Positions 1 to 64,000 of a stretch of 64,000 nucleotides of DNA are shown here, in pieces. Under the pieces are notes generated by a model that was not told where the DNA came from, ran no database searches, and worked only from the letters and a program-made list of their open reading frames with translations. Source of the stretch: Phellopilus nigrolimitatus (lineage: Eukaryota > Basidiomycota > Agaricomycetes > Hymenochaetales > Hymenochaetaceae); contig JAJOHG010000027.1 in NCBI GenBank assembly GCA_021029095.1, positions 343,572-407,571 of the forward strand. Direction: 5' to 3'. Position 1 is the first letter of the stretch, and the number at the start of each line of letters is the position of its first letter. Made by a program: the position numbers and the translations under genes.

Positions 1-1130
1 ATACTCCAAAACTCTTACAGGCGCGCGTTGTCTTCAGGAGTCTACAAAGCTCGAGCAGAATTCTGCTATCATCCATTTTCCAAGCCTCGCCTCCCGTCGT
101 CGCGCATGTGGCGCGCGCCATTCTGGCACTTCCGCGTCCGGCGAGATAAACACACAGAACAACGCACAACCTAAAAAGCGTGCGCCGCCTATCCAATTCA
201 GCGCTCTCTCTGCCAGTCCCTCTCCCCTCCTTACTTCATAGCGAACACAGACCAAGACTCAGCAAGCACGACCAACACACTATACTTCGCCACAAGCCAC
301 ATCCTCCCATCCCAAAATGTCCAAGCCACAAAAACACGCCACCCTACCTGGAAGACAAGAAGCCCACCACGCGCCCGCCCAAATCCCCCAAATCCTCCCA
401 AACGTCCCCACACCTCACCCGAGCACCCATCTCACCCCACGCGACACAAATCTATCACCACGAGCTCGGAAACAATTCACACCGAAGCGCACACTCGCCC
501 CCTTCTCCAATATATTCCCTGCCTCCTGCCCGCGGGCCATCATTCAGTCGATAAACCGAATGCATTTCAGAAGGGCCGAATCCTTGACGCAGCCTGCGCT
601 TCCTGAATTCATCGGCCCCAGCCGCTCTCTGCTTCTGCCTTCTAATCTGCCTCGCGCTTCCCACAAATCGCGGCGCAACACGCTCAAGCAATAGAACTGC
701 CAGAATGCAAGAACGTACAATAAAAACGCTACTAAACAGGCACACTACTCGATGATCACGGCGGAACTTCGGCAAGATACAGGAAAGAAAAAAAGAGGGG
801 AAAAGATAGTACACTGGATTGGACAAAAAAAATACATTAGGAATAGAAGCAGAACGCTAAGCAACCGTCGTGTTGACTTCGTGAAGGAGGAAAGGAGAAT
901 ACGTATTAATGGTGAACAGACATAGGACAAGCAAGAGCCATTCGTATTCTTCCTTCCGGCTCCGATGCAAATCCGAGATCCATCCTCGCCCAGAGGTATA
1001 TTCTTAAGACGATGCAAAATCGGGAGGCAAGAAAAAGGTAGAAATTTTGAAAAAAAGAGAATCGTAGAAGGTCATGACAGGAGCAGGATAAAGACAGGTG
1101 AAAATAGTGAAGAAGTGGAAATGTGGTCCC
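1..1130. other. Gene-free stretch
   Basis: No convincing coding exon was found on either strand. The short open frames here are low-complexity (Pro, Ser, His, Arg rich), lack recognisable motifs and lack paired splice sites. The last part is presumably the 3' flank of the minus-strand acetate transporter. Confidence 0.5.
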
Positions 1131-2393
1131 TTATTCGGCCTTGCGCTCCGGGATCGGCGCGAGGGGGAGCATGAAGAACGACGACTCGTATGTGAGCATG
1201 TTTGCGGCACCGCAGTAGAACGCAATGAAGGCCGCGATGATGCCGAACCCTCCGCCGGCCTTTGCAATATTGACATTCGGGACGAACTTGGAGATCGTGA
1301 GGAACATGAAGGTCAAATCGAGGAAGAAGAACAGCAAGATGAGACCCATGTTCGAGCGGAGGGATGCGATGCTGCAAAGATGTTAGATAAATTTTACGGA
1401 TGGCGAATATATCATACTTACAACATAATGAACGTAAAGATGAACCAGACAGCGAGGTAGAAGCCAAGCGCATTGTCAAGCTGACTCGCCGCGGCACCGG
1501 TGTAAGCATCCAGAATGCCCGACGCGGGAATGTAGATCGTCCCGAAGGAAAGCCAGAAGCCTCCGTATGAGGAAAAAGCTGCGAATAAAATATGTCAATA
1601 CCCGCATTCAAGGACATCGTACGAATTGTGAAAGAGAAATTCAAGGGTACGCGTGAGCACAACCTTCTAAAATGGGAAGTCTATCACGATCCCCACATCA
1701 CGGCATATTAATCACGCGATCTGGGGTAATGCGGCTCGGCAAAACAAACCGCGTCTCGGAGAAGAAGAGAATGGAGAATAATACTCACCAGTCGCTCCGA
1801 GTGTATTACCCGCCGCAAATTCCCACATGCCCGCAAGGAGCTGCACAAGCCCGCCGACAAAGAGCGTCATACCGACGACGACATTTGGGGTGTCCACACC
1901 GTTGGTTGACACGTTTATAAGCGATAGGATGAGCGTCGTCGACGCGAAAGAAAGCAGGCCGCTGTATCATGTAACAAAATAGAAGAGCGAATCGTGAATC
2001 ACGCATAACACAGTTGCGTCATATCGATGGCCGAGCCGGGGTGGAATAGTCGAATGGAATTCGGTGGCAAGGCACGGTACGCGGTAGCATGAATAGATCG
2101 TGCGCTCGTCAGTGAAAGATGAAGACAACGAAGAGCTCGGAGGCAACCCACAGTGGTGCCGGATTAGCGAACTTGCGGAGATTGATGAGGCCACCCTGGT
2201 ACAACTGCTGCTGGAGGGCGTTCGCACCGAGAGTGTATGGGTATTGGCCACCAGGTCCGGCGCCTATAGGCCAAGGACCATGTTGCCCTGGCATGTTCGT
2301 CAAGGTGTTGCTGGCTGAGGGAACGCCATTGTTACCGTTTGCATTTCCGTTGTGGTCGTTGTATTGGTGTTGCTGCTTCTCGATATCGGACAT
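1131..2393 (-). CDS. GPR1/FUN34/YaaH (Ato) family acetate transporter
   Basis: Plasma-membrane transporter of the acetate uptake/ammonia-acetate family, expected to move acetate or other short carboxylates. Four exons join in frame: 2393-2152, 1961-1789, 1578-1422 and 1371-1131 (270 residues), with GT-AG junctions. The family signature NPAPLGL is built exactly across the first junction. After it come hydrophobic segments typical of the six-helix fold: GMTLFVGGLVQLLAGMWEF, then SSYGGFWLSFGTIYIPASG, then a segment with MGLILLFFFLDLTFM. The first 75 or so residues are hydrophilic, rich in Gln, Asn and Gly, and probably cytosolic. Length is normal for fungal Ato proteins. The start is the first ATG before a MSDIEKQ opening. 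Homology is certain; the exact substrate is not visible. Confidence 0.92.
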
Positions 2394-2443
2394 GACTGAG
2401 GTCGGCTAGGGTGGGATGGGAAGATGGGTTTCGCTCTGGCGTG

Positions 2444-2451
2444 TATTTATA
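2444..2451 (-). promoter_or_regulatory. TATA-like element upstream of the Ato transporter
   Basis: On the minus strand this reads TATAAATA. It lies about 50 bp upstream of the transporter ATG, a plausible core-promoter position. There is no other support. Confidence 0.3.
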
Positions 2452-4804
2452 GTGGAGAGTAGGAGGGATCGCGAGCGACGGCGATGACACGGCGAGTGGC
2501 AGCGGCGGTAATGTGATGATGGAAGAGGGGAACAAGAAAGCTAGACCTGAACTGAATGCTGCCTTAATCGCCCTTTTATTCGCGACCTGTAAATAGCCGT
2601 TATTGGCAGGTACATATGGTTTGTAAACTGTATAGCCGTCGCCTTCGGATAGAGGTCATCCCCCCACTCGTGCCCCTGCGCTTGCGCAAGTCATCCGACG
2701 GCCAATCCTCTGCGTAGATCGTAAACCCATCTGATTTGTTGATTCTTCTTTTCTCGCTTTTTTTTTCTTCTTTCTCCCACTCTCTGGCTTTACTTGAATT
2801 TCCTTTCGCTTATGCACTGACAGCTATCTCCTGTCGTCTAATTTCAAACACATGAAAGTTTTCAGACAGGTCGATCGATCTCAAATCAGCGCCCTAAAGT
2901 ATACGAATCACCTGAGATATTTTAGTGCGGTGATCACGTTCGAATGCGGTATTCAGTTCATTCTGTACTTTCAGCTAAAAGCGTTCTCCGCCATTACTGC
3001 AGTGAAATAGGCAAGCTAAAGGAATATTGAAGCCGATGCACATCAAACTCAACAAGGCTTCCGAAAAGCATATCTGCAGTCAGGAATCTCGGTTGTTTGT
3101 TAGACGCGCTTGAGCAGCGCAGCGACGTTGAGCGGCGACGAGCAACAAAGGCATTGGAGCCTAGAACAATTTGCGCAGGCCAGGGAAGAATGCAAGTTGG
3201 TCAGCATGCGCGACCGCCCTCTAATTCAATTGGCCGACGTCCGTCCCTGACTCCGAGCCGCACACGTTTACCGAAGCCCGGCGTCGGAGTGCTCGTCATC
3301 GACACTTACCCATTGGGCACCTGAGCACGTCGTCGTCAGCCACGAAACCAGTCCAGAAGCGCGCAGACTGGGGCAGGGGAGGTCAGCTGTCGCTGCGGGC
3401 CTGTTTCTCAATAGAAAGAGAACGCAGCCCGACTCCAAATCTGCGGGCTTATAGTTTATCAAGGACGCCCCCGGGATCGAGATGCCGCGCCCCAGCCTCC
3501 GTTCGGTGTGGTGTGGGGGGATGCGGGGAACCGTGGGGTTGCGATCGGGCAGATGCGGGGAGGACTCGGGGGAGGTGTCGATCCTTAGCATGCATGATCA
3601 GAAGACGCAGATCAGTGAGTCCATGCTACAAACGACACAAAACGTCGGTCTCCCGAGCTTCGTCGGCGTCGACATCGACGTTCTTGACATGTTCCCTGTC
3701 GGCGCTCCGCCTTCTGCCTAAATCTGGCTTCAAAAATCAAGCCTACGCGTGCTCCTTCCGTCTTCCTCCCTCAACGCCCAGCCTTTCGCAGATCGCGCAC
3801 GCACACTGCTCGCTTCCCAGGTTCCCTGTCAATCTCGCGCCCCTCCATCAATCTCCTCTGTTAAGCATACAAGGTATGCGGCTTCTGCGCTTCGCTTCGG
3901 GATCTACACACACTTTGCTGCGCACGGGACTTCTGTAATTGATCCATGCAAATCTCGCATTACCACGTCTCTGCTTCGAGGTCTGGGCTCTCGTGCCCGG
4001 AAGCCCGTTCGCGCGTTCACACATATTCAAATCCTTGCATCGATCGCGTGAAAATGAATTTCTTTATTACGGAAGGAGCCTATATAAAGTCTGCAGTACG
4101 AGAAGGGGGGATGACGGGAGTAATGCCGTATTGCGGTTTTCGAAACGAAGGTGAAGGAAGCCAGGAGCATGGATAGCGTACATTTTGGACGGCGATCTCT
4201 AGCAATGAATGAATAAAATGTTTTATAATGAAACACTAAAAGAATCATCGCCAAGAAATTTATAAGCTTCCACAGCGTGCCTTCAGCAAGGAGTTCCGAA
4301 ACTTAGTGTATACCTCGCCTCTTGGCGAGGACAACGACATTTTGGGAACATCAACGGAGTGAACGAAATCCACTACGATCAACCGCAAGTTACGTGCAAA
4401 AACACCACAGTTGCCCGAGTACCGCACGCATATTTGGCAGTGCTTGGATAGCAGCGCCCGCGGCAAATCAGGAAACGAAGAGGACGAAACGAGATTTACA
4501 AGGGCTCGCGATCGGGAAAGAGGCGCAAGATCTCGACGGCTGCGTAGCAGAAGAGCCCACGAATCAGAGAGCTTTTCAAATAGAAGAGCGCATACAATTG
4601 AATTAAAACAAGTCCATGTATGCAACTCGTTCTTTTAGCCAGCTCATGCGCGGGCCTCCTCTGCTAGCCCCGAGAGAGCAAGTTCCGCGACAGACAGGTG
4701 CAAAGGCAATAAAAGACACAGGAAAAGGCGCACCGTAAGAAGCAATTTTTCTGAAAGCTTTAGTGAAACAATAAAATGATATCCAATGCACGGAGAATCA
4801 TGTA
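2452..4804. other. Gene-free stretch
   Basis: The promoter side of the transporter is followed by sequence without a supportable gene. Several short open frames overlap on both strands (for example around 3270-3590 and 4260-4625). None has a motif, a coherent intron pattern or an acceptable composition. Confidence 0.4.
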
Positions 4805-5830
4805 TCAGCGCACTGTGAAGCCGAATACGTTAAAGACAAGACTTACTACGAATGTAGCCCCAGAGCATAGTATATAGCCAAATGGACCAGGAAGACCAGG
4901 AGAGGCGGGTTCGCACGAGGAACCGGTAAACTCAATCAGGTCGTCAGCGTGCTGATCTAGTATTCGAAAGCTCGAGATTATTCGTACTTACTTTTAGCAT
5001 TCGCCTCGTTGACCAACTGCGTCGTGGCCTGCACGATACTGAAAGCGGAACGATCAGAACTAAGGCATGCTTTTCAAATATGACCGGCTTACCGACAAAG
5101 TAGAGTAAAGCTTGCCTGGAAACAACTATAAAAAGCGGGGAATAACATTTGGGAGTTGCAGAGAAACCCCGTTCCAGAGAAAAGGTAAAGACGGAAGGGC
5201 GTAAGGCACTACTCGGCAGTTGCATAACAGAGGAAATTGCTAAAATTAGCATCGAAAAAAAGAACGCGAAGCAAAGGATATCCATCCGCACGCGCACTTT
5301 TTATTGGCAATATGTCACAATTCCCTCTGGTAGACCGCAAGCGAAGATGCGAAAGCGCAGAAAAAGAACAAATTAAGCGCTCGCCGAAGCGAAGGACGTT
5401 AGTAAGGGCCGTAGCCACGGCCTTGAGCCATGTATAGCCACTCTTACGAAGAAAACAAATGGGGAATGGAGGTCAGTGATCGACGCGCAAGTATTGAGCT
5501 GCTCGCCTGATCATTAATGAGAGAAGAGCGTATGCGTTTCGGGGAAGAGGCCGGCGGGTAATCGGGAGATCGAACGAATAACTCCACCGCTTGGAAAGGG
5601 GACTGTCGCCGAGCTTGTTGGCGCGCCGGATCTCTGATCATTCCTCTCTGCGCAGGAAGAGAAGCGAACAAGTCAGTGAAAAGGAAACAAAGCGCGTCTT
5701 CCGAACAAGAGATCCACTTACGCGGACTGACTGTTTGGGCTTGCCAGACGCCTGTTGAATCCATTAGCGCACTTAGGAGGAGGGGAAAAGACATATACTT
5801 ACGAGGCTGGTGAAACATATTGCAGTGCCA
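4805..5830 (-). CDS. Possible spliced gene ending in a hydrophobic segment
   Basis: Not recognised. Good GT-AG pairs on the minus strand suggest real exons. Near the end, an exon reading IVQATTQLVNEANAK joins across a 4.98 kb intron to one reading NQHADDLIEFTG. The latter runs on to a hydrophobic tail (GYILCSGATFVVSLVFNVFG) and a TGA at 4807-4805, which would suit a C-terminal membrane anchor. Upstream (5640-5830), short exons opening with MFHQP also splice cleanly, but I could not connect them to the tail. This may be two genes or none. Confidence 0.25.
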
Positions 5831-6446
5831 AGACGACCGGGTCAATTGATTTGAGGGATAAGTCGAATATAGACGAGCGCATAAGGTTGACGATTCGACG
5901 GGCGGGGTGAAATGAATCTCCTCCGCAGCAAAACATCGACCTGCGACGACCCTTGATGCAGAGGAGGAGGAGGAGCCTCCGTTTCGCCGCCTCCCCCCAG
6001 TCTCCTGCATGTGTCCCTTTAATCCATACTGAAGTGTCAAAGGGAAGGGAGCGATGCTCTCTTCCGTCACGGCTCTGTGCTGTATACTCTTGCCGCCAAC
6101 TCTGGAGTCTTTCGATTGAAGAAACTCGGGAATGACATAGTGACCTGATGCGGGCGCAGAGACAATGGTGAACATCTAGAAGAAAAACAAGAACGACGAC
6201 CAGTGAGGAGGGAGGGACAGACTCGATCGCAGCGAGAATATCATCACTCTTTGAGGGCTCCGGCAAAGAGGCAAAAGAGGCAAAGAGGAGTAAGTTTGAG
6301 TAACTTCTACTTAAGTCCGAAGTCGGACTTAAAGCGGAAGCTGTATTCGTGAGAAATAAACCCCAATTCGGATTCCTCAGGAGCCTCCTGTCGACAGTCG
6401 CAGACGACATAAACGCGGGCGACGTTGTGCGCGGGACGCCGACGAG

Positions 6447-8119
6447 ATGCGAACGATCAAGCTCGTCATCATCGGCGACTCTGGCGTCGGAAAGACCAGC
6501 CTCCGGAGCCAGGTGTGGTTGCCACCGCGCCTCTTATCGCCGCCCCGCGCTGACCGTGGTCGTGTGTCCTCTTGCAGTACATCCTTGGCCGCTTCTCGAC
6601 GGGCTACCGCGCGACGATAGGCACGGATTTCATCACGAAGACGCTGCCGCACCATAGCGATCCCGAGCAGGGCGTCACGCTGCAGATATGGGTGCGCACG
6701 ACTATCTGCCTGACTTGGCCCATCTTGTTGATCTTGAATGCGTCACGCGTCTTTCAGGACACGGCGGGCCAGGAACGCTTCTCGAGCCTGTCGAGCGCGT
6801 TCTTCCGTGGCGCCGATGCCGCACTGCTTATGTTCGACATCAACCGGCCAGAGACGCTCGTCGGGCTCGCCAGGTGGTGGGACCAGTTCAAGGCGTGCGC
6901 ACCCGTGCTGGACGAGGAGGCGGAGGACTTCTGCTGCGTCGTCGTGGGGAACAAGGTCGATTTGGCTGCGGAGATGGAGGGAGAGGGCGAAGGGGAAGAG
7001 TATATTAATGGAAGTGGAGCGCTCACGAGGGCAGGCCACGGGCACGAGTGTCCACGGGTTACAGAGGCGGAGGCAGAGCGGTTCCTCGAGGAGCTCGTCC
7101 CGCGGACGGCCGCGGCCGCGTTGAGCAGCACCACGTCGGACGACGAGGAAGAAGGTACTGCGAGCTGGGAGTGGGACGACCCATTCGCGATCCGCGAGGG
7201 CGAAGACGGAATCGGACAAAACAGACGCACGAGTAACCTGTTCCTGCGACCGTCCATCTCCGGATTTTCCCTCCACTCGGTGCACGCCGAGCACCACGCC
7301 GCCGCGGGCCTTCTTCTTCCCGTCTCCTCGCCCTCGTCCGGATCCAGACCGCGGTCGCAGTCGATCTCCATCCAGCGCGGCGCTGCCCCGTCGCATCCGT
7401 ACACCCGCACCGCCAAGTCCAAGTCGCGCTCGAAGTCGTCCGACCGTTCGCAGTTCGGGGGGACGATAGGCACGATGGCTTCGACTCGAACCGCGCATAC
7501 GCTCTATCATACGCCATCATCGTCGTTCTTTGGGTCGGGCTCGGATGCGTTCGAGTCTGCGCAATCCTCGCCCTACAACGCATACTCACCTTTGCCCCTC
7601 AATACACACGACCCGCCCGCAACCGACTACCCCGCGACGCCCTCCCCCACTAGACTGCGCTCCCCGCGACGAATGGCGAGCGGGTCTTCTTCAAATTCCT
7701 CTGCGCCGACGATCACACCGAGCCTCTTTTTACGCGCACAAGCATCCGCGAGCACCTCCGCCGCACCAACACCGCCCACACCATCAGACATTCTTGATGA
7801 CGCACGTGCCTTGTCCCTTCCCTTCCCATCCCCCGCCTCCGGATCCAAATACGGGTCGGCGCGCCTCCCGCCTGCGCCGGAGCGCCGTCCGAAGCTCTTC
7901 CTCGCGTCCGCAAAGACGGGCGAGGGCGTCGCGGGTGTATTCGAGTACGTCGCTCGCCGCGTTGTGATGCGCGCGGAGCACACAGAGGCGATCGAGGCAC
8001 GTACAATGCATGTGCGCGATGCGTCGGCATACACTCTGAGGCTCACCGACGCGGGACCGCGGGCGCGGACGGGCGCGCGCAGGTGGGGCGCGGGCGGGGT
8101 GAGCTGTTGCGGGACGTGA
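6447..8119 (+). CDS. Rab7-like small GTPase with a large insertion between G4 and G5
   Basis: Membrane-trafficking GTPase of the Rab family, 513 residues against about 205 for a normal Rab. Exons are 6447-6512, 6578-6691 and 6758-8119. Visible motifs: P-loop GDSGVGKTS (10-18), switch I ATIGTDF (34-40, the Rab7 form), DTAGQERF (61-68), NKVDL (125-129) and SAKTG (444-448). The C-terminus SCCGT holds a Cys pair usable for geranylgeranylation (CCXX type). Residues of roughly 130-440 form a Ser/Pro/Thr-rich low-complexity insertion with acidic and basic patches, probably disordered and cytosolic. There is no stop or frame break across it, and the G-motifs on both sides are intact, so this is a real insertion and not a fusion artefact. 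The ATG lies immediately before the first beta strand. Confidence 0.88.
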
Positions 8120-8975
8120 TGCTCAGATCTTTAGACTTTTTTTATATCCATTTTTATGGACTTTTTAATTCATTACCTTCGCCTCCCCGTGCGCCCTTCC
8201 GCTGTTCCGCCCCAGTTTATCCTATTTATTATGTTTTAGCAGAGCGCTCGCTCCATCCTATTCAGTTCCCCTCTTCTTCCTGCCGTCAGCGTACATCATC
8301 TGTTTCGGATTCAAGCTCGGATTGGATATTTTATCATTTCTGTTATAGCTCCCATGTTATCCACGATCATCTCTTGACTAGTACTAGATTGTCTCCGTTT
8401 CTTCGTCCTCCTTCTCACTGACTCTCTCACCGAATTGCACAAGCACATATTTGTTCCATAACATTCTTGTCTGCCGTGGGTTGAGCGTGAGATATTTGAA
8501 AGCTGCTTACTTCTCGGATCTTGCAACTACCATTCGGACCACGCCGACGACTTCATGATCACCGACAATGTGCACTTTCTCCGAGAACTGGACAGCCTTA
8601 CGGAACATATTTGATATTTCCTATAAAGCGGAATATTACAGTGCAGACGGCTCTCCGTTCGGGATACCGCCACAGCGTAGCGCGCTTCGTCCGCGGCGTT
8701 ATGCACCCCGCGCATGTCGGTCGTCTAATCGTGTCAGAAAGAAGGAAGAGATAGTAATAATGAAACACGATGTGGCCACGGCGCACGGCTCTCCGCAATG
8801 AATGACTGTATGTCTAATGCTAATGCTTCGAAGTATATAGGTGGGCGCGCGTTCTCCCTTTGGCTTCTCGATCTGTGTGGACTGGCACTCCCCGCTAACG
8901 TCAACTTCCAAGTTAGCGAGACAAGACGCCGATAAATCTATAGGGCTAAAAGACTATTGCCCATTTTCGAGCACC
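8120..8975. other. Intergenic stretch
   Basis: No gene is supported. The left half is the AT-rich 3' flank of the GTPase gene. A TATATA motif at 8834-8839 lies about 140 bp before the ATG of the next gene and may belong to its promoter. Confidence 0.4.
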
Positions 8976-11046
8976 ATGCAGATGTCCATTGGCGCGCTTA
9001 TCTGGCTCTCTGTGCGCCCGCTTATCTCTCGGCTGTAAGTTTTTTTATTTTGTTTTCTAATTGAAAAACATCAACTAATTTTAAAACATATATGACCGCT
9101 AATGTACAGATGGTTGAGTGCGGCGTTTGGGTTTGCGATCACAAAGGCGGACATTTTCCCGCTCGCGGCCTCTCGCGGGGCGGGGCAGATCGTACTTGTG
9201 AGTTTACTGCATGGACCTATCCGAGTCCAGGTCTGACGGACTACCCATACCCCCTACCCAACTCCTATTCTTTGCTATTCAAGAACGTCACCCTTCCGTG
9301 CCTCATGTTCTCGAAAATTGTACCAGCCTTCACGCCCCAAAACATCGACAGTCTCGGTGAGCGTCCTATTGTCCACTTTTATTTTGTAGGTGTCTTCTCA
9401 TGAGCGTCAACGTATATACAGCCGTGCTCGTCACACTCGCCTTCATCTACGAGGCTCTTGGCTTCCTCCTCGCGTTGGGAGTCAAGCAGTTCTTCTGGGT
9501 GCCTCACCGCTTCCGGTACGGCATCCTGTGTGCAGGAACTATTTCGAACTACAGCGACATCCGTGAGTCCGTTTAAACCTCGTGGAATCACAAAGGCCTG
9601 AATGATTTTGTGAAAATCAGCTACCGCCGTTATCACGAGCATCACGGCGAACTTGCCGTTTAACGCGGCCACGGACCAGACAATATCCGTCGCCTACATT
9701 GCTGGGTTTATCCTCATCTTCTTCGTAAGTATCGGTTGTGATAAGAGATGTCATTGGCGACTTACAACACGGCTTGCTATTTGCTATGTAGATCTCGCTG
9801 TTTCCCGGGGGCGCCTACCGCCTTGTCGAGATGGACTACGTCGGTCCGAACGTCGAGGACGAGGATCTGCGTATTTCTATGATGAAGAAGACCAAACAGA
9901 GCATGCAGGACCTCGTTACCGTCATGCGCGCCATCCCTATACTCGGAAGGAAGAAACCGCTCGAGGTATCCTCCACCGATCTTGAGAAGCTACCCTCGTC
10001 CACCGAGAAGAGCACGCAAGAAAGGACGGATGACACCTCCAAGATTGACGAGTCCGTCCAGCCCGCGTCTGAACCACCTTACAGTGACATCGGCTCAGAC
10101 TCGCCTATTCGCGAGGTCAGCGACAAACTTACCGACATCGCTGAGCAGCGTCGCACAGGATACACGCTCGCGGGACGTTCAGTGCACTTCAACTCCTTCC
10201 CGGACGAGTCAACCGCCGTGCCTACCGATGCGGGCCCTTCATGCATGGCCTCGCGCGCGCCTTCGACCGCCGTCTCCGTGCACCGCGAAGAACTGTCGAC
10301 CGCCGACTTATCGCCCACAGCCGCGCGCGAAGACTCCGAAGAGACACCGCGCCCCGTAGTCTGCCCCTCGCTCCCAGCCGGGCGCCCGCCGTTCAAAAAG
10401 CGCGCGCTGATGGTCGCGCGCTCCGTGATGCGTTCCTTCCTGCTCCCATGCAGCGTGACGATCGTGTTCTCGATCGTCATCTCCGTCGTGACGCCGCTGA
10501 AGGCGCTCTTCACGCCCGTGCCCAACTCGCCGATCCCCAACGCGCCCGACGGGCAGCCGCCGCTCGCGTTCATCTTGGACTGCGCGACGTTCGTCGGCGC
10601 GGCGAGCGTCCCGCTCGGCCTGATATGCCTGGGCGCGGCCGTCGCACGTGTCAATCTTCCGCGCCGCGGCGAGTGGGGCATGCTCCCGCTCGGCGCTATT
10701 ATATGGTTCGCGATCACGAAGATGCTTCTTCTTCCCGTGCTTGGCGTGCTCATTTGCCAGGGCCTCGTGCAAGTTGGCTTCATCGACGCGGACGACAAGG
10801 TCTTGCGATTCGTCTGCATGTGAGTGTTCTCTCCTTTTGAAGAGCTTGTAGTTAGAGAATCTCATTCGTGCTTTTTCCAGGTTCATGTCGGTCGTCCCAA
10901 CTGCGACTTCACAGGTGTACCTCACGCAGGTGTACTCGGGAACAGGCGAAGCGGGCGTTCTCCCGCTCTTTCTCGTACCGCAGTACATCCTCATGTTTTT
11001 TTCCATGACCATCCTCATTGCATATTCCCTCTCCATCCTATTTTAG
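8976..11046 (+). CDS. Auxin efflux carrier (AEC/PIN-like) family membrane transporter
   Basis: Ten-helix-type permease of the AEC family, 552 residues. Exons: 8976-9034, 9110-9197, 9284-9356, 9422-9562, 9621-9724, 9792-10819 and 10881-11046, all GT-AG and in phase. The N-terminal half shows the family pattern NVTLPCLMFSKIVPAF and later GTISNYSDIPTAVITSI (the N-x-D-x-P element of AEC proteins). A long hydrophilic, acidic/Ser-rich central loop (roughly residues 160-360) precedes the C-terminal helices, which include PLGLICLGAAVARVNLP and SVVPTATSQVYLTQVYSG. In fungi such proteins sit in the ER or plasma membrane; the substrate is unknown and auxin transport should not be assumed. The start is the first ATG in the open frame; a second ATG lies two codons downstream. 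Confidence 0.9.
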
Positions 11047-11839
11047 AGAAGTTCGGCATCACATCTCTTCTTCGTCTCCCCCCTCTATCCTCCTTCCGCT
11101 TTTCGACACAACATCACGATACCTACCACATTCGATCTCACGGAAACGATCACACTGTTTAATAAATGTTATGACTGCAAAAGGAAGTTCATAGCAGACA
11201 TTAGCCTAATTTATTATTAGACCATCGCCCATGTTTTCGCACACATGTATCATACAATCCACTCATAGTTTTGAGTTATTTTGAATTCAATCCTAGATTC
11301 TCGTATTCTCAGACAAAAATATACGCACGCTCTGCGAAGGAAATTTAGAGTTTATGCGCAGCTTCGACTTCTCACCGCCGATCGGATGCGCCTACATGCT
11401 CCTTTGTGAGTCTCTTTCATGCCGCCATTTGTTTCTGATGCTTTCAAACCACAGGCGCCATCGAGAATTCAGAACAGGAGATGCGATCCGATATCCGGCT
11501 TACGTCTTGCAGGCAAACCATCTTGATTCACAATAAGATGCCGTTGTGGCTTGGTGCGCGGTTATCATGGAAATCAGCCATAGAGCCACCCGAAGCATCG
11601 ACGGCTTGCTTTGAGCGTCGAAACTTTGCCATTGGAGAGGCATAAAGACCGCTCCTTCACTTCTATCTCACAGTAACGTCTACTAGCTAACTCCCAGACC
11701 CGCGCAAGCTCCCTTCTCTATTTTCGCTTGACACTTACCTTAGCGTCGACACATTTTCGAAGAGAAACAAGCCAGACAATCTTTACAGATCCATACAAAG
11801 GGAGCCTTTGTCTCGCTTGTTGATTGCTGGTTCGCAAGT
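11047..11839. other. Intergenic stretch with the edge of a repeated segment
   Basis: No gene is supported up to the next start. From about 11340 the sequence (TTTAGAGTTTATG followed by CAGCTTCGACTTCTC) recurs near 31362 and 48477, so it marks the left edge of a dispersed segment. Confidence 0.5.
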
Positions 11840-12446
11840 ATGTCTCTCGGGCCCACCCCTTTGTACGATCTCATCCCCCCCGGTCGTGTTGCTCCACGAA
11901 ATCCGCTCGACGCGCATCCATATACTTTTCATGTACGTCAAAATTCACGATCCCTCCTATTCTTAAATCAAAAACTGATGCTCGTGCTTTCATTACTTAT
12001 TAATTTAGGCAGGAGACGTCGTGTGGTTTACTCTAGACCGGAGAGCATGGCAGCTCGGACAGGTGACGAGCACCGATCCAACCGGGTCTGTTGATCCAGT
12101 ACGCATTTCCGCCTTGTTTATTTTCACCCCCGCTGCAAAACCCCAGCTGACCCGAACACATTCTTCTAAGTCATCAGGTATAAAATTCTGGACAGGGATT
12201 TTCGTGCAGGACAATCACTTGTCTACGACGAGCTTTACGCCGCTGTACGGGACCGCCAAGCCTGATGAACCTTACGTTCGGCGGGTACTCCGGTGGGCGC
12301 GCGTCTTGCCAGACGACGACTCTGCGATCACGGAGATGGTGTCCAGCTTTATGGCAGAGTTGGACTGGCTGACTCTAGATCCGCGGATACAGAATACTCC
12401 GATAATGGTTGCATTCAGACCATTAGTGGATCGAATGGATTATTGA
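11840..12446 (+). CDS. Hypothetical protein, intact copy of a locally duplicated gene
   Basis: Not recognised. Three exons (11840-11932, 12009-12098, 12171-12446) join in phase 0 into 152 residues. The middle exon reads GDVVWFTLDRRAWQLGQV and the last holds KFWTGIFVQDN and VRRVLRWARVLPDDDSAI. Trp/Val-rich alternation suggests a small beta-barrel (SH3-like) fold, which is a guess. The third-exon acceptor is TCTAAG; using the next AG (ATCAG) would give an immediate stop. A second copy at 31370-31850 has lost part of exon 2 and is broken, which supports this copy being the one worth calling a gene. Confidence 0.5.
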
Positions 12447-12959
12447 ACCGCTTTATGCGTTTATTTTGTGTGCCTTATTTGCCTGATGTATTCGACGGAG
12501 AGTTGGAATTGTTTGGAACATGACATATTTTTGACCTACATATAGCATATTGAGCCCAAGACAGAATGCACGAAGTGTACAACCGAGAACGGCGTACGAT
12601 CACTGTCCCAGTTGCAGGACGATAATTCCAAGAGTTAAAAGCGGTGTCCTTAGTAAAACAGAAAGAGTTTGTGATATTGCCTACTTGTCACTCGTCATTT
12701 TTGAGAACCATAAGTCGCCCTCACGCTTCGTTTATAGGCATGTCAGTGATATATCCTAATACGCGCAGCTTACCCAGAAGCACGCACCATAGTCTCGTCT
12801 TGCTCATCGAGAAGAGTACATTGGTCCTTTTGTCTTCATATCTGAGTAAGAACTTGTCCCATTGCCACAACACGGTAGGTAGGGGGGAGGGCCAAGTTCA
12901 AATCAGTTTACGCTCTCAAGTTATATGTTGGCAGGTAACTGCCGCAGATCTCTTTCGAG
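12447..12959. repeat. Dispersed repeat shared with 31880-32330
   Basis: Non-coding. The stretch from GCATATTGAGCCCAAGACA through the CACGCACCAT region recurs downstream of the broken copy of the neighbouring gene near 31930-32290. The duplicated unit therefore extends past that gene's 3' end. Confidence 0.5.
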
Positions 12960-13610
12960 TCAGTGACGAAGTAGACTAGGAAATAGAAAGGATCTATCCG
13001 TTGGAAAGGCGCACACTTCATTGCCTGCACCATGAGGACATATATCTGCGAATACATGTCCATGTCCTCCTTGCACCCGAGTCCAAGACATGCAACGACG
13101 GAAGTGACCGCACGGGGGCACAGTAGCGCGCGTAGAGTAGAGCAACGCGCCTCCCGTCAGATTCGGCGGCTGGGGCGGGTGCTGCTGGTGGAGAAATGCG
13201 TGTGCGGGAAGGGCGCGTGGTCCTACGTAGAACCTTTGCCAGCGCCCCGCCAAAAGGTCGACCGGTATGAAGAGGAAGAGATCGAGCGACGCGTCTTCGC
13301 TCTTAGTTTCTTTTGAGGGAGGGAGGAGCGCCTGCGAGCGCAAGATGCGCGAGCACGGAGCGGGAGGAGCTCCGAAAGCCTGGGTGCGTCAGACAGGGAG
13401 AGCACGACGGGCATGACCTCCCGCGCGTGCGATTGCGTCCACGGCACGTACAGTGCAGCCCGCAAATTTCCCAGCGCGATCCTCTCCGTTCTCTACTCTG
13501 CGGCGGGGAAGAAGAGCTCGAGGAAGCACGGTGCGCGCGTCGAGAGCGATGAGCGCCAGGATGGAGACGCGCGGGGTCTACTTTTCGCACAAATACATAC
13601 AATCCTCGTG
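12960..13610 (-). pseudogene. Truncated siderophore-type N-acyltransferase (AlcB/SidF-like) copy
   Basis: Remnant of the gene also found at 30050-31300, 36285-37640 and 47140-48400. Only the 5' half is recognisable: the N-terminal segment and the region around the Pro-rich linker, here degraded to PPQPPNLTGGALLYS where other copies have LRPPKPPGGALLYA. The GNAT-like part that should follow (HRWMNDERV and beyond) is missing. Frames switch several times. It lies between the 152-residue gene and the upstream module of the first CHAT gene. Confidence 0.6.
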
Positions 13611-15435
13611 GTTATGTAACAAGTTCTACACAGCGCCCAGAAAGTGTTGCATCCTGCTTTATATGGAAATATACCTATGGAAATTAACCAACATGTCGAG
13701 TTGAGTCGAATATGTCTGTACTCTCATTGTCTGTATGTACAGCAAAGGTTTCTACAGCTTTATGTGTCATTTCTGCATTTTGAATGGTCATTTTGCATGA
13801 GGTTGAACGGCGAGTATGTTGATTGGTTTCCGCAGGCGGATGGGAATTGAGTTCCATATAAGGCAGGGTACAACACTTTCTGGACCCACTGTAATTTACT
13901 TTTCTTACAGCTGGGCGCGTTGGCGAGCTTGTCATACATGTACTCACCACTCTCGGTGACAGCTTGCCTCATGTTTAAAAGTCGATCTCACATCTAGCCC
14001 TTGCGATGTGCGCTGCTTTCAGCTCCCGACAAATGTTATCCACACGCTCAAGCTCAAGGAAGCGAACAAATCTACTTGCGCCCGTCCGGGAACATTGGGA
14101 GATGCCTGCTAATCAGCCTTGACGCACGACGTATCCGACTATCATCAAGCCCGCATGCTTCGCCGGCCTTCCTTGTTACAAAGGCAGGCGGATCTTCTCG
14201 CTCCATTACAACATCCGTGGCCTTTATCGATGAGAAAGTGCAGATAAACATATGAGCTCACAAGGTCATTATCGATGACCAGGACTGCAAAGACTTGGTG
14301 TTGAAGTTCAATAAAGAGCACACAAAGCGAGGTTTTTCTTCTTCATTTGTTATTTGAGTTCGGTACGATGATTCTTGTTATTTTCGAAAGAAGTAGATTG
14401 AAGATACTGGCGAGCCGTAAACGATTGAAACGTACATACGGACTGTAGTGCACGAAGAAGCGTATGGCTTCTAACATGTGTATGATACACTATGGAGACT
14501 CGGATGGCCATATCAAATACACCGCGTCTCAGGCGAACACGATAAGGATGCATCCTTGATGAGGCGGTGAGTTCTTGTTCTTGTTCTTCCTGATGCTTTC
14601 GTGATGGCACCGGTCGAAGTCCCAAGGACGTTGACTATCGGCGGTGCAAGAAGGTTTTGCACCATTCTCAATGCGTTTGACTGGTAAACATCGCCGAACA
14701 ACTATTGACCTTGTTTATTTCCTTGTCAACAAGGATGCGTTTTGGTGACATGGTGTACTTTCGACAAAACAACATTACTTGCACTTCTGATACTTTCAAT
14801 GTTGTTCTTTCTTTCTTTGCCAGGTGGAAACCGTTGCCAGCAGTGGTAAGGGCGACAAAAGGAACAACAAGCACGCGACGAGTAAGAGCATCGAGTAACA
14901 ATCAGGATGCTACAAGGAAAGCCAGGCGCGTGAAAGTTGTACTGTGCTACCAGCCTCCGTTTTAGCTTTCGGCAACATTCAGCCTCTCGCCTTTCGAAGT
15001 CCGAAATTTGCGGAATCTAAAGTCAACGCCATATAGCTACGAACACGAAACGAGAACTGCTTTCACGCTTTTAACCCTTTCCCCCCTCTCATGTTAAGTG
15101 GTCTTTTCCGCGCGCGCATTATCTCAAATTCGACATAAGAGCAACATAAGAAAGTACAAGATCCCGGAAGGTGAGCGATATTGGGAATCGTCGAGAGCAC
15201 CATCGAACCGGGCATTGACCACTTTTCGAATGCTCATAGCACACGCACGCACTTACTCCGTCGCGCAACAATTCATCCGTAACTCTGCCGTCGTAAAACG
15301 GGCACAAACAGAACGATTCTCACCTTCAAACTTTGCGTGAGTATATCTTCAGGATACTACGTATCATGTTCGATCAACGTTCAGGATCATCCTCGCAGTT
15401 GCCGTGTTAAGGATTCAAAAGTTACTCGTACACGG
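13611..15435 (+). repeat. Upstream module of TPR-CHAT copy 1
   Basis: Region homologous to 20440-22054, 38090-39704 and 51100-52467, each lying directly before a TPR-CHAT start. It holds scattered coding-like blocks. One resembles PTIIKP...AGLPCYK in several copies, followed by a block like IDDQDCKDLV and a later block like HIKYTA. Frames and stops differ between copies, so it may be a decayed gene, a long 5' leader or both. It ends with a 62-nt intron (15337-15398) just before the CHAT start. Confidence 0.6.
15337..15398 (+). other. 5'-UTR intron of TPR-CHAT copy 1
   Basis: Donor GTGAGTATAT and acceptor CCTCGCAG, in the same place as in copies 2 and 4. It ends 37 bp before the conserved ATG. 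An open frame could be read through this intron from a GTG, but the donor consensus and its conservation argue against that start. Confidence 0.65.
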
Positions 15436-18400
15436 ATGGAGGATCTCGAAAAGTTCATTGCCCTTTATCGCGTTGCACTGGATCGGCTTCCTCCTGGACA
15501 CCCTGATCGCCCTCTATGGCTTAACAACCTTGCAGCAACCGTGAGCATCCGGTTTAAACAGACCGGTCGGACGGAGGATCTCGAGGAGTCCATTGCCCTC
15601 TATCGCAATGCGCTGGGGCTGCTTCCCCCTGGACGCCCTGCTTGGTCTATATCGTACAACCTTGCAGCAGCCGTGAGGGCTCGGTTTGAGAAGACAGGTC
15701 GGATAGAAGATCTCGAGGAGTCCATTATCCTCCATCGCGGCGCGCTGAAACTGCATCCTCCTGGACACCCTGATCACTCCTCATCGTTAAACAACCTTGC
15801 CGGAGCCTTGACCATTCGGTTTGAGCATACCGGCCGGATGGAAGATCTCGAGGAATCCATTGCCCTCAGCCGTGACGCGCTGGGACTGCGCCCTCCAAGA
15901 CACCCTGATCACTCCATATCGCTTAACAACCTTGCATCAGCCATGAGCATTCGGTTTGAGCACACCGGTCGGATGGAGGATCTCGAGGAAGCTATTCTCC
16001 TCCATCGCAAAGCGCTGGAACTGTGTCCTCCTGGATTCCCTGATCGCTCCTTATTGTTAAGCAATATCGCAAGCGGCATGAACACTCGGTTTACGCAGAC
16101 CGGTCGGATGGAGGATCTCGAGGAGTCCATTCTCCTTTATCGCAAAGCGCTGAAACACTCTGCTCCTGGATACCCTGGTCGCTCCTTATTGTTAGTCAGC
16201 CTCGCGAGTGCATTGAGCTCTCGGTTTGAACAGACCGGTCGGATGGAGGATCTCGAGGAATCCATTGCCCTCAATCGTGACGCGCTGGGACTGCGTCCTC
16301 CTGGACACCTTGATCGCCCCTCATCATTAACCAACCTCGCAAGTACCGTGAGCACTCGGTTTGCACAGACTGGTCGGATGGAGGATCTCGAGGAGTCCGT
16401 TGCCCTCAACCGCGTTGCATTGGAACTGCGTCCCCCTGGGCACCCTGGTCGCGCCTCATCGTTAAACAACCTCGCATGTGCCGTGAGGACCCGGTTTGAT
16501 CAAACCGGTCGGATGGAGGACCTCGAGGAGTCCATTGCCCTCAATCGTGACGCGCTGAGACTGCGTCCTCCTGGCCACCTTGATCGCCCCGCATCGTTCA
16601 ACAACCTCGCATGTGCCGTGAGGACTCGGTTTGAACAGACCGGTCAGATGGAGGATCTCGAGGAGTCGATTGCCCTCTATCGCAATATGCTGGAACTGCT
16701 TCCCCCTGGGCATCCTGCTTGGTCTATATCGTACAGCAACCTTGCAGCGGATGTATGCACTCGGTTTAGGCAGATCGGTTGGATGGAGGATCTCGAGGAG
16801 TGCATTGCCCTCAACCGCGTTGCTTTGGAACTGCGTCCTGCTGGACACCCTTTCCGCTTCGCATCTCTTAACAATCTTGCCGGTGCCTTGAACACTCGAT
16901 TTGAGCAGACCGGTCGGATGGAAGATCTCGAGGAATCCATTGCCCTCAATCGTGACGCGCTGGGACTGCATCCTCCTGGCCACCTTGATCGCCCCGCATC
17001 GTTCAACAACCTCGCATGTGCCGTGAGGACTCGGTTTGAACAAACTGGTCGGATGGAGGATCTCGAGCAGTCCATTACCTTCCATCGTGACGCACTAGAT
17101 TTGTATCCTTCTGGACACCCTGGTCGCTCCGGATTTTTGAGCAATCTTGCAGGAGCCATGCACACTCATTTTGAGAAGACAGGCCGCAAAGATGATCTTG
17201 AGGAGTCCCTTCGTTTGTATGAAGAAGGCGCTAATCACGTCTTCTCCAATACGCCAACGCGGCTCGGTGTAGCAGTGCGTTGGGCAGCTTTAGCGCGATC
17301 GCAGAGTCATACTTCCACCTTAAGAGCTTACCGACTTGCCCTGTCACTCCTCGAGAGCTCCCTCGTTATCAGTCCCACGGTGCAGTTGCAACATAAGATT
17401 CTTAGCGGTAAAAACGGATGTCCAACACTCGCTTCGGATGCGGCCTCATATGCTATAGAGGTCGGCGAAGTGGCTCAGGCTGTCGAGATGCTCGAGCAAG
17501 GAAGGGCCCTTATCTGGTCGCAGATGCGCGGCCTCAGAACGCCAATTGAACAGCTTAGGGAAGTCAATAAAGGCTTGGCAGACAGGTTCCTAACCACCAG
17601 CCGTGAGCTGGAATCACTTGCCACTTCATCCGAGTCGAAGCCAATTGCTTTGCTCGCACAGGATAGCGCGACAGGTGCATCGCAGAGACTCGTGGACGAA
17701 ATGTATGCTCGAAAGCGGCGTCTCGCGTCCCATTTGGAGGGCATCGTCGCAGAGATTCGCGCGTTGTCAGGCTTTGAAGACTTCCTACGAGCTCGACGAT
17801 TTAGCGTTCTTCAAGAGGCTGCTGTCGAAGGCCCCGTCATCATCATCAGCCACAGCAAATATCGCTCCGATGCTCTTATTGTTCTTCATGATCGCCCGCC
17901 TGTCAGCATCGAGCTGGATACAGACTTCGACTACGACGGCCCCTTGCTTGTGAGAGATCTTAAGTCTGCACTTCAGAAGGTCCAGACGGAGCCGAATGGA
18001 TGTGATGCGGATATCAGAGATGTGCTGGGATCTCTGTGGGACCGGGTGGTTTCCCGGGTGGTCGACAAGCTAGACGAGCTCGGGATTGAGAAACAGACTC
18101 GTATCTGGTGGTGTCCGACATCTTATTTATCTGCTCTACCTTTCCATGCGGCAGGGCCAATTCGTGTTGTGGATGGCATAAGACAGTATCTCTCAGATGA
18201 TTACGTCTCGTCGTACACCCCGACGCTCACAGCCTTGATCAAAGCTCGGGAGTCCAAGCCGGAGATCAGGAGGCACGACATCGGCCGGCCTCAACTGCTC
18301 GTTGTTGCTCTGCCTGATCAAACTATTCCCCTAGTGGAAAAAGAATATCGTGCCATACAGAAGGACAGAGATTTCGTTGAATGTCTTATTCGTGAGCAAG

Positions 18401-18879
18401 CTACCCGCGAGGCAGTTATTGACAATTTCCGCGACCGTCACTGGGTTCATTTTGCCTGCCACGGTCACTTGAATACCGGAGAACCCTTCCTTCATGCGTT
18501 CCAGCTTTACGGCGAAGATCGTCTCACTTTACTCGACATCATTCAATCCAATCTACCGAATGCTGAGTTCGCTTTTTTATCCGCCTGTCACAGTGCGGGA
18601 CAGGTTCTCGACATGGCATTCGGGGAAGTGCTTCATCTCGCTGCAGCCATGCAGTTCTGCGGCTTTCGAAGTGTAATCGGCACGATGTGGGCGATGGCTG
18701 ATGACGATGGGCCTTTCGTCGCCAAGGAATTTTACAGGCGTATGTTTGCGGAGGAGGATTCACCCGAGTTGGGATTCAAGAGGTCTGCGAGGGCTCTTCG
18801 TGAAACGATCCAGCGCTTGCGAAAGAGGAAGGGCATGACGATCGAGAGATGTGTGAATTTTATTCATATCGGAGCATGA
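15436..18879 (+). CDS. TPR-CHAT protein, copy 1 (putative caspase-fold protease)
   Basis: Single exon, 1147 residues. Residues 1-584 are 13 TPR-like units of 45 residues (one of 44). Each opens with M/T/I-EDLEESI, has an ALxLxPPGHP turn and ends NNLAxAVxTRFxxTGR. The units here are the most diverged among the four genes. A capping helix (DDLEESLRLYEEGANHVF) and a helical linker with MLEQGRALIWSQMRGLRTP follow. The CHAT domain (caspase HetF associated with TPRs, clan CD) occupies the last 330 or so residues. The putative catalytic pair is His1009 in HFACHGH and Cys1051 in SACHSAG, followed by the family element FRSVIGTMWAMADDDGPFVA. CHAT proteins are Cys proteases often released by a partner bound to the repeats. 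The ATG is chosen because it aligns with the starts of the other three copies. Confidence 0.88.
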   Translation: MEDLEKFIALYRVALDRLPPGHPDRPLWLNNLAATVSIRFKQTGRTEDLEESIALYRNALGLLPPGRPAWSISYNLAAAVRARFEKTGRIEDLEESIILHRGALKLHPPGHPDHSSSLNNLAGALTIRFEHTGRMEDLEESIALSRDALGLRPPRHPDHSISLNNLASAMSIRFEHTGRMEDLEEAILLHRKALELCPPGFPDRSLLLSNIASGMNTRFTQTGRMEDLEESILLYRKALKHSAPGYPGRSLLLVSLASALSSRFEQTGRMEDLEESIALNRDALGLRPPGHLDRPSSLTNLASTVSTRFAQTGRMEDLEESVALNRVALELRPPGHPGRASSLNNLACAVRTRFDQTGRMEDLEESIALNRDALRLRPPGHLDRPASFNNLACAVRTRFEQTGQMEDLEESIALYRNMLELLPPGHPAWSISYSNLAADVCTRFRQIGWMEDLEECIALNRVALELRPAGHPFRFASLNNLAGALNTRFEQTGRMEDLEESIALNRDALGLHPPGHLDRPASFNNLACAVRTRFEQTGRMEDLEQSITFHRDALDLYPSGHPGRSGFLSNLAGAMHTHFEKTGRKDDLEESLRLYEEGANHVFSNTPTRLGVAVRWAALARSQSHTSTLRAYRLALSLLESSLVISPTVQLQHKILSGKNGCPTLASDAASYAIEVGEVAQAVEMLEQGRALIWSQMRGLRTPIEQLREVNKGLADRFLTTSRELESLATSSESKPIALLAQDSATGASQRLVDEMYARKRRLASHLEGIVAEIRALSGFEDFLRARRFSVLQEAAVEGPVIIISHSKYRSDALIVLHDRPPVSIELDTDFDYDGPLLVRDLKSALQKVQTEPNGCDADIRDVLGSLWDRVVSRVVDKLDELGIEKQTRIWWCPTSYLSALPFHAAGPIRVVDGIRQYLSDDYVSSYTPTLTALIKARESKPEIRRHDIGRPQLLVVALPDQTIPLVEKEYRAIQKDRDFVECLIREQATREAVIDNFRDRHWVHFACHGHLNTGEPFLHAFQLYGEDRLTLLDIIQSNLPNAEFAFLSACHSAGQVLDMAFGEVLHLAAAMQFCGFRSVIGTMWAMADDDGPFVAKEFYRRMFAEEDSPELGFKRSARALRETIQRLRKRKGMTIERCVNFIHIGA

Positions 18880-19277
18880 TGAACAAGAGAACAGTTCAGT
18901 TTCCGCCCTTTTTAAAATGCGAATATTTCTGACGAGATTTCCATACAGCTGCACGTAGTTGTCTCCTGTTATTTTGCTGTGCCTGCAAGTACTCTAGTTC
19001 TCTGTACAGTTTTCAACATGTATATTCTACTCATCTGCAGGTCAGACTGCACCGAGATTCGATCGGTTACTATGTTATTCATTGCTCTTGTAATTGACTT
19101 TTTTCATAATTATGTACCTAGTGCCACTGTTGACATTTTGAAAGGTCGCTCGAGTACATAAATATCTCATCGTCGGCTTTGCGTACGACTTGACGAAGCG
19201 AAACGCGAGCCAGAAGATTCAATTATAAAGTAGGACTGCAGATCAACGATACTAAGGGAAAATACAGAAACAATGTA
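18880..19277. other. 3' flank of TPR-CHAT copy 1
   Basis: Non-coding. The first 250 bp are homologous to the 3' flanks of copies 2, 3 and 4 (for example AAGTACTCTAGTTCTCTG), so the duplicated unit runs past the stop codon. Confidence 0.5.
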
Positions 19278-19280
19278 ATA

Positions 19281-19545
19281 CACACGGATGTAGAAAATCG
19301 TGGTGATCGACATTTACTTCCAAATCAGGAAGTAGATTCACATCACCGTGGATAACCGTTGAAACCCTACACATCCTACCTTCAATGCCTGGAACTCGAC
19401 CTGATTCACACAAAAAAGTGTCCCGTTGACAGTATACATTCTTCTCCGGGCTGCCTCAAAGAAAATGTAAGGCAAAACAGGTCTAGGGGTATTTTTCCTT
19501 TTTTGGATGTCCATGTCGATCACCACGACTTTCTACATCCGTGTG
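19281..19545 (+). mobile_element. 265-bp MITE, left copy of the inverted pair
   Basis: Begins CACACGGATGTAGAAAATCG and ends with the inverted form (CGACTTTCTACATCCGTGTG), with TA on both sides (19279-19280 and 19546-19547). TA flanks and inverted ends suggest a Tc1/mariner-type non-autonomous element. No transposase frame is present. Confidence 0.7.
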
Positions 19546-19547
19546 TA

Positions 19548-19812
19548 CACACGGATGTAGAAAGTCGTGGTGATCGACATGGACATCCAAAAAAGGAAAA
19601 ATACCCCTAGACCTGTTTTGCCTTACATTTTCTTTGAGGCAGCCCGGAGAAGAATGTATACTGTCAACGGGACACTTTTTTGTGTGAATCAGGTCGAGTT
19701 CCAGGCATTGAAGGTAGGATGTGTAGGGTTTCAACGGTTATCCACGGTGATGTGAATCTACTTCCTGATTTGGAAGTAAATGTCGATCACCACGATTTTC
19801 TACATCCGTGTG
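19548..19812 (-). mobile_element. 265-bp MITE, right copy of the inverted pair
   Basis: Exact reverse complement of the left copy, with which it shares the central TA. The outer TA is at 19813-19814. A related but diverged element lies at 27599-27866. Confidence 0.7.
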
Positions 19813-20261
19813 TATCTAAACACTCACCTTTGTGTCTATTCTGGTCGCAACCGTCTGAGAACCTGTTAAATAAAAGAGATAATTATGCAAAAAGTGGTTT
19901 GTGCCGATCCCACCTTCTTTCCGCGTACTTAACCGCGCTTGACGTCTTCCAGTTTGTTATAAATGGCGTCGCCGGTCCAACGATGATATGCTGATCACCT
20001 GATCACGAAGAGCCTCGTGCATGGCAGGCCAGCGCTCTCTACTCTTGCGAAGGGGCTACATTTATCGAACATTTGAGGATAATGGTCTGGAACTACAGTA
20101 TTCAAATATATTCTACTCTACTTTCTCTTTTTTACTTACCAGAGGATCCTCCTGCTGAATCGTTTCTCGAAGCTAGGCTACTGTAAATTTCAAACCCGGA
20201 CGCGGGGATACTCACTCGGTAAGGGCCAGTACCAACGGCCGTCGGTCGATCGTACCATAAA

Positions 20262-20286
20262 CGACCACCACGACCACCACGACCAT
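20262..20286. repeat. (CCACGA)n short tandem repeat
   Basis: Short run of CCACGA units, longer in the duplicate block at 37916-37947. A length difference between otherwise matching blocks is usual for a microsatellite. Confidence 0.7.
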
Positions 20287-20439
20287 ATTGTGCCTAAAAT
20301 TCTGACTGGAGTAATTTGACGATGTGCTCGGTATCGGAATTGTCGAACAGGCGAAAGAGGGTACTAGCGGCGAAGTGAATGTGATAGGCGTCCAGCACAA
20401 TCAGCGCATACATAGACACTCAGCTATTTTGCATGGCGA

Positions 20440-22054
20440 GACGGCGACGCCCGAACAGACAGCATGTTGAAGGCGAACGTGACTCGAAACTCCACGATCG
20501 TAAGCACAACGTACTTTTCTTACGACGGGGCGCGTTGACGAGCCTTTCATACTCGTATACACCATTCAGGCGAGACAATGACAACCTCTATACCATATTT
20601 CTAACTCATTTTCAACCCTTGCGACATCTGCGCTAATGCCAATTCCCGACAAATGCTCAAGCTCAAGAACGCATCAAGACGCGAACCTTCTCGTGTCCGC
20701 AAGTATCGCGAACATCGGGAAGCACTTAGACGCGGGGACGCCTCCGACCATCATCAAACCCGAATACATCGCCGGCCTTCCTCATTGCAAAAACGGATAC
20801 CCTCGCTTCCTTACAACATCCCTATCAGCGAGAACGTCTATTTCCCAAGTACGTATCAACATCTGAGCTCACAGGATGTCGAGGGCATCGTTATCGATGA
20901 TCAGGAGTGAAGTTCATTAGTGAGCATCGAAAGCAAGTCATCTCTAGTTTTGTTTTGAGTTCGATACGATGATTCTGGTTACTCTTGGAAGGAGTGGAAT
21001 GAGATACCGGTGAGCCGTAAAAGGTTGAGATGCACATACAGCATGAATCGATACACGGACTGCAGTGCACGAAGAAGCGTACGGCTTCTATGAGATGTGA
21101 TACTCCAGAGTCTCGAATGGCCATATCAAATACACCGCGCCTCCGGCAAACACAACAAGGATGCGTCCTTGGTGAGGCGGTGAGTTCTTGTTCTTTTTTC
21201 CTCGTGATGATTTCGTGATGGCACCAGTTGTAGTCCCAAGGATGTTCACTATCGGCGGTGCAAGACAGTCTAAAGACCTTTGACTTGTAAACGTCGCCGA
21301 ATGATTGCTAATCTTGTTTCTTTATTTGCCAGGTGTTGCCCATCGGGGAGGGCGGCAGAGGAAACGACGAAGGCACGACGGGCATGGGCAGATGATACAA
21401 GTAAAGCCAGGTACGTGCTTGTTTACAACGTGCTGTCCACCTTCGCAATAAAGGCTGAGGACAGTAAAGCCTCGTTGTTTGATATACGGACATGTATCTG
21501 GGTTTTAGATTTCGGCAACATTCGGCCTCGCTTTTCAAATGGTTCGAAGTTTGCGGAAGTTGAAGTCAACACGCTATAAATCCGGGGACACCATGGGAGC
21601 GTTGCTTTCACGCTCACGCTCGACCCTTTCCTCCTGTCGATGTCAAGTGGTCTCCGCAATTCGAGAACTATCTAAAATTCGACAAAACTCGATTAAAAAA
21701 CAACGTAGGAAAGTACAAGGTGAGCGATATCAAGCATCGTCAATAGCACCTTGAACTGCGCTGAATACTTCCTCTGATGCTCATAGCCTACGGACGCACT
21801 TGCAGCCTCGCGTAACATTTTATTTGAGACTATCATAACAAAACAGACCGAGGTGGGATCTACCCTAACCGACAATGGATTGCTCTGATCCTTCTTGTGA
21901 CTTGCTGTACAGAGCGCACGAATTTTCAGTGTAGGCAACCATATCCTTCAAAACCGGCGTGAGTATATTTCTAGGATATTGAGTGCCATAATCGACCAAT
22001 GTTCGTGTTCATCCTCGCAGTTGCCGTGAAAGGATTCTCAAGTAACCCGCACGC
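20440..22054 (+). repeat. Upstream module of TPR-CHAT copy 2
   Basis: Homologue of the modules before copies 1, 3 and 4, closest to that of copy 3. Coding-like traces: TPPTIIKPEYIAGLPHCKNG near 20740, and later MAISNTPRLRQTQQG on the plus strand, with the minus strand also partly open. Frames shift between copies. It ends with a 62-nt intron (21959-22020). Confidence 0.6.
21959..22020 (+). other. 5'-UTR intron of TPR-CHAT copy 2
   Basis: Donor GTGAGTATAT and acceptor CATCCTCGCAG, 34 bp before the ATG. Same position and length as in copy 1. Confidence 0.65.
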
Positions 22055-25000
22055 ATGGAATTTCTCGGGCAGCTCATTGCCCATTGTCGTGATGTGCTAA
22101 TTCGTTGTCTGCGCGGATTCCTATATCGTCTCGCACCTCCGGGTGCCATTGCAGCGGCTTTGTTCACTCGGTTTGAGCAAACCGGTCGTATGGATGATCT
22201 CCAGGTGTCTATTTCACTCTTCCGTGACGCACTAGAAATCCATTCTCCTGGACATCCCGATCACTCCTCATCAATGAACAATCTTGCAGTAGCCGTGAGC
22301 ACTCGGTTTGAGCAAACCGGTCGGATGGAGGATCTCGAGGAGGCCATTGTCCTCCATCGCGACGCACTAGAACTGCATCCTCCTGGACACACTCTTCGCT
22401 CCGGATCTCTTAACAACCTCGCGAATGCCGTGCAGACTCGCTTCAAGCATACCGGTCGGATGGAGGATCTCGAGGAGGCCATTGTCCTCCATCGCGACGC
22501 ACTAGAACTGCATCGTCCTGGACACACTCATCGCTCCTCATCGCTAAATAATCTTGCAGTAGCTGTGCGAACTCGCTTCGAGCAGACCGGTCGGATGGAG
22601 GATCTCGAGGAAGCCATTGTCCTCCATCGCGACGCACTAGAACTGCATCCTCCTGGACACCCACGTCGCTCCACATCGTTCAACAACCTCGCGAATGCCG
22701 TGCAGACTCGCTTCGAGCGGACCGGTCGGATGGAGGATCTCGAGGAGGCCATTGTCCTCCATCGCGACGCACTAGAACTGCGTCCTCCTGGACACACTCT
22801 TCGCTCCTCATCGTTCAACAACCTCGCGAATGCCGTGCAGACTCGCTTCGAGCGGACCGGTCGGATGGAGGATCTCGAGGAAGCCATTGTCCTCCATCGC
22901 GACGCGCTAGAACTGCATCCTCCTGGACACACTGATCGCTCCTCATCGTTTAACAACCTCGCGAATGCCGTGCAGACTCGCTTCGAGCGGACCGGTCGGA
23001 TGGAGGATCTCGAGGAGGCCATTGTCCTCCATCGCGACGCGCTAGAACTGCGTCCTCCTGGACACCCTGATCGCTCCTCATCGTTCAACAACCTCGCGAA
23101 TGCCGTGCAGACTCGCTTCGAGCGGACCGGTCGGATGGAGGATCTCGAGGAGGCCATTGTCCTCCATCGCGACGCGCTAGAACTGCGTCCTCCTGGACAC
23201 ACTCTTCGCTCCTCATCGTTCAACAACCTCGCGAATGCCGTGCAGACTCGCTTCAAGCATACCGGTCGGATGGAGGATCTCGAGGAAGCCATTGTCCTCC
23301 ATCGCGACGCGCTAGAACTGCGTCCTCCTGGACACACTCTTCGCTCCTCATCGTTCAACAACCTCGCGAATGCCGTGCAGACTCGCTTCGAGCGGACCGG
23401 TCGGATGGAGGATCTCGAGGAAGCCATTGTCCTCCATCGCGACGCGCTAGAACTGCATCCTCCTGGACACACTGATCGCTCCTCATCGTTTAACAACCTC
23501 GCGAATGCCGTGCAGACTCGCTTCGAGCGGACCGGTCGGATGGAGGATCTCGAGGAGGCCATTGTCCTCCATCGCGACGCGCTAGAACTGCATCCTCCTG
23601 GACATTCTCATCGCTCCGCATCGATTAACAATCTCGCGAATGCCGTGCAGACTCGCTTCAAGCAGACCAGTCGGATGGAGGATCTCGAGGAGGCCATTGT
23701 CCTCCATCGCGACGCGCTAGAACTTCGTCCTCCTGGACATCCTGATCGCTCCTCGTCGCTAAACAATCTTGCAGGAGCCGTGCGAACTCGCTTCAAGCAT
23801 ACCGGTCGGATGGAGGATCTCGAGGAGTCGCTCCGTATTTATGAAGAAGGTGCTGAACATGTCTTCTCCAATACGCTAACGCGGCTCGAAGTAGCAGTGC
23901 GATGGGCAGTTTTAGCACGATCACAGCGTCATGTTCCCACCCTAAAAGCTTACCGTGTCGCTCTGTCACTCCTCGAGAAATTCCTCGTCATTACTCCCAC
24001 CGTGCAGATGCAGCATAAGATTCTTCTTGGTAAAAACGGATATCCAACTCTCGCTTCGGATGCGGCCTCATATGCTATAGAGATCGGTGAAGTGGCCCAG
24101 GCTGTCGAGATGCTCGAGCAAGGCAGGGCCCTTATCTGGTCTCAGTTACGCGGTTTCAGAACGCCAATTGAACAGCTTAGGGAAGTCAATAAAGGCTTGG
24201 CAGACAAGTTTTTAACTACCAGCCGTGAACTGGAATCGCTTGCCACTTCATCCGAGTCGAAGCCAACTACTTTGGACGCACGGCATAGCGCGACAGGTGC
24301 ATCGCAGAAACTCGTGGACGAAATGTATGCTCGAAAGCGGCGTCTTGCATCGCAATTGGAGGACATCATCACAGAGATTCGCGCGACGTCAGGATTTGAA
24401 GACTTCCTACGAGCTCGACGATTTAGCGTTCTTCGAGAGGCTGCTGTCGAGGGCCCCGTCATCATCGTCAGCCACAGCGAATATCGTTCCGATGCTCTTA
24501 TTATTCTTCATGATCGCCCGCCTGTCAGCATCGAACTGGATACAGACTTCGACCACGACGGCCCCTCGCTTGTGGTAGAGCTCAAGACTGCACTCCAAAA
24601 GGCTCAGACGGAGCCGAAAGCATGTGATGCGGGTATTGAAGGTGTGCTGGAATCCCTGTGGAACCGGGTGGTTTCCCGGGTGGTCGACAAGCTGGACGTG
24701 CTCGGGATTAAGAAACAGACTCGTATCTGGTGGTGTCCGACATCTTATCTATCTGCTCTACCTTTCCATGCGGCAGGGCCAATTCCCGTTGTGGATCGCA
24801 GAAGAAAGTATCTTTTAGACGATTACATTTCGTCGTACACCCCGACACTTACAGCCTTGATCAATGCTCGGTCCGAGCCTGAGATCAGAAGACACGAAAT
24901 TAAACGACCGCAACTCCTCGTTGTTGCTCTGCCTGATGAAACTATCCCCAAAGTAGAAAAAGAATATCGTGCCATACAGGAAAGCAGAGATTTTGTCAAA

Positions 25001-25498
25001 TGTCTCGTTCGTGAGCGAGCTACTCGCAAGGCAGTTTTCGACAAATTTCGTGACCATGACTGGGTACATTTTGCCTGCCATGGTCATTTAAATCGCGAAG
25101 AACCCTTCAAACACGCGTTCCAGCTTTACGGCGAAGACCGTCTCACTTTGCTCGACATCATTCAATCCAATCTACCGAATGCTGAACTCGCATTTTTATC
25201 TGCTTGTCACAGTGCGGGACAGGTTATTGACGGGGCGTTCGGGGAAGTGCTTCATCTCGCTGCAGCTATGCAGTTCTCTGGCTTTCGAAGTGTAATCGGT
25301 ACGATGTGGGCGATGGCTGACGACGATGGGCCTTTCGTCGCCAAGGAATTCTACAAGCGTATGTTTGCGGAGGAGGATTCACCTGAGTTGGGATTCAAGC
25401 GGTCTGCGAGGGCTCTTCGTGAAACGGTCCAGTGCTTGCGAAAGAGGCGGGGTATGACGGTCGAGAGATGGGTCAATCTGATTCACATTGGAGCATGA
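22055..25498 (+). CDS. TPR-CHAT protein, copy 2 (putative caspase-fold protease)
   Basis: Single exon, 1147 residues. A degenerate first unit (MEFLGQLIAHCRDVLIRC) is followed by twelve 45-residue units, most of them nearly identical (MEDLEEAIVLHRDALEL at the head, NNLANAVQTRF near the end), to residue 585. The MLEQGRALIWSQ linker and the CHAT domain follow, with His1009 (HFACHGH) and Cys1051 (SACHSAG) both present. Differences between units concentrate at the ELH/R position, the GHTL/TD/PD/PR turn and the RFE/K-R/H/Q position. The repeat tract is very uniform at DNA level, including a 280-bp exact repeat 540 bp apart. It sits in block A, with copy 3 as its block-B counterpart. Role as for copy 1; the ligand is unknown. 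Confidence 0.9.
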   Translation: MEFLGQLIAHCRDVLIRCLRGFLYRLAPPGAIAAALFTRFEQTGRMDDLQVSISLFRDALEIHSPGHPDHSSSMNNLAVAVSTRFEQTGRMEDLEEAIVLHRDALELHPPGHTLRSGSLNNLANAVQTRFKHTGRMEDLEEAIVLHRDALELHRPGHTHRSSSLNNLAVAVRTRFEQTGRMEDLEEAIVLHRDALELHPPGHPRRSTSFNNLANAVQTRFERTGRMEDLEEAIVLHRDALELRPPGHTLRSSSFNNLANAVQTRFERTGRMEDLEEAIVLHRDALELHPPGHTDRSSSFNNLANAVQTRFERTGRMEDLEEAIVLHRDALELRPPGHPDRSSSFNNLANAVQTRFERTGRMEDLEEAIVLHRDALELRPPGHTLRSSSFNNLANAVQTRFKHTGRMEDLEEAIVLHRDALELRPPGHTLRSSSFNNLANAVQTRFERTGRMEDLEEAIVLHRDALELHPPGHTDRSSSFNNLANAVQTRFERTGRMEDLEEAIVLHRDALELHPPGHSHRSASINNLANAVQTRFKQTSRMEDLEEAIVLHRDALELRPPGHPDRSSSLNNLAGAVRTRFKHTGRMEDLEESLRIYEEGAEHVFSNTLTRLEVAVRWAVLARSQRHVPTLKAYRVALSLLEKFLVITPTVQMQHKILLGKNGYPTLASDAASYAIEIGEVAQAVEMLEQGRALIWSQLRGFRTPIEQLREVNKGLADKFLTTSRELESLATSSESKPTTLDARHSATGASQKLVDEMYARKRRLASQLEDIITEIRATSGFEDFLRARRFSVLREAAVEGPVIIVSHSEYRSDALIILHDRPPVSIELDTDFDHDGPSLVVELKTALQKAQTEPKACDAGIEGVLESLWNRVVSRVVDKLDVLGIKKQTRIWWCPTSYLSALPFHAAGPIPVVDRRRKYLLDDYISSYTPTLTALINARSEPEIRRHEIKRPQLLVVALPDETIPKVEKEYRAIQESRDFVKCLVRERATRKAVFDKFRDHDWVHFACHGHLNREEPFKHAFQLYGEDRLTLLDIIQSNLPNAELAFLSACHSAGQVIDGAFGEVLHLAAAMQFSGFRSVIGTMWAMADDDGPFVAKEFYKRMFAEEDSPELGFKRSARALRETVQCLRKRRGMTVERWVNLIHIGA
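22325..23809 (+). repeat. 135-bp coding tandem repeat array of copy 2
   Basis: Eleven consecutive 135-bp units. Bases 22772-23051 and 23312-23591 look identical, an offset of exactly four units, as expected from unequal crossing-over or slippage within the gene. Confidence 0.85.
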
Positions 25499-27596
25499 TG
25501 AACAAGATGTCAGTTGAGTTTCCGCCCCTCTTCAAATATGTATATTCTCTAACGGGTTTTCCATACAGCCGCATGTAGTTGTCTTTTGTCCCTCGCTATG
25601 CCTGCAAGTACTCTAGTTCTCTTTGCAATTTTCAACATGTACTTTTTATTCATCTGTAACTCAGACCACCGAGATTCAATTGACTACTATTGTATTCATT
25701 GCTCTTGTAATCGATTTAAAAAAAAATCATTCTGTACCTAGAGCCACTGAATTTTGCCGTTGACACACATCATCATAAACGATCGTCTGAGGAGAACCTA
25801 TTACTTAAATAAAAGAAATATTCAAGAAAAAAGCGGGTTGAGCCGAGCGTTTGCTGGCTCTGTGCAAGACTTGCCTACTGACACATGACCTGATGGACCT
25901 GACCCAAATGCGGAGGGCGAGAAAGGCAACACAGAAGACAGTCCAAGTGCTGTCGCGCGCTGAGCGGGCAAGCAGAATATTTTCTTCACTTGTTGAGTCC
26001 ATGCCGCCCCTATTGCAATCCCTCTAAGCGCAATTCCCGACGCGCCTGCGGCATACACAAATACATGGCTGTCGTCTCTCTTAAAAGCCCGCATTTTCAA
26101 CGCAAACAAAGGGAAAATGCTCTCAGCTATTCGCACTTCTTCTACAGTACGCCATCGGGGATGAGACGTCTGTGCACGCGCCGTTGGGAGGACAAGGATC
26201 GTCTGCCATTCCGTTACGAGTGACGGGGCGGGGCGTCGCTGGTGTCGGGCCGGCGATGATGAGCTGGTTTTGTTGGAGACGTCGGCCTGATATGCGCGCG
26301 CGCTCTCAGGATTACACGTATTTTTTGCACGAATACAATCGTGTTTAAGTAATGAGTGTACCGCAGTACTCCGTTCTCCTACTTGAAGCTATGGCGACTT
26401 TATTCTGTATAGCGAACACGACCAGTATGTATCACCGGCCATTGGCCGATTGTACCATAACACTAGAAGTTTGATGAAGCGCTGGCCTCAAGGCTTTTAT
26501 CAGGCAGGCAAAGAAGAGTGCTAGCAAAGGCCAATAACAACTTTTGGTTCTGGTAGGTGACGAGCTGAGAGCTATGAGCGCCTCGCACAACCAGCGCAGC
26601 ACTATGGACAGACGGCGATGCTCGAAAAGGCGGACAGTCTGAAGGCGAACGTGCCTCGGATTTCCACAACCAGGCGCGTTCACAAGACGGCGCCAACCTG
26701 CCCCATGTTTCTAAGATCGAACCGTCCGATTTTTCTTCACTTGCTGAATCTACAGTATGCCGCATAGTTCTCGTGCAGACCTCGCTGCCTCAGTGCATTT
26801 GGCGCGGAGAGACCGCACTGAGGTCGAGCGGTACGAGCACACATGCTCCAACTTCTCCGCGTCGGGTATTGCTTCCAGCCTATGGTGGCCTTGCACATGG
26901 AGAGTACCGTGCTTTGACTTTGCCGCGACGGCAACCGCTCGACCGACTGTTTGCACCAGCCAGCAATCCCTCTCCTCGATACTATATCTAAAGGACGTTC
27001 GTCACGTTTGCGAGGCGCAGGCGATTCATTTGGCGACACATGCGAGGAAACTGGCAAGCGACAAAGACTTGAAGTTGCCGAATGAATTCGAGTCGGACGA
27101 GAAAGCCAAATCGGTGAAGAGATCGGGGCGTGCATGTGAGCTTAATGCTATCGTAGAGTTGGGCGCTGGCGAGAGGCCGTGGTATGTGAGAGCGAGAAAT
27201 GCGAAGGAAGTCCTCCGTATCTCATTTTGTGTTCAACTGTTCTGTTCTTTTTTGATCTCTTTTAAAAATCTCGTGGCTCAGTCGACGGTCAGAAGGCCAG
27301 AGTACTGCGGTTGGTTGTGAAAGAAGCTTGGAGAACAAAGAAATGATAAACTCGTCTCAGATTCCTACCACCACTTCTATGGCCACCGCCTCTCCTCTTC
27401 AACGCGCTGCGCAACTGCCATGGTTTAAGCCTGTCCGCAGAGAAACGCCCTCGGCACGGATTGACCAAGCACTCTCTCGGACTGCGAGCAACGAACAACA
27501 CGATATTATATATTTTAAACAGGTAAGCAGACAAACATTGAACCAAAATAATAATGAAATAAACCAATCCATCCCGCTATCTAGGAAATGGTATGA
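25499..27596. other. Decayed, duplicated non-coding stretch (block A)
   Basis: The 3' flank of copy 2 is followed by sequence matching 42822-44900 in block B. Coding-like scraps occur on both strands (for example a minus-strand frame with VYAAGASGIALRGIAIGAAW near 26000), but no exon chain holds in both copies. The short motif GCGCCGTTGGGAGGAC at 26177 recurs at 43453, and in related form at 31300 and 48413. Confidence 0.5.
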
Positions 27597-27598
27597 TA

Positions 27599-27866
27599 CA
27601 GGTGCGTGTAGAAAGTGTCCGTGATCGACATGGACATCCGGAAAAGGAAATAAGCTGAAAAACTTGCAGACATGTACATATCACGGCCTCTACCCTACTG
27701 TGCATGTTACGGAATCAAGGTGTGATGCTTAAATATTTGATATACAGTTTTCAGACATTACAGTTTGTGCAATTTTTGAAGCAGAGTAAGTCGTTTTCAA
27801 GACTTTGTAACATATTTCCTTTTCCGGATGTCCATGTCGATCACGGACACTTTCTACACCCACCTG
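27599..27866 (+). mobile_element. 268-bp MITE with long terminal inverted repeats
   Basis: Ends CAGGTGCGTGTAGAAAGTGT and the inverted form, with about 50 bp of near-perfect terminal inverted repeat (one mismatch seen) and TA on each side (27597-27598, 27867-27868). The inner part of the repeat (GTGATCGACATGGACATCC) resembles the paired elements at 19281-19812, so they are one family of mariner-like non-autonomous elements. It is absent from the matching place in block B and so inserted after the block duplication. Confidence 0.75.
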
Positions 27867-28205
27867 TATACAGAAAAAATGAACAGTTAGAAACATTTGG
27901 AGATGATGCCGGGGCGCCCCGAAGGCATGTACGAAGGCCAAAATGCAAAGGTATGATTCCTTTGAGAAAGTAATGAAAGAAAGAAAGAAAAACTTCGAAT
28001 CAGAAACCTGAAGAGCTAGCCATGACATGAGTCGCCCTCACCAGTCCCGCGTAAATACTACCCCGTCAACCAGTGTTGTTTCATGCCTGCCTGGGCACGG
28101 GTGGGGCGGCATTGACGGCGTTGAGCAGCGCGAGCAGCTCTGTTGTCATGTCGTTGCGACAGTGTTCACCTGCACGGGTGTCGGTGCCGGCGCTATGGAT
28201 GCGAA

Positions 28206-29828
28206 TTAGGGTACGGGTGCAGGCTTGCGCCGTTTCATCGGAGCAGGTGTCTCTGCGTCGTCATCATCGCGGCGCCTTTTTTGTCCTGCTGTTGGCTTTC
28301 TCTCTGGTTCGCCCGCCTCCTCAGACGACAGAGCGCCATTCTGCTGCGCCATGCGGCGGGTACGAGGCTTTGGTTCGGGAACCTCGAGAGCACACGTCCT
28401 CTTACTTCGGAGTGTCCGCGTTTTGGACGGATCGACCGGCTCCGCAGGCGGCGCTGGTACTGGAGGAGGCGCGACTAGTGCTTGCGCTGCCTTTTGTCGT
28501 GTCTTGCGCGCTGGCTTTGCGGGAGGTGCAGGTGCTGGCGCTGGAAGCGTGACTGGGGCCTTCTGATGCGCCTTGCGGACGGGCTTCGCTGGGGGCGCTG
28601 GCGCTGAAGGAAGGACGGCTGGGGCTTTGGCCTTCCCGCGCGTCTTGCGTGGCGTTTGCAAGAGGGCGACACTTTCTTCTCTTTCAATGGTGGCGAGCGT
28701 GCGCCGGTGTTTGGCGCGAGCAACGACTGAAATGAGCTCTGGGGAAGGAGCAGGCGCCCGAGCCTTTCCTTTCGCCTTGGGAGCTGTAGTGCTTTTCCTT
28801 GTTACTGGAACCGCCTTCGGCCTAGTGGCCCTAGCAGGCTGGACTCGGGTACGAACGCGTGCACCAATGGGGTTGGCAGTGGAAGCAGCGGGCGCGTCAG
28901 TTGGGACGGCTGCGCCGACGGTTGGGTTATTAGGTTGTGTGGTTTTCGCCCTGGCGCGCGTTCGCGGACCAGTGTCTTCCGTCGTGTTGGCGATGGGCTG
29001 GGCGGCTTGAGGCTCGTTCCTGGCCACGCGGGTGGCTAGACCCGCCTTCGCCCCCTTGGTACTGACTCCCTTCGTGCGAGGGACTTCCTCATCTGCGTTA
29101 GAAATCGATTCATATGATCGCACATGCCGCTAGTCAGCGAGCAGTTGGGCAGAAGACGAAGATGTTTGCTTACTTCTTTTACGGCCTTGGTTTATAGAGT
29201 TTCCAAAGACTGTGGCTTCTTTGATCGGCTGAGCGTTCCCGTCAGCTAAATTACCTGCGAATGTGGCGCGGCGTTCTCTGTCGCATGTCGCGGATGAGGC
29301 ACCGTTGCCCTCCGGGATGTTGTGTTGCGCAACGATGCGGCCGGCGTCGGCGCCCCCCGCCTCAGCTACATAGACACAGTCGTTCGAATGTGCGTTGGTA
29401 GCAGCAGCGGAGGTTCTGTTGTTTGTGGCGGGGAGTCTGTTGGTCCTCTGAATTGCGGAATCGTTTGCTAGCGTTGTGCGTCTCAGCTACCACGACACGT
29501 TCAGAGTCCCTGAAGTCGAAGCTATCTTCATTCCATCGTTGTCGTCGTCGACGTCTGTGTCTTTGAAGACAGTGAATTTTGGCTTCGTGGGCTTGTCGCG
29601 CTGAGCACGTTGGTCATATGCCCCGACAGTACTCGACGAAGCGCTGTTATACGCAGTGTTGTCTTCGACGACGCTCGCATTGCTGAAGGTGGTGGACGGA
29701 CCAGCGGCGAGGTACTCACCGTCGGTAATAGGGGCGCTAAGAGGTGCAGCCCCGAAGAGATTGCGCGCGTCCGTGCATCCGGTGTTCTCGAGCCTCGGGT
29801 TGGTGGTGGGCATATACACAATCTCCAT
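28206..29828 (-). pseudogene. Lys/Arg/Pro/Ala-rich disordered protein gene, copy A (frame-broken)
   Basis: Family not recognised. The 5' part opens MEIVYMPTTNPRLENTG and holds PTKPKFTVFKDTDVDDDND. The 3' part (28206-29123) is a long basic low-complexity frame with runs such as APAPPAKPVRKAHQKAP and a C-terminal cluster QKRRRDDDDAETPAPMKRR that looks like a nuclear localisation signal. The likely product is an intrinsically disordered nuclear protein. Relative to copy B, about 22 bp are missing just after the DDDND segment (near 29535), which throws the frame into a stop. It may instead be a poorly understood multi-exon gene. Confidence 0.5.
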
Positions 29829-30049
29829 CTGCAGTTTCACAATTTCCAGTGTCCCTTACGCCTCGGTTCCAAGAAACAAAACCATGTTTGTCCCGATCTT
29901 TCTTTTTAATGTATGCGAGAACAGACAGTTGCACGTACATATACATACCTCTCCGTCTCCGGCGTCCCCTCGTACTTTATTGATTTATTAAAACTCCCTC
30001 AAAAAATGACGCGTCGGACTGCTATCGTGCATATTGAACGGAACTAGTC

Positions 30050-31300
30050 CGCAATCTGTTCAATGAACATGCCCTTTTTGAACAGGCGTTCATCGATCGT
30101 CATCACGGAGCGCTTGTACGGGTATTAGATCGACTACAAGAAAATAATGTGCTTGCGCTTAGTTTTGCACACGAAAGGAAGGGACGGGGACGTACGGTCT
30201 CGAGGTGCATGCTCCCATCGACGGAGGTGCGGACGAGCGCGGCGTTTGCGCGCTTCGGCTCGCGCGCCGTGCGCGCCTCCGCGAGGAAGGTGTAGTGCGT
30301 GATCGAGCGGAACTATGCTTGTGCTGTGTGGGGTCCGCGTGCGTTATTTAGTCAGGCAAAGGGAGAATATAAGAAGGAAGGGAAGGGGACGCACAGTACG
30401 CCTGCCGCGGAACCTGTCCTCGTCGACGAGGACGTGCAACTCGCGGTGGTAGTCTTGCGCGCCGGTAGGGACGTACGGCGCGACATGGTTATTTCCATCT
30501 TAAGAAAACAATGAGCGCACCTTTATCCACACGAGCTCGACGTAGCCCATCCGCGCGCCGTCCCAGCTCATGATCAGCGGGAGTACATGCGGGTCGTCCA
30601 CCACGCCCTTCACATACTCTACGTGCTTCTCCCAGTTGCCTTTCTCTCCCCACCCACTGTCCACGCGCTCATCGTTCATCTAACGGTGGAACGCGTCCAT
30701 GTCGTCCTTGCACTCCGGGTCCAAGGCATGCAGGCCGAGCACGGGCGCACGGGCACACAGTAGCGCGCGTAGAGGAGCGCGCCGCCGGGCGGCTTCGGCG
30801 GCCGGAGCGGGTGCTGACACTGCGTATGCGGAAGGGCGCGCGGTCTGGCGCGTGCCGCAACCACCCGTGCGCGACTCCCCACGTGGGCCGTGCCGGCGCC
30901 CTGCCAGAAGGTCGCACGGTCGGGGAAGAGCTCGGGCGCCCGTTCGATTTTTTGTTTTCGGTTTCGTTTGAGGAGAAGGCGAAAGGGAGGGCACGCCTGG
31001 GAGCGCGAGATGCGCGAACCGCGAGCGGAGGAACTCCGCAAGGCCGATCGTGTTAGGTAAAGATGGGGCGAGCGCGACGGGTATGACCTCCTGCGTTGTG
31101 CATCGTCACCCAGAGACGGCCGCCTATAAATCATCTAACGTAATCCTCTCCGGCCTCTGCTCCGCGTCCGCGGCGGGGTACGCCGGCGCTCGCGTCGGGC
31201 ACGCCGACGGATAGGGGCAGCGCAGCATCGTGTGGGAACGCGGGGAAGGCGATAACGGGTCACGCATTGAGCGCGACGAGTCATCTGTCTGTGCGCGTGC
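30050..31300 (-). pseudogene. Siderophore-type N-acyltransferase (AlcB/SidF-like) pseudogene A
   Basis: The family transfers acyl groups from acyl-CoA to N-hydroxylysine or N-hydroxyornithine in siderophore assembly. Visible pieces in order: the N-terminal segment, a Pro-rich linker, MNDERVDSGWGEKG, DDPHVLPLIMSWDG, MGYVELVWIK, a segment with TFLAEARTAREPKR, and the C-terminal YPYKRSVMTIDERLFKKG. The conserved Trp codon of HRWMNDE has become TAG (30682-30680), and the linker needs frame changes. Introns between the later blocks look intact. It is the block-A twin of the copy at 47140-48400. Confidence 0.75.
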
Positions 31301-31369
31301 CATTGGAGAGGACCGGTACCGTCGCCTATTCCGTTATGAGTGAGGACGCCCTACGGAAGCAATTTAGAG

Positions 31370-31850
31370 TTTATGGGCAGCTTCGACTTCTCGCCGTCGA
31401 TCCTATGCGCTTGTTTGTAAAGATGCCGTCATGACGTCATTTGTGGTTTACTCAGGTGACGAGCGTGGATACAACCGGGTCTGTTGATCCAGTACGCATT
31501 TCCGTCTTATTTGTTTTCCCCCTCGCTACAAAACTCCTAACTGGCCCAAACATATTCCTTCAAAGTCGTCAGGTAGAGAATTCTGGGCAGGAATTTTCGT
31601 GCAGGACAACTACATCTCTACGACAAGCTTCACCCCGCTGTACGGGACCGCGAAGCCCGATGGGCATGCGTCTTGCCAGACGACGACTCTGCAATCGCAG
31701 AGAAGGTGTCCAGCGTTATGGCAACGTTGAGATGGCTGAAGACTCTAGATGCGCGGATACAGAATACGCCAACAAGGGGTGAAATTCAGGCCATTAGTGG
31801 ATTAAATACATTATTGAAAGGCTTTATACTTTTATTTTGCATGCCTTATA
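31370..31850 (+). pseudogene. Broken copy of the 152-residue hypothetical gene (11840-12446)
   Basis: Matches exon 2 and exon 3 of the gene at 11840. About 26 bp inside exon 2 are lost (GTGGTTTACT runs straight into CAGGTGACGAG), along with a stretch in exon 3. Both shift the frame, and no start exon is present. The flanking repeat continues to about 32330. Confidence 0.7.
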
Positions 31851-32680
31851 GATGTATCATACCCTCTTGCACTTCGACGGAAATTTGTAATTGTTCGGAA
31901 CATGTCGTATTTTTTTTAAACCTACATATGGCATATTGATCCCAAGACAATGCAGCAACTAAATCATGAGAGAGACCTGAAAGACGAATAGTTGAGACTT
32001 GCTGTCAGAATGCACAAAGTATACAACCGAAAACAGAGGTCCCAGTTGCAGGACGACAATCGGGGAACTGGCCAAGACTTAAAAGCGGAGTCCTTCGTAA
32101 AGCAAAAGAGTCTGAAATATTGCCCATTTGTCACTCGTCATTTTTGAGGACCATAAGTCGCTTGCACGGTGAAATATCCTAACACACGCAGTTTACCCAG
32201 AAGCACGCACCATGGCTTCGTCTTGCTCATCGAGAAGAGTACGTTGGTCATTTTGTCTTCATATCTGAGCAAGAACTTGTTCCATGATAGATGAACGGAG
32301 GGCCAGGTTCAAGCCCGTTTACGTTGGAACGGGCGGGACGACGAGTCGAGTCGAGCAACAAGCAGAAGATGATGGTAAGAAGCAGCAATGATTCGATCTG
32401 AAACTGTAACAATGCAGTACAACATTTTTTTTTTTTTTTTTTTTTTCAAAAGAGTACGAAACGACAGCCTCTCCGGAATTGTGCACCTTCTGTTTTACAA
32501 AAAAATTAGAAAATCAGATCAGGAGGATATAGATAATTGGAAGTATGTATTGCGAACCTCTAAAGTCACTGGATTTCAGAATAATATCACCGAGATCGTT
32601 GGTTGTCAAATATGCATGCCAGCTAGAGGGCGAAGCAGATTAAGGTGATGTCGATCTCGTATTTTAGAATGTCTATATGC
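31851..32680. other. Gene-free stretch with a long T run
   Basis: The first part matches the 3' flank at 12450-12900. A run of about 22 T residues lies at 32425-32447. No gene is supported. Confidence 0.5.
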
Positions 32681-35461
32681 TCACTTTCTCGTAATGCGCC
32701 CTTGGATCTGCGCGTCTGCAACTAGCTGGACCGCAATCCGCTGCACTTCATTGGCTACGGAACGAACGCCATAGTTCACGTCATACGCGGTCGCAAGCTT
32801 CCGTACAACTAGTTAAACAAAACAGTCAGTTCGCATTTTCTTTGCGAAAACAGAAAGGCAGTTCAACTCGCACCTTCATTCGCCCAACTCAGTTTGATTG
32901 CATGCTTCTCCTGTGCACGCCTCCTCCAGATATCCAGCTCGCCCTTGATGACGGTGCCGATCTCTTCCTGGCTGAGCGGCAGGAACACGACGATCTGGTT
33001 GATGCGTCCGAGGAACTCGTCGCGCTTCAGCTCGCGTTTCAGGATCGGGTAGATCGCGCGGTTAAACTGCCCGACAACACGCATGTACTCCTCCGGACGG
33101 CCCTGCACCTCCGTCTCCGCAACGAGCGCACGCAGGAAGGGCGCTTTCTCCTTTATTTCGTCCGACGCAAGATTCGAGGTCATGATGAAGACTGCGTCTT
33201 TGCAGTAAATCACGCCGTGCTGTGAAGAAATGTAAGAAACGGTCAGGCTGGCGCCATATATAAAGGCAGACCTTCGAGTCGGTAATGCGCCCGTCGTCGA
33301 AGACTTGCAGAAAAACGGTGAGAACATCCGGATGCGCCTTTTCGATCTCGTCAAGAAGCACGATGGCTTTGGCGTTCTTCCTCAGACGGCTGGTCAGATA
33401 TCCCTCATCATCGTAACCCTGAAGACTCAATTAAGCCAAAAATCAAATTGTCAAGTGCGGTAGTGTACGAACCACGTAACTCTTCGGGGAGCCTTAAAAG
33501 AATCATCATACACCTTTCATCACCATTCTTTCCAGAAGAACGCTCATGTGTTACCCACCTGTGAGGTTCAAAACTGTATGCTCCTGCTGGAACTCGCTCA
33601 TGTCGATTCGTACAAACCCGAATGACTGTTCGATCTCGTTGACCGTCTTACCCTTATCCGTCGCAAGACCATCCTTGCCATGGAGGTGCAGCGCCAACTG
33701 CTTAGCGAGCTCTGTCTTTCCGACACCGGAGCTCCCAAGGAAAAGCATGACGAGCGGGCGATCTGGATCGACCCATCCGTTCTCGCGCAGACGGATTGCG
33801 TTCGCGACAGAACGGATAGGCCCGCGTTGCCCGACGAGCTTCTCGCCTAAGACGACTTCGAGCGGACCTTTGACGTTTTTTTTTGAGAGGTGGGGGTGTA
33901 GGGAGGAGAACGTCACATACGGTGCTTGGGTGGCTCCTTCTCTGGCTGGATTTCTCCCTTGTCTTTGTTAGCGTTACCTGACTTCGTCGAATCATCCACC
34001 GCCTTTGTATCGTCCGGTTTTCCACTGCCTTCGTCGTTTCTCTCAGCTGCATTTGCTTCCGTTTTCTTCCTCCTCTCGTCCTCCTCGTCGCGCAAGCGTA
34101 TGAATTCAGTTTTGACGTAATCGCCGTTTTCTCCACATTCGTAGATAAGGTCTTCTGGAGTCCGGCCTTTAAAGTCCTTATGCTCCCAGACCGCGCCGGC
34201 TTTGAGCAGAAGCTCGATGATTTCCACGTTCCCCGTGAGGCACGCATAGTGCAGCGGCGTCGCGACCTTAACGTACTGGTGCGGGAACGTCGGCGGCGCA
34301 AAGGCGTTGTGCGAAGTCTTGCTTGTGTGGTCGTCGCGTCCGTCGAGCTCGTTGAGCGTCGAGGGCGCCGTGGAGATGAGCAGTGTAACGAAACGGGGGA
34401 GCTGCCGGATGACGGCTAGATGAAGGAGCGTGTAATCGTGGCGCGTGACTTCCGATGCGAGCTCGGGCTTTTTCTGCAGAGCGCTGCAATACGTCTGTCA
34501 ACGGCATACAGCTAGAATGGATGTTTGCGAGGCACTCAACCTTTCGAAGCGTTCAAGTTTATTTTCTCTAATCATATCAGCGAGGCTGCCAATCGTGAGG
34601 GATTCTGAAATAAGATACAGAGGTTTTATGCATTAGAAGAAAGCGAGACATAGCAGGACATTTATCAGTTGTTCCTTGCGCTTGCGCCACTGCTCGAATA
34701 GCTCATTGTATGCTGCCAAGACATCCACATGGAGGCGCACATCAAAGTAGTCCACCGGAGTCCAACCTTTGTCATCCACGGCGTGAAAAGCCGCGTCCCG
34801 CTCCAGAAGCGCCTTGATAATATCGATATTTCCGACCATGCACGCGTAATGCAGGGGTGTGGCCCCCTTCGTGGTAGTTCCGGCACAGATCCCCAGCTCC
34901 TCCTCGCGCACAAGTTTGTTACAAGTATCAGGCGTAGATTTATCGACTACGCAGACGTCGATGCCTGGCTGAGCGAGCACGAGCTTGACGATGTCCATAT
35001 CTCCGGACAGGACTGCGGCGTGTAGAGGATACCACAACGCGTCGTGACGCGTCTTTGCCAGGCAAGGTGCAGCATTCAGCGCGCTTCAAGAAGCTCGTAA
35101 GTGTGAGATGGTCTAACTCCTTGCGCGTAACTTACCGAGACACAAACTCGACATCGCGTTTAACGATCGCTCTGCACAACCCGCTAATAGCGTTGACCCA
35201 GGGCTCTTTAGGCTTTTCAGAGTGGGTTTGCTCCGAGTCCTGGGTGGGAGGGTTGTCTTTCTCATCTCTGTCGTTCGACACGTCGACTAGTCCCTGAACG
35301 GGCATCTCACGAAGTCGAGCTTGCAGCTGCTCGAGGCTGGTCTTGCCGATCAAGAGCGAGTACACGAGGAGTATCAAGTCTTTGAGAACAACAAGGACGA
35401 AAACAGCGCGCTTGGACATGGTATGGTGCATTCGCTCTCTGGCGGCAGGAGGAGAGCTCAT
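32681..35461 (-). CDS. Ankyrin-repeat plus ClpB-type AAA+ ATPase (Skd3/CLPB-like architecture)
   Basis: Likely protein disaggregase, roughly 780-800 residues over about nine exons. Order: a basic N-terminus with a hydrophobic stretch ([20 protein letters not shown], residues 18-37) that could be a membrane anchor or organelle signal; ankyrin blocks with [39 protein letters not shown] and [20 protein letters not shown]; a charged linker; then one ClpB D2-like AAA+ module. That module has Walker [10 protein letters not shown], Walker [15 protein letters not shown], sensor 1 IMTSN, the [11 protein letters not shown] box and a GVRS sensor-2 in the C-terminal subdomain. Six junctions were checked and are in phase (for example 33272/33219 and 32874/32808); the junction near 34670 is unresolved. 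The architecture matches animal mitochondrial CLPB (Skd3) rather than yeast Hsp78/Hsp104, which have two AAA+ rings. All catalytic motifs are present. Confidence 0.82.
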
Positions 35462-36284
35462 GGTTGAGCATAAGAGTGTGTTGACGCTAGAGTGTCTTTA
35501 CAACTGGATTATATATGCCGAGAAGCACGGTGGCTAGCGTCTGAAAGAATGTAGCTGTGCTCGAGTTAGCCACAAAAACTCGGATAACAGAAGATTGAAA
35601 ACGCGTGCCAGGGTACAGTCCACTAAGTCCACTGGCTAGTTGGAACGTCGTGATCATGAGTCATGTCCGAATGGTCTGCCACCGTTGACGAGTGCAGCAG
35701 CCGCATACAGAATGCATATATCATAACGATGTTCAAGTAGCTTGCCGCAAGACGGAGTCCGGGAGAACCGGGGAGACTCAGACCTTGAACGTGAGGCGGA
35801 AAGAACTTCAGATCTAATGGATGTCTTCGGACCGACTGTACCCGGTCATTTAGAGAAGACTGCAGGCGGCGGCTTCCCCGCGCATACGCGTGGTACAAGG
35901 ATTTTCGCACGAATATAATCCTCATGTCTTCCTCTCTTTTGTTTTTCACTTACCACAGTACTTTCCAATCGTCCAGAATGTATGACATTTACCAATATGT
36001 TTATATGTTGTTTCTTGAAGCTGTACCTGCTGTAATTCGCAAACCGAACACAAGCTACTCATACGATAAGGGCCAGTACGACAGTACCATACATAAAGCA
36101 CGACTACTTTAATTTGCCAACTGGAGAGGGCCTTCCTGTGGAACTCCACAATTTCCATTTTTTCTAATGCCCCGAGATTCAAGTAAACACCAAGGTTCCC
36201 GCACACTATGCAAGAACAAGAGCGGCGTACGCATATCTTTGATAATGCAGCGGACTACTGTCGCGCATCCCGTCCACGCTCTGC
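35462..36284. other. Gene-free stretch
   Basis: Promoter side of the ankyrin-AAA+ gene and spacer. No coding exon is supported. Around 35860-36120 the sequence resembles parts of blocks A and B (for example a GCACGAATA stretch), so it is another scrap of the same dispersed repeats. Confidence 0.4.
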
Positions 36285-37640
36285 TCAATGGAACACGTCC
36301 TCTTTGAACAGCCGCTCGCGGAGGTTCATAGTCATCATGGAGTGCTTGTACGGGAAGTAGAACGACTGCACGAAATAGAGTGCGCGTCCTTAGTTTTTTG
36401 CGCACGCAAGGAGGGGCGGGGGACGTACGGTCTTGAGGTGCATGCCCGCGTCGACGGACGTGCGGACGTGCGGACGATCGCGGCATTCGCGCGCTTCGGA
36501 TCGCCGACGACGCGTCTCCGCGAGGAAGATGTAATGCGTGACCGAGCGGAACCACGTCTGTGCTGTGTGTAATCCGCGTGCATTACGTAGTTAGGCAAAG
36601 GGAGAGAATGATAATAAGAGGGGAGGGAGGGGGACGCACGGTACGCCTGCATGCGGAACTTGTCCTCGCCGACGAGGACGTGCAGCCCGCGGTCGTAGTC
36701 CTGCGTGTCGGCGGGGACGTACGGCGCGACATGGTTCTCCTGCACCGTTCAGAAACGAAATATCAAAACAGTCTTTTGGATGAAAATAGGAAACAAACGC
36801 GTACCTTTATACACACGAGCTCGACGTAGCCCATCCGCGCGACGTCCCAGCCCATAATCAGCGGCAGCACATGTGGGTCGTCCACGACGCCCCTCACATA
36901 CTCCATCTGCTTGCCGAGCTGCCCTTCCTGCCCCAGGCGCTGTTCAGGTGCTCGCAGCCATCCAGCGGTGGAACACGTCCATGTCCTCCTTGCACCCCAG
37001 GTCCAACACGTGCTACGACAAAACTAACCGCACGGGCGCACAGTAGCGTGCGTAGAGCGCGCCGCCGGGTGGCTTCGGTGGCCGGAGCGGGCGCTGCGTG
37101 TCGTGTGGGGAGGACGCGTAGTCGGACGCGTGCCGCAGTACCCGTGCGCGACGCCCCACGCGGGAACCGTGTCGGCACCCAGCTAGAAGATCGCTCGGTC
37201 GAGGAAGAGCTCGAGCGACGCGTTTTCTCTTTTGGTTTCGTTTGAGGGGGAGGCGAAGAGGGAGGGCGCGCGCCTGCGAGCCGGAGCGGAGGAGAGACCC
37301 CGCGAGGTCGGCCGCGTTAGGTAGGGACGGGGCGACCACGACGGATATGATTTCCTGCGTGTGCATTGTCGCCCAGATCACGTAGATAGCTGCCATAAAT
37401 CATCCAACGCGACCGTCTCTGGACTTTTCTCCGAGGCCGGAAAGAAGAGCTCGAGGACAGGGTTCGCCGGTGTTAGGTTTGCGCTCGCGCTGGGCACGCC
37501 GACGACGGATGGGGCCAGCGCATCATCGCGGGGCGGCGCGTGGAAGGCGAGTACGGGGTACGCGTCGAGCGTGATGAGCAATGAGCCGTGTGTGTGTGCG
37601 AGGTCGGCGGCGCGCCGTCGGGGAGGGGCCCTATCCATGT
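36285..37640 (-). pseudogene. Siderophore-type N-acyltransferase (AlcB/SidF-like) pseudogene, middle copy
   Basis: The most complete of four copies. The first segment reads SLLITLDAYPVLAFHAPP, then SASANLTPANPVLELFFP. Later blocks: RPLRPPKPPGGALYARY, KEDMDVFHRWM, YVPADTQDYDRGLHVLVGED and, at the end, FYFPYKHSMMTMNLRERLF before TGA at 36287-36285. Lesions: an in-frame TAG at 37015-37013, a frame shift right after HRWM near 36960, and a Trp-to-Cys change in VELVCIK. A 7-bp duplication (CGTCCGC) sits near 36460. It lies outside blocks A and B, so it is an independent duplicate. Confidence 0.75.
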
Positions 37641-37915
37641 CCTGATCACCTGATCACGAAGAGCTCGTGCATGGCAGAGGCTCTCTACTAGAGTCTCTAC
37701 TCCTGCGAAGGGGTTATATCGTATGAGAATAATGGTGTGGAACTACAGTATTCAAATATATTCTACTCTGCTTTCCCTTTTTTTACTTACCAGAGGACCC
37801 CCCTCCTGCTGAATCGTTTCTCGAAGCTAGGCTACTGTAAATTTCAAACCCGGACGCGGGGCGGCTACTCAATCGGTAGCCAGTACCAACGGCCGTCGGT
37901 CGATTGTACCATAAA

Positions 37916-37947
37916 CCACCACCACGACCACCACGACCACCACGACC
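37916..37947. repeat. (CCACGA)n short tandem repeat
   Basis: Counterpart of 20262-20286 with more units. Confidence 0.7.
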
Positions 37948-38089
37948 GCGTTATGTCTAAAATCATGTCCGGAAAATTTGACGATGTGCTCGGTATCGGA
38001 ATTGTCGAACAGACGAGTACTAGCGGCGAGGTGAATGTTATAGGCGTTCCGCACAATCAGCGCATCCAGTAGCACTCAGCTATCCTGCA

Positions 38090-39704
38090 CGGCGAGATGG
38101 CGACGCTCAAACAGACGGACATGTTGAAGGCGAATGTGTCTCAAAACCCCACGATCGTAAGCATAAAGTACTTTTATTACGACGGCGCGCGTTGACGAGC
38201 CTTTCATACTCGTATACACTATTCAGGCGAGACAATGACAACCTCTATCCCATGTTTCTAACTCTTCTTCAACCCTTGTGACTTCTGCGCTGGAGCCAAT
38301 TCTCGTCAAATTTCTTCCGCACGCTCAAGCTCAATAACGCATCAAGACGCGTGTCCGCAAGTATCGCGAGCATTGGGATACGCTCGTTTAACAGCGCTTA
38401 GACGCGGGACCCATCCGACCATCATCAAGCCCATATACCTCGCCGGCCTTCCTTGCTATAAAAATGGGCTCCCTTGCTTCCTTACAACATCGCGGGTCTT
38501 CGTCTGCGAGAACATCGATTTCCTAAGTGCGTTGAGTTCACAGGATGTCGAGATCATCGTTATCGATGATCAGGAGTGAAGTTCATTAGTGAGCATTGAA
38601 AGCAAGTCATCTCTAATTTTGTTGTTTGAGTTCGATACGATGATTCCGGTTACTTTAGAAAGGGGTAGAATGAAGATACCGGTGAGCCGTAAAAGGTTGA
38701 GATGCACATACAGCATGGATCGATACACGGACTGCATTGCACGAAGAAGCGTACGGCTTCTATGAGATGTGATACTCCAGAGTCTCGAATGGCCATATCA
38801 AATACACCGCGCCTCCGGCAAACACAACAAGGATGCGTCCTTGGTGAGGCGGTGAGTTCTTGTTCTTTTTCCTCGTGATGATTTCGTGATGGCACCAGTC
38901 GTAGTCCTAAGGACATTAACTATCGGCGGTGTAAGACAGTTTGAACCATTCTCAAGGCCTTTGATTTGTAAACGTCGCCGAATGACTACTAATCTTGTTT
39001 CTTTATTTGCCAGGCGTTGCCCATCGGGGAGGGCGGCAGAGGAAACGACGAAGGCACGACGGGCATGGGCAGATGACACAAATAAAGCCAGGTACGTGAT
39101 TGTTTACACCATGCTATCCACCTTCGCAATAAAGGCTGAGGACAGTAAAGTCTCGTTGTTTGATATATGGACATGTATCTGGGTTTTAGATTTCGGCAAC
39201 ATTCGGCCGCTTGCTTCTCGAATGGTTCGAAGTTTGCGGAAGCTGAAGTCAACACGCTATAAATCCGGGGACACCATGGGAGTGTTGCTTTCACGCTCAC
39301 GCTCGACCCTTTCCTCCTGTCGATGTCAAGCGGTCTCCGCCAGACGGGGACTGTCCATAAAAACAAGATAGGAAAGTTCAACATCCAGAAGGTGAGCGAT
39401 ATCTGGGATCGTCGAGAGTACCACTGAACTGCGCTGAACACCTCCTCTGATGCTCATAGCCTACAGACACACTTGCAGCCTCGCGTAACATTTTACTTGA
39501 GACTATCATAGCAAAACAGACAGAGGTAGGATCTGCCTTAACCGACAATGGATTGCTCTAATCCTTCTTGTGATATGCTGTACAGAGCGCGCAAATTTTC
39601 AGTATAAGCAACTATATCCTTCATACTCGGCGTAAGTATATCTTCAGCACATAGAAAATCATGATCAATCAAAGTTCATGTTCATCCTCAAGTAATCCGC
39701 ACAG
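38090..39704 (+). repeat. Upstream module of TPR-CHAT copy 3
   Basis: Homologue of the modules before the other CHAT genes. Traces: THPTIIKPIYLAGLPCYKNG near 38420 and VEIIVIDDQE near 38555. The intron donor GTAAGTATAT is kept at 39632, but about 23 bp including the usual CCTCGCAG acceptor and the first exon bases are deleted. The nearest AGs are at 39691-39692 and in CACAG immediately before the ATG. Confidence 0.6.
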
Positions 39705-42700
39705 ATGGAAAATCTCGAGCAGCTCATTGCCCGTGGTTGGGATGTGCTAAATCGTTGTCTACGTGTATTCCTATGTCGTCTCGCACCTCCTAATACCTTT
39801 GCGGCGGCTGCGGCATCTCTTAACAGTTATGCAGCGGCTGTGTTTACTCTGTTTCAGCAGACCGTCCGTATCGATAATCTCAAGCAGTCCATTTCACTCT
39901 TTCACGACGCACAGATGGAAAAGTGCTTGCAGTTCGTTGCCCGCAATTGGGGTGAGCTAAGTCCTCGTCAGCATGGATTCCTTTATCGTCTCGCACCTTC
40001 GGAATTCCTTGCAGCGATTGCGTTCACTCGATTTGAGCAGAGCAGTCGGATGGAGGATCTCGAGGAGGCCATTGTCCTCCATCGTGACGCGCTAGAACTG
40101 CATCCTCCTGGACACACTGATCGCTCCTCATCGTTCAACAACCTCGCAAATGCCGTGCTGACTCGCTTCGAGCAGACCGGTCGGATGGAGGATCTCGAGG
40201 AGTCCATTTCCCTCCATCGCGATGCGCTGGAACTGCGTCCTCCTGGAAACACTGATCGCTCCTCATCGCTAAATAATCTTGCAGTAGGTGTGCAGACCCG
40301 GTTTGAGCAAACCGGTCGGATGGAGGATCTCGAGGAGGCCATTGTCCTCCATCGCGACGCGCTAGAACTGCGTCCTCCTGGACACACTCTTCGCTCCGGA
40401 TCTCTTAACAACCTCGCGGGTGCCGTGCGGACTCGCTTCGAGCAAACCGGCCGGATGGAGGATCTCGAGGAGGCCATTGTCCTCCATCGCGACGCGCTAG
40501 AACTGCGTCCTCCTGGACACCCTGACCGTTCCATGTCACTTAACAACTTCGCAAATGCCGTGCAGACCCGGTTCGAGCAAACCGGTCGGATGGAGGATCT
40601 CGAGGAGTCCATTTCCCTCCATCGCGATGCGCTGGAACTGCGTCCTCCTGGAAACACTGATCGCTCCTCATCGCTAAATAATCTTGCAGTAGGTGTGCAG
40701 ACCCGGTTTGAGCAAACCGGTCGGATGGAGGATCTCGAGGAGGCCATTGTCCTCCATCGCGACGCACTAGAACTGCGTCCTCCTGGACACCCGGATCGCT
40801 CCTCATCGCTAAATAATCTTGCAATAGCTGTGCGAACTCGGTTTGAGAAAAGCGGTCGGATGGAGGATCTCGAGGAGGCCATTGTCCTCCATCGCGACGC
40901 ACTAGAACTGCGTCCTCCTGGACACCCGGATCGCTCCTCATCGCTAAATAATCTTGCAGTAGCTGTGCGAACTCGGTTTGAGAAAAGCAGTCGAGTGGAG
41001 GATCTCGAGGAGGCCATTGTCCTCCATCGCGACGCACTAGAACTGCGTCCTCCTGGACACCCTGATCGCTCCTCATCGCTAAATAATCTTGCAATAGCCG
41101 TGCAAACTCGGTTTGAGGAAAGCGGTCGGGTGGAGGATCTCGAGGAGTCTCTCCGTTATCGTGAAGAAGGCGCTGATCATGTCTTCTCCAATACGTTAAC
41201 GCGGCTCTTAATAGCAGTGCAATGGGCAGCTTTAGCACGATCACAGCGTCATGCTTCCACCTTGAAAGCTTACCGTCTTGCTCTGTCACTCCTCGAAAGC
41301 TCGCTCGTTATAAGTCCCACCGTGCAGATGCAGCACAAGATTCTTAGCGGTAAAAACGGTTATCCAACTCTTGCTTCGGATGCGGCTTCATATGCTATAG
41401 AGAACGGTGAGGTGGCTCAAGCTGTCGAGATGCTCGAGCAAGGCAGGGCCCTTATTTGGTCGCAGTTACGTGGCCTTAGGACACCAATGGATCGACTTGC
41501 AGAAGTCAACGAAGGCTTGGCAGTCAGGTTCCTAACCACCAGCCGTGAGCTGGAATCACTTGCCACTTCATCCGAGTCGAAGCCATTTGCTTTGCTCGCA
41601 CAGGATAGCACGACAGGTGCATCGCAGAAACTCGTGGACGAAATGTATGCTCGAAAGCGGCGTCTTGCATCGCAATTGGAGGACATCGTCACAGAGATTC
41701 GCGCGACGTCAGGATTTGAAGACTTCCTACGAGCTCGACGATTTAGCGTTCTTCAAGAGGCTGCTGTCGAGGGCCCCGTCATCATCATCAGCGACAGCAA
41801 ACATCGTTCCGATGTTCTCATTGTTCTTAATGATCGCCCGCCTGTCAGCATCGAACTGGATTCAAATTTCTCCCTCGATTCCATTGACCTCTTTGGAGAT
41901 CTTAAGCTCGCACTTCAGAAGGTTCAGACGGAGCCGAATGTATGTGATGCGGGTATCAGAGATGTCTTGGAATCCCTGTGGAATCGGGTGGTTTCCCGGG
42001 TGGTCGAGAAGCTGGACGAACTCGGGATTGAGAAACAGACTCGTATCTGGTGGTGTCCGACATCTTATTTATCTGCTCTACCTTTTCACGCGGCAGGGCC
42101 AATTCGTGTTGTGGATGGCATAAGACAGTATGTCTCAGATGATTACGTCTCGTCGTACACCCCAACGCTCACAGCCTTGGTCAATGCTCGAGAGTCCAAG
42201 CCTGAGATCAGGAGGCACGACAATGAACGACCACGGCTCCTCGTTGTTGCTTTGTCTGATAAAAGTCTTCCTTCAGTCGAAGAAGAGTATCGTGCCATAC
42301 AGGAAAACAGAGATTTTGTCAGATGTCTCGTTGGTGAGCAAGCTACTCGCGAAGCGGTTATCGACAAATTTCGTGATCATGACTGGGTACATTTTGCTTG
42401 CCACGGCCATTTGAATCACGAACAACCCTTCCTCCATGCGTTCCAGCTTTTCGGCGAAGATCGTCTCACTTTGCTCGACATCATTCAATCCAATCTACCG
42501 AATGCTGAATTCGCATTTCTATCCGCCTGTCACAGTGCGGGACAGGGTCTTGACGGGGCATTCGGGGAAGTGCTTCATCTTTCTGCAGCCATGCAGTTCT
42601 CCGGCTTTCGAAGTGTAATCGGTACAATGTGGGCGATGGCTGATATTGATGGGCCTTTCGTCACCAAGAGATTTTACAGACATATGTTTGCGAAGGAGGA

Positions 42701-42821
42701 TTCACCCGAGCTGGGATACAAGAGGTCTGCGAGGGCTCTTCGTGAAACGATCCAGCGCTTGCGAAAGAGGCAGGGCATTACGGTCGAGAGATGGGTCAAT
42801 TTGATTCACATTGGAGCATGA
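39705..42821 (+). CDS. TPR-CHAT protein, copy 3 (putative caspase-fold protease, short repeat tract)
   Basis: Single exon, 1038 residues, the shortest of the four. Residues 1-115 are a duplicated, degenerate cap (MENLEQLIARGWDVLNRC and again MEKCLQFVARNWGELSP) resembling the single cap of copy 2. Eight canonical 45-residue units follow (40050-41129), two of which (units 4 and 7 overall) are identical in sequence. The late units carry TRFEKSGR/TRFEKSSR/TRFEESGR ends not seen elsewhere. The CHAT domain is intact with His900 (HFACHGH) and Cys942 (SACHSAG). A local difference is MADIDGPFVTKRFYRHMF in place of MADDDGPFVAKEFYKRMF. Its leader lost the usual splice acceptor, so its expression may differ from the others. 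Confidence 0.88.
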   Translation: MENLEQLIARGWDVLNRCLRVFLCRLAPPNTFAAAAASLNSYAAAVFTLFQQTVRIDNLKQSISLFHDAQMEKCLQFVARNWGELSPRQHGFLYRLAPSEFLAAIAFTRFEQSSRMEDLEEAIVLHRDALELHPPGHTDRSSSFNNLANAVLTRFEQTGRMEDLEESISLHRDALELRPPGNTDRSSSLNNLAVGVQTRFEQTGRMEDLEEAIVLHRDALELRPPGHTLRSGSLNNLAGAVRTRFEQTGRMEDLEEAIVLHRDALELRPPGHPDRSMSLNNFANAVQTRFEQTGRMEDLEESISLHRDALELRPPGNTDRSSSLNNLAVGVQTRFEQTGRMEDLEEAIVLHRDALELRPPGHPDRSSSLNNLAIAVRTRFEKSGRMEDLEEAIVLHRDALELRPPGHPDRSSSLNNLAVAVRTRFEKSSRVEDLEEAIVLHRDALELRPPGHPDRSSSLNNLAIAVQTRFEESGRVEDLEESLRYREEGADHVFSNTLTRLLIAVQWAALARSQRHASTLKAYRLALSLLESSLVISPTVQMQHKILSGKNGYPTLASDAASYAIENGEVAQAVEMLEQGRALIWSQLRGLRTPMDRLAEVNEGLAVRFLTTSRELESLATSSESKPFALLAQDSTTGASQKLVDEMYARKRRLASQLEDIVTEIRATSGFEDFLRARRFSVLQEAAVEGPVIIISDSKHRSDVLIVLNDRPPVSIELDSNFSLDSIDLFGDLKLALQKVQTEPNVCDAGIRDVLESLWNRVVSRVVEKLDELGIEKQTRIWWCPTSYLSALPFHAAGPIRVVDGIRQYVSDDYVSSYTPTLTALVNARESKPEIRRHDNERPRLLVVALSDKSLPSVEEEYRAIQENRDFVRCLVGEQATREAVIDKFRDHDWVHFACHGHLNHEQPFLHAFQLFGEDRLTLLDIIQSNLPNAEFAFLSACHSAGQGLDGAFGEVLHLSAAMQFSGFRSVIGTMWAMADIDGPFVTKRFYRHMFAKEDSPELGYKRSARALRETIQRLRKRQGITVERWVNLIHIGA

Positions 42822-45280
42822 TGAACAAGATAACAGTTGAGTTTGCTACGTTTTTCAACTATGTATGAGACTGACGCGTTTTCGATGTAGTTGTCTTTTG
42901 TCCCCTCGCTATGTCTGCAAGTACTCTAGTTCTCTGTGCAGTTTTCGACATGTATATTCTACTCATCTGCAACTCAGACTGCGCCGAGATTCGATCGGTT
43001 TTTATAATATTCATTGCTCTTGTAATTGGATTGTTTTTTTATCGTTCTGTACCTAGGGCCATTAAATTCCGCCGTTGACATCATCTTTAACGATCGTCTG
43101 ATGTGCCGAGCGCCTGCTGGCTCTGTGCAAGGCATGCCTACTGGCACATTACCTGTCGGACCTGACCCAAATGCGGAGGGCGAGAAAGGCAACACAGAAG
43201 ACAGTCCAAGTGCTGTCACGCGCGCTGAGCGGGCAAGCATAATATTTGTCTTCTTGTTGAATCCATGCCGTCCTTATCGCAATTCCTCTAAGAGCAATTC
43301 CCGACAGCGTTCGCACGCGCCTGCGGCATACACAAATACCTGGCTGTCGCCTCTCCCAAAAGCCCGCATTTTCAACGCAAGCGAAGGGAAAATGCTCTCA
43401 GCTATTCGCACTTCTTCTACAGTACGCCATCGGCGATGAGATGTCTGTGCACGCGCCGTTGGGAGGACCAGGATCGTCTTCCATTCCGTTATGAGTGACG
43501 GGGCGGGGCGTCGCTGGTGTCGGGCCGGCGATGATGAGCTGGTTTTGTAGAAGACGTCGGCCTGATGCCCGCGCCCTTTTTCAGGATTACACGTATTTTC
43601 TGCACGAATACAGTCCTCATGTTCATGTAATGAGTCTTCCTCAGTACTCCGTTCTCCTACTTGAAGCTATGGCTACTTTATTTTGTATAGCGAACACGAC
43701 CAGCATGTATCAACGGCCATCGGCCGATTGTACCATAACACTCGACTACCACGGCGGCGCTCCGCCATGAATCGTGACTAGAAATTTGATGAAGCGCTGG
43801 GCCTCAAGGCTTTTATCAGGCAGGCAAAGAAGAGTGCTAGCAAAGGCCAATAACAACTTTTGGCTCGGGTAGGTGACGAGCTGAGAGTTATGGGCGTCTC
43901 GCACAACCAGCGCATCCAGAAGCACTATGGAGAGACGGCGATGCTCGAAAAGCGGACAGTCTGAAGGCGAACGAGCCTCGGATCTCCCCACCAGGCGCGT
44001 TCACGCTTTCCAGGAAAGACGGCGCCAACCTGCCCCATGTTTCTAAGATCGAACCGTCCGAATTTTCTTCACTTGCTGAATCTATGCCGCATAGCTCTTG
44101 TGCAGACCTCGCTGCCTCAGTGCATTTGGCGTGGAGAGACCGCACTGAAGTCGAGGGGTACGAGCACGCATGCTCCATCTTCTCCGCGTCGGGTATCGCT
44201 TCCAGCCTATGTGGCCTTGCACACGGAGAGTACCGTGCTTTGAGTTTGCCGCGACGGCAACCGCTCGACCGACTGTTTGCACTAGCTAGTCATCCCTCTC
44301 CTCGATACTATATTTAAAGGACGTTCATCACGTTTGCGAGGCGCGGGCGATCCATTATGGCGGCACATGCGAGGAAACTGGCAAGCGACAACGACTCGAA
44401 GTTGCCGAATGGATTCGAGTCGGACGGGAAACCAAGTTGCGGTTGAGGGCGGCGAAGAGATCGAGGCATGCATGTGAGTTTAATACTGTCGTAGAGATGG
44501 GCGGGGCATGTCAGCTTGCGAGAGTGCGAGAAATGCGAAGGAGTTCTTCCGTATCTCATTTTGTGTTTAACTGTTCTGCTCTGTTTTCGAAATCTCGCTT
44601 CCAGTGGCTCAGTCGACGTGCAGATACGGTCAGAAGGTCAGAGTACTGCGGTCGATTGTGTAAGAAGCATGGAGGACAAAGAAATGATAGACTCGTCTTA
44701 GATTCCTACCACCACCTTCTCTCGTACTGGATGGCCACCGGCTCTCCTCTTCAACGCGCTGCTTAGCTGCCATGGTTCAAGCCTGTCCGCGGAGAAACGC
44801 CCTCGGCACGGATTGACTAAGCACACTCGGACTGCGAGCAACGAGCAGCATACTTTAAACAGGTATGCAGACAAACATTGAACAAAAACAATAATAAAAT
44901 AAACCAATCCATCTAGGGAAAGGTATGATATACAGAAAAAATCAATAGGCAGAAACATCTGGAGATGATGCGGGGGCGCCTCGAAGGCATGTACGAAGGC
45001 CTATGCAAAGGTGTATTTCCTTTGAGAAAGCAGTATGAAAGAAGAAGAAAAATGATATAACTTCGAATCAGAAACCTGAAGAGCGCGTCGACGCCGCCCT
45101 CATCGGTCCTGCGTTAATACTACCCCATCAACCAGCGTTGTTTCATGCCTGCCTGGGCACGGGTGGGGCGGCATCGACGGCGTTGAGCAGCGCGAGCTGC
45201 TCTGTTGTCATGTTGGAGGTCGTTGCGACAGCGTTCGCCTGCACAGGTGTTGGGATCGATACCACGGATGCGGATTCGGA
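42822..45280. other. Decayed, duplicated non-coding stretch (block B)
   Basis: Matches 25499-28205 but lacks the MITE at 27599-27866. Open frames on both strands are short, and none is conserved as an exon chain between the blocks. Confidence 0.5.
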
Positions 45281-46936
45281 CTAGGGCGCGGGCTTGCGCC
45301 GTTTCGTCGGAGCAGGCGCCTCCGCGTCGTCATCATCGCGGCGCCTTTTCTGTCCTGCTGTTGGCTTTCTCTCTGGTTCGCCCGCCTCCTCAGACGACAG
45401 AACGCCAGTCTGCTGCGCCATGAGGCGGGTACGAGGCTTTGGTTCGGGAACCTCGAGAGCACACGTCCTCTTACTTCGGAGTGTCCGCGTCTTGGACGGA
45501 TCGACCGGCTCCGCAGGCGGCGCTGGTACTGGAGGAGGCGCGACTAGTGCTTGCGCTGCCTTTTGTCGTGTCTTGCGCGCTGGCTTTGCGGGAGGTGCTG
45601 GTGCTGGCGCTGGAGGCGCGACTGGGGCCTTCTGACGCGCCTTGCGGACGGGCTTCGCTGGGGGCGCTGGCGCTGAAGGAAGGACGGCTGGGGCTTTGGC
45701 CTTCTGGTGCGTCTTGCGTGGCGTTTGCAAGAGGGTGACACTTTCTTCTCTTTCGATGGTGGCGAGCGTGCGGCGACGTTTGGCGCGGGCCACAACCGAG
45801 ATAGGCTCTGGGGAAGGAACAGACGCCTGAGCCTTTCCTTTCGCCTTGGGTACTGTAGTCTTTTTCCTTGTTATTGGAACCGCCTTCGGTCTAGCCGCCC
45901 TAGTAGGCTGGACTTGGGTACGAACGCGTGCGCCAGTGGAGTCGGCGGGCGCAGTGGAAGTGGCGGGCGCGGCAGTTGGGACGGCTGCGGCTGCGCCGAC
46001 GGTTGGGTTGTTGGGTTGTGTGGTCTTCGTCCTGGCGCGCGTTCGCGGACCAGTGTCTTCCGTCGCGTTGTCGATGGGCTGGGCGGCTTGAGGCTCGTTC
46101 CTGACCCCGCGAGTGGCTGGGGCCGCCTTCGCCCTCCTGGTATTAACTCCCTTCGCGCGAGGGACTTTTTCATCTACGTTGGAAGGCGAATCTGAAGATC
46201 GCAGATATTGCTCATCAGCAAGCAGTCAAAGAGAAACGAACTTGTTTGCCTACTTCTTTTACGGTCTTGGCTTACAGAGTTCCCAAAGACTGTGGCTTCT
46301 TTGATCGGCTGAGCGTCTCCGTCAGCTAAATTGCCTGCTAATGTGGCGCGGTGTTCTGTGTTTCGTGACACGGAGGAGGCACCGTTACCCTCCGGGATGT
46401 TGTCTCGCGCAGTAATGCCTTCGGTGACGGCGCCCCCCGCCTTAGCTACACAGACACCGTCGTTCGAATGTGCGTTGGTAGCAGCAGCGGAGGTTCTGTT
46501 TGTTTGTGGCGGGGAGTCTGTTGGTCCTCTGAATTGCGCAATCGTTTGCTAGCGTTGTGCGTCTCAGCTACCACGATACGTTTAAAGTCTCTGAAGTCGA
46601 AGCTATCTTCGGCCCAGTAACGCCCGGCATTCATTTCATCGTTGTCGTCGTCGACGTCTGTGTCTCTGAAGACAGTGAATTTTGGCTTCGCGGGCTTGTT
46701 GCGCTGAGCGCGTTGGTGATATGCCCCGACAGTACTCGACGAAGCGCTGTTATACGCTCTGTTGTATTGGGCGACGCTCGCATTGCTACAAGTTGTGGAA
46801 CGACCGAGAACGAGTTACTCGTCGTCGGTGGTGGGGGCGTTGGGAGGTGCGGCCCCAAAGAGATTGTGCGCGTCCGTGCGTCTTGCGTTCTCGAACCTCG
46901 GGTTGGTGGTGGGCGTATACACAATCTCCATCTGCA
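45281..46936 (-). pseudogene. Lys/Arg/Pro/Ala-rich disordered protein gene, copy B (frame-broken)
   Basis: Block-B twin of 28206-29828. The long basic frame is kept (ARAKRRRTLATIEREESV, then repeats such as APAPPAKPVRKARQKAP, then QKRRRDDDDAEAPAPTKRR). The segment lost in copy A is present here (MNAGRYWAEDSFDFRDFKR). An in-frame TAA falls after APTTDDE near 46818, where copy A reads through. The two copies thus carry different lesions and neither reads through as I model it. Confidence 0.5.
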
Positions 46937-47139
46937 GTTTCACAGTTTCCAGTGTCCGTTACGCCTGGGTTCCAAGGAACAAGACCATGTTTGTCCCGAT
47001 TTTTCTTTTTAATGTATGCAAGAACAGACAGTTGCACGTACATATACCTCTCCGTCTCCGGCGTCCCCTCGTACTTTATTGATTTATCAAAATTTCCTCT
47101 ATAAATGACGCGTCGGACTGCTGTCGCGTATATTGGACG

Positions 47140-48400
47140 GACGCCAGTCCGTAATTTGCTCAATGAGCATGCCCTCTTTGAACGGGCGTTCATCGTCATC
47201 ACGGAGTGCTTATACGGGAAGTAGAACGACTACAAGAAATAATGTGCTTGCGCTTAGTTTTGCACACGAAAGGAAGGGGCGGGGACGTACGGTCTCGAGG
47301 TGCATGCTCCCATCGACGGACGTGCGGACGAGCGCGGCGTTTGGACGCTTCGGCTCGCGCGCCGTGCGCGCCTCCGCGAGGAAGATGTAGTTCGTGATCG
47401 AGCGGAACCACGCTTGTGCTGTTCGTGGATCGAGTGGGTTAGTGAGCCAGGATAAGGGAGAGAATAAAACGAGGGGAGGGGGGCGCACAGTACACTTTCC
47501 CGCAGAACCTGTCCTCGCCGGCGAGTACCCGCGGTCATAGTCCTGCGTGCCGGCGGGGACGTATGGTACGACGTGATTATCCTTCGCCAGTTATCAGAGA
47601 GCTCCTTTCGACGAGAGAAAACAACGAGCGCACCTTTATTCAAACAAGCTCGACGTAGCCCATTTGTGCGCTGTCCCAGCTCTTGATCAGCGGGAGCACA
47701 TGTGGATCGTCCACCACGCCCCTCACATACTCCACGTGCTTCTCCCAGCTGCCCTTCTCGCCCCACCCGCTGTTCACACGCTCGTCGTTCATCCAGCTGC
47801 GGAACGCGTTCATGTCCTCCTTAGAGCCCGGGTCCGAGACATGCAGGCCAAGCACTGCGCGCATGGGCAAGTAGAACAGTGTCCCCCCGGGCGGCTTCGG
47901 CGGCCGGAGGGGGTGCTGCGCGTCGTGTGCGGGAAGGACGCGTAGTCGGACGCGTGCCGCAGCCACCCGCGCGCGACGCCCCACGCGGGGCCTGTGACAG
48001 CGCCCTGCCAGAAGGAGGCGTGGTCGGGGAACAGTTTGGGCGCCCGGTCGGAATTTTCATTTACAGTTTCGGTTGAGGGGGAGGCGAAGGGAGAGGGCCC
48101 GCCTGGGAGCGCGAGACACGAGAGCCCGGAGTGAAGGAGGTACCACGCGAGCCCGTCTGCGTTCGTTAGGAACGAGGCGAGCGCGACGGATATGACCTCC
48201 TGCGCGTGCATAGTCACCCAGAGACGGCCACCCATAATTATCTAACGTAATACTCTCCGGCCTCTGCTCCGCGTCCGCGGCAGGGTACGCCGGCGCTCGC
48301 GTCGGACGCACCGACGGCGGATAGGGGCAGCGTAGCATCGCGGGGGAACGCGCGGAAGGCAAGCACGTGTCATGCGTCAAGCGCGACGGGCGATGAGTCG
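47140..48400 (-). pseudogene. Siderophore-type N-acyltransferase (AlcB/SidF-like) pseudogene B
   Basis: Visible blocks: FWQGAVTGPAWGVARGW, HPLRPPKPPGGTLFYLP, MNDERVNSGWGEKGSWEKH, DDPHVLPLIKSWDS and FPYKHSVMTM. The Trp of VELVWIK is now TGA (47642-47640), a one-base shift separates the first block from the Pro-rich linker, and the last exon shifts frame after SVMTM. These lesions differ from those in block A and in the middle copy. Confidence 0.75.
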
Positions 48401-49039
48401 TCTGTGCGCGTGCCGTTGGGGAGGACCAGTACCGTCGCCCATTCCGTCAAGAGTGAGGGCGTCGCTCTGCGGAAGCAATTTAGAGTTTATGTGCCGCTTC
48501 GACTTCCCGCCGTCGATCTCTTTGTAATTCTCTTTCATGCCGTCATTCATTTCTAATGATCTCAATGACGCAAAGCGGCAGAGGATGGCGCTGCATTGTG
48601 TTCCACACGCCCGGGTGAATGAGCATCTCGCAAGCGCCGCTTTGCGCGTTGGAAGGGGTGACTCGGGTGAGCTGAAGGGTATAAAGAGGGGAGAGTCTGC
48701 GCACTCGGTCCCCCAGCTCCCTCTTTCACATCGCCTTCGCCGCGCCTTTCCCTACCCGCTTCTTTGGCATTTGCCCGAGCATATGTCTACGGACGGCCGG
48801 GGTGGCTCGAACTACGTAGAATCTCTGCCGCGCCGAATCATAAATCAGGCCCGCAGAGTGGCTCGAGCGGCGGGCCTGTTCTGCAGGGGACAGATGCCGT
48901 CGTGCCGTATATAGCGCAGCTCTGCAAGAAAGCAAAATCATAGCCAAAGTTCCGGCCTCACCCTTATGTATTCAAAGAAGAAATTCGAACTTTCTTAAGT
49001 CAAAAGGCTATTTTCACGGAAAAGTACACCATGTCTATC
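48401..49039. other. Gene-free stretch
   Basis: The first 140 bp are the edge of the dispersed segment (GAAGCAATTTAGAGTTTATG). A plus-strand frame of 125 codons (48537-48914) has no motif and is not supported. Confidence 0.4.
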
Positions 49040-49690
49040 TACGCGACGTGCATCCACTTCTTGCGCTTTGGAGCGCTGGCCGCCGACGTCGAACATGTGT
49101 ATGCTGAGCTGGCTCATGTTGAAGCGCGTCTCGGCGCGCGCGCAGCACATCCGTCTCGGTGGGCACGTAGCCCGTGCTCCCGACGCGCCCAACCTCGCTG
49201 AAGATGTACAACGCGCAGTCCATCAGGTAGAACTCGCTGCTGTGGTCCATGATGCACGGGACGATCAGGTCCGCCCACAGCGCGCTGATCGTGCCCACGA
49301 CGTCCTCGCTGAACGCCGCCACCGCCCCATCTACACCCGCGCCGGAGCTGTTGAGCTTGTAGTCGAGGATCGCGTCCGCGGGCAGTACCGGGGCGACGCT
49401 CAGCTTGCACGTCGCGAGCACGATCGCCTGCGCAGACTCGAGCAGGTTGCGGTACACGGTCAGGCGCTACGACGCGAGCTCGTCGCGTGTGTATCCCGTG
49501 TTGGTGGATGATCTTCATCTGCTTCACGATCGTCGACTTGCCGGATTTGCCGGAGCCTGGTGGCGAGCGAGGCGGGGGCGGGGGCGGAGCACGGTTGACT
49601 GGGGGTCCGAAATGGGATCGAAGGCGAAGGTAAACACACCTAGCAAGAGGACCTTGCATTCTTTGCGTGACTTGCGCGAGTCCTCCTCAA
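49040..49690 (-). pseudogene. Heterotrimeric G-protein alpha subunit pseudogene
   Basis: Clear Galpha blocks on the minus strand: RKSRKECKVLLLG; a P-loop across an intron (GSGKSGKST where GAGESGKST is normal); VYRNLLESAQAIVLA; VPCIMDHSSEFYLMD; RFNMSQLSIHMFDVGGQRS. Lesions: TAG at 49469-49467 where a Tyr codon is expected just before RLTVYRNL, a frame shift in the switch I region near 49130, and another right after GGQRS (49062) that leads to a stop. The whole C-terminal half, including the NKxD and receptor-contact tail, is gone. It is a dead, 3'-truncated duplicate. Confidence 0.82.
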
Positions 49691-50560
49691 TCTGCATGTC
49701 AATTTTTTTCCTCGGAGTGCTCCGAATCGGTGCGGTCCTGGACGGATGCGTAGGCCTTCATGGAGTGCAGGCTCGGGGTGTCGTGTCGTCGTCTGGATGG
49801 TGGTGGGTGATGAGAGGAAAGTGAGCGCGGGAGGGAAGGATGCGGATGCGAGTGCAAATATGGCGAACCTGGGCTTACATGCAACTTGAATCGGAGCGGA
49901 GGAGCTGCTCGATGACGCGCTTGTAGACATCCCCGAGGCGCTTCCCAACGTCCATGAGCGAGTCGCGCTCCAACTGCATCGGAATATCATTAGATCAGAA
50001 AATAAAGGGAAAGCACGACGCGCTTCCGGAAACTCCTGTATGGGCCTGCACACGTTAACGAACGTGCGTCGTCTCTAGCTCATGCTTACCTGCACACCAA
50101 TTCTCCCCAACCCGCTCGCCTTCTACTAGAGCGCGCGCAGGCTTCCCGTGAGCTGTGAGAAGAGCAACGAAAGGGACGCGAGTCAGCCCGAAGACGCCCA
50201 CTTGAGTAGGAGAAGAACAAGATAGGAACATGCACCCCGCCGAACTTGTTTGCTTTTACGATGGCCGGCGCCTTGAATCGCACTGACCCTAGCGCAAGCA
50301 TCAGCGCAACCTAAGTAATAATACAGAAGCATTAGTATGTAGACACGGAAACGATTCTCTCAAGCAGAACTTCGTACCTCCTGAGTCAAGTGGGAGGTCC
50401 AGGATGACACATTCGCACTTCGTCCTCGTGCGCGCGGCGACGTTCTCACTCGCGACGGCGACCACCTCACACACACGAGAGTGCGTCAAGACCAGCTAGA
50501 TCTACGCTACGAATTCATCAGTCGTGCATTTCTTTCCTCTGAGTTCAAAGTGTTCGCGTC
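49691..50560 (-). other. Unresolved minus-strand region beside the G-alpha remnant
   Basis: Coding-like scraps occur: a frame with SLMDVGKRLGDVYKRVIEQL near 49900-49970, LALGSVRFKAPAIVKANKFG near 50240-50300, and THSRVCEVVAVASENVAA near 50460. Some sit beside fair splice sites. I could not assign a family or join them to the G-alpha remnant. Confidence 0.3.
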
Positions 50561-51099
50561 GGAGAAGTACTCACAGGTCAACAACCTGCCGTGTAAAGAT
50601 TGAGCACGTGCGAGAACTTACATAAGTTCATCTTCGATGCTACGAAATTAAACAATCGACAAAGTAGACCTCCCAGCCCCATATCACCCGAGAATTTACC
50701 AGCTTAAATCGTGCAAAACGGATGAGAATTGAGCTCAAAAACTCGTTCTGCGCGTTTGCATGTATGCGCGGGCATTCCTGTGCGCTGAGGTCACGTGACA
50801 GCCGAAAATGCGCTCTCCTCCTGCTCTTTTCTTTGCTATAAGTCTTTCCTCAGAGACAAGCTACATTATATCAAGTGATTATTGTATGTATAGCCTTAAA
50901 ATACAGCTTCATGACTTTAAAAAAATGGAAGTCAGCAAGGAGTGGCCGGATTGTGTCGAGTCGGCCATCTGTAAATTTTTGCCACCGAAATTTCTTAATT
51001 TGGGAAGTGCCGATCATTTGTCAGATTACAAAGCGTGCAGACTCTTTTGGCAGGGATTGCCTCCCCTCATCCTCGACTACCACGGGATCTCCACAATCG

Positions 51100-52467
51100 T
51101 AAGTGTTGGCGGTCTTAATTGAGAGCTGCTTTCTAAAATCGAACTCACTTTCAGCCCCTGCCATGTGTACGCTGGTGCCAACTCCCGACAAATGTTTTTT
51201 TACAAGCTCAGGGACGCAAATAAATCTATTCGTGTCCGCGCAAGTACCGCAAACATTGGGAGACGCTCGTAAATCAGCATCTTGACTCGGGACGCGTCCG
51301 ACCTTCATCGAGCCCACATATCTCGCCGGCCTTCCAAGTTACGAAGGCGGATTCCCTCGCTCACCTACACCTTCAAAATTGCGGATAAACCTCTGAGCTC
51401 ACGGGGTGTCAAGGTCATCGCTATCGATGATTTGGACTGCAAAGACTTGGTGTCGAAGTTCATTAAAGAGCACGCAAGGTAACCTATTTTCTTCGTTTGT
51501 TATTCGAGTTTCATACGATGATTCAGGTTATCTTTAAAAAGAGTGGAAAAAATATATTGGCGAACCGTAAATGGTCAAAACGTATATGCAGACTGCAGTG
51601 CATGAAGAAGCATATGGCTTCTAACAGGTGGTTTACACCTGCAAGTCTTGAATGGACATATCAATTACTTATAGCACTGCGCCCCCGATAATACCACAAG
51701 GACACGTTTTTGGTGATGAAGTGAGTATTTTAAGAAAAGCATAATTACTTGCACCTCTGATACTTTCAATGCTTTTCTTCAATTCTTTTCGAGGCGAAAG
51801 ACGTTGCGCGCAGCGGTAAGGGCGGCAGAGCTGACAACGAACGCGCGACGAGTATGAGCGCCGGGGAACAATCGGGATGCTACACGGAAAGCCAGGTGCG
51901 TGTTTGTTTACACTGTGCTACCTGCCTTCGTTTTAGCTTTCGGCATCATCCAGCTTCTTGCCTTTCGAACAGTCCGTAGTTTTCCGGAATCAAAGTCAAC
52001 ACCATATAGATACGAATACCATGGGAGTGCTGCTTTCACGCTTTTGACCCTTTCCCTCCTCTCGTGTTAAGTGGTCTTTGCTGCCCGAGAACTATCTCAA
52101 ACTCGATATAAGAACAACTTAGGAAAGTATAAGATCCGGAGGTGAGCGATATCTGGAATCGCCGAGAGCACCATCGAACTGGGCAATGACCACTTTTCTG
52201 ACGCTCATAGCCCAGGGATACACTTGCAGCCTTGCGTAACTTTTTACCTGAGACTATCGTAGCGAACTAGACAGAGGTAGGATCTACCTTGACCGACAAC
52301 GGACTACACTGATTCTTCATGTGACTTGCCGTACAGAGCGCACAAATTCTCAGTATAGGCAACTATATCCTTCAAACCCGGCGTGAGTATATTTCTAGGA
52401 TACTATATACCATATTCGTGTTCATCCTCGCAGTTGCCGTGTAAGGGTTCTCAAGTAACTTGTACGG
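51100..52467 (+). repeat. Upstream module of TPR-CHAT copy 4
   Basis: Homologue of the three other modules. Traces: TRPTFIEPTYLAGLPSYEG near 51300 and VKVIAIDDLDCKDLVSKFIK near 51410, the longest intact version of that block. It ends with the conserved leader intron (52383-52433). The stretch before it (50560-51100) holds no supported gene. Confidence 0.6.
52383..52433 (+). other. 5'-UTR intron of TPR-CHAT copy 4
   Basis: Donor GTGAGTATAT and acceptor CATCCTCGCAG, 51 nt long (62 in copies 1 and 2), 34 bp before the ATG. Confidence 0.65.
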
Positions 52468-55400
52468 ATGGATGATGTCGAGGATTCGATTGCCAACTTG
52501 CGTGACGCACTGGACCTGTGTCCTCCTGGGCATCCCGAACGCTCCGCATCTCTGAGTGATCTTGCAAATGCCGTGTTCACTCGATTTGAGCAAAGCGGTC
52601 GGATGGGTGATCTCGAGGAGTCTATTGTTCTCAATCGCGTCGCGCTGGAACTACGTCCTCCTGGAAACCCTGATCGCTCCTCATCGTTTAACAACCTCGC
52701 CATTGCCGTGCAGACTCGGTTCAAGCAAACCGGTCGGATGGAGGATCTCGAGGAGTCCATTGCCCTCAATCGCGACGCGCTAGAACTGTATCCTCCTGGA
52801 CACCCTCATCGCTCCATGTCATTTAACAACCTCGCCATTGCCGTGCAGACTCGGTTCGAGCAAACCGGTCGGATGGAGGATCTCGAGGAGTCCATTGCCC
52901 TCAATCGCGACGCGCTAGAACTGTATCCTCCTGGACACCCTCATCGCTCCATGTCATTTAACAACCTCGCCATTGCCGTGCAGACTCGGTTCGAGCAAAC
53001 CGGTCGGATGGAGGATCTCGAGGAGTCCATTGCCCTCAATCGCGACGCGCTAGAACTGTATCCTCCTGGACACCCTCATCGCTCCATGTCATTTAACAAC
53101 CTCGCGGGTGCCGTGCAGACTCGCTTCGAGCAAACCGGTCGGATGGAGGATCTCGAGGAGTCCATTGCCCTCAATCGCGACGCGCTAGAACTGTATCCTC
53201 CTGGACACCCTCATCGCTCCATGTCATTTAACAACCTCGCGGGTGCCGTGCAGACTCGCTTCGAGCAAACCGGTCGGATGGAGGATCTCGAGGAGGCCAT
53301 TGTCCTCCATCGCGACGCTCTAGAGCTGCGTCCTCCTGGACACCCTCGTCGCTCCTCATCGTTTAACAACCTCGCGGCTGCCGTGGGGACTCGCTTCGAA
53401 CAGACCGGTCGGATTGAGGATCTCGAGAAGGCCATTGTCCTCCATCGCGACGCGCTAGAACTGCATCCTCCTGGACACCCGGATCGCTCCTTATCGCTAA
53501 ATAATCTTGCTGTAGGTGTGCGAACTCGGTTTGAGCAAACCAGTCGGATGGGGGATCTCGAGGAGGCCATTGTCCTCCATCGCGACGCTCTAGAACTGCG
53601 TCCTCCTGGTCACCCTCTTCGCTCCACGTCATTTGGCAACCTCGCAAATGCCGTTTCGACTCGGTTCGGGCAAACAGGTCGGATGGAGGATCTGGAGGAG
53701 GCCATTGTCCTCCATCGCGACGCTCTAGAACTGCGTCCTCCTGGTCACCCTCTTCGCTCCATGTCATTTGGCAACCTCGCAAATGCCGTTTCGACTCGCT
53801 TCGAGCAAACCGGTCGGACGGAGGATCTGGAGGAGTCCATTGTCCTCCATCGCGACGCGCTGGAACTGCGTCCTCCTGGACACCCTCTTCGCTCCTCATC
53901 GTTAAACAACCTCGCGAATGCCGTGCAGACTCGGTTCGAGCAAACCGGTCGGATGGAGGATCTGGAGGAGGCCATTGTCCTCCATCGCGACGCTCTAGAA
54001 CTGCGTCCTCCTGGTCACCCTAATCGCTCCATGTCATTTGGCAACCTCGCAAGTGCCATTTCGACTCGGTTCGAGCAAACCGGTCGGATGGAGGATCTCG
54101 AGGAGTCCATTGCCCTCAATCGCGACGCGCTAGAACTGTATCCTCCTGGACACCCTCATCGCTCCATGTCATTTAACAACCTCGCGGGTGCCGTGCAGAC
54201 TCGCTTCGAGCAAACCGGTCGGATGGAGGATCTGGAGGAGGCCATTGCCCTTAATCGCGACGCGCTGAAACTACATCCTCCTGGTCACCCTCTTCGCTCC
54301 ATGTCATTTGGCAACCTCGCGAATGCCGTGCAGACTCGGTTCGAGCAAACCGGTCGGACGGAGGATCTGGAGGAGGCCATTGCCCTTAATCGCGACGCGC
54401 TGAAACTTCATCCTCCTGGACACCCTGGTCGTTCTATGTCATTTGGCAACCTCGCGAGTGCCGTGCGGACTCGGTTCGAGCAAACCGGTCGGATGGAGGA
54501 TCTCGAGGAGTCTATTGTTCTCAATCGCGACGCTCTGAAACTTCATCCTCCTGGACATCCTGACCGCTCCGGATCTTTGAGCAATCTAGCAGAAGACATG
54601 CACACTCATTTTGAGCAGACAGGTCGGATAGATGATCTTGAGGAGTCCCTTCGTTTGTATGAAGAAGGCGCTGATCATGTCTTTTCCAACACGCTAACAC
54701 GGCTCAGGGTAGCAGTGTTGTGGGCAAGTGTAGCGCGATTGCAGCGTCATGCTTCCACCTTAAAAGCTTACCGTCTTGCTCTGTCACTCCTCGAGAGCTC
54801 CCTCGTTATAAGTCCCACGGTGCAGATGCAACATAAGATTCTTAGCGGTAGAAATGGCTATCCAACGCTCGCTTCGGATGCGGCCTCATATGCACTAGAG
54901 GTCGGTGATCTGGCTCAGGCTGTCGAGATGCTCGAGCAAGGAAGGGCTCTTATCTGGTCGCAGATGCGCGGCCTCAGAACACCAATGGATCGTCTTGCAG
55001 GAGTCGATGAGGATTTAGCGGACAGATTCTTGAAGATCAGCCGTGAACTGGAATCACTTGCCACTTCGTCCGAGTCGAAGCCGCTTACTTTGGACACAGA
55101 GAATAGCGTTACAGGTGCATCGCAGAAACTCGTGGACGAAATGTATGTTCGAAAGCGGCGTCTCGCGTCCGAATTGGAGGTCATCGTCGCAGAGATTCGC
55201 GCGACATCAGGATTTGAAGACTTTCTACGACCGCGACGATTTAGCGTTCTTCAAAAGGCTGCTGTTGAGGGCCCCGTCATTATCATTAGCCATAGCAAAT
55301 ATCGTTCCGACGCTCTTACTGTTGTTCATGATCGTCCGCCTGTCAACATCGAACTGGATTCTGACTTCGACGACCACGGCCCGTCGCTTGTGGGAGATCT

Positions 55401-56319
55401 TAAGACTGCACTCCAAAAGGCTGAGACAGAGCCGGAAGCATGTGATGCTGGTATTGAAGATGTGCTGGATTCCCTGTGGAACCGGGTGGTTTCCCGCGTG
55501 GTCGAGAAACTGGACGAGCTCGGGGTTGAGAAACATACTCGTATCTGGTGGTGTCCGACATCTACCTTATCTGCTCTACCTTTTCATGCTGCAGGGCCAA
55601 TTCGCATTGTGGATCGCAAAAGAAAGTATCTTTTAGACGATTACATTTCGTCGTACACCCCGACACTTACAGCCTTGATCAATGCTCGGCAGTCTAACAC
55701 TGAGATCACGAGACATAACACTAGGCGACCACGGCTCCTCGTTGTTGCTCTGGCTGATGAAAGTCTCCCCAAAGTAGAAAAAGAGTATCGTGCAATACAG
55801 GAAGGCAGAGATTTCGTCAAAGGGCTCGTTCGTGAGCAAGCTACTCGCGAGGCGGTTATCGACGATCTCCGTAACCACGACTGGGTTCATTTTGCTTGCC
55901 ACGGTCAGTTAGATCGCGAGGAACCCTTCCTCCACGCGTTCCAACTTTTCGACGAAGACCGTCTCACCTTGCTCAAAATCATGCAATCCAATCTACCGAA
56001 TGCAGAATTCGCTTTCTTATCTGCCTGTGACAGTGTGGGACAGACTGTTGGCAGTGCACGCGGAGAAGTGCTTCATCTCGCTGCAGCCATACAGTTCTGC
56101 GGCTTTCGAAGTGTAATCGGTACGATGTGGGCGATGGCTGATGACGATGGGCCTTTCGTCGCCAAGGAATTCTACAAGCGTATGTTTGCGGAGGAGGATT
56201 TACCGGAGGTGGGGTTCAAGAGGTCTGCGAGAGCTCTTCGTGAGATGATCCAACTCTTGCGGAGGAGGAGGGGTATGACGGTCGAGAGATGGATCAATTT
56301 TATTCATATCGGAGCATGA
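52468..56319 (+). CDS. TPR-CHAT protein, copy 4 (putative caspase-fold protease, long repeat tract)
   Basis: Single exon, 1283 residues, the longest of the four. Sixteen 45-residue units cover residues 1-720. Unit 1 (MDDVEDSIANLRDALDLC) is canonical here, unlike the degenerate caps of copies 2 and 3. Units 3-6 are nearly identical at DNA level. Two unit flavours alternate in blocks: EESIALNRDALELYPPGHPH and EEAIVLHRDALELRPPGHP. The CHAT domain keeps His1145 (HFACHGQ) and Cys1187, but the Cys motif reads SACDSVG instead of SACHSAG and the next segment (TVGSARGEV) is diverged. It lies outside blocks A and B and has the most different protease domain, so it may be the oldest or functionally shifted member. 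Confidence 0.88.
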   Translation: MDDVEDSIANLRDALDLCPPGHPERSASLSDLANAVFTRFEQSGRMGDLEESIVLNRVALELRPPGNPDRSSSFNNLAIAVQTRFKQTGRMEDLEESIALNRDALELYPPGHPHRSMSFNNLAIAVQTRFEQTGRMEDLEESIALNRDALELYPPGHPHRSMSFNNLAIAVQTRFEQTGRMEDLEESIALNRDALELYPPGHPHRSMSFNNLAGAVQTRFEQTGRMEDLEESIALNRDALELYPPGHPHRSMSFNNLAGAVQTRFEQTGRMEDLEEAIVLHRDALELRPPGHPRRSSSFNNLAAAVGTRFEQTGRIEDLEKAIVLHRDALELHPPGHPDRSLSLNNLAVGVRTRFEQTSRMGDLEEAIVLHRDALELRPPGHPLRSTSFGNLANAVSTRFGQTGRMEDLEEAIVLHRDALELRPPGHPLRSMSFGNLANAVSTRFEQTGRTEDLEESIVLHRDALELRPPGHPLRSSSLNNLANAVQTRFEQTGRMEDLEEAIVLHRDALELRPPGHPNRSMSFGNLASAISTRFEQTGRMEDLEESIALNRDALELYPPGHPHRSMSFNNLAGAVQTRFEQTGRMEDLEEAIALNRDALKLHPPGHPLRSMSFGNLANAVQTRFEQTGRTEDLEEAIALNRDALKLHPPGHPGRSMSFGNLASAVRTRFEQTGRMEDLEESIVLNRDALKLHPPGHPDRSGSLSNLAEDMHTHFEQTGRIDDLEESLRLYEEGADHVFSNTLTRLRVAVLWASVARLQRHASTLKAYRLALSLLESSLVISPTVQMQHKILSGRNGYPTLASDAASYALEVGDLAQAVEMLEQGRALIWSQMRGLRTPMDRLAGVDEDLADRFLKISRELESLATSSESKPLTLDTENSVTGASQKLVDEMYVRKRRLASELEVIVAEIRATSGFEDFLRPRRFSVLQKAAVEGPVIIISHSKYRSDALTVVHDRPPVNIELDSDFDDHGPSLVGDLKTALQKAETEPEACDAGIEDVLDSLWNRVVSRVVEKLDELGVEKHTRIWWCPTSTLSALPFHAAGPIRIVDRKRKYLLDDYISSYTPTLTALINARQSNTEITRHNTRRPRLLVVALADESLPKVEKEYRAIQEGRDFVKGLVREQATREAVIDDLRNHDWVHFACHGQLDREEPFLHAFQLFDEDRLTLLKIMQSNLPNAEFAFLSACDSVGQTVGSARGEVLHLAAAIQFCGFRSVIGTMWAMADDDGPFVAKEFYKRMFAEEDLPEVGFKRSARALREMIQLLRRRRGMTVERWINFIHIGA
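52738..53277 (+). repeat. Homogenised 135-bp unit block in copy 4
   Basis: Four successive units are near-identical. The first two steps (units 3, 4 and 5) show no difference over at least a full unit, apart from the NNLAIAV/NNLAGAV switch in unit 5. Very recent expansion or gene conversion. Confidence 0.8.
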
Positions 56320-57357
56320 TGAGAAAGATAACAGTTGAGCTTCCACCGTTTTTCGAATATGTACATTTCTGACGAGTTCTCCATACAATCAGTCGCATGT
56401 AGTTGTATTATGTCCCCTCGCTGTGTCTGAGGTGCTCTAGTTCTCTGTCCAGCTCTCGGTGTGTATTCTACGTATCTGCAGTTCGGACGACATCGAGATT
56501 TGTTCCATTACTGTTTTATTTACTGCTCTCGTACACATGAAATCTTCAAGTATCTTCCCGTACATAGCGCTACGATTTGTCACTCTAGTGCATTGTCAGC
56601 TCTCTGTCTTGTGTTATTGGGAGCGAAGCTTCCATTTACCGGGATAGGGCTCCCAAAAAGCTATCACGTGACCATCCACCAAGTGGCTGTGTGGCCCCCC
56701 CCCCCCCCCCGTGAGAACTGATCATGATGCTGCGTGCCTCCGGCTGTATGCCTGCTCTCTTTCTTCCCTCCATCTTCCTCCGTGAAAAAAGAAGTACTCC
56801 TGAGGCCGGCAAATAAATCCTGCACTTTCTCTTACCAGAAATATTATATAAAATATTTGGGGAGCAAATCACCACGATAAAATTCCCAAAAACCTATCAT
56901 GTGACCAGCCGCATGAGCCCCTCCCGCGTGAGAACTGATTATGATGCTGCAAGCCACTGCATGTATGCTTGCTTTCTCTCTCCTCTTCCTTTCCTCCTTC
57001 CACACTTCCACTCTTGATCTTAGTAAATAATTTTTGAACTCTGCTTACAAAATTAAATAAGATCTAGTGAGAAAAAAAATCGGACTTACCGGCCTCCCTA
57101 AAGCACATCACGTGACCTGGGACTGTACATCAGGAAACCTTAAAAAACTAGCCGACGCTTGGTAGCGCTACCAAGTTACCATAGCAACATAGCGGCGAAT
57201 AGTTTGCTATCAACTTCCTAGCGCTACAGAACTCACCTTAGCGAGGTAGTGCATAGTTGCATAGTTGTCATAGTGTAGTTTAGTTGTCTTAGGGTTTGTA
57301 GCGAGGTAGTGTGTTAGGGTTCCATAGTGGAGTTAGTGCTCTTAGTAATGAAAACAT
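56320..57357. other. Repeat-rich intergenic stretch
   Basis: The 3' flank of copy 4 is followed by two degenerate direct repeats (about 56645-56870 and 56880-57060), each with CCCAAAAA, a CACGTGACC-like or CATGTGACC motif, GTGAGAACTGAT and a Ser/Leu-poor pyrimidine tract. A third partial unit lies near 57090. A C run sits at 56695-56710 and a small palindrome (CTTGGTAGCGCTACCAAG) near 57155. No gene is supported. Confidence 0.6.
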
Positions 57358-57428
57358 GATCTGGATGGGGCTTGAACCCATGACCCCCAAACCTCCGGGT
57401 CGGTGCTCTACCACTGAGCTACCAGGTC
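57358..57428 (-). tRNA. tRNA-like sequence, probably a tRNA pseudogene or tRNA-derived repeat head
   Basis: A 71-nt sequence folds into a full cloverleaf: acceptor stem with one mismatch, D arm with TAGCTCAGTGGTAGAGC (A box), T arm ATGGG-TTCAAGC-CCCAT (B box) and a 5-nt variable loop. The anticodon loop is CCGGAGG: the triplet would be GGA, but position 33 is C instead of the invariant U, the anticodon stem is imperfect, and a Ser tRNA should have a long variable arm. It is therefore probably not functional as a tRNA, though the Pol III boxes look usable. Confidence 0.5.
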
Positions 57429-57613
57429 TTGGCATCCACTTTGCCCACATCCGACACTTAGTATTTCATAGCACGGTAGGACTTGGTCCTCCAGTCCTGT
57501 GATTGTATAATCGACTAGTTATTGGTCTATAGGAAAAGCGGACCTGCGGACAGCTGTGTTCCTTATGGGTGAGATCCCTGAGTTGATTGACCCGTTGGTC
57601 AGATCAATGAGTA

Positions 57614-57784
57614 CAGTCGAACCTCTTGTTAAGCATTGCCTGGACACCTCCGCCTATACTTAGCAAGAGGTTATGCCTAATGACGGATCAATCCTGGTTA
57701 TAATGAATGACTTTTCACCGTGTAGCCTATGCTTAACGGCAGGCTTATGCTTAACGACAGTATGCTTAACAAGAGGTTTGACTG
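57614..57784 (+). mobile_element. 171-bp pogo-like MITE
   Basis: Terminal inverted repeats of about 22 bp (CAGTCGAACCTCTTGTTAAG and its inverse ending GAGGTTTGACTG) flanked by TA on both sides (57612-57613, 57785-57786). Internal copies of the GCTTAAC motif occur. The CAGTCGAACCTC-type end and TA target are typical of pogo/Tigger-type elements. No coding capacity. Confidence 0.75.
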
Positions 57785-58052
57785 TAAACTGACAGTCTGG
57801 GGCAGTGGATGATTTTTTGAAATATGATAATTTGATTCCAGGCTGGTAATTAAAACAAAGCATTGCGTAACAATATACCCCAAATTTCCTCCTCATATTC
57901 TCAATCCATCCATGCTAGCCAGCCCCCCAACCCTCAGGGGCTCGAAGGTTCGAACGGCATTTGCATGTCAATATCCTCCGTATCCAATTGTCCTACCCTT
58001 CTCCTGCATAACAAATTTGAGCGGGCATAACTTAAAAGCAATTGAAACCAGC

Positions 58053-60873
58053 TTACGTTCCAGCTGCAAGAATGTCTTTCCGCAGCTTTTCCAGCTTTTC
58101 GCTACGAGTCCCGGATTGCTGGTATTGAACGAGGTTCTTGTGAACCGACTTATAAATGGCTTCGTAGGGATGCTCTCGGAAGTAAAGCTTCCTTAGTTGT
58201 CCAGATTGCCATTCGCGCAGGCAGCAGTAAAGCTGCTGATGTACATCAATCGGGTATGAGTTTGGTAGAAAAGAGTTACGTACAGTAGTGGCAGCAAATG
58301 CTATTGCTGGTAGTGGGATGTTATCGATGACTCGGTTCTCATTTAGGACAGCGAGCGGCCTGTCCTTCCCTACTGGATTGAAAAGAAACTTGACTATCAG
58401 ATCTTTGATAGACGGATGGGCGAATGCTACACCCTGTTGCCATTGGCCAAAATGAGGTCAGACAGATACAACAGACTAAGGGAAAAATGGACCTACCTCT
58501 TCTGAAATCGCGAAGTCCATTGTTGCCGTACCTTTTTTCGGCCCTATGAGAGTTGTGACGTGGGCAGCCAACTGCTTGGCACGAAGCGCTGCCTCATTAG
58601 GTTTTCCCTTAGCCTCTGGCGGGGTGGGCAGGCTGTAAATATAGTGTTCTGTAACGACATCTCTGGCAACCAGCCTAAACTTTGCCCGGGTGCTCCACTT
58701 TTCTTTCATCAACTTGTAAACGAGTCAGCCTCACCCAAACTTCAAGAACATTCTCACTTACGAGGTCAGCCATCCCATCTGTATAATTAGGCTTTTCGCC
58801 TAGGAGGAACATGAGTTAGTATGGAAAGTATTCGCTAATGTTGACAGCAAAAGAGAAAGAAGGCAGTGTTCTGGGTTGCAACTAGTCTGTTTGACTGGGA
58901 TCGCCACGTGGAATGAGGTAGGACTGAGTACAAGACGCAACCCGTTAAAACATCCCCCGCTTTGTCTGTTGCGTCCTTTGGACACTTTACTGGCACCAGA
59001 GTACCAGGCAGATGGATGAGAAAAACAAAGAATCGAACGAACAAGTGCTGCAGATGGCAGCCCATACCAGCACTCGATCGTGGGAATATTAGAGCCCAAA
59101 AGAAGTCAACAGGCAGAAAATGGGGCAGAGTGCTGTGTATGAGCGTTCATACGAACCCCTCGGCTATGATAATATTACATAATAAACTTGATACTTACTT
59201 TCGGGCAAATTCACCATTGCACACCCTCGATCGAAGGTGTCTTTTGCATAATCCAGTAAATCCTCCCGGCTTACATACGGGTCCCCGCCAATAAGCATCA
59301 ACCTGAGTTGCAGCTGAGCAATTTTTAGAATTTGATGTGTGGCACCGTCATAGAAGCTCATGCAATCGTCCCCAGGTTCTCGGCCCGGAGCTATGGAATT
59401 AGAAGGCCGTCAGCTTTATGCTCAATGGACACATACTTGCATACCCTGTTTCTTTGACCTCCGTCGACGTTTCCTCCGAGGGGCCCGTTCCTCCTCCTCC
59501 TCCTCCTCCTCCTCCTCCTCCTCCTCCTCCTCCTCCTCCTCCTCCCCCTGTCCACCCTCCTCCCTCCGTCCGCCCTGCCCTTCATCCTCTACCTCGTCAT
59601 TCTCTCGTTCCACCTGGTATTCACCATACCCTCTCCTAAACCCGTCACTGACATTCCTTCTGCGATAGCTATCCTGTTCATCTCGACCTTTCGGCCGGTT
59701 AGATGGGCCTATTTGTACTCCTCTCGGCGGTGGTTTGCTTTGGATATAAGTTACCTGAATGTAGGTGGTTCTGAATCTTCCTGTAAACGAGTCATGATTA
59801 GACGCACCTTCGTTCCTCCGTCCCGGATGCCAGCCATCCGGCTGGACGCTGGCGGTTCTGGTCCAATGTTTCCTTCCAACATCGCCCGATTCCTCGCAAG
59901 CTGGTCCATATTGGGCCCGCTCTTCCTGGATTTTGACTTCTTTTTTCGATGCTCCTCCACGATATCAGTCTCAGTCTGAATAGGTTGCATCAGTAATCAC
60001 AAATAGAATTTGGTTGGGGTTATCACACCGTTCTCGATGCATCCTCTCCTTCACCCATGTCCGATTCATTCTCACTTATCCTGGCTTCGTCTTCATCCAG
60101 CTCCTCCACAACTGCTCTTCTTCCTCCCTCAGATGGCCTGGATCTAGTTGCCGCTCTCTGTAGGCGATGGAATTGAGGTAGCGATTTTGATTAGCCAGCA
60201 TACGCGGTAAGAGTCAGATCATACCTTCTGTGGTCGTTGAGCCTCCTCCTCATCAGAAAATAAGTCATCCGACCCATTTACTTGCTCATCGAAATCAGCC
60301 TGGTTTTGGTTGGCTGTCTCCTGTAGTTTTTTTCAGTACACCTAGTCATACATCACACCCGTGAATCGCACCTTCATCTGAGTCTGTGACTGTGCAGTAA
60401 AGACCTGAACCCGGTTTCCCGCTCTCGGGGCCTGCTTCTTAAAACAAAAGGTGAGCATGACACGAAAATGAGTGGAAGAACTAAAAGATGGCTAGCCTTG
60501 GCCAGGGTGTCTCTTGTCTCATCCTCATCAACATCCCCATCAGCCCGCTTGTCTGCAATGTGAGCGGTGAGACGGCAAGTGACCTTAGGACTGACGCACC
60601 TTCTTGCCGTTTGCTGGGTTAGGTTTGGATGTGCGAGTCTGCCACGTGCTCCTTTGGGTGTCTGGATTCCCTGATTATTGCTTCGTGAGTAGAAGGCCCC
60701 ATTGGTGTGGGAGGAAAAACGTTGCACATCACCTTTCCCGGCCGCATCAATACCGCTTTCATCTGCCTCTTCGGCTGCCGGGATGAAAGAGTAAAAAACG
60801 TGTAGCGAGAATGTCTGAATGACTCACGATGCTTGGCTGCTTCCGCTCCTTTGCCCTTGCGCTTGCCGCCCAT
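58053..60873 (-). CDS. DUF6532-like basidiomycete protein with poly-Glu tract
   Basis: Many-exon gene of unknown function. It opens MGGKRKGKGAEAAKH (ATG 60873); early exons are short, hydrophilic and nuclear-looking, with clean junctions, for example GKHR-type basic and DEDETRD acidic blocks. A middle part is very acidic (the Glu run is coded by a TCC/CCT microsatellite) and is followed by RAPRRKRRRRSKK. The C-terminal domain, from about 59360, holds FYDGATHQILKIAQLQLRLM, KEKWSTRAKFRLVARDVV and IPLPAIAFAATT spliced to QLYCCLREWQSGQLRKLYF, then EAIYKSVHKNLVQYQ. That last pattern (Pro-leading helix, L-xx-EW-xx-G, then Y-xx-VY/H) fits the DUF6532 domain common in Agaricomycetes. The stop is at 58055-58053. 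Some middle exons were not fixed. Confidence 0.62.
59489..59544. repeat. (CCT)n microsatellite coding poly-Glu
   Basis: About 18 CCT/TCC units. On the minus strand this gives a run of Glu inside the DUF6532-like gene and should be length-variable between strains. Confidence 0.85.
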
Positions 60874-61050
60874 CCTGATGTGATGGACGCAGGGCACATG
60901 TATAGGTGACGGACAAATAAGCGATGATGTGCTGGCAGGTCCAAATCAGGAAGATTTACTTAAGCGTTCTCGATGACAAATCTCATTGACGTTTTTATTA
61001 TAACTGCTTATCGAGCAAATTGTAACAAAGTGGAGACGTGCAAAGGTGTA

Positions 61051-62736
61051 TCATAGTTCGAGATAGCACCAGTTTGATGTAGTATGTACGAAAGGGATCA
61101 ACTCCACGGGCCTGGTGAAGGTCTCCTTGTACTTGCACCTTTTACACTTCAGTTCGGCCCTCTCGCTCCTACCCACATCCGAAACCGCTCGAAGGGTATT
61201 CCAAGAATCAATGCCACCACATGTCGGGCAGGAGGGCTTCGCAGGCACACTGAATGGCCGCCTTGCTGTCGATGCCCATTTGTAAACGAGTCCTTTACCG
61301 TTAAATAAGTAGAGGATATTCGTATGCGCGCCAATTTCCGGGATCAAAAGGGAGGTTTTCAGGACCTCGCTGAATGGCCTGCGATGAATGTAGTGTTCTA
61401 TGTTCAACATTGCGATCCCGAGAAAACATTGGCCCGGGTGAAATCTCGGGGCGTTGAACGCGACGATATGTTTGAAAACGTTCCTGGAGAGCGCATCTAA
61501 ATAATTGAAGCAACAAAACGAACTTTAAAACTCACGGAGAGTAAGCCATCAGCTCTTCACGTTGTTCCTCTGCGTCCATGCAGGCTCCGCACGCGAGGAA
61601 GAATAGAGAGCTCTCCCTTTGCTGGAGAAACTCCAGCAAGGTAGAGCCGAAGATAGACGTAAAAACCTGTATGAAACGAATAAGTTGTCTGAGAAGATAG
61701 GAGGAAGGAAGGAAGGAAGGACTCACTGCGCGCACGCCATCAGCGCCATTACGACTGTGATTGATGTAGCCCTCTTCGTTTGCATGCGAGACGAAAAAGA
61801 CGATAGCACGCCCGACTTTCTTGTCCTTGACGACATCCTGGATACGACGGTTCATCTCTGTTGTGACCGTCTCGTTTGCCATGTTGAATCGGATATAGGC
61901 GAAATTAAGCTGGACACCCAAACGTCAGTGTCGGAACATGAATTGAGTAAGAAGACCAAAAACTCACATTAGTCTTCTTCACCGAGAAGTACGACGAAAA
62001 CATTGCTTCTAGGCTGGTGCTGATCCAGTCAAATTTTAAATGGTCCAGACAGAATATGATGATCGTTAAGGGCCTCGTATTTATCCCGTCTGTCTCATAG
62101 CGAACCTGCGAGGCCGAGACGGCCCACTGGATCAAAGGTCAGAACGTTGTTAGATGAGAATGAATAGTAATGGTGGACGTACCGGGTACACTGGGTACCT
62201 GCCGGTGGCCTCATCCTTAGCCTCATTCTTAGCCTTCCAACATTTGGGGCATATGAATGGGAGAGCGGGGTCGTCCCCGTCATTTGGCGGGATGCAGATC
62301 TTGCAGTGAACAAGCACGCAGCCCTCCGTGTCACAGAGCCTTAGGTCTCCCCCATCATGGCATCGTGCACAAAACTGGAGGCGACTACTGTGTCAAACCA
62401 TGCCTTCGTCTTCTATAGGGAGTAAAAAAGGACTTACATCGTCGGTATACGACTCCTCCTGCGCCTTGGAGGAATTCGACCTATGCTCTCTCGTCACCGG
62501 CGGTATCAAAGATGGCGGCGGGTTCGTTGCTGTTTGCGAAAGTGACCTCCGTGTCTTCTTCTTCTTCGGACCGTCCGTGTCCGTGCAAGCAGGATTGATT
62601 ACTGTCGGGGTAACGGATTGGCACTAGTGAGTAGCCAGAAAACGTAATTACGACAGAAAATGAGCTTACATTTCACCACCGGCGACGTTGAGCCGGTTGA
62701 CTTTTTTGCCGTTTGTTTGTTAGCCCTCCGTGCCAT
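61051..62736 (-). CDS. PHD-like zinc-finger protein with a possible caspase-fold domain and C-terminal zinc ribbon
   Basis: Seven or eight exons join cleanly into about 442 residues. Order: basic N-terminus (MARRANKQTAKKSTG); a PHD-like finger at about 78-123 (FCARCHDGGDLRLCDTEGC, then VHCKIC, then FICPKCW); a central domain with RPLTIIIFCLDHLKFDWIS, then AIVFFVSHANEEGYINHSRN, then SLFFLACGACM; then NVFKHIVAFNAPRF; and a C-terminal CPTCGG...CKRCKYKE ribbon. The spacing of SHANEEG (His) and LACGAC (Cys), each after a hydrophobic strand, resembles clan CD peptidases (caspase/CHAT). That is a proposal from pattern only. The last acceptor is CTCTCCAG; an upstream TTTAG would switch frame. The gene looks intact and shares orientation with its neighbours, with about 180 bp to the next gene downstream. 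Confidence 0.68.
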
Positions 62737-62886
62737 TGCTGAATATGTGCAAGTGTAACGATGAAGGCGAATGTGAGGGCGTTGTGAGGGCGTTCGCGAC
62801 ACTCCGTAAAAGGAATGTGTGACACAGTCACGTGTTCGCGTAAAGTTTTTTCGTTACGACGCGACTTCTTGCTTTGCTCCTACCAC

Positions 62887-63412
62887 CAGCCTGGGCAGAA
62901 TGATGGCGTTTGAAGTTGCTTCATGCCTTAGCACCGAGGTTCGCTTCGTGTGTCTGCTCGTGCGGTGATGGGTTTCCTTTTGTTCCGACCACCGGCCTGG
63001 GCAGAATGATGGCGTTGAAGTTGCTTCATGCCTTAGCACCGAGGTTCGCTTCGTGTGTCTGCTTGTGCGGTGATTGGTTTCCCTTTGCTCCGACCACCGG
63101 CCTGGGCAGAATGATGGCGTTGAAGTTGCTTCATGCCTTAGCACCGAGGTTCGCTTCGTGTGTCTGCTCGTGCGGTGATTGGTTTCCCTTTGCTCCGACC
63201 ACCGGCCTGGGCAGAATGATGGCGTTTGAAGTTGCTTCATGCCTTAGCACCGAGGTTCGCTTCGTGTGTCTGCTCGTGCGGTGATGGGTTTCCTTTTGCT
63301 CCGACCACCGGCCTGGGCAGAATGATGGCGTTGAAGTTGCTTCATGCCTTAGCACCGAGGTTCGCTTCGTGTGTCTGCTCGCGCGGTGATGGCTCGCTTC
63401 ATGCAGTATGTT
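62887..63412. repeat. Minisatellite of five 105-106-bp units
   Basis: The block CCTGGGCAGAATGATGGCGT recurs at 62890, 62996, 63101, 63206 and 63312. Units differ at a few sites (TGATGGG/TGATTGG; GTTGAAG/GTTTGAAG). It lies between the zinc-finger gene and the dioxygenase gene, just past the latter's stop. Open frames through it on both strands come from the unit length and are not taken as genes. Confidence 0.88.
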
Positions 63413-63431
63413 ACATTTTAGACAGAGCACA

Positions 63432-63964
63432 TTAGCTAGCTTGTAATTCGTTTAGAGTACAAAAAAGCTGCCAGCCATCCTCCCACCGTTGCGCACCCTC
63501 CATTTCGTACTTCTTGAACTCAGCTTTAGTCATGTGGGATTTACCGGTGGCCTGCTGGTGGCCTTGGGCAACCCACCTGATGAGCCCACCTGCAGTGTAG
63601 CAGGCTATTGACCGGCGTTCTTCACCTGCCCTCAGAGGAGCATTGCAGTGGGTGAGGGACCCGGATGGAATGTAAATCACATCACCTCTTTTCACTTCCA
63701 TAATGACCTTGGCCTCCCGAAGCAGGAGCTGACCTGAGGTCCGGTGGTTGAATCTTCCGAATGCGCCAACCGCACAGACCCCCCAGACGAGGTTCTTGAA
63801 GTCCCTGTGCCAGTTGCACACAGTTTTCGCACCAAGGTTCAGGGACATGGCAGAAAACTGCAGATCAGGAAAGTGTTGTGAAACCAAGCCGTCGACAATG
63901 TGCAAACGAAGCTGTGCAAGGGTGAATAACCTTGCAATCCTAGGGAACCACATTCGAAAGCATG
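63432..63964 (-). CDS. TET/JBP-like 2OG-Fe(II) dioxygenase, C-terminal exon (partial)
   Basis: The last exon runs from an acceptor CTTAG at 63965 to TAA at 63434-63432; earlier exons lie beyond the window. The double-stranded beta-helix core is complete: MSLNLGAKTVCNWHRDFKN holds the HxD iron ligands, then AVGAFGRFNHRTSGQLLL, then VKRGDVIYIPSGSLTHCN with the distal His, then EERRSIACYTAGGLIRWV with the Arg expected to bind 2-oxoglutarate. Counting from the exon's first Met, the ligands are His49, Asp51 and His102. The pattern fits the expanded TET/JBP-like family of basidiomycetes, whose members include 5-methylcytosine oxidases. Whether this one acts on DNA cannot be told. No lesion is visible. 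Confidence 0.8.
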
Positions 63965-64000
63965 CTAAGGAAGAAGATTACAGTTAGATAAAGTTTAAGT

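What the first reader, a model, noticed from the sequence alone, without database searches (positions are those of the whole stretch)
15436..56319. Array of four TPR-CHAT proteins with intact catalytic pairs and expanding repeat tracts
Four full-length paralogues (1147, 1147, 1038 and 1283 residues) in one orientation within 41 kb. All keep the CHAT His (HFACHG) and Cys (SAC). TPR-CHAT proteins are known as repeat-gated caspase-like proteases, for example Csx29 of the bacterial Craspase complex and the TPR-CHAT proteases paired with bacterial gasdermins. A local fungal expansion with intact proteases and diversifying sensors suggests a recognition or regulated-death system not described in this setting. 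The role is inference.
Basis: partly seen in the sequence, partly recalled or inferred. Interest (0 to 1): 0.9.

Follow-up and report, generated by a model that had tools for sequence, protein, structure and literature searches.

The report
Fungal TPR-CHAT proteases with hypervariable sensors
A wood-decay fungus carries four neighbouring genes that each join a caspase-like protease domain to an array of repeats whose fastest-changing positions mostly match those where such repeats usually grip their targets, so they are likely immune-type sensors in which a bound foreign or altered molecule would switch on the protease.

Summary
In detail: four long open frames on one strand carry 45-residue TPR arrays (12, 12, 8 and 15 units) and a C-terminal CHAT domain whose His and Cys align with H585/C627 of the Craspase TPR-CHAT protease. 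The organism is the basidiomycete Phellopilus nigrolimitatus; these are 4 of at least 28 CHAT copies in its genome. 25 of 28 keep the dyad; three related copies lack the Cys. CHAT is under purifying selection (median dN/dS 0.27). In the repeats, four unit positions (32, 35, 42, 45), also the most variable in other fungi, show dN/dS near 2 against 0.28 elsewhere (1.4 when scaled to their own dS). Three of them equal TPR positions 2, 9 and 12 on the concave ligand face. Copies with near-identical protease ends differ in repeat number (13/16, 8/13, 14/2) or carry different arrays; gene 1 does not show this. I read them as hypervariable intracellular receptors fused to a protease, working like fungal NLRs without a NOD domain. 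Ligand, substrate and executioner are unknown. The novelty claim is only partly right: TPR-bearing CHAT proteases acting on gasdermins are known in ascomycetes, and TPR-CHAT expansions in corals.

The parts
15436..18879 (+). TPR-CHAT gene 1 (1147 aa from first Met); older, diverged array of 12 scored units
22055..25498 (+). TPR-CHAT gene 2 (1147 aa); 12 units, mean 88.3% identical DNA
39705..42821 (+). TPR-CHAT gene 3 (1038 aa); 8 units
52468..56319 (+). TPR-CHAT gene 4 (1283 aa); 15 units
15433..17208 (+). 135-bp (45 aa) TPR array of gene 1
22166..23827 (+). 135-bp TPR array of gene 2
40026..41147 (+). 135-bp TPR array of gene 3
52579..54648 (+). 135-bp TPR array of gene 4
18019..18876 (+). 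CHAT domain of gene 1
   Evidence: residues 913-1183 of P0001; drawn to the stop
24644..25495 (+). CHAT domain of gene 2
   Evidence: residues 867-1149 of P0002; drawn to the stop
41961..42818 (+). CHAT domain of gene 3
   Evidence: residues 756-1040 of P0003; drawn to the stop
55462..56316 (+). CHAT domain of gene 4
   Evidence: residues 1002-1285 of P0004; drawn to the stop
42402..42404 (+). predicted catalytic His of gene 3 (ACHG; H900 from the Met)
42528..42530 (+). predicted catalytic Cys of gene 3 (SAC; C942 from the Met)
37642..39500 (.). upstream element of gene 3, repeated before genes 1, 2 and 4 (13897-15276, 20512-21823, 51135-52225) and before 21 of the 26 CHAT copies then at hand, these four included; little coding signal by a weak test, possibly a shared 5' region

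Best explanation
The four genes encode TPR-CHAT proteins: a hypervariable N-terminal TPR array that likely binds varied non-self or altered molecules, joined to a C-terminal caspase-like CHAT domain whose intact His/Cys pair is predicted to be switched on by that binding and to cut a still unknown substrate, probably to start regulated cell death or a defence response. Shown by sequence: the architecture, the dyad, purifying selection on CHAT, excess amino-acid change at a few repeat positions that mostly match the TPR ligand face, and turnover of arrays between copies with near-identical protease ends. Inferred: ligand binding, allosteric activation (as in Craspase), proteolysis, and the biological role. 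Diversity would arise by unequal exchange of 135-bp units within and between genes, plus selection on single codons. Three copies without the catalytic Cys keep open frames and conserved CHAT domains, so they are probably decoys or regulators rather than dead genes.
For: CHAT over cut-off in all four; Csx29 model matched at E 1e-10 to 5.5e-13 over the protease part; dyad aligned to H585/C627; dyad kept in 104 of 104 listed homologues not named Phellopilus. CHAT dN/dS median 0.27 over 323 of the 325 pairs of 26 copies, none above 1. Positions 42, 45, 35, 32 are the most variable within arrays elsewhere (545 units found in 104 proteins; ranking from 1482 unit pairs in the 52 proteins with four or more units). 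In Phellopilus the same four have dN/dS 1.96 (gene bootstrap 1.56-2.30; 305 close unit pairs, 21 genes) against 0.28 (0.23-0.37) for the rest, and 1.38 (1.04-2.02) when scaled to their own dS. Alignment to a consensus TPR puts units 35, 42, 45 at TPR positions 2, 9, 12 (consensus numbering recalled), in the set that PMC1261162 gives as concave face (passages). Array turnover: 13 vs 16 units with CHAT 99.8% identical; 8 vs 13 with CHAT 99.6%; 14 vs 2 with CHAT 98.9%; a different array with CHAT 98.1% and linker 99.5%. Fungal NLR TPRs show the same regime (PMC4986451, one section).
Against: No ligand, substrate or executioner identified. The gasdermin model PF04598 finds nothing in the genome, though that model may miss fungal gasdermins. 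No conserved partner gene was recognised beside the CHAT genes: the recurring neighbour ORF has relatives only in Phellopilus (6 proteins). Gene 1 and its counterpart on C631 have 12 units each and no change at the four positions (25 changes elsewhere); C604/C625 differ by 3 replacements, none there. dS is raised at the four codons (0.253 against 0.178), which shrinks the ratio to 1.38, or 1.20 (1.04-1.38) with the widest cut-off. Positions 26 (1.68) and 37 (1.08) also exceed 1 and are outside the canonical ligand set; TPR position 5 (unit 38) does not exceed 1 (0.81). The fold was not modelled. No strain comparison; pairs of contigs are taken as haplotypes by inference.
Confidence: 0.6

Rival explanations
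1. The arrays turn over neutrally: tandem repeats expand and homogenise by unequal crossing-over, the CHAT proteins are ordinary scaffolds or separase-like regulators (human TTC28 is a putative TPR-CHAT homologue named in PMC12314368), and no recognition takes place.
For: 135-bp repeats with few differences between nearest units are expected to misalign. Gene 1 and C604/C625 show no change at the four positions between copies. Only 5 of 27 arrays reach 85% internal identity over three or more units. Scaled to their own dS the four positions exceed 1 only narrowly (lower bound 1.04).
Against: Excess amino-acid change is confined to a few positions while positions 39-41 stay at 0-0.06; the same four positions lead in other species; the ratio stays above 1 with local dS at cut-offs 12, 20 and 30.
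Confidence: 0.2
2. They are the somatic-incompatibility (allorecognition) genes of this basidiomycete, each haplotype encoding a different recognition specificity.
For: Contig pairs that look like two haplotypes carry different numbers of genes (C212 5, C617 10) and different arrays; a CHAT gene is an incompatibility gene in A. fumigatus; the mechanism is unknown in basidiomycetes (PMC8229728, passages).
Against: PMC8229728 argues that direct allelic interaction is not compatible with the heterokaryotic life cycle, in which both haplotypes share a cell; no segregation or fusion data.
Confidence: 0.15
3. Gene debris carried along by segmental duplication, without function.
For: CHAT genes are duplicated in blocks with a G-alpha gene, a GNAT fragment and an orphan ORF; one copy is split between frames (C190:162584-164552), another has part of its repeats in a separate frame upstream (C617:20706-21206), and C170 has an array without CHAT.
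Against: 27 of 28 copies have repeat units and CHAT in one open frame and CHAT dN/dS is 0.11-0.52 between copies.
Confidence: 0.05

Closest known systems
Fungal gasdermin-activating CHAT/S8 proteases (Q2L, Podospora and others)
   Same: Superstructure-forming repeats such as TPR joined to a protease domain, CHAT in a part of them; presumed sensor and executor in one chain (PMC12881547, passages; PMC10197012, one section and passages)
   Different: No gasdermin found by PF04598 or among neighbours; basidiomycete; tandem clusters with homogenised 45-residue repeats
Csx29 / Craspase TPR-CHAT
   Same: CHAT homologue with aligned dyad; TPR next to CHAT; allosteric gating is the model borrowed here
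   Different: 41-49 bits against a model cut-off of 300; its RNA-guided partner Cas7-11 is prokaryotic
Fungal NLRs with highly conserved ANK/TPR/WD repeats (nwd family and others)
   Same: Homogenised repeats, repeat-number polymorphism, positive selection on the concave TPR face (PMC4986451)
   Different: No NACHT or NB-ARC domain; protease joined directly to the repeats
Coral TPR-CHAT expansions
   Same: Same domain order; up to hundreds of copies; copy-number variation; variable TPR length (PMC12314368, passages)
   Different: Animal; the passages seen report no codon-level selection on ligand positions
Aspergillus fumigatus hetB
   Same: CHAT-domain protein in non-self recognition (PMC11138114, passages)
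   Different: One idiomorphic locus; no TPR repeats named in the text searched

Membership tests
CHAT family (PF12770) | Profile score over the curated cut-off | tested here: met
   112-119 bits against 24 in four of four
CHAT family (PF12770) | Catalytic His and Cys at the caspase/separase positions | tested here: met
   four of four in the window; 25 of 28 in the genome; aligned to H585/C627
CHAT family (PF12770) | Caspase-like fold | not tested
CHAT family (PF12770) | Protease activity | not testable with these tools
   needs biochemistry
Csx29 (NF041237) | Model cut-off of 300 bits | tested here: not met
   41-49 bits
Fungal NLR (STAND) | Central NACHT or NB-ARC domain | tested here: not met
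   no such domain listed for the four proteins at E <= 0.01; the genome has 24 NACHT matches, none on the contigs of the CHAT clusters
Fungal NLR (STAND) | Highly conserved repeats, as in PMC4986451 (85% over 100 aa or more); not required of every NLR | tested here: met
   my version (three or more consecutive units at 85% or more): three of four window genes, 5 of 27 arrays in the genome
Gasdermin-protease two-gene cluster | Gasdermin gene within about 10 kb | tested here: inconclusive
   PF04598 finds none in the genome; the model may not detect fungal gasdermins; the neighbour ORFs tested with Pfam match other families or none
TPR-CHAT as in corals | N-terminal TPR tract and one C-terminal CHAT | tested here: met

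The most novel reading that the evidence does not exclude
Agaricomycetes run a large intracellular immune-receptor repertoire without NLR switches: clustered TPR-CHAT genes in which hypervariable, exchangeable TPR arrays act as the recognition face of a directly gated caspase-like protease, with whole arrays swapped between haplotypes and a side branch of protease-dead copies acting as decoys. These loci would be strong candidates for the long-sought non-self recognition genes of mushrooms.
Probability: 0.3. Interest if true: 0.9.

Novelty: new variant of a known kind. Interest (0 to 1): 0.62.

Why it matters
The mechanism of somatic non-self recognition in basidiomycetes is called completely unknown in PMC8229728 (passage). 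A family that joins a selected, fast-exchanging repeat face to a caspase-like protease, in clusters that differ between what look like two haplotypes of one genome, gives named loci and named residues to test. It also suggests that hypervariable repeat sensors are not tied to NLR switches in fungi, and it parallels the TPR-CHAT expansion of corals.

Tried and rejected
Structure prediction against Csx29 could not be run; I used alignments to solved chains instead. A partner gene was sought among neighbours: recurring ORF families, codon-position signal in shared flanks (none in two elements, one window in the upstream element, three in the orphan ORF; weak, as the G-alpha control gave one window only), Pfam and homologues of the commonest neighbour ORF (Phellopilus only). 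None looks like an executioner. Gasdermin model PF04598: no hit, not decisive. PADLOC gave one match, to the repeats of gene 4. Pfam hits such as Retrotrans_gag, T4_RIIA1 and DUF1677 fall on the TPR repeats and are taken as repeat-driven. Whether paired contigs are haplotypes: RPB2-type genes occur at three loci only, as in a haploid set, yet C190/C631 are 95% identical and colinear over 19 kb and C617/C212 94% beside the last CHAT gene; a third copy (C355) of the window's left end, 96-98% identical, does not fit a simple two-haplotype assembly. The right flank is also present at 100% on C96 and, in part, on C35, so the assembly is partly redundant.

The four test positions follow the ranking in other species, but I had already seen the Phellopilus profile; the choice is independent by rule, not blind. 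Two of 325 CHAT pairs were left out by the filter on synonymous change.
Full report
What is there. Four open frames on the + strand at 15283-18879, 22046-25498, 39696-42821 and 52459-56319 give 1147, 1147, 1038 and 1283 residues from the first Met. Each carries TPR_10 repeats and one CHAT domain. The repeats are 135 bp, 45 residues: 13.2, 12.3, 8.3 and 15.3 copies by Tandem Repeats Finder; 12, 12, 8 and 15 units by my profile.

Where it is. The closest named database proteins are from Phellopilus nigrolimitatus, a basidiomycete of the Hymenochaetales. The window is the end of contig C190 of a 56.4-Mb assembly, close to the 56.7 Mb listed for this species in a table of PMC10410303, which calls it saprophytic (passage). 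The genome has 28 CHAT matches on eight contigs, a lower bound; 23 of them lie in clusters on C190, C631, C212 and C617. I obtained all 28 (window). The homologue search scored 7993 candidates, 3141 with E <= 0.001; organisms named among the 120 listed include Fomitiporia, Sanghuangporus, Coniferiporia, Heterobasidion, Russula, Lactarius and Lactifluus.

The protease. phmmer aligns the His (ACHG) and Cys (SAC) of gene 4 to H585 and C627 of the Craspase TPR-CHAT chain 7x8a_D (weak by itself, E 0.017; I counted along the printed alignment), the dyad reported in PMC9729208 (passages). The Csx29 model matches the protease part at E 1e-10 to 5.5e-13 but far under its cut-off. The dyad is present in 25 of 28 Phellopilus copies and in 104 of 104 listed homologues not named Phellopilus. 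The three copies without the Cys (C334, C45, C617:76773; the first and the last also without the His) group together on the tree (support 0.92) and have median CHAT dN/dS of 0.26-0.33 against the others. Over 323 of 325 pairs of 26 copies, CHAT dN/dS has a median of 0.27 and a maximum of 0.52; the linker has a median of 0.35 and a maximum of 0.84.

The sensor. In 231 units from the 26 copies then at hand, variability is highest at unit positions 42, 45, 35 and 32. In 104 proteins listed from elsewhere I found 545 units; in the 52 proteins with four or more units (1482 unit pairs) the same four positions lead. Within Phellopilus arrays, using unit pairs 1-20 nt apart (305 pairs, 21 genes; all 28 copies scanned), dN/dS at these four is 1.96 (gene bootstrap 1.56-2.30) relative to the dS of the whole unit, 1.38 (1.04-2.02) relative to their own dS, and 0.28 (0.23-0.37) for the other 41 positions; none of 20000 random four-position sets reached the value. 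Cut-offs 12 and 30 give 2.08 and 1.69 (2.39 and 1.20 with own dS) against 0.27 and 0.34. The alignment to the solved consensus TPR 8bu0 puts unit positions 35, 38, 42 and 45 at TPR positions 2, 5, 9 and 12 (numbering of the consensus recalled); position 32 lies in a four-residue loop insert just before, near TPR 33-34. PMC1261162 (passages) gives 2, 5, 9, 12, 13, 33 and 34 as the most variable TPR positions, all on the concave face. Positions 26 (1.68) and 37 (1.08) also exceed 1 and are not explained by this set; position 38 is variable but not above 1 (0.81). Fungal NLRs show positive selection on the concave TPR face (PMC4986451, one section read).

Array turnover. C604 and C625: CHAT 99.8% and linker 99.9% identical, 13 against 16 units; the 13 matched units differ by 3 nt and the rest is one three-unit insertion. 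C190:383267 (gene 3) and C631:71994: CHAT 99.6%, upstream flank 91.3%, downstream 97.8%, but 8 against 13 units, the matched ones 7-23 nt apart. C212:2986 and C617:54554: CHAT 98.9%, 14 against 2 units. C212:39227 and C617:9887: CHAT 98.1%, linker 99.5%, yet all but the last two of 12 matched units differ at 33-50 of 135 nt. C45 and C334: flanks 92-94% identical, units 81% (226 differences in 1215 nt), with 1.51 at the four positions. At the place best supported as allelic by its flank, C212:64985 and C617:85832, CHAT is 90.5% identical and units number 9 against 3. Identical units are shared between genes in 26 unit pairs over six gene pairs, some on different clusters, which suggests exchange between genes. 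Against this, gene 1 and C631:80402 have 12 units each and no change at the four positions, and only 5 of 27 arrays are highly homogenised.

Haplotypes. C190 and C631 are colinear at 95% for 19 kb, and C617 and C212 match at 94% beside the last CHAT gene. I take these as the two nuclei of the mycelium, in part retained by the assembler; then the C212/C617 cluster has 5 against 10 CHAT genes. A single set of RPB2-type genes, a third copy C355 and redundant ends mean this is inference.

Neighbours. Blocks duplicated with the CHAT genes contain a G-alpha gene, a GNAT fragment and an orphan basic ORF. A Clp-like ATPase gene with ankyrin repeats lies between genes 2 and 3. None is a known executioner. 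An upstream element precedes 21 of the 26 CHAT copies then at hand and shows little coding signal by a weak test.

How it likely works. By analogy with Craspase, where target binding moves the TPR part of Csx29 and realigns the dyad (PMC10028731, passages), ligand binding in the concave groove would switch on the protease; the substrate would be a death effector or regulator. This is inference. The evolutionary regime of the sensor is that of fungal NLRs, but the NOD switch is absent, so these proteins would work like NLRs without being NLRs.

What is new. In the searches (open-licence PubMed Central only; listings, with passages or sections of the papers named here) I saw no report of selection on TPR ligand positions in CHAT proteins, or of CHAT clusters in mushrooms. 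Known already: fungal CHAT proteases and gasdermins, A. fumigatus hetB, coral TPR-CHAT expansion. Hence a new variant of a known kind.

Noticed in passing
window 19278-19815: A perfect 269-nt palindrome without spacer between genes 1 and 2; may be an assembly artefact or a young hairpin element.
   Followed up: partly
window 19991-31402 and 37642-48518: An 11-kb block duplicated in the window at about 83-84% identity, carrying a CHAT gene and its neighbours.
   Followed up: partly
C334:31713, C45:14490, C617:76773: A clade of CHAT copies without the catalytic Cys, with open frames and conserved CHAT domains; possible decoys or regulators.
   Followed up: partly
L034 (C170:8845-10947): A 701-residue open frame made of 45-residue repeats, with no CHAT match in the 4.5 kb fetched; detached sensor or debris.
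   Followed up: partly
window 48990-50080 and three places on C617: A G-alpha gene or fragment is repeated beside CHAT genes.
   Followed up: no
window 45281-46814 (-): Orphan basic, low-complexity ORF co-duplicated with CHAT genes; relatives only in Phellopilus (6 proteins).
   Followed up: partly
window 32863-35497 (-): Clp-like AAA ATPase exons with ankyrin repeats.
   Followed up: no
window 62872-63392: 105-bp tandem repeat, 4.9 copies, 96% matches.
   Followed up: no
window 57200-62300: Identical at 100% to C96:24692-29792 and partly to C35, so contig ends overlap in the assembly.
   Followed up: partly
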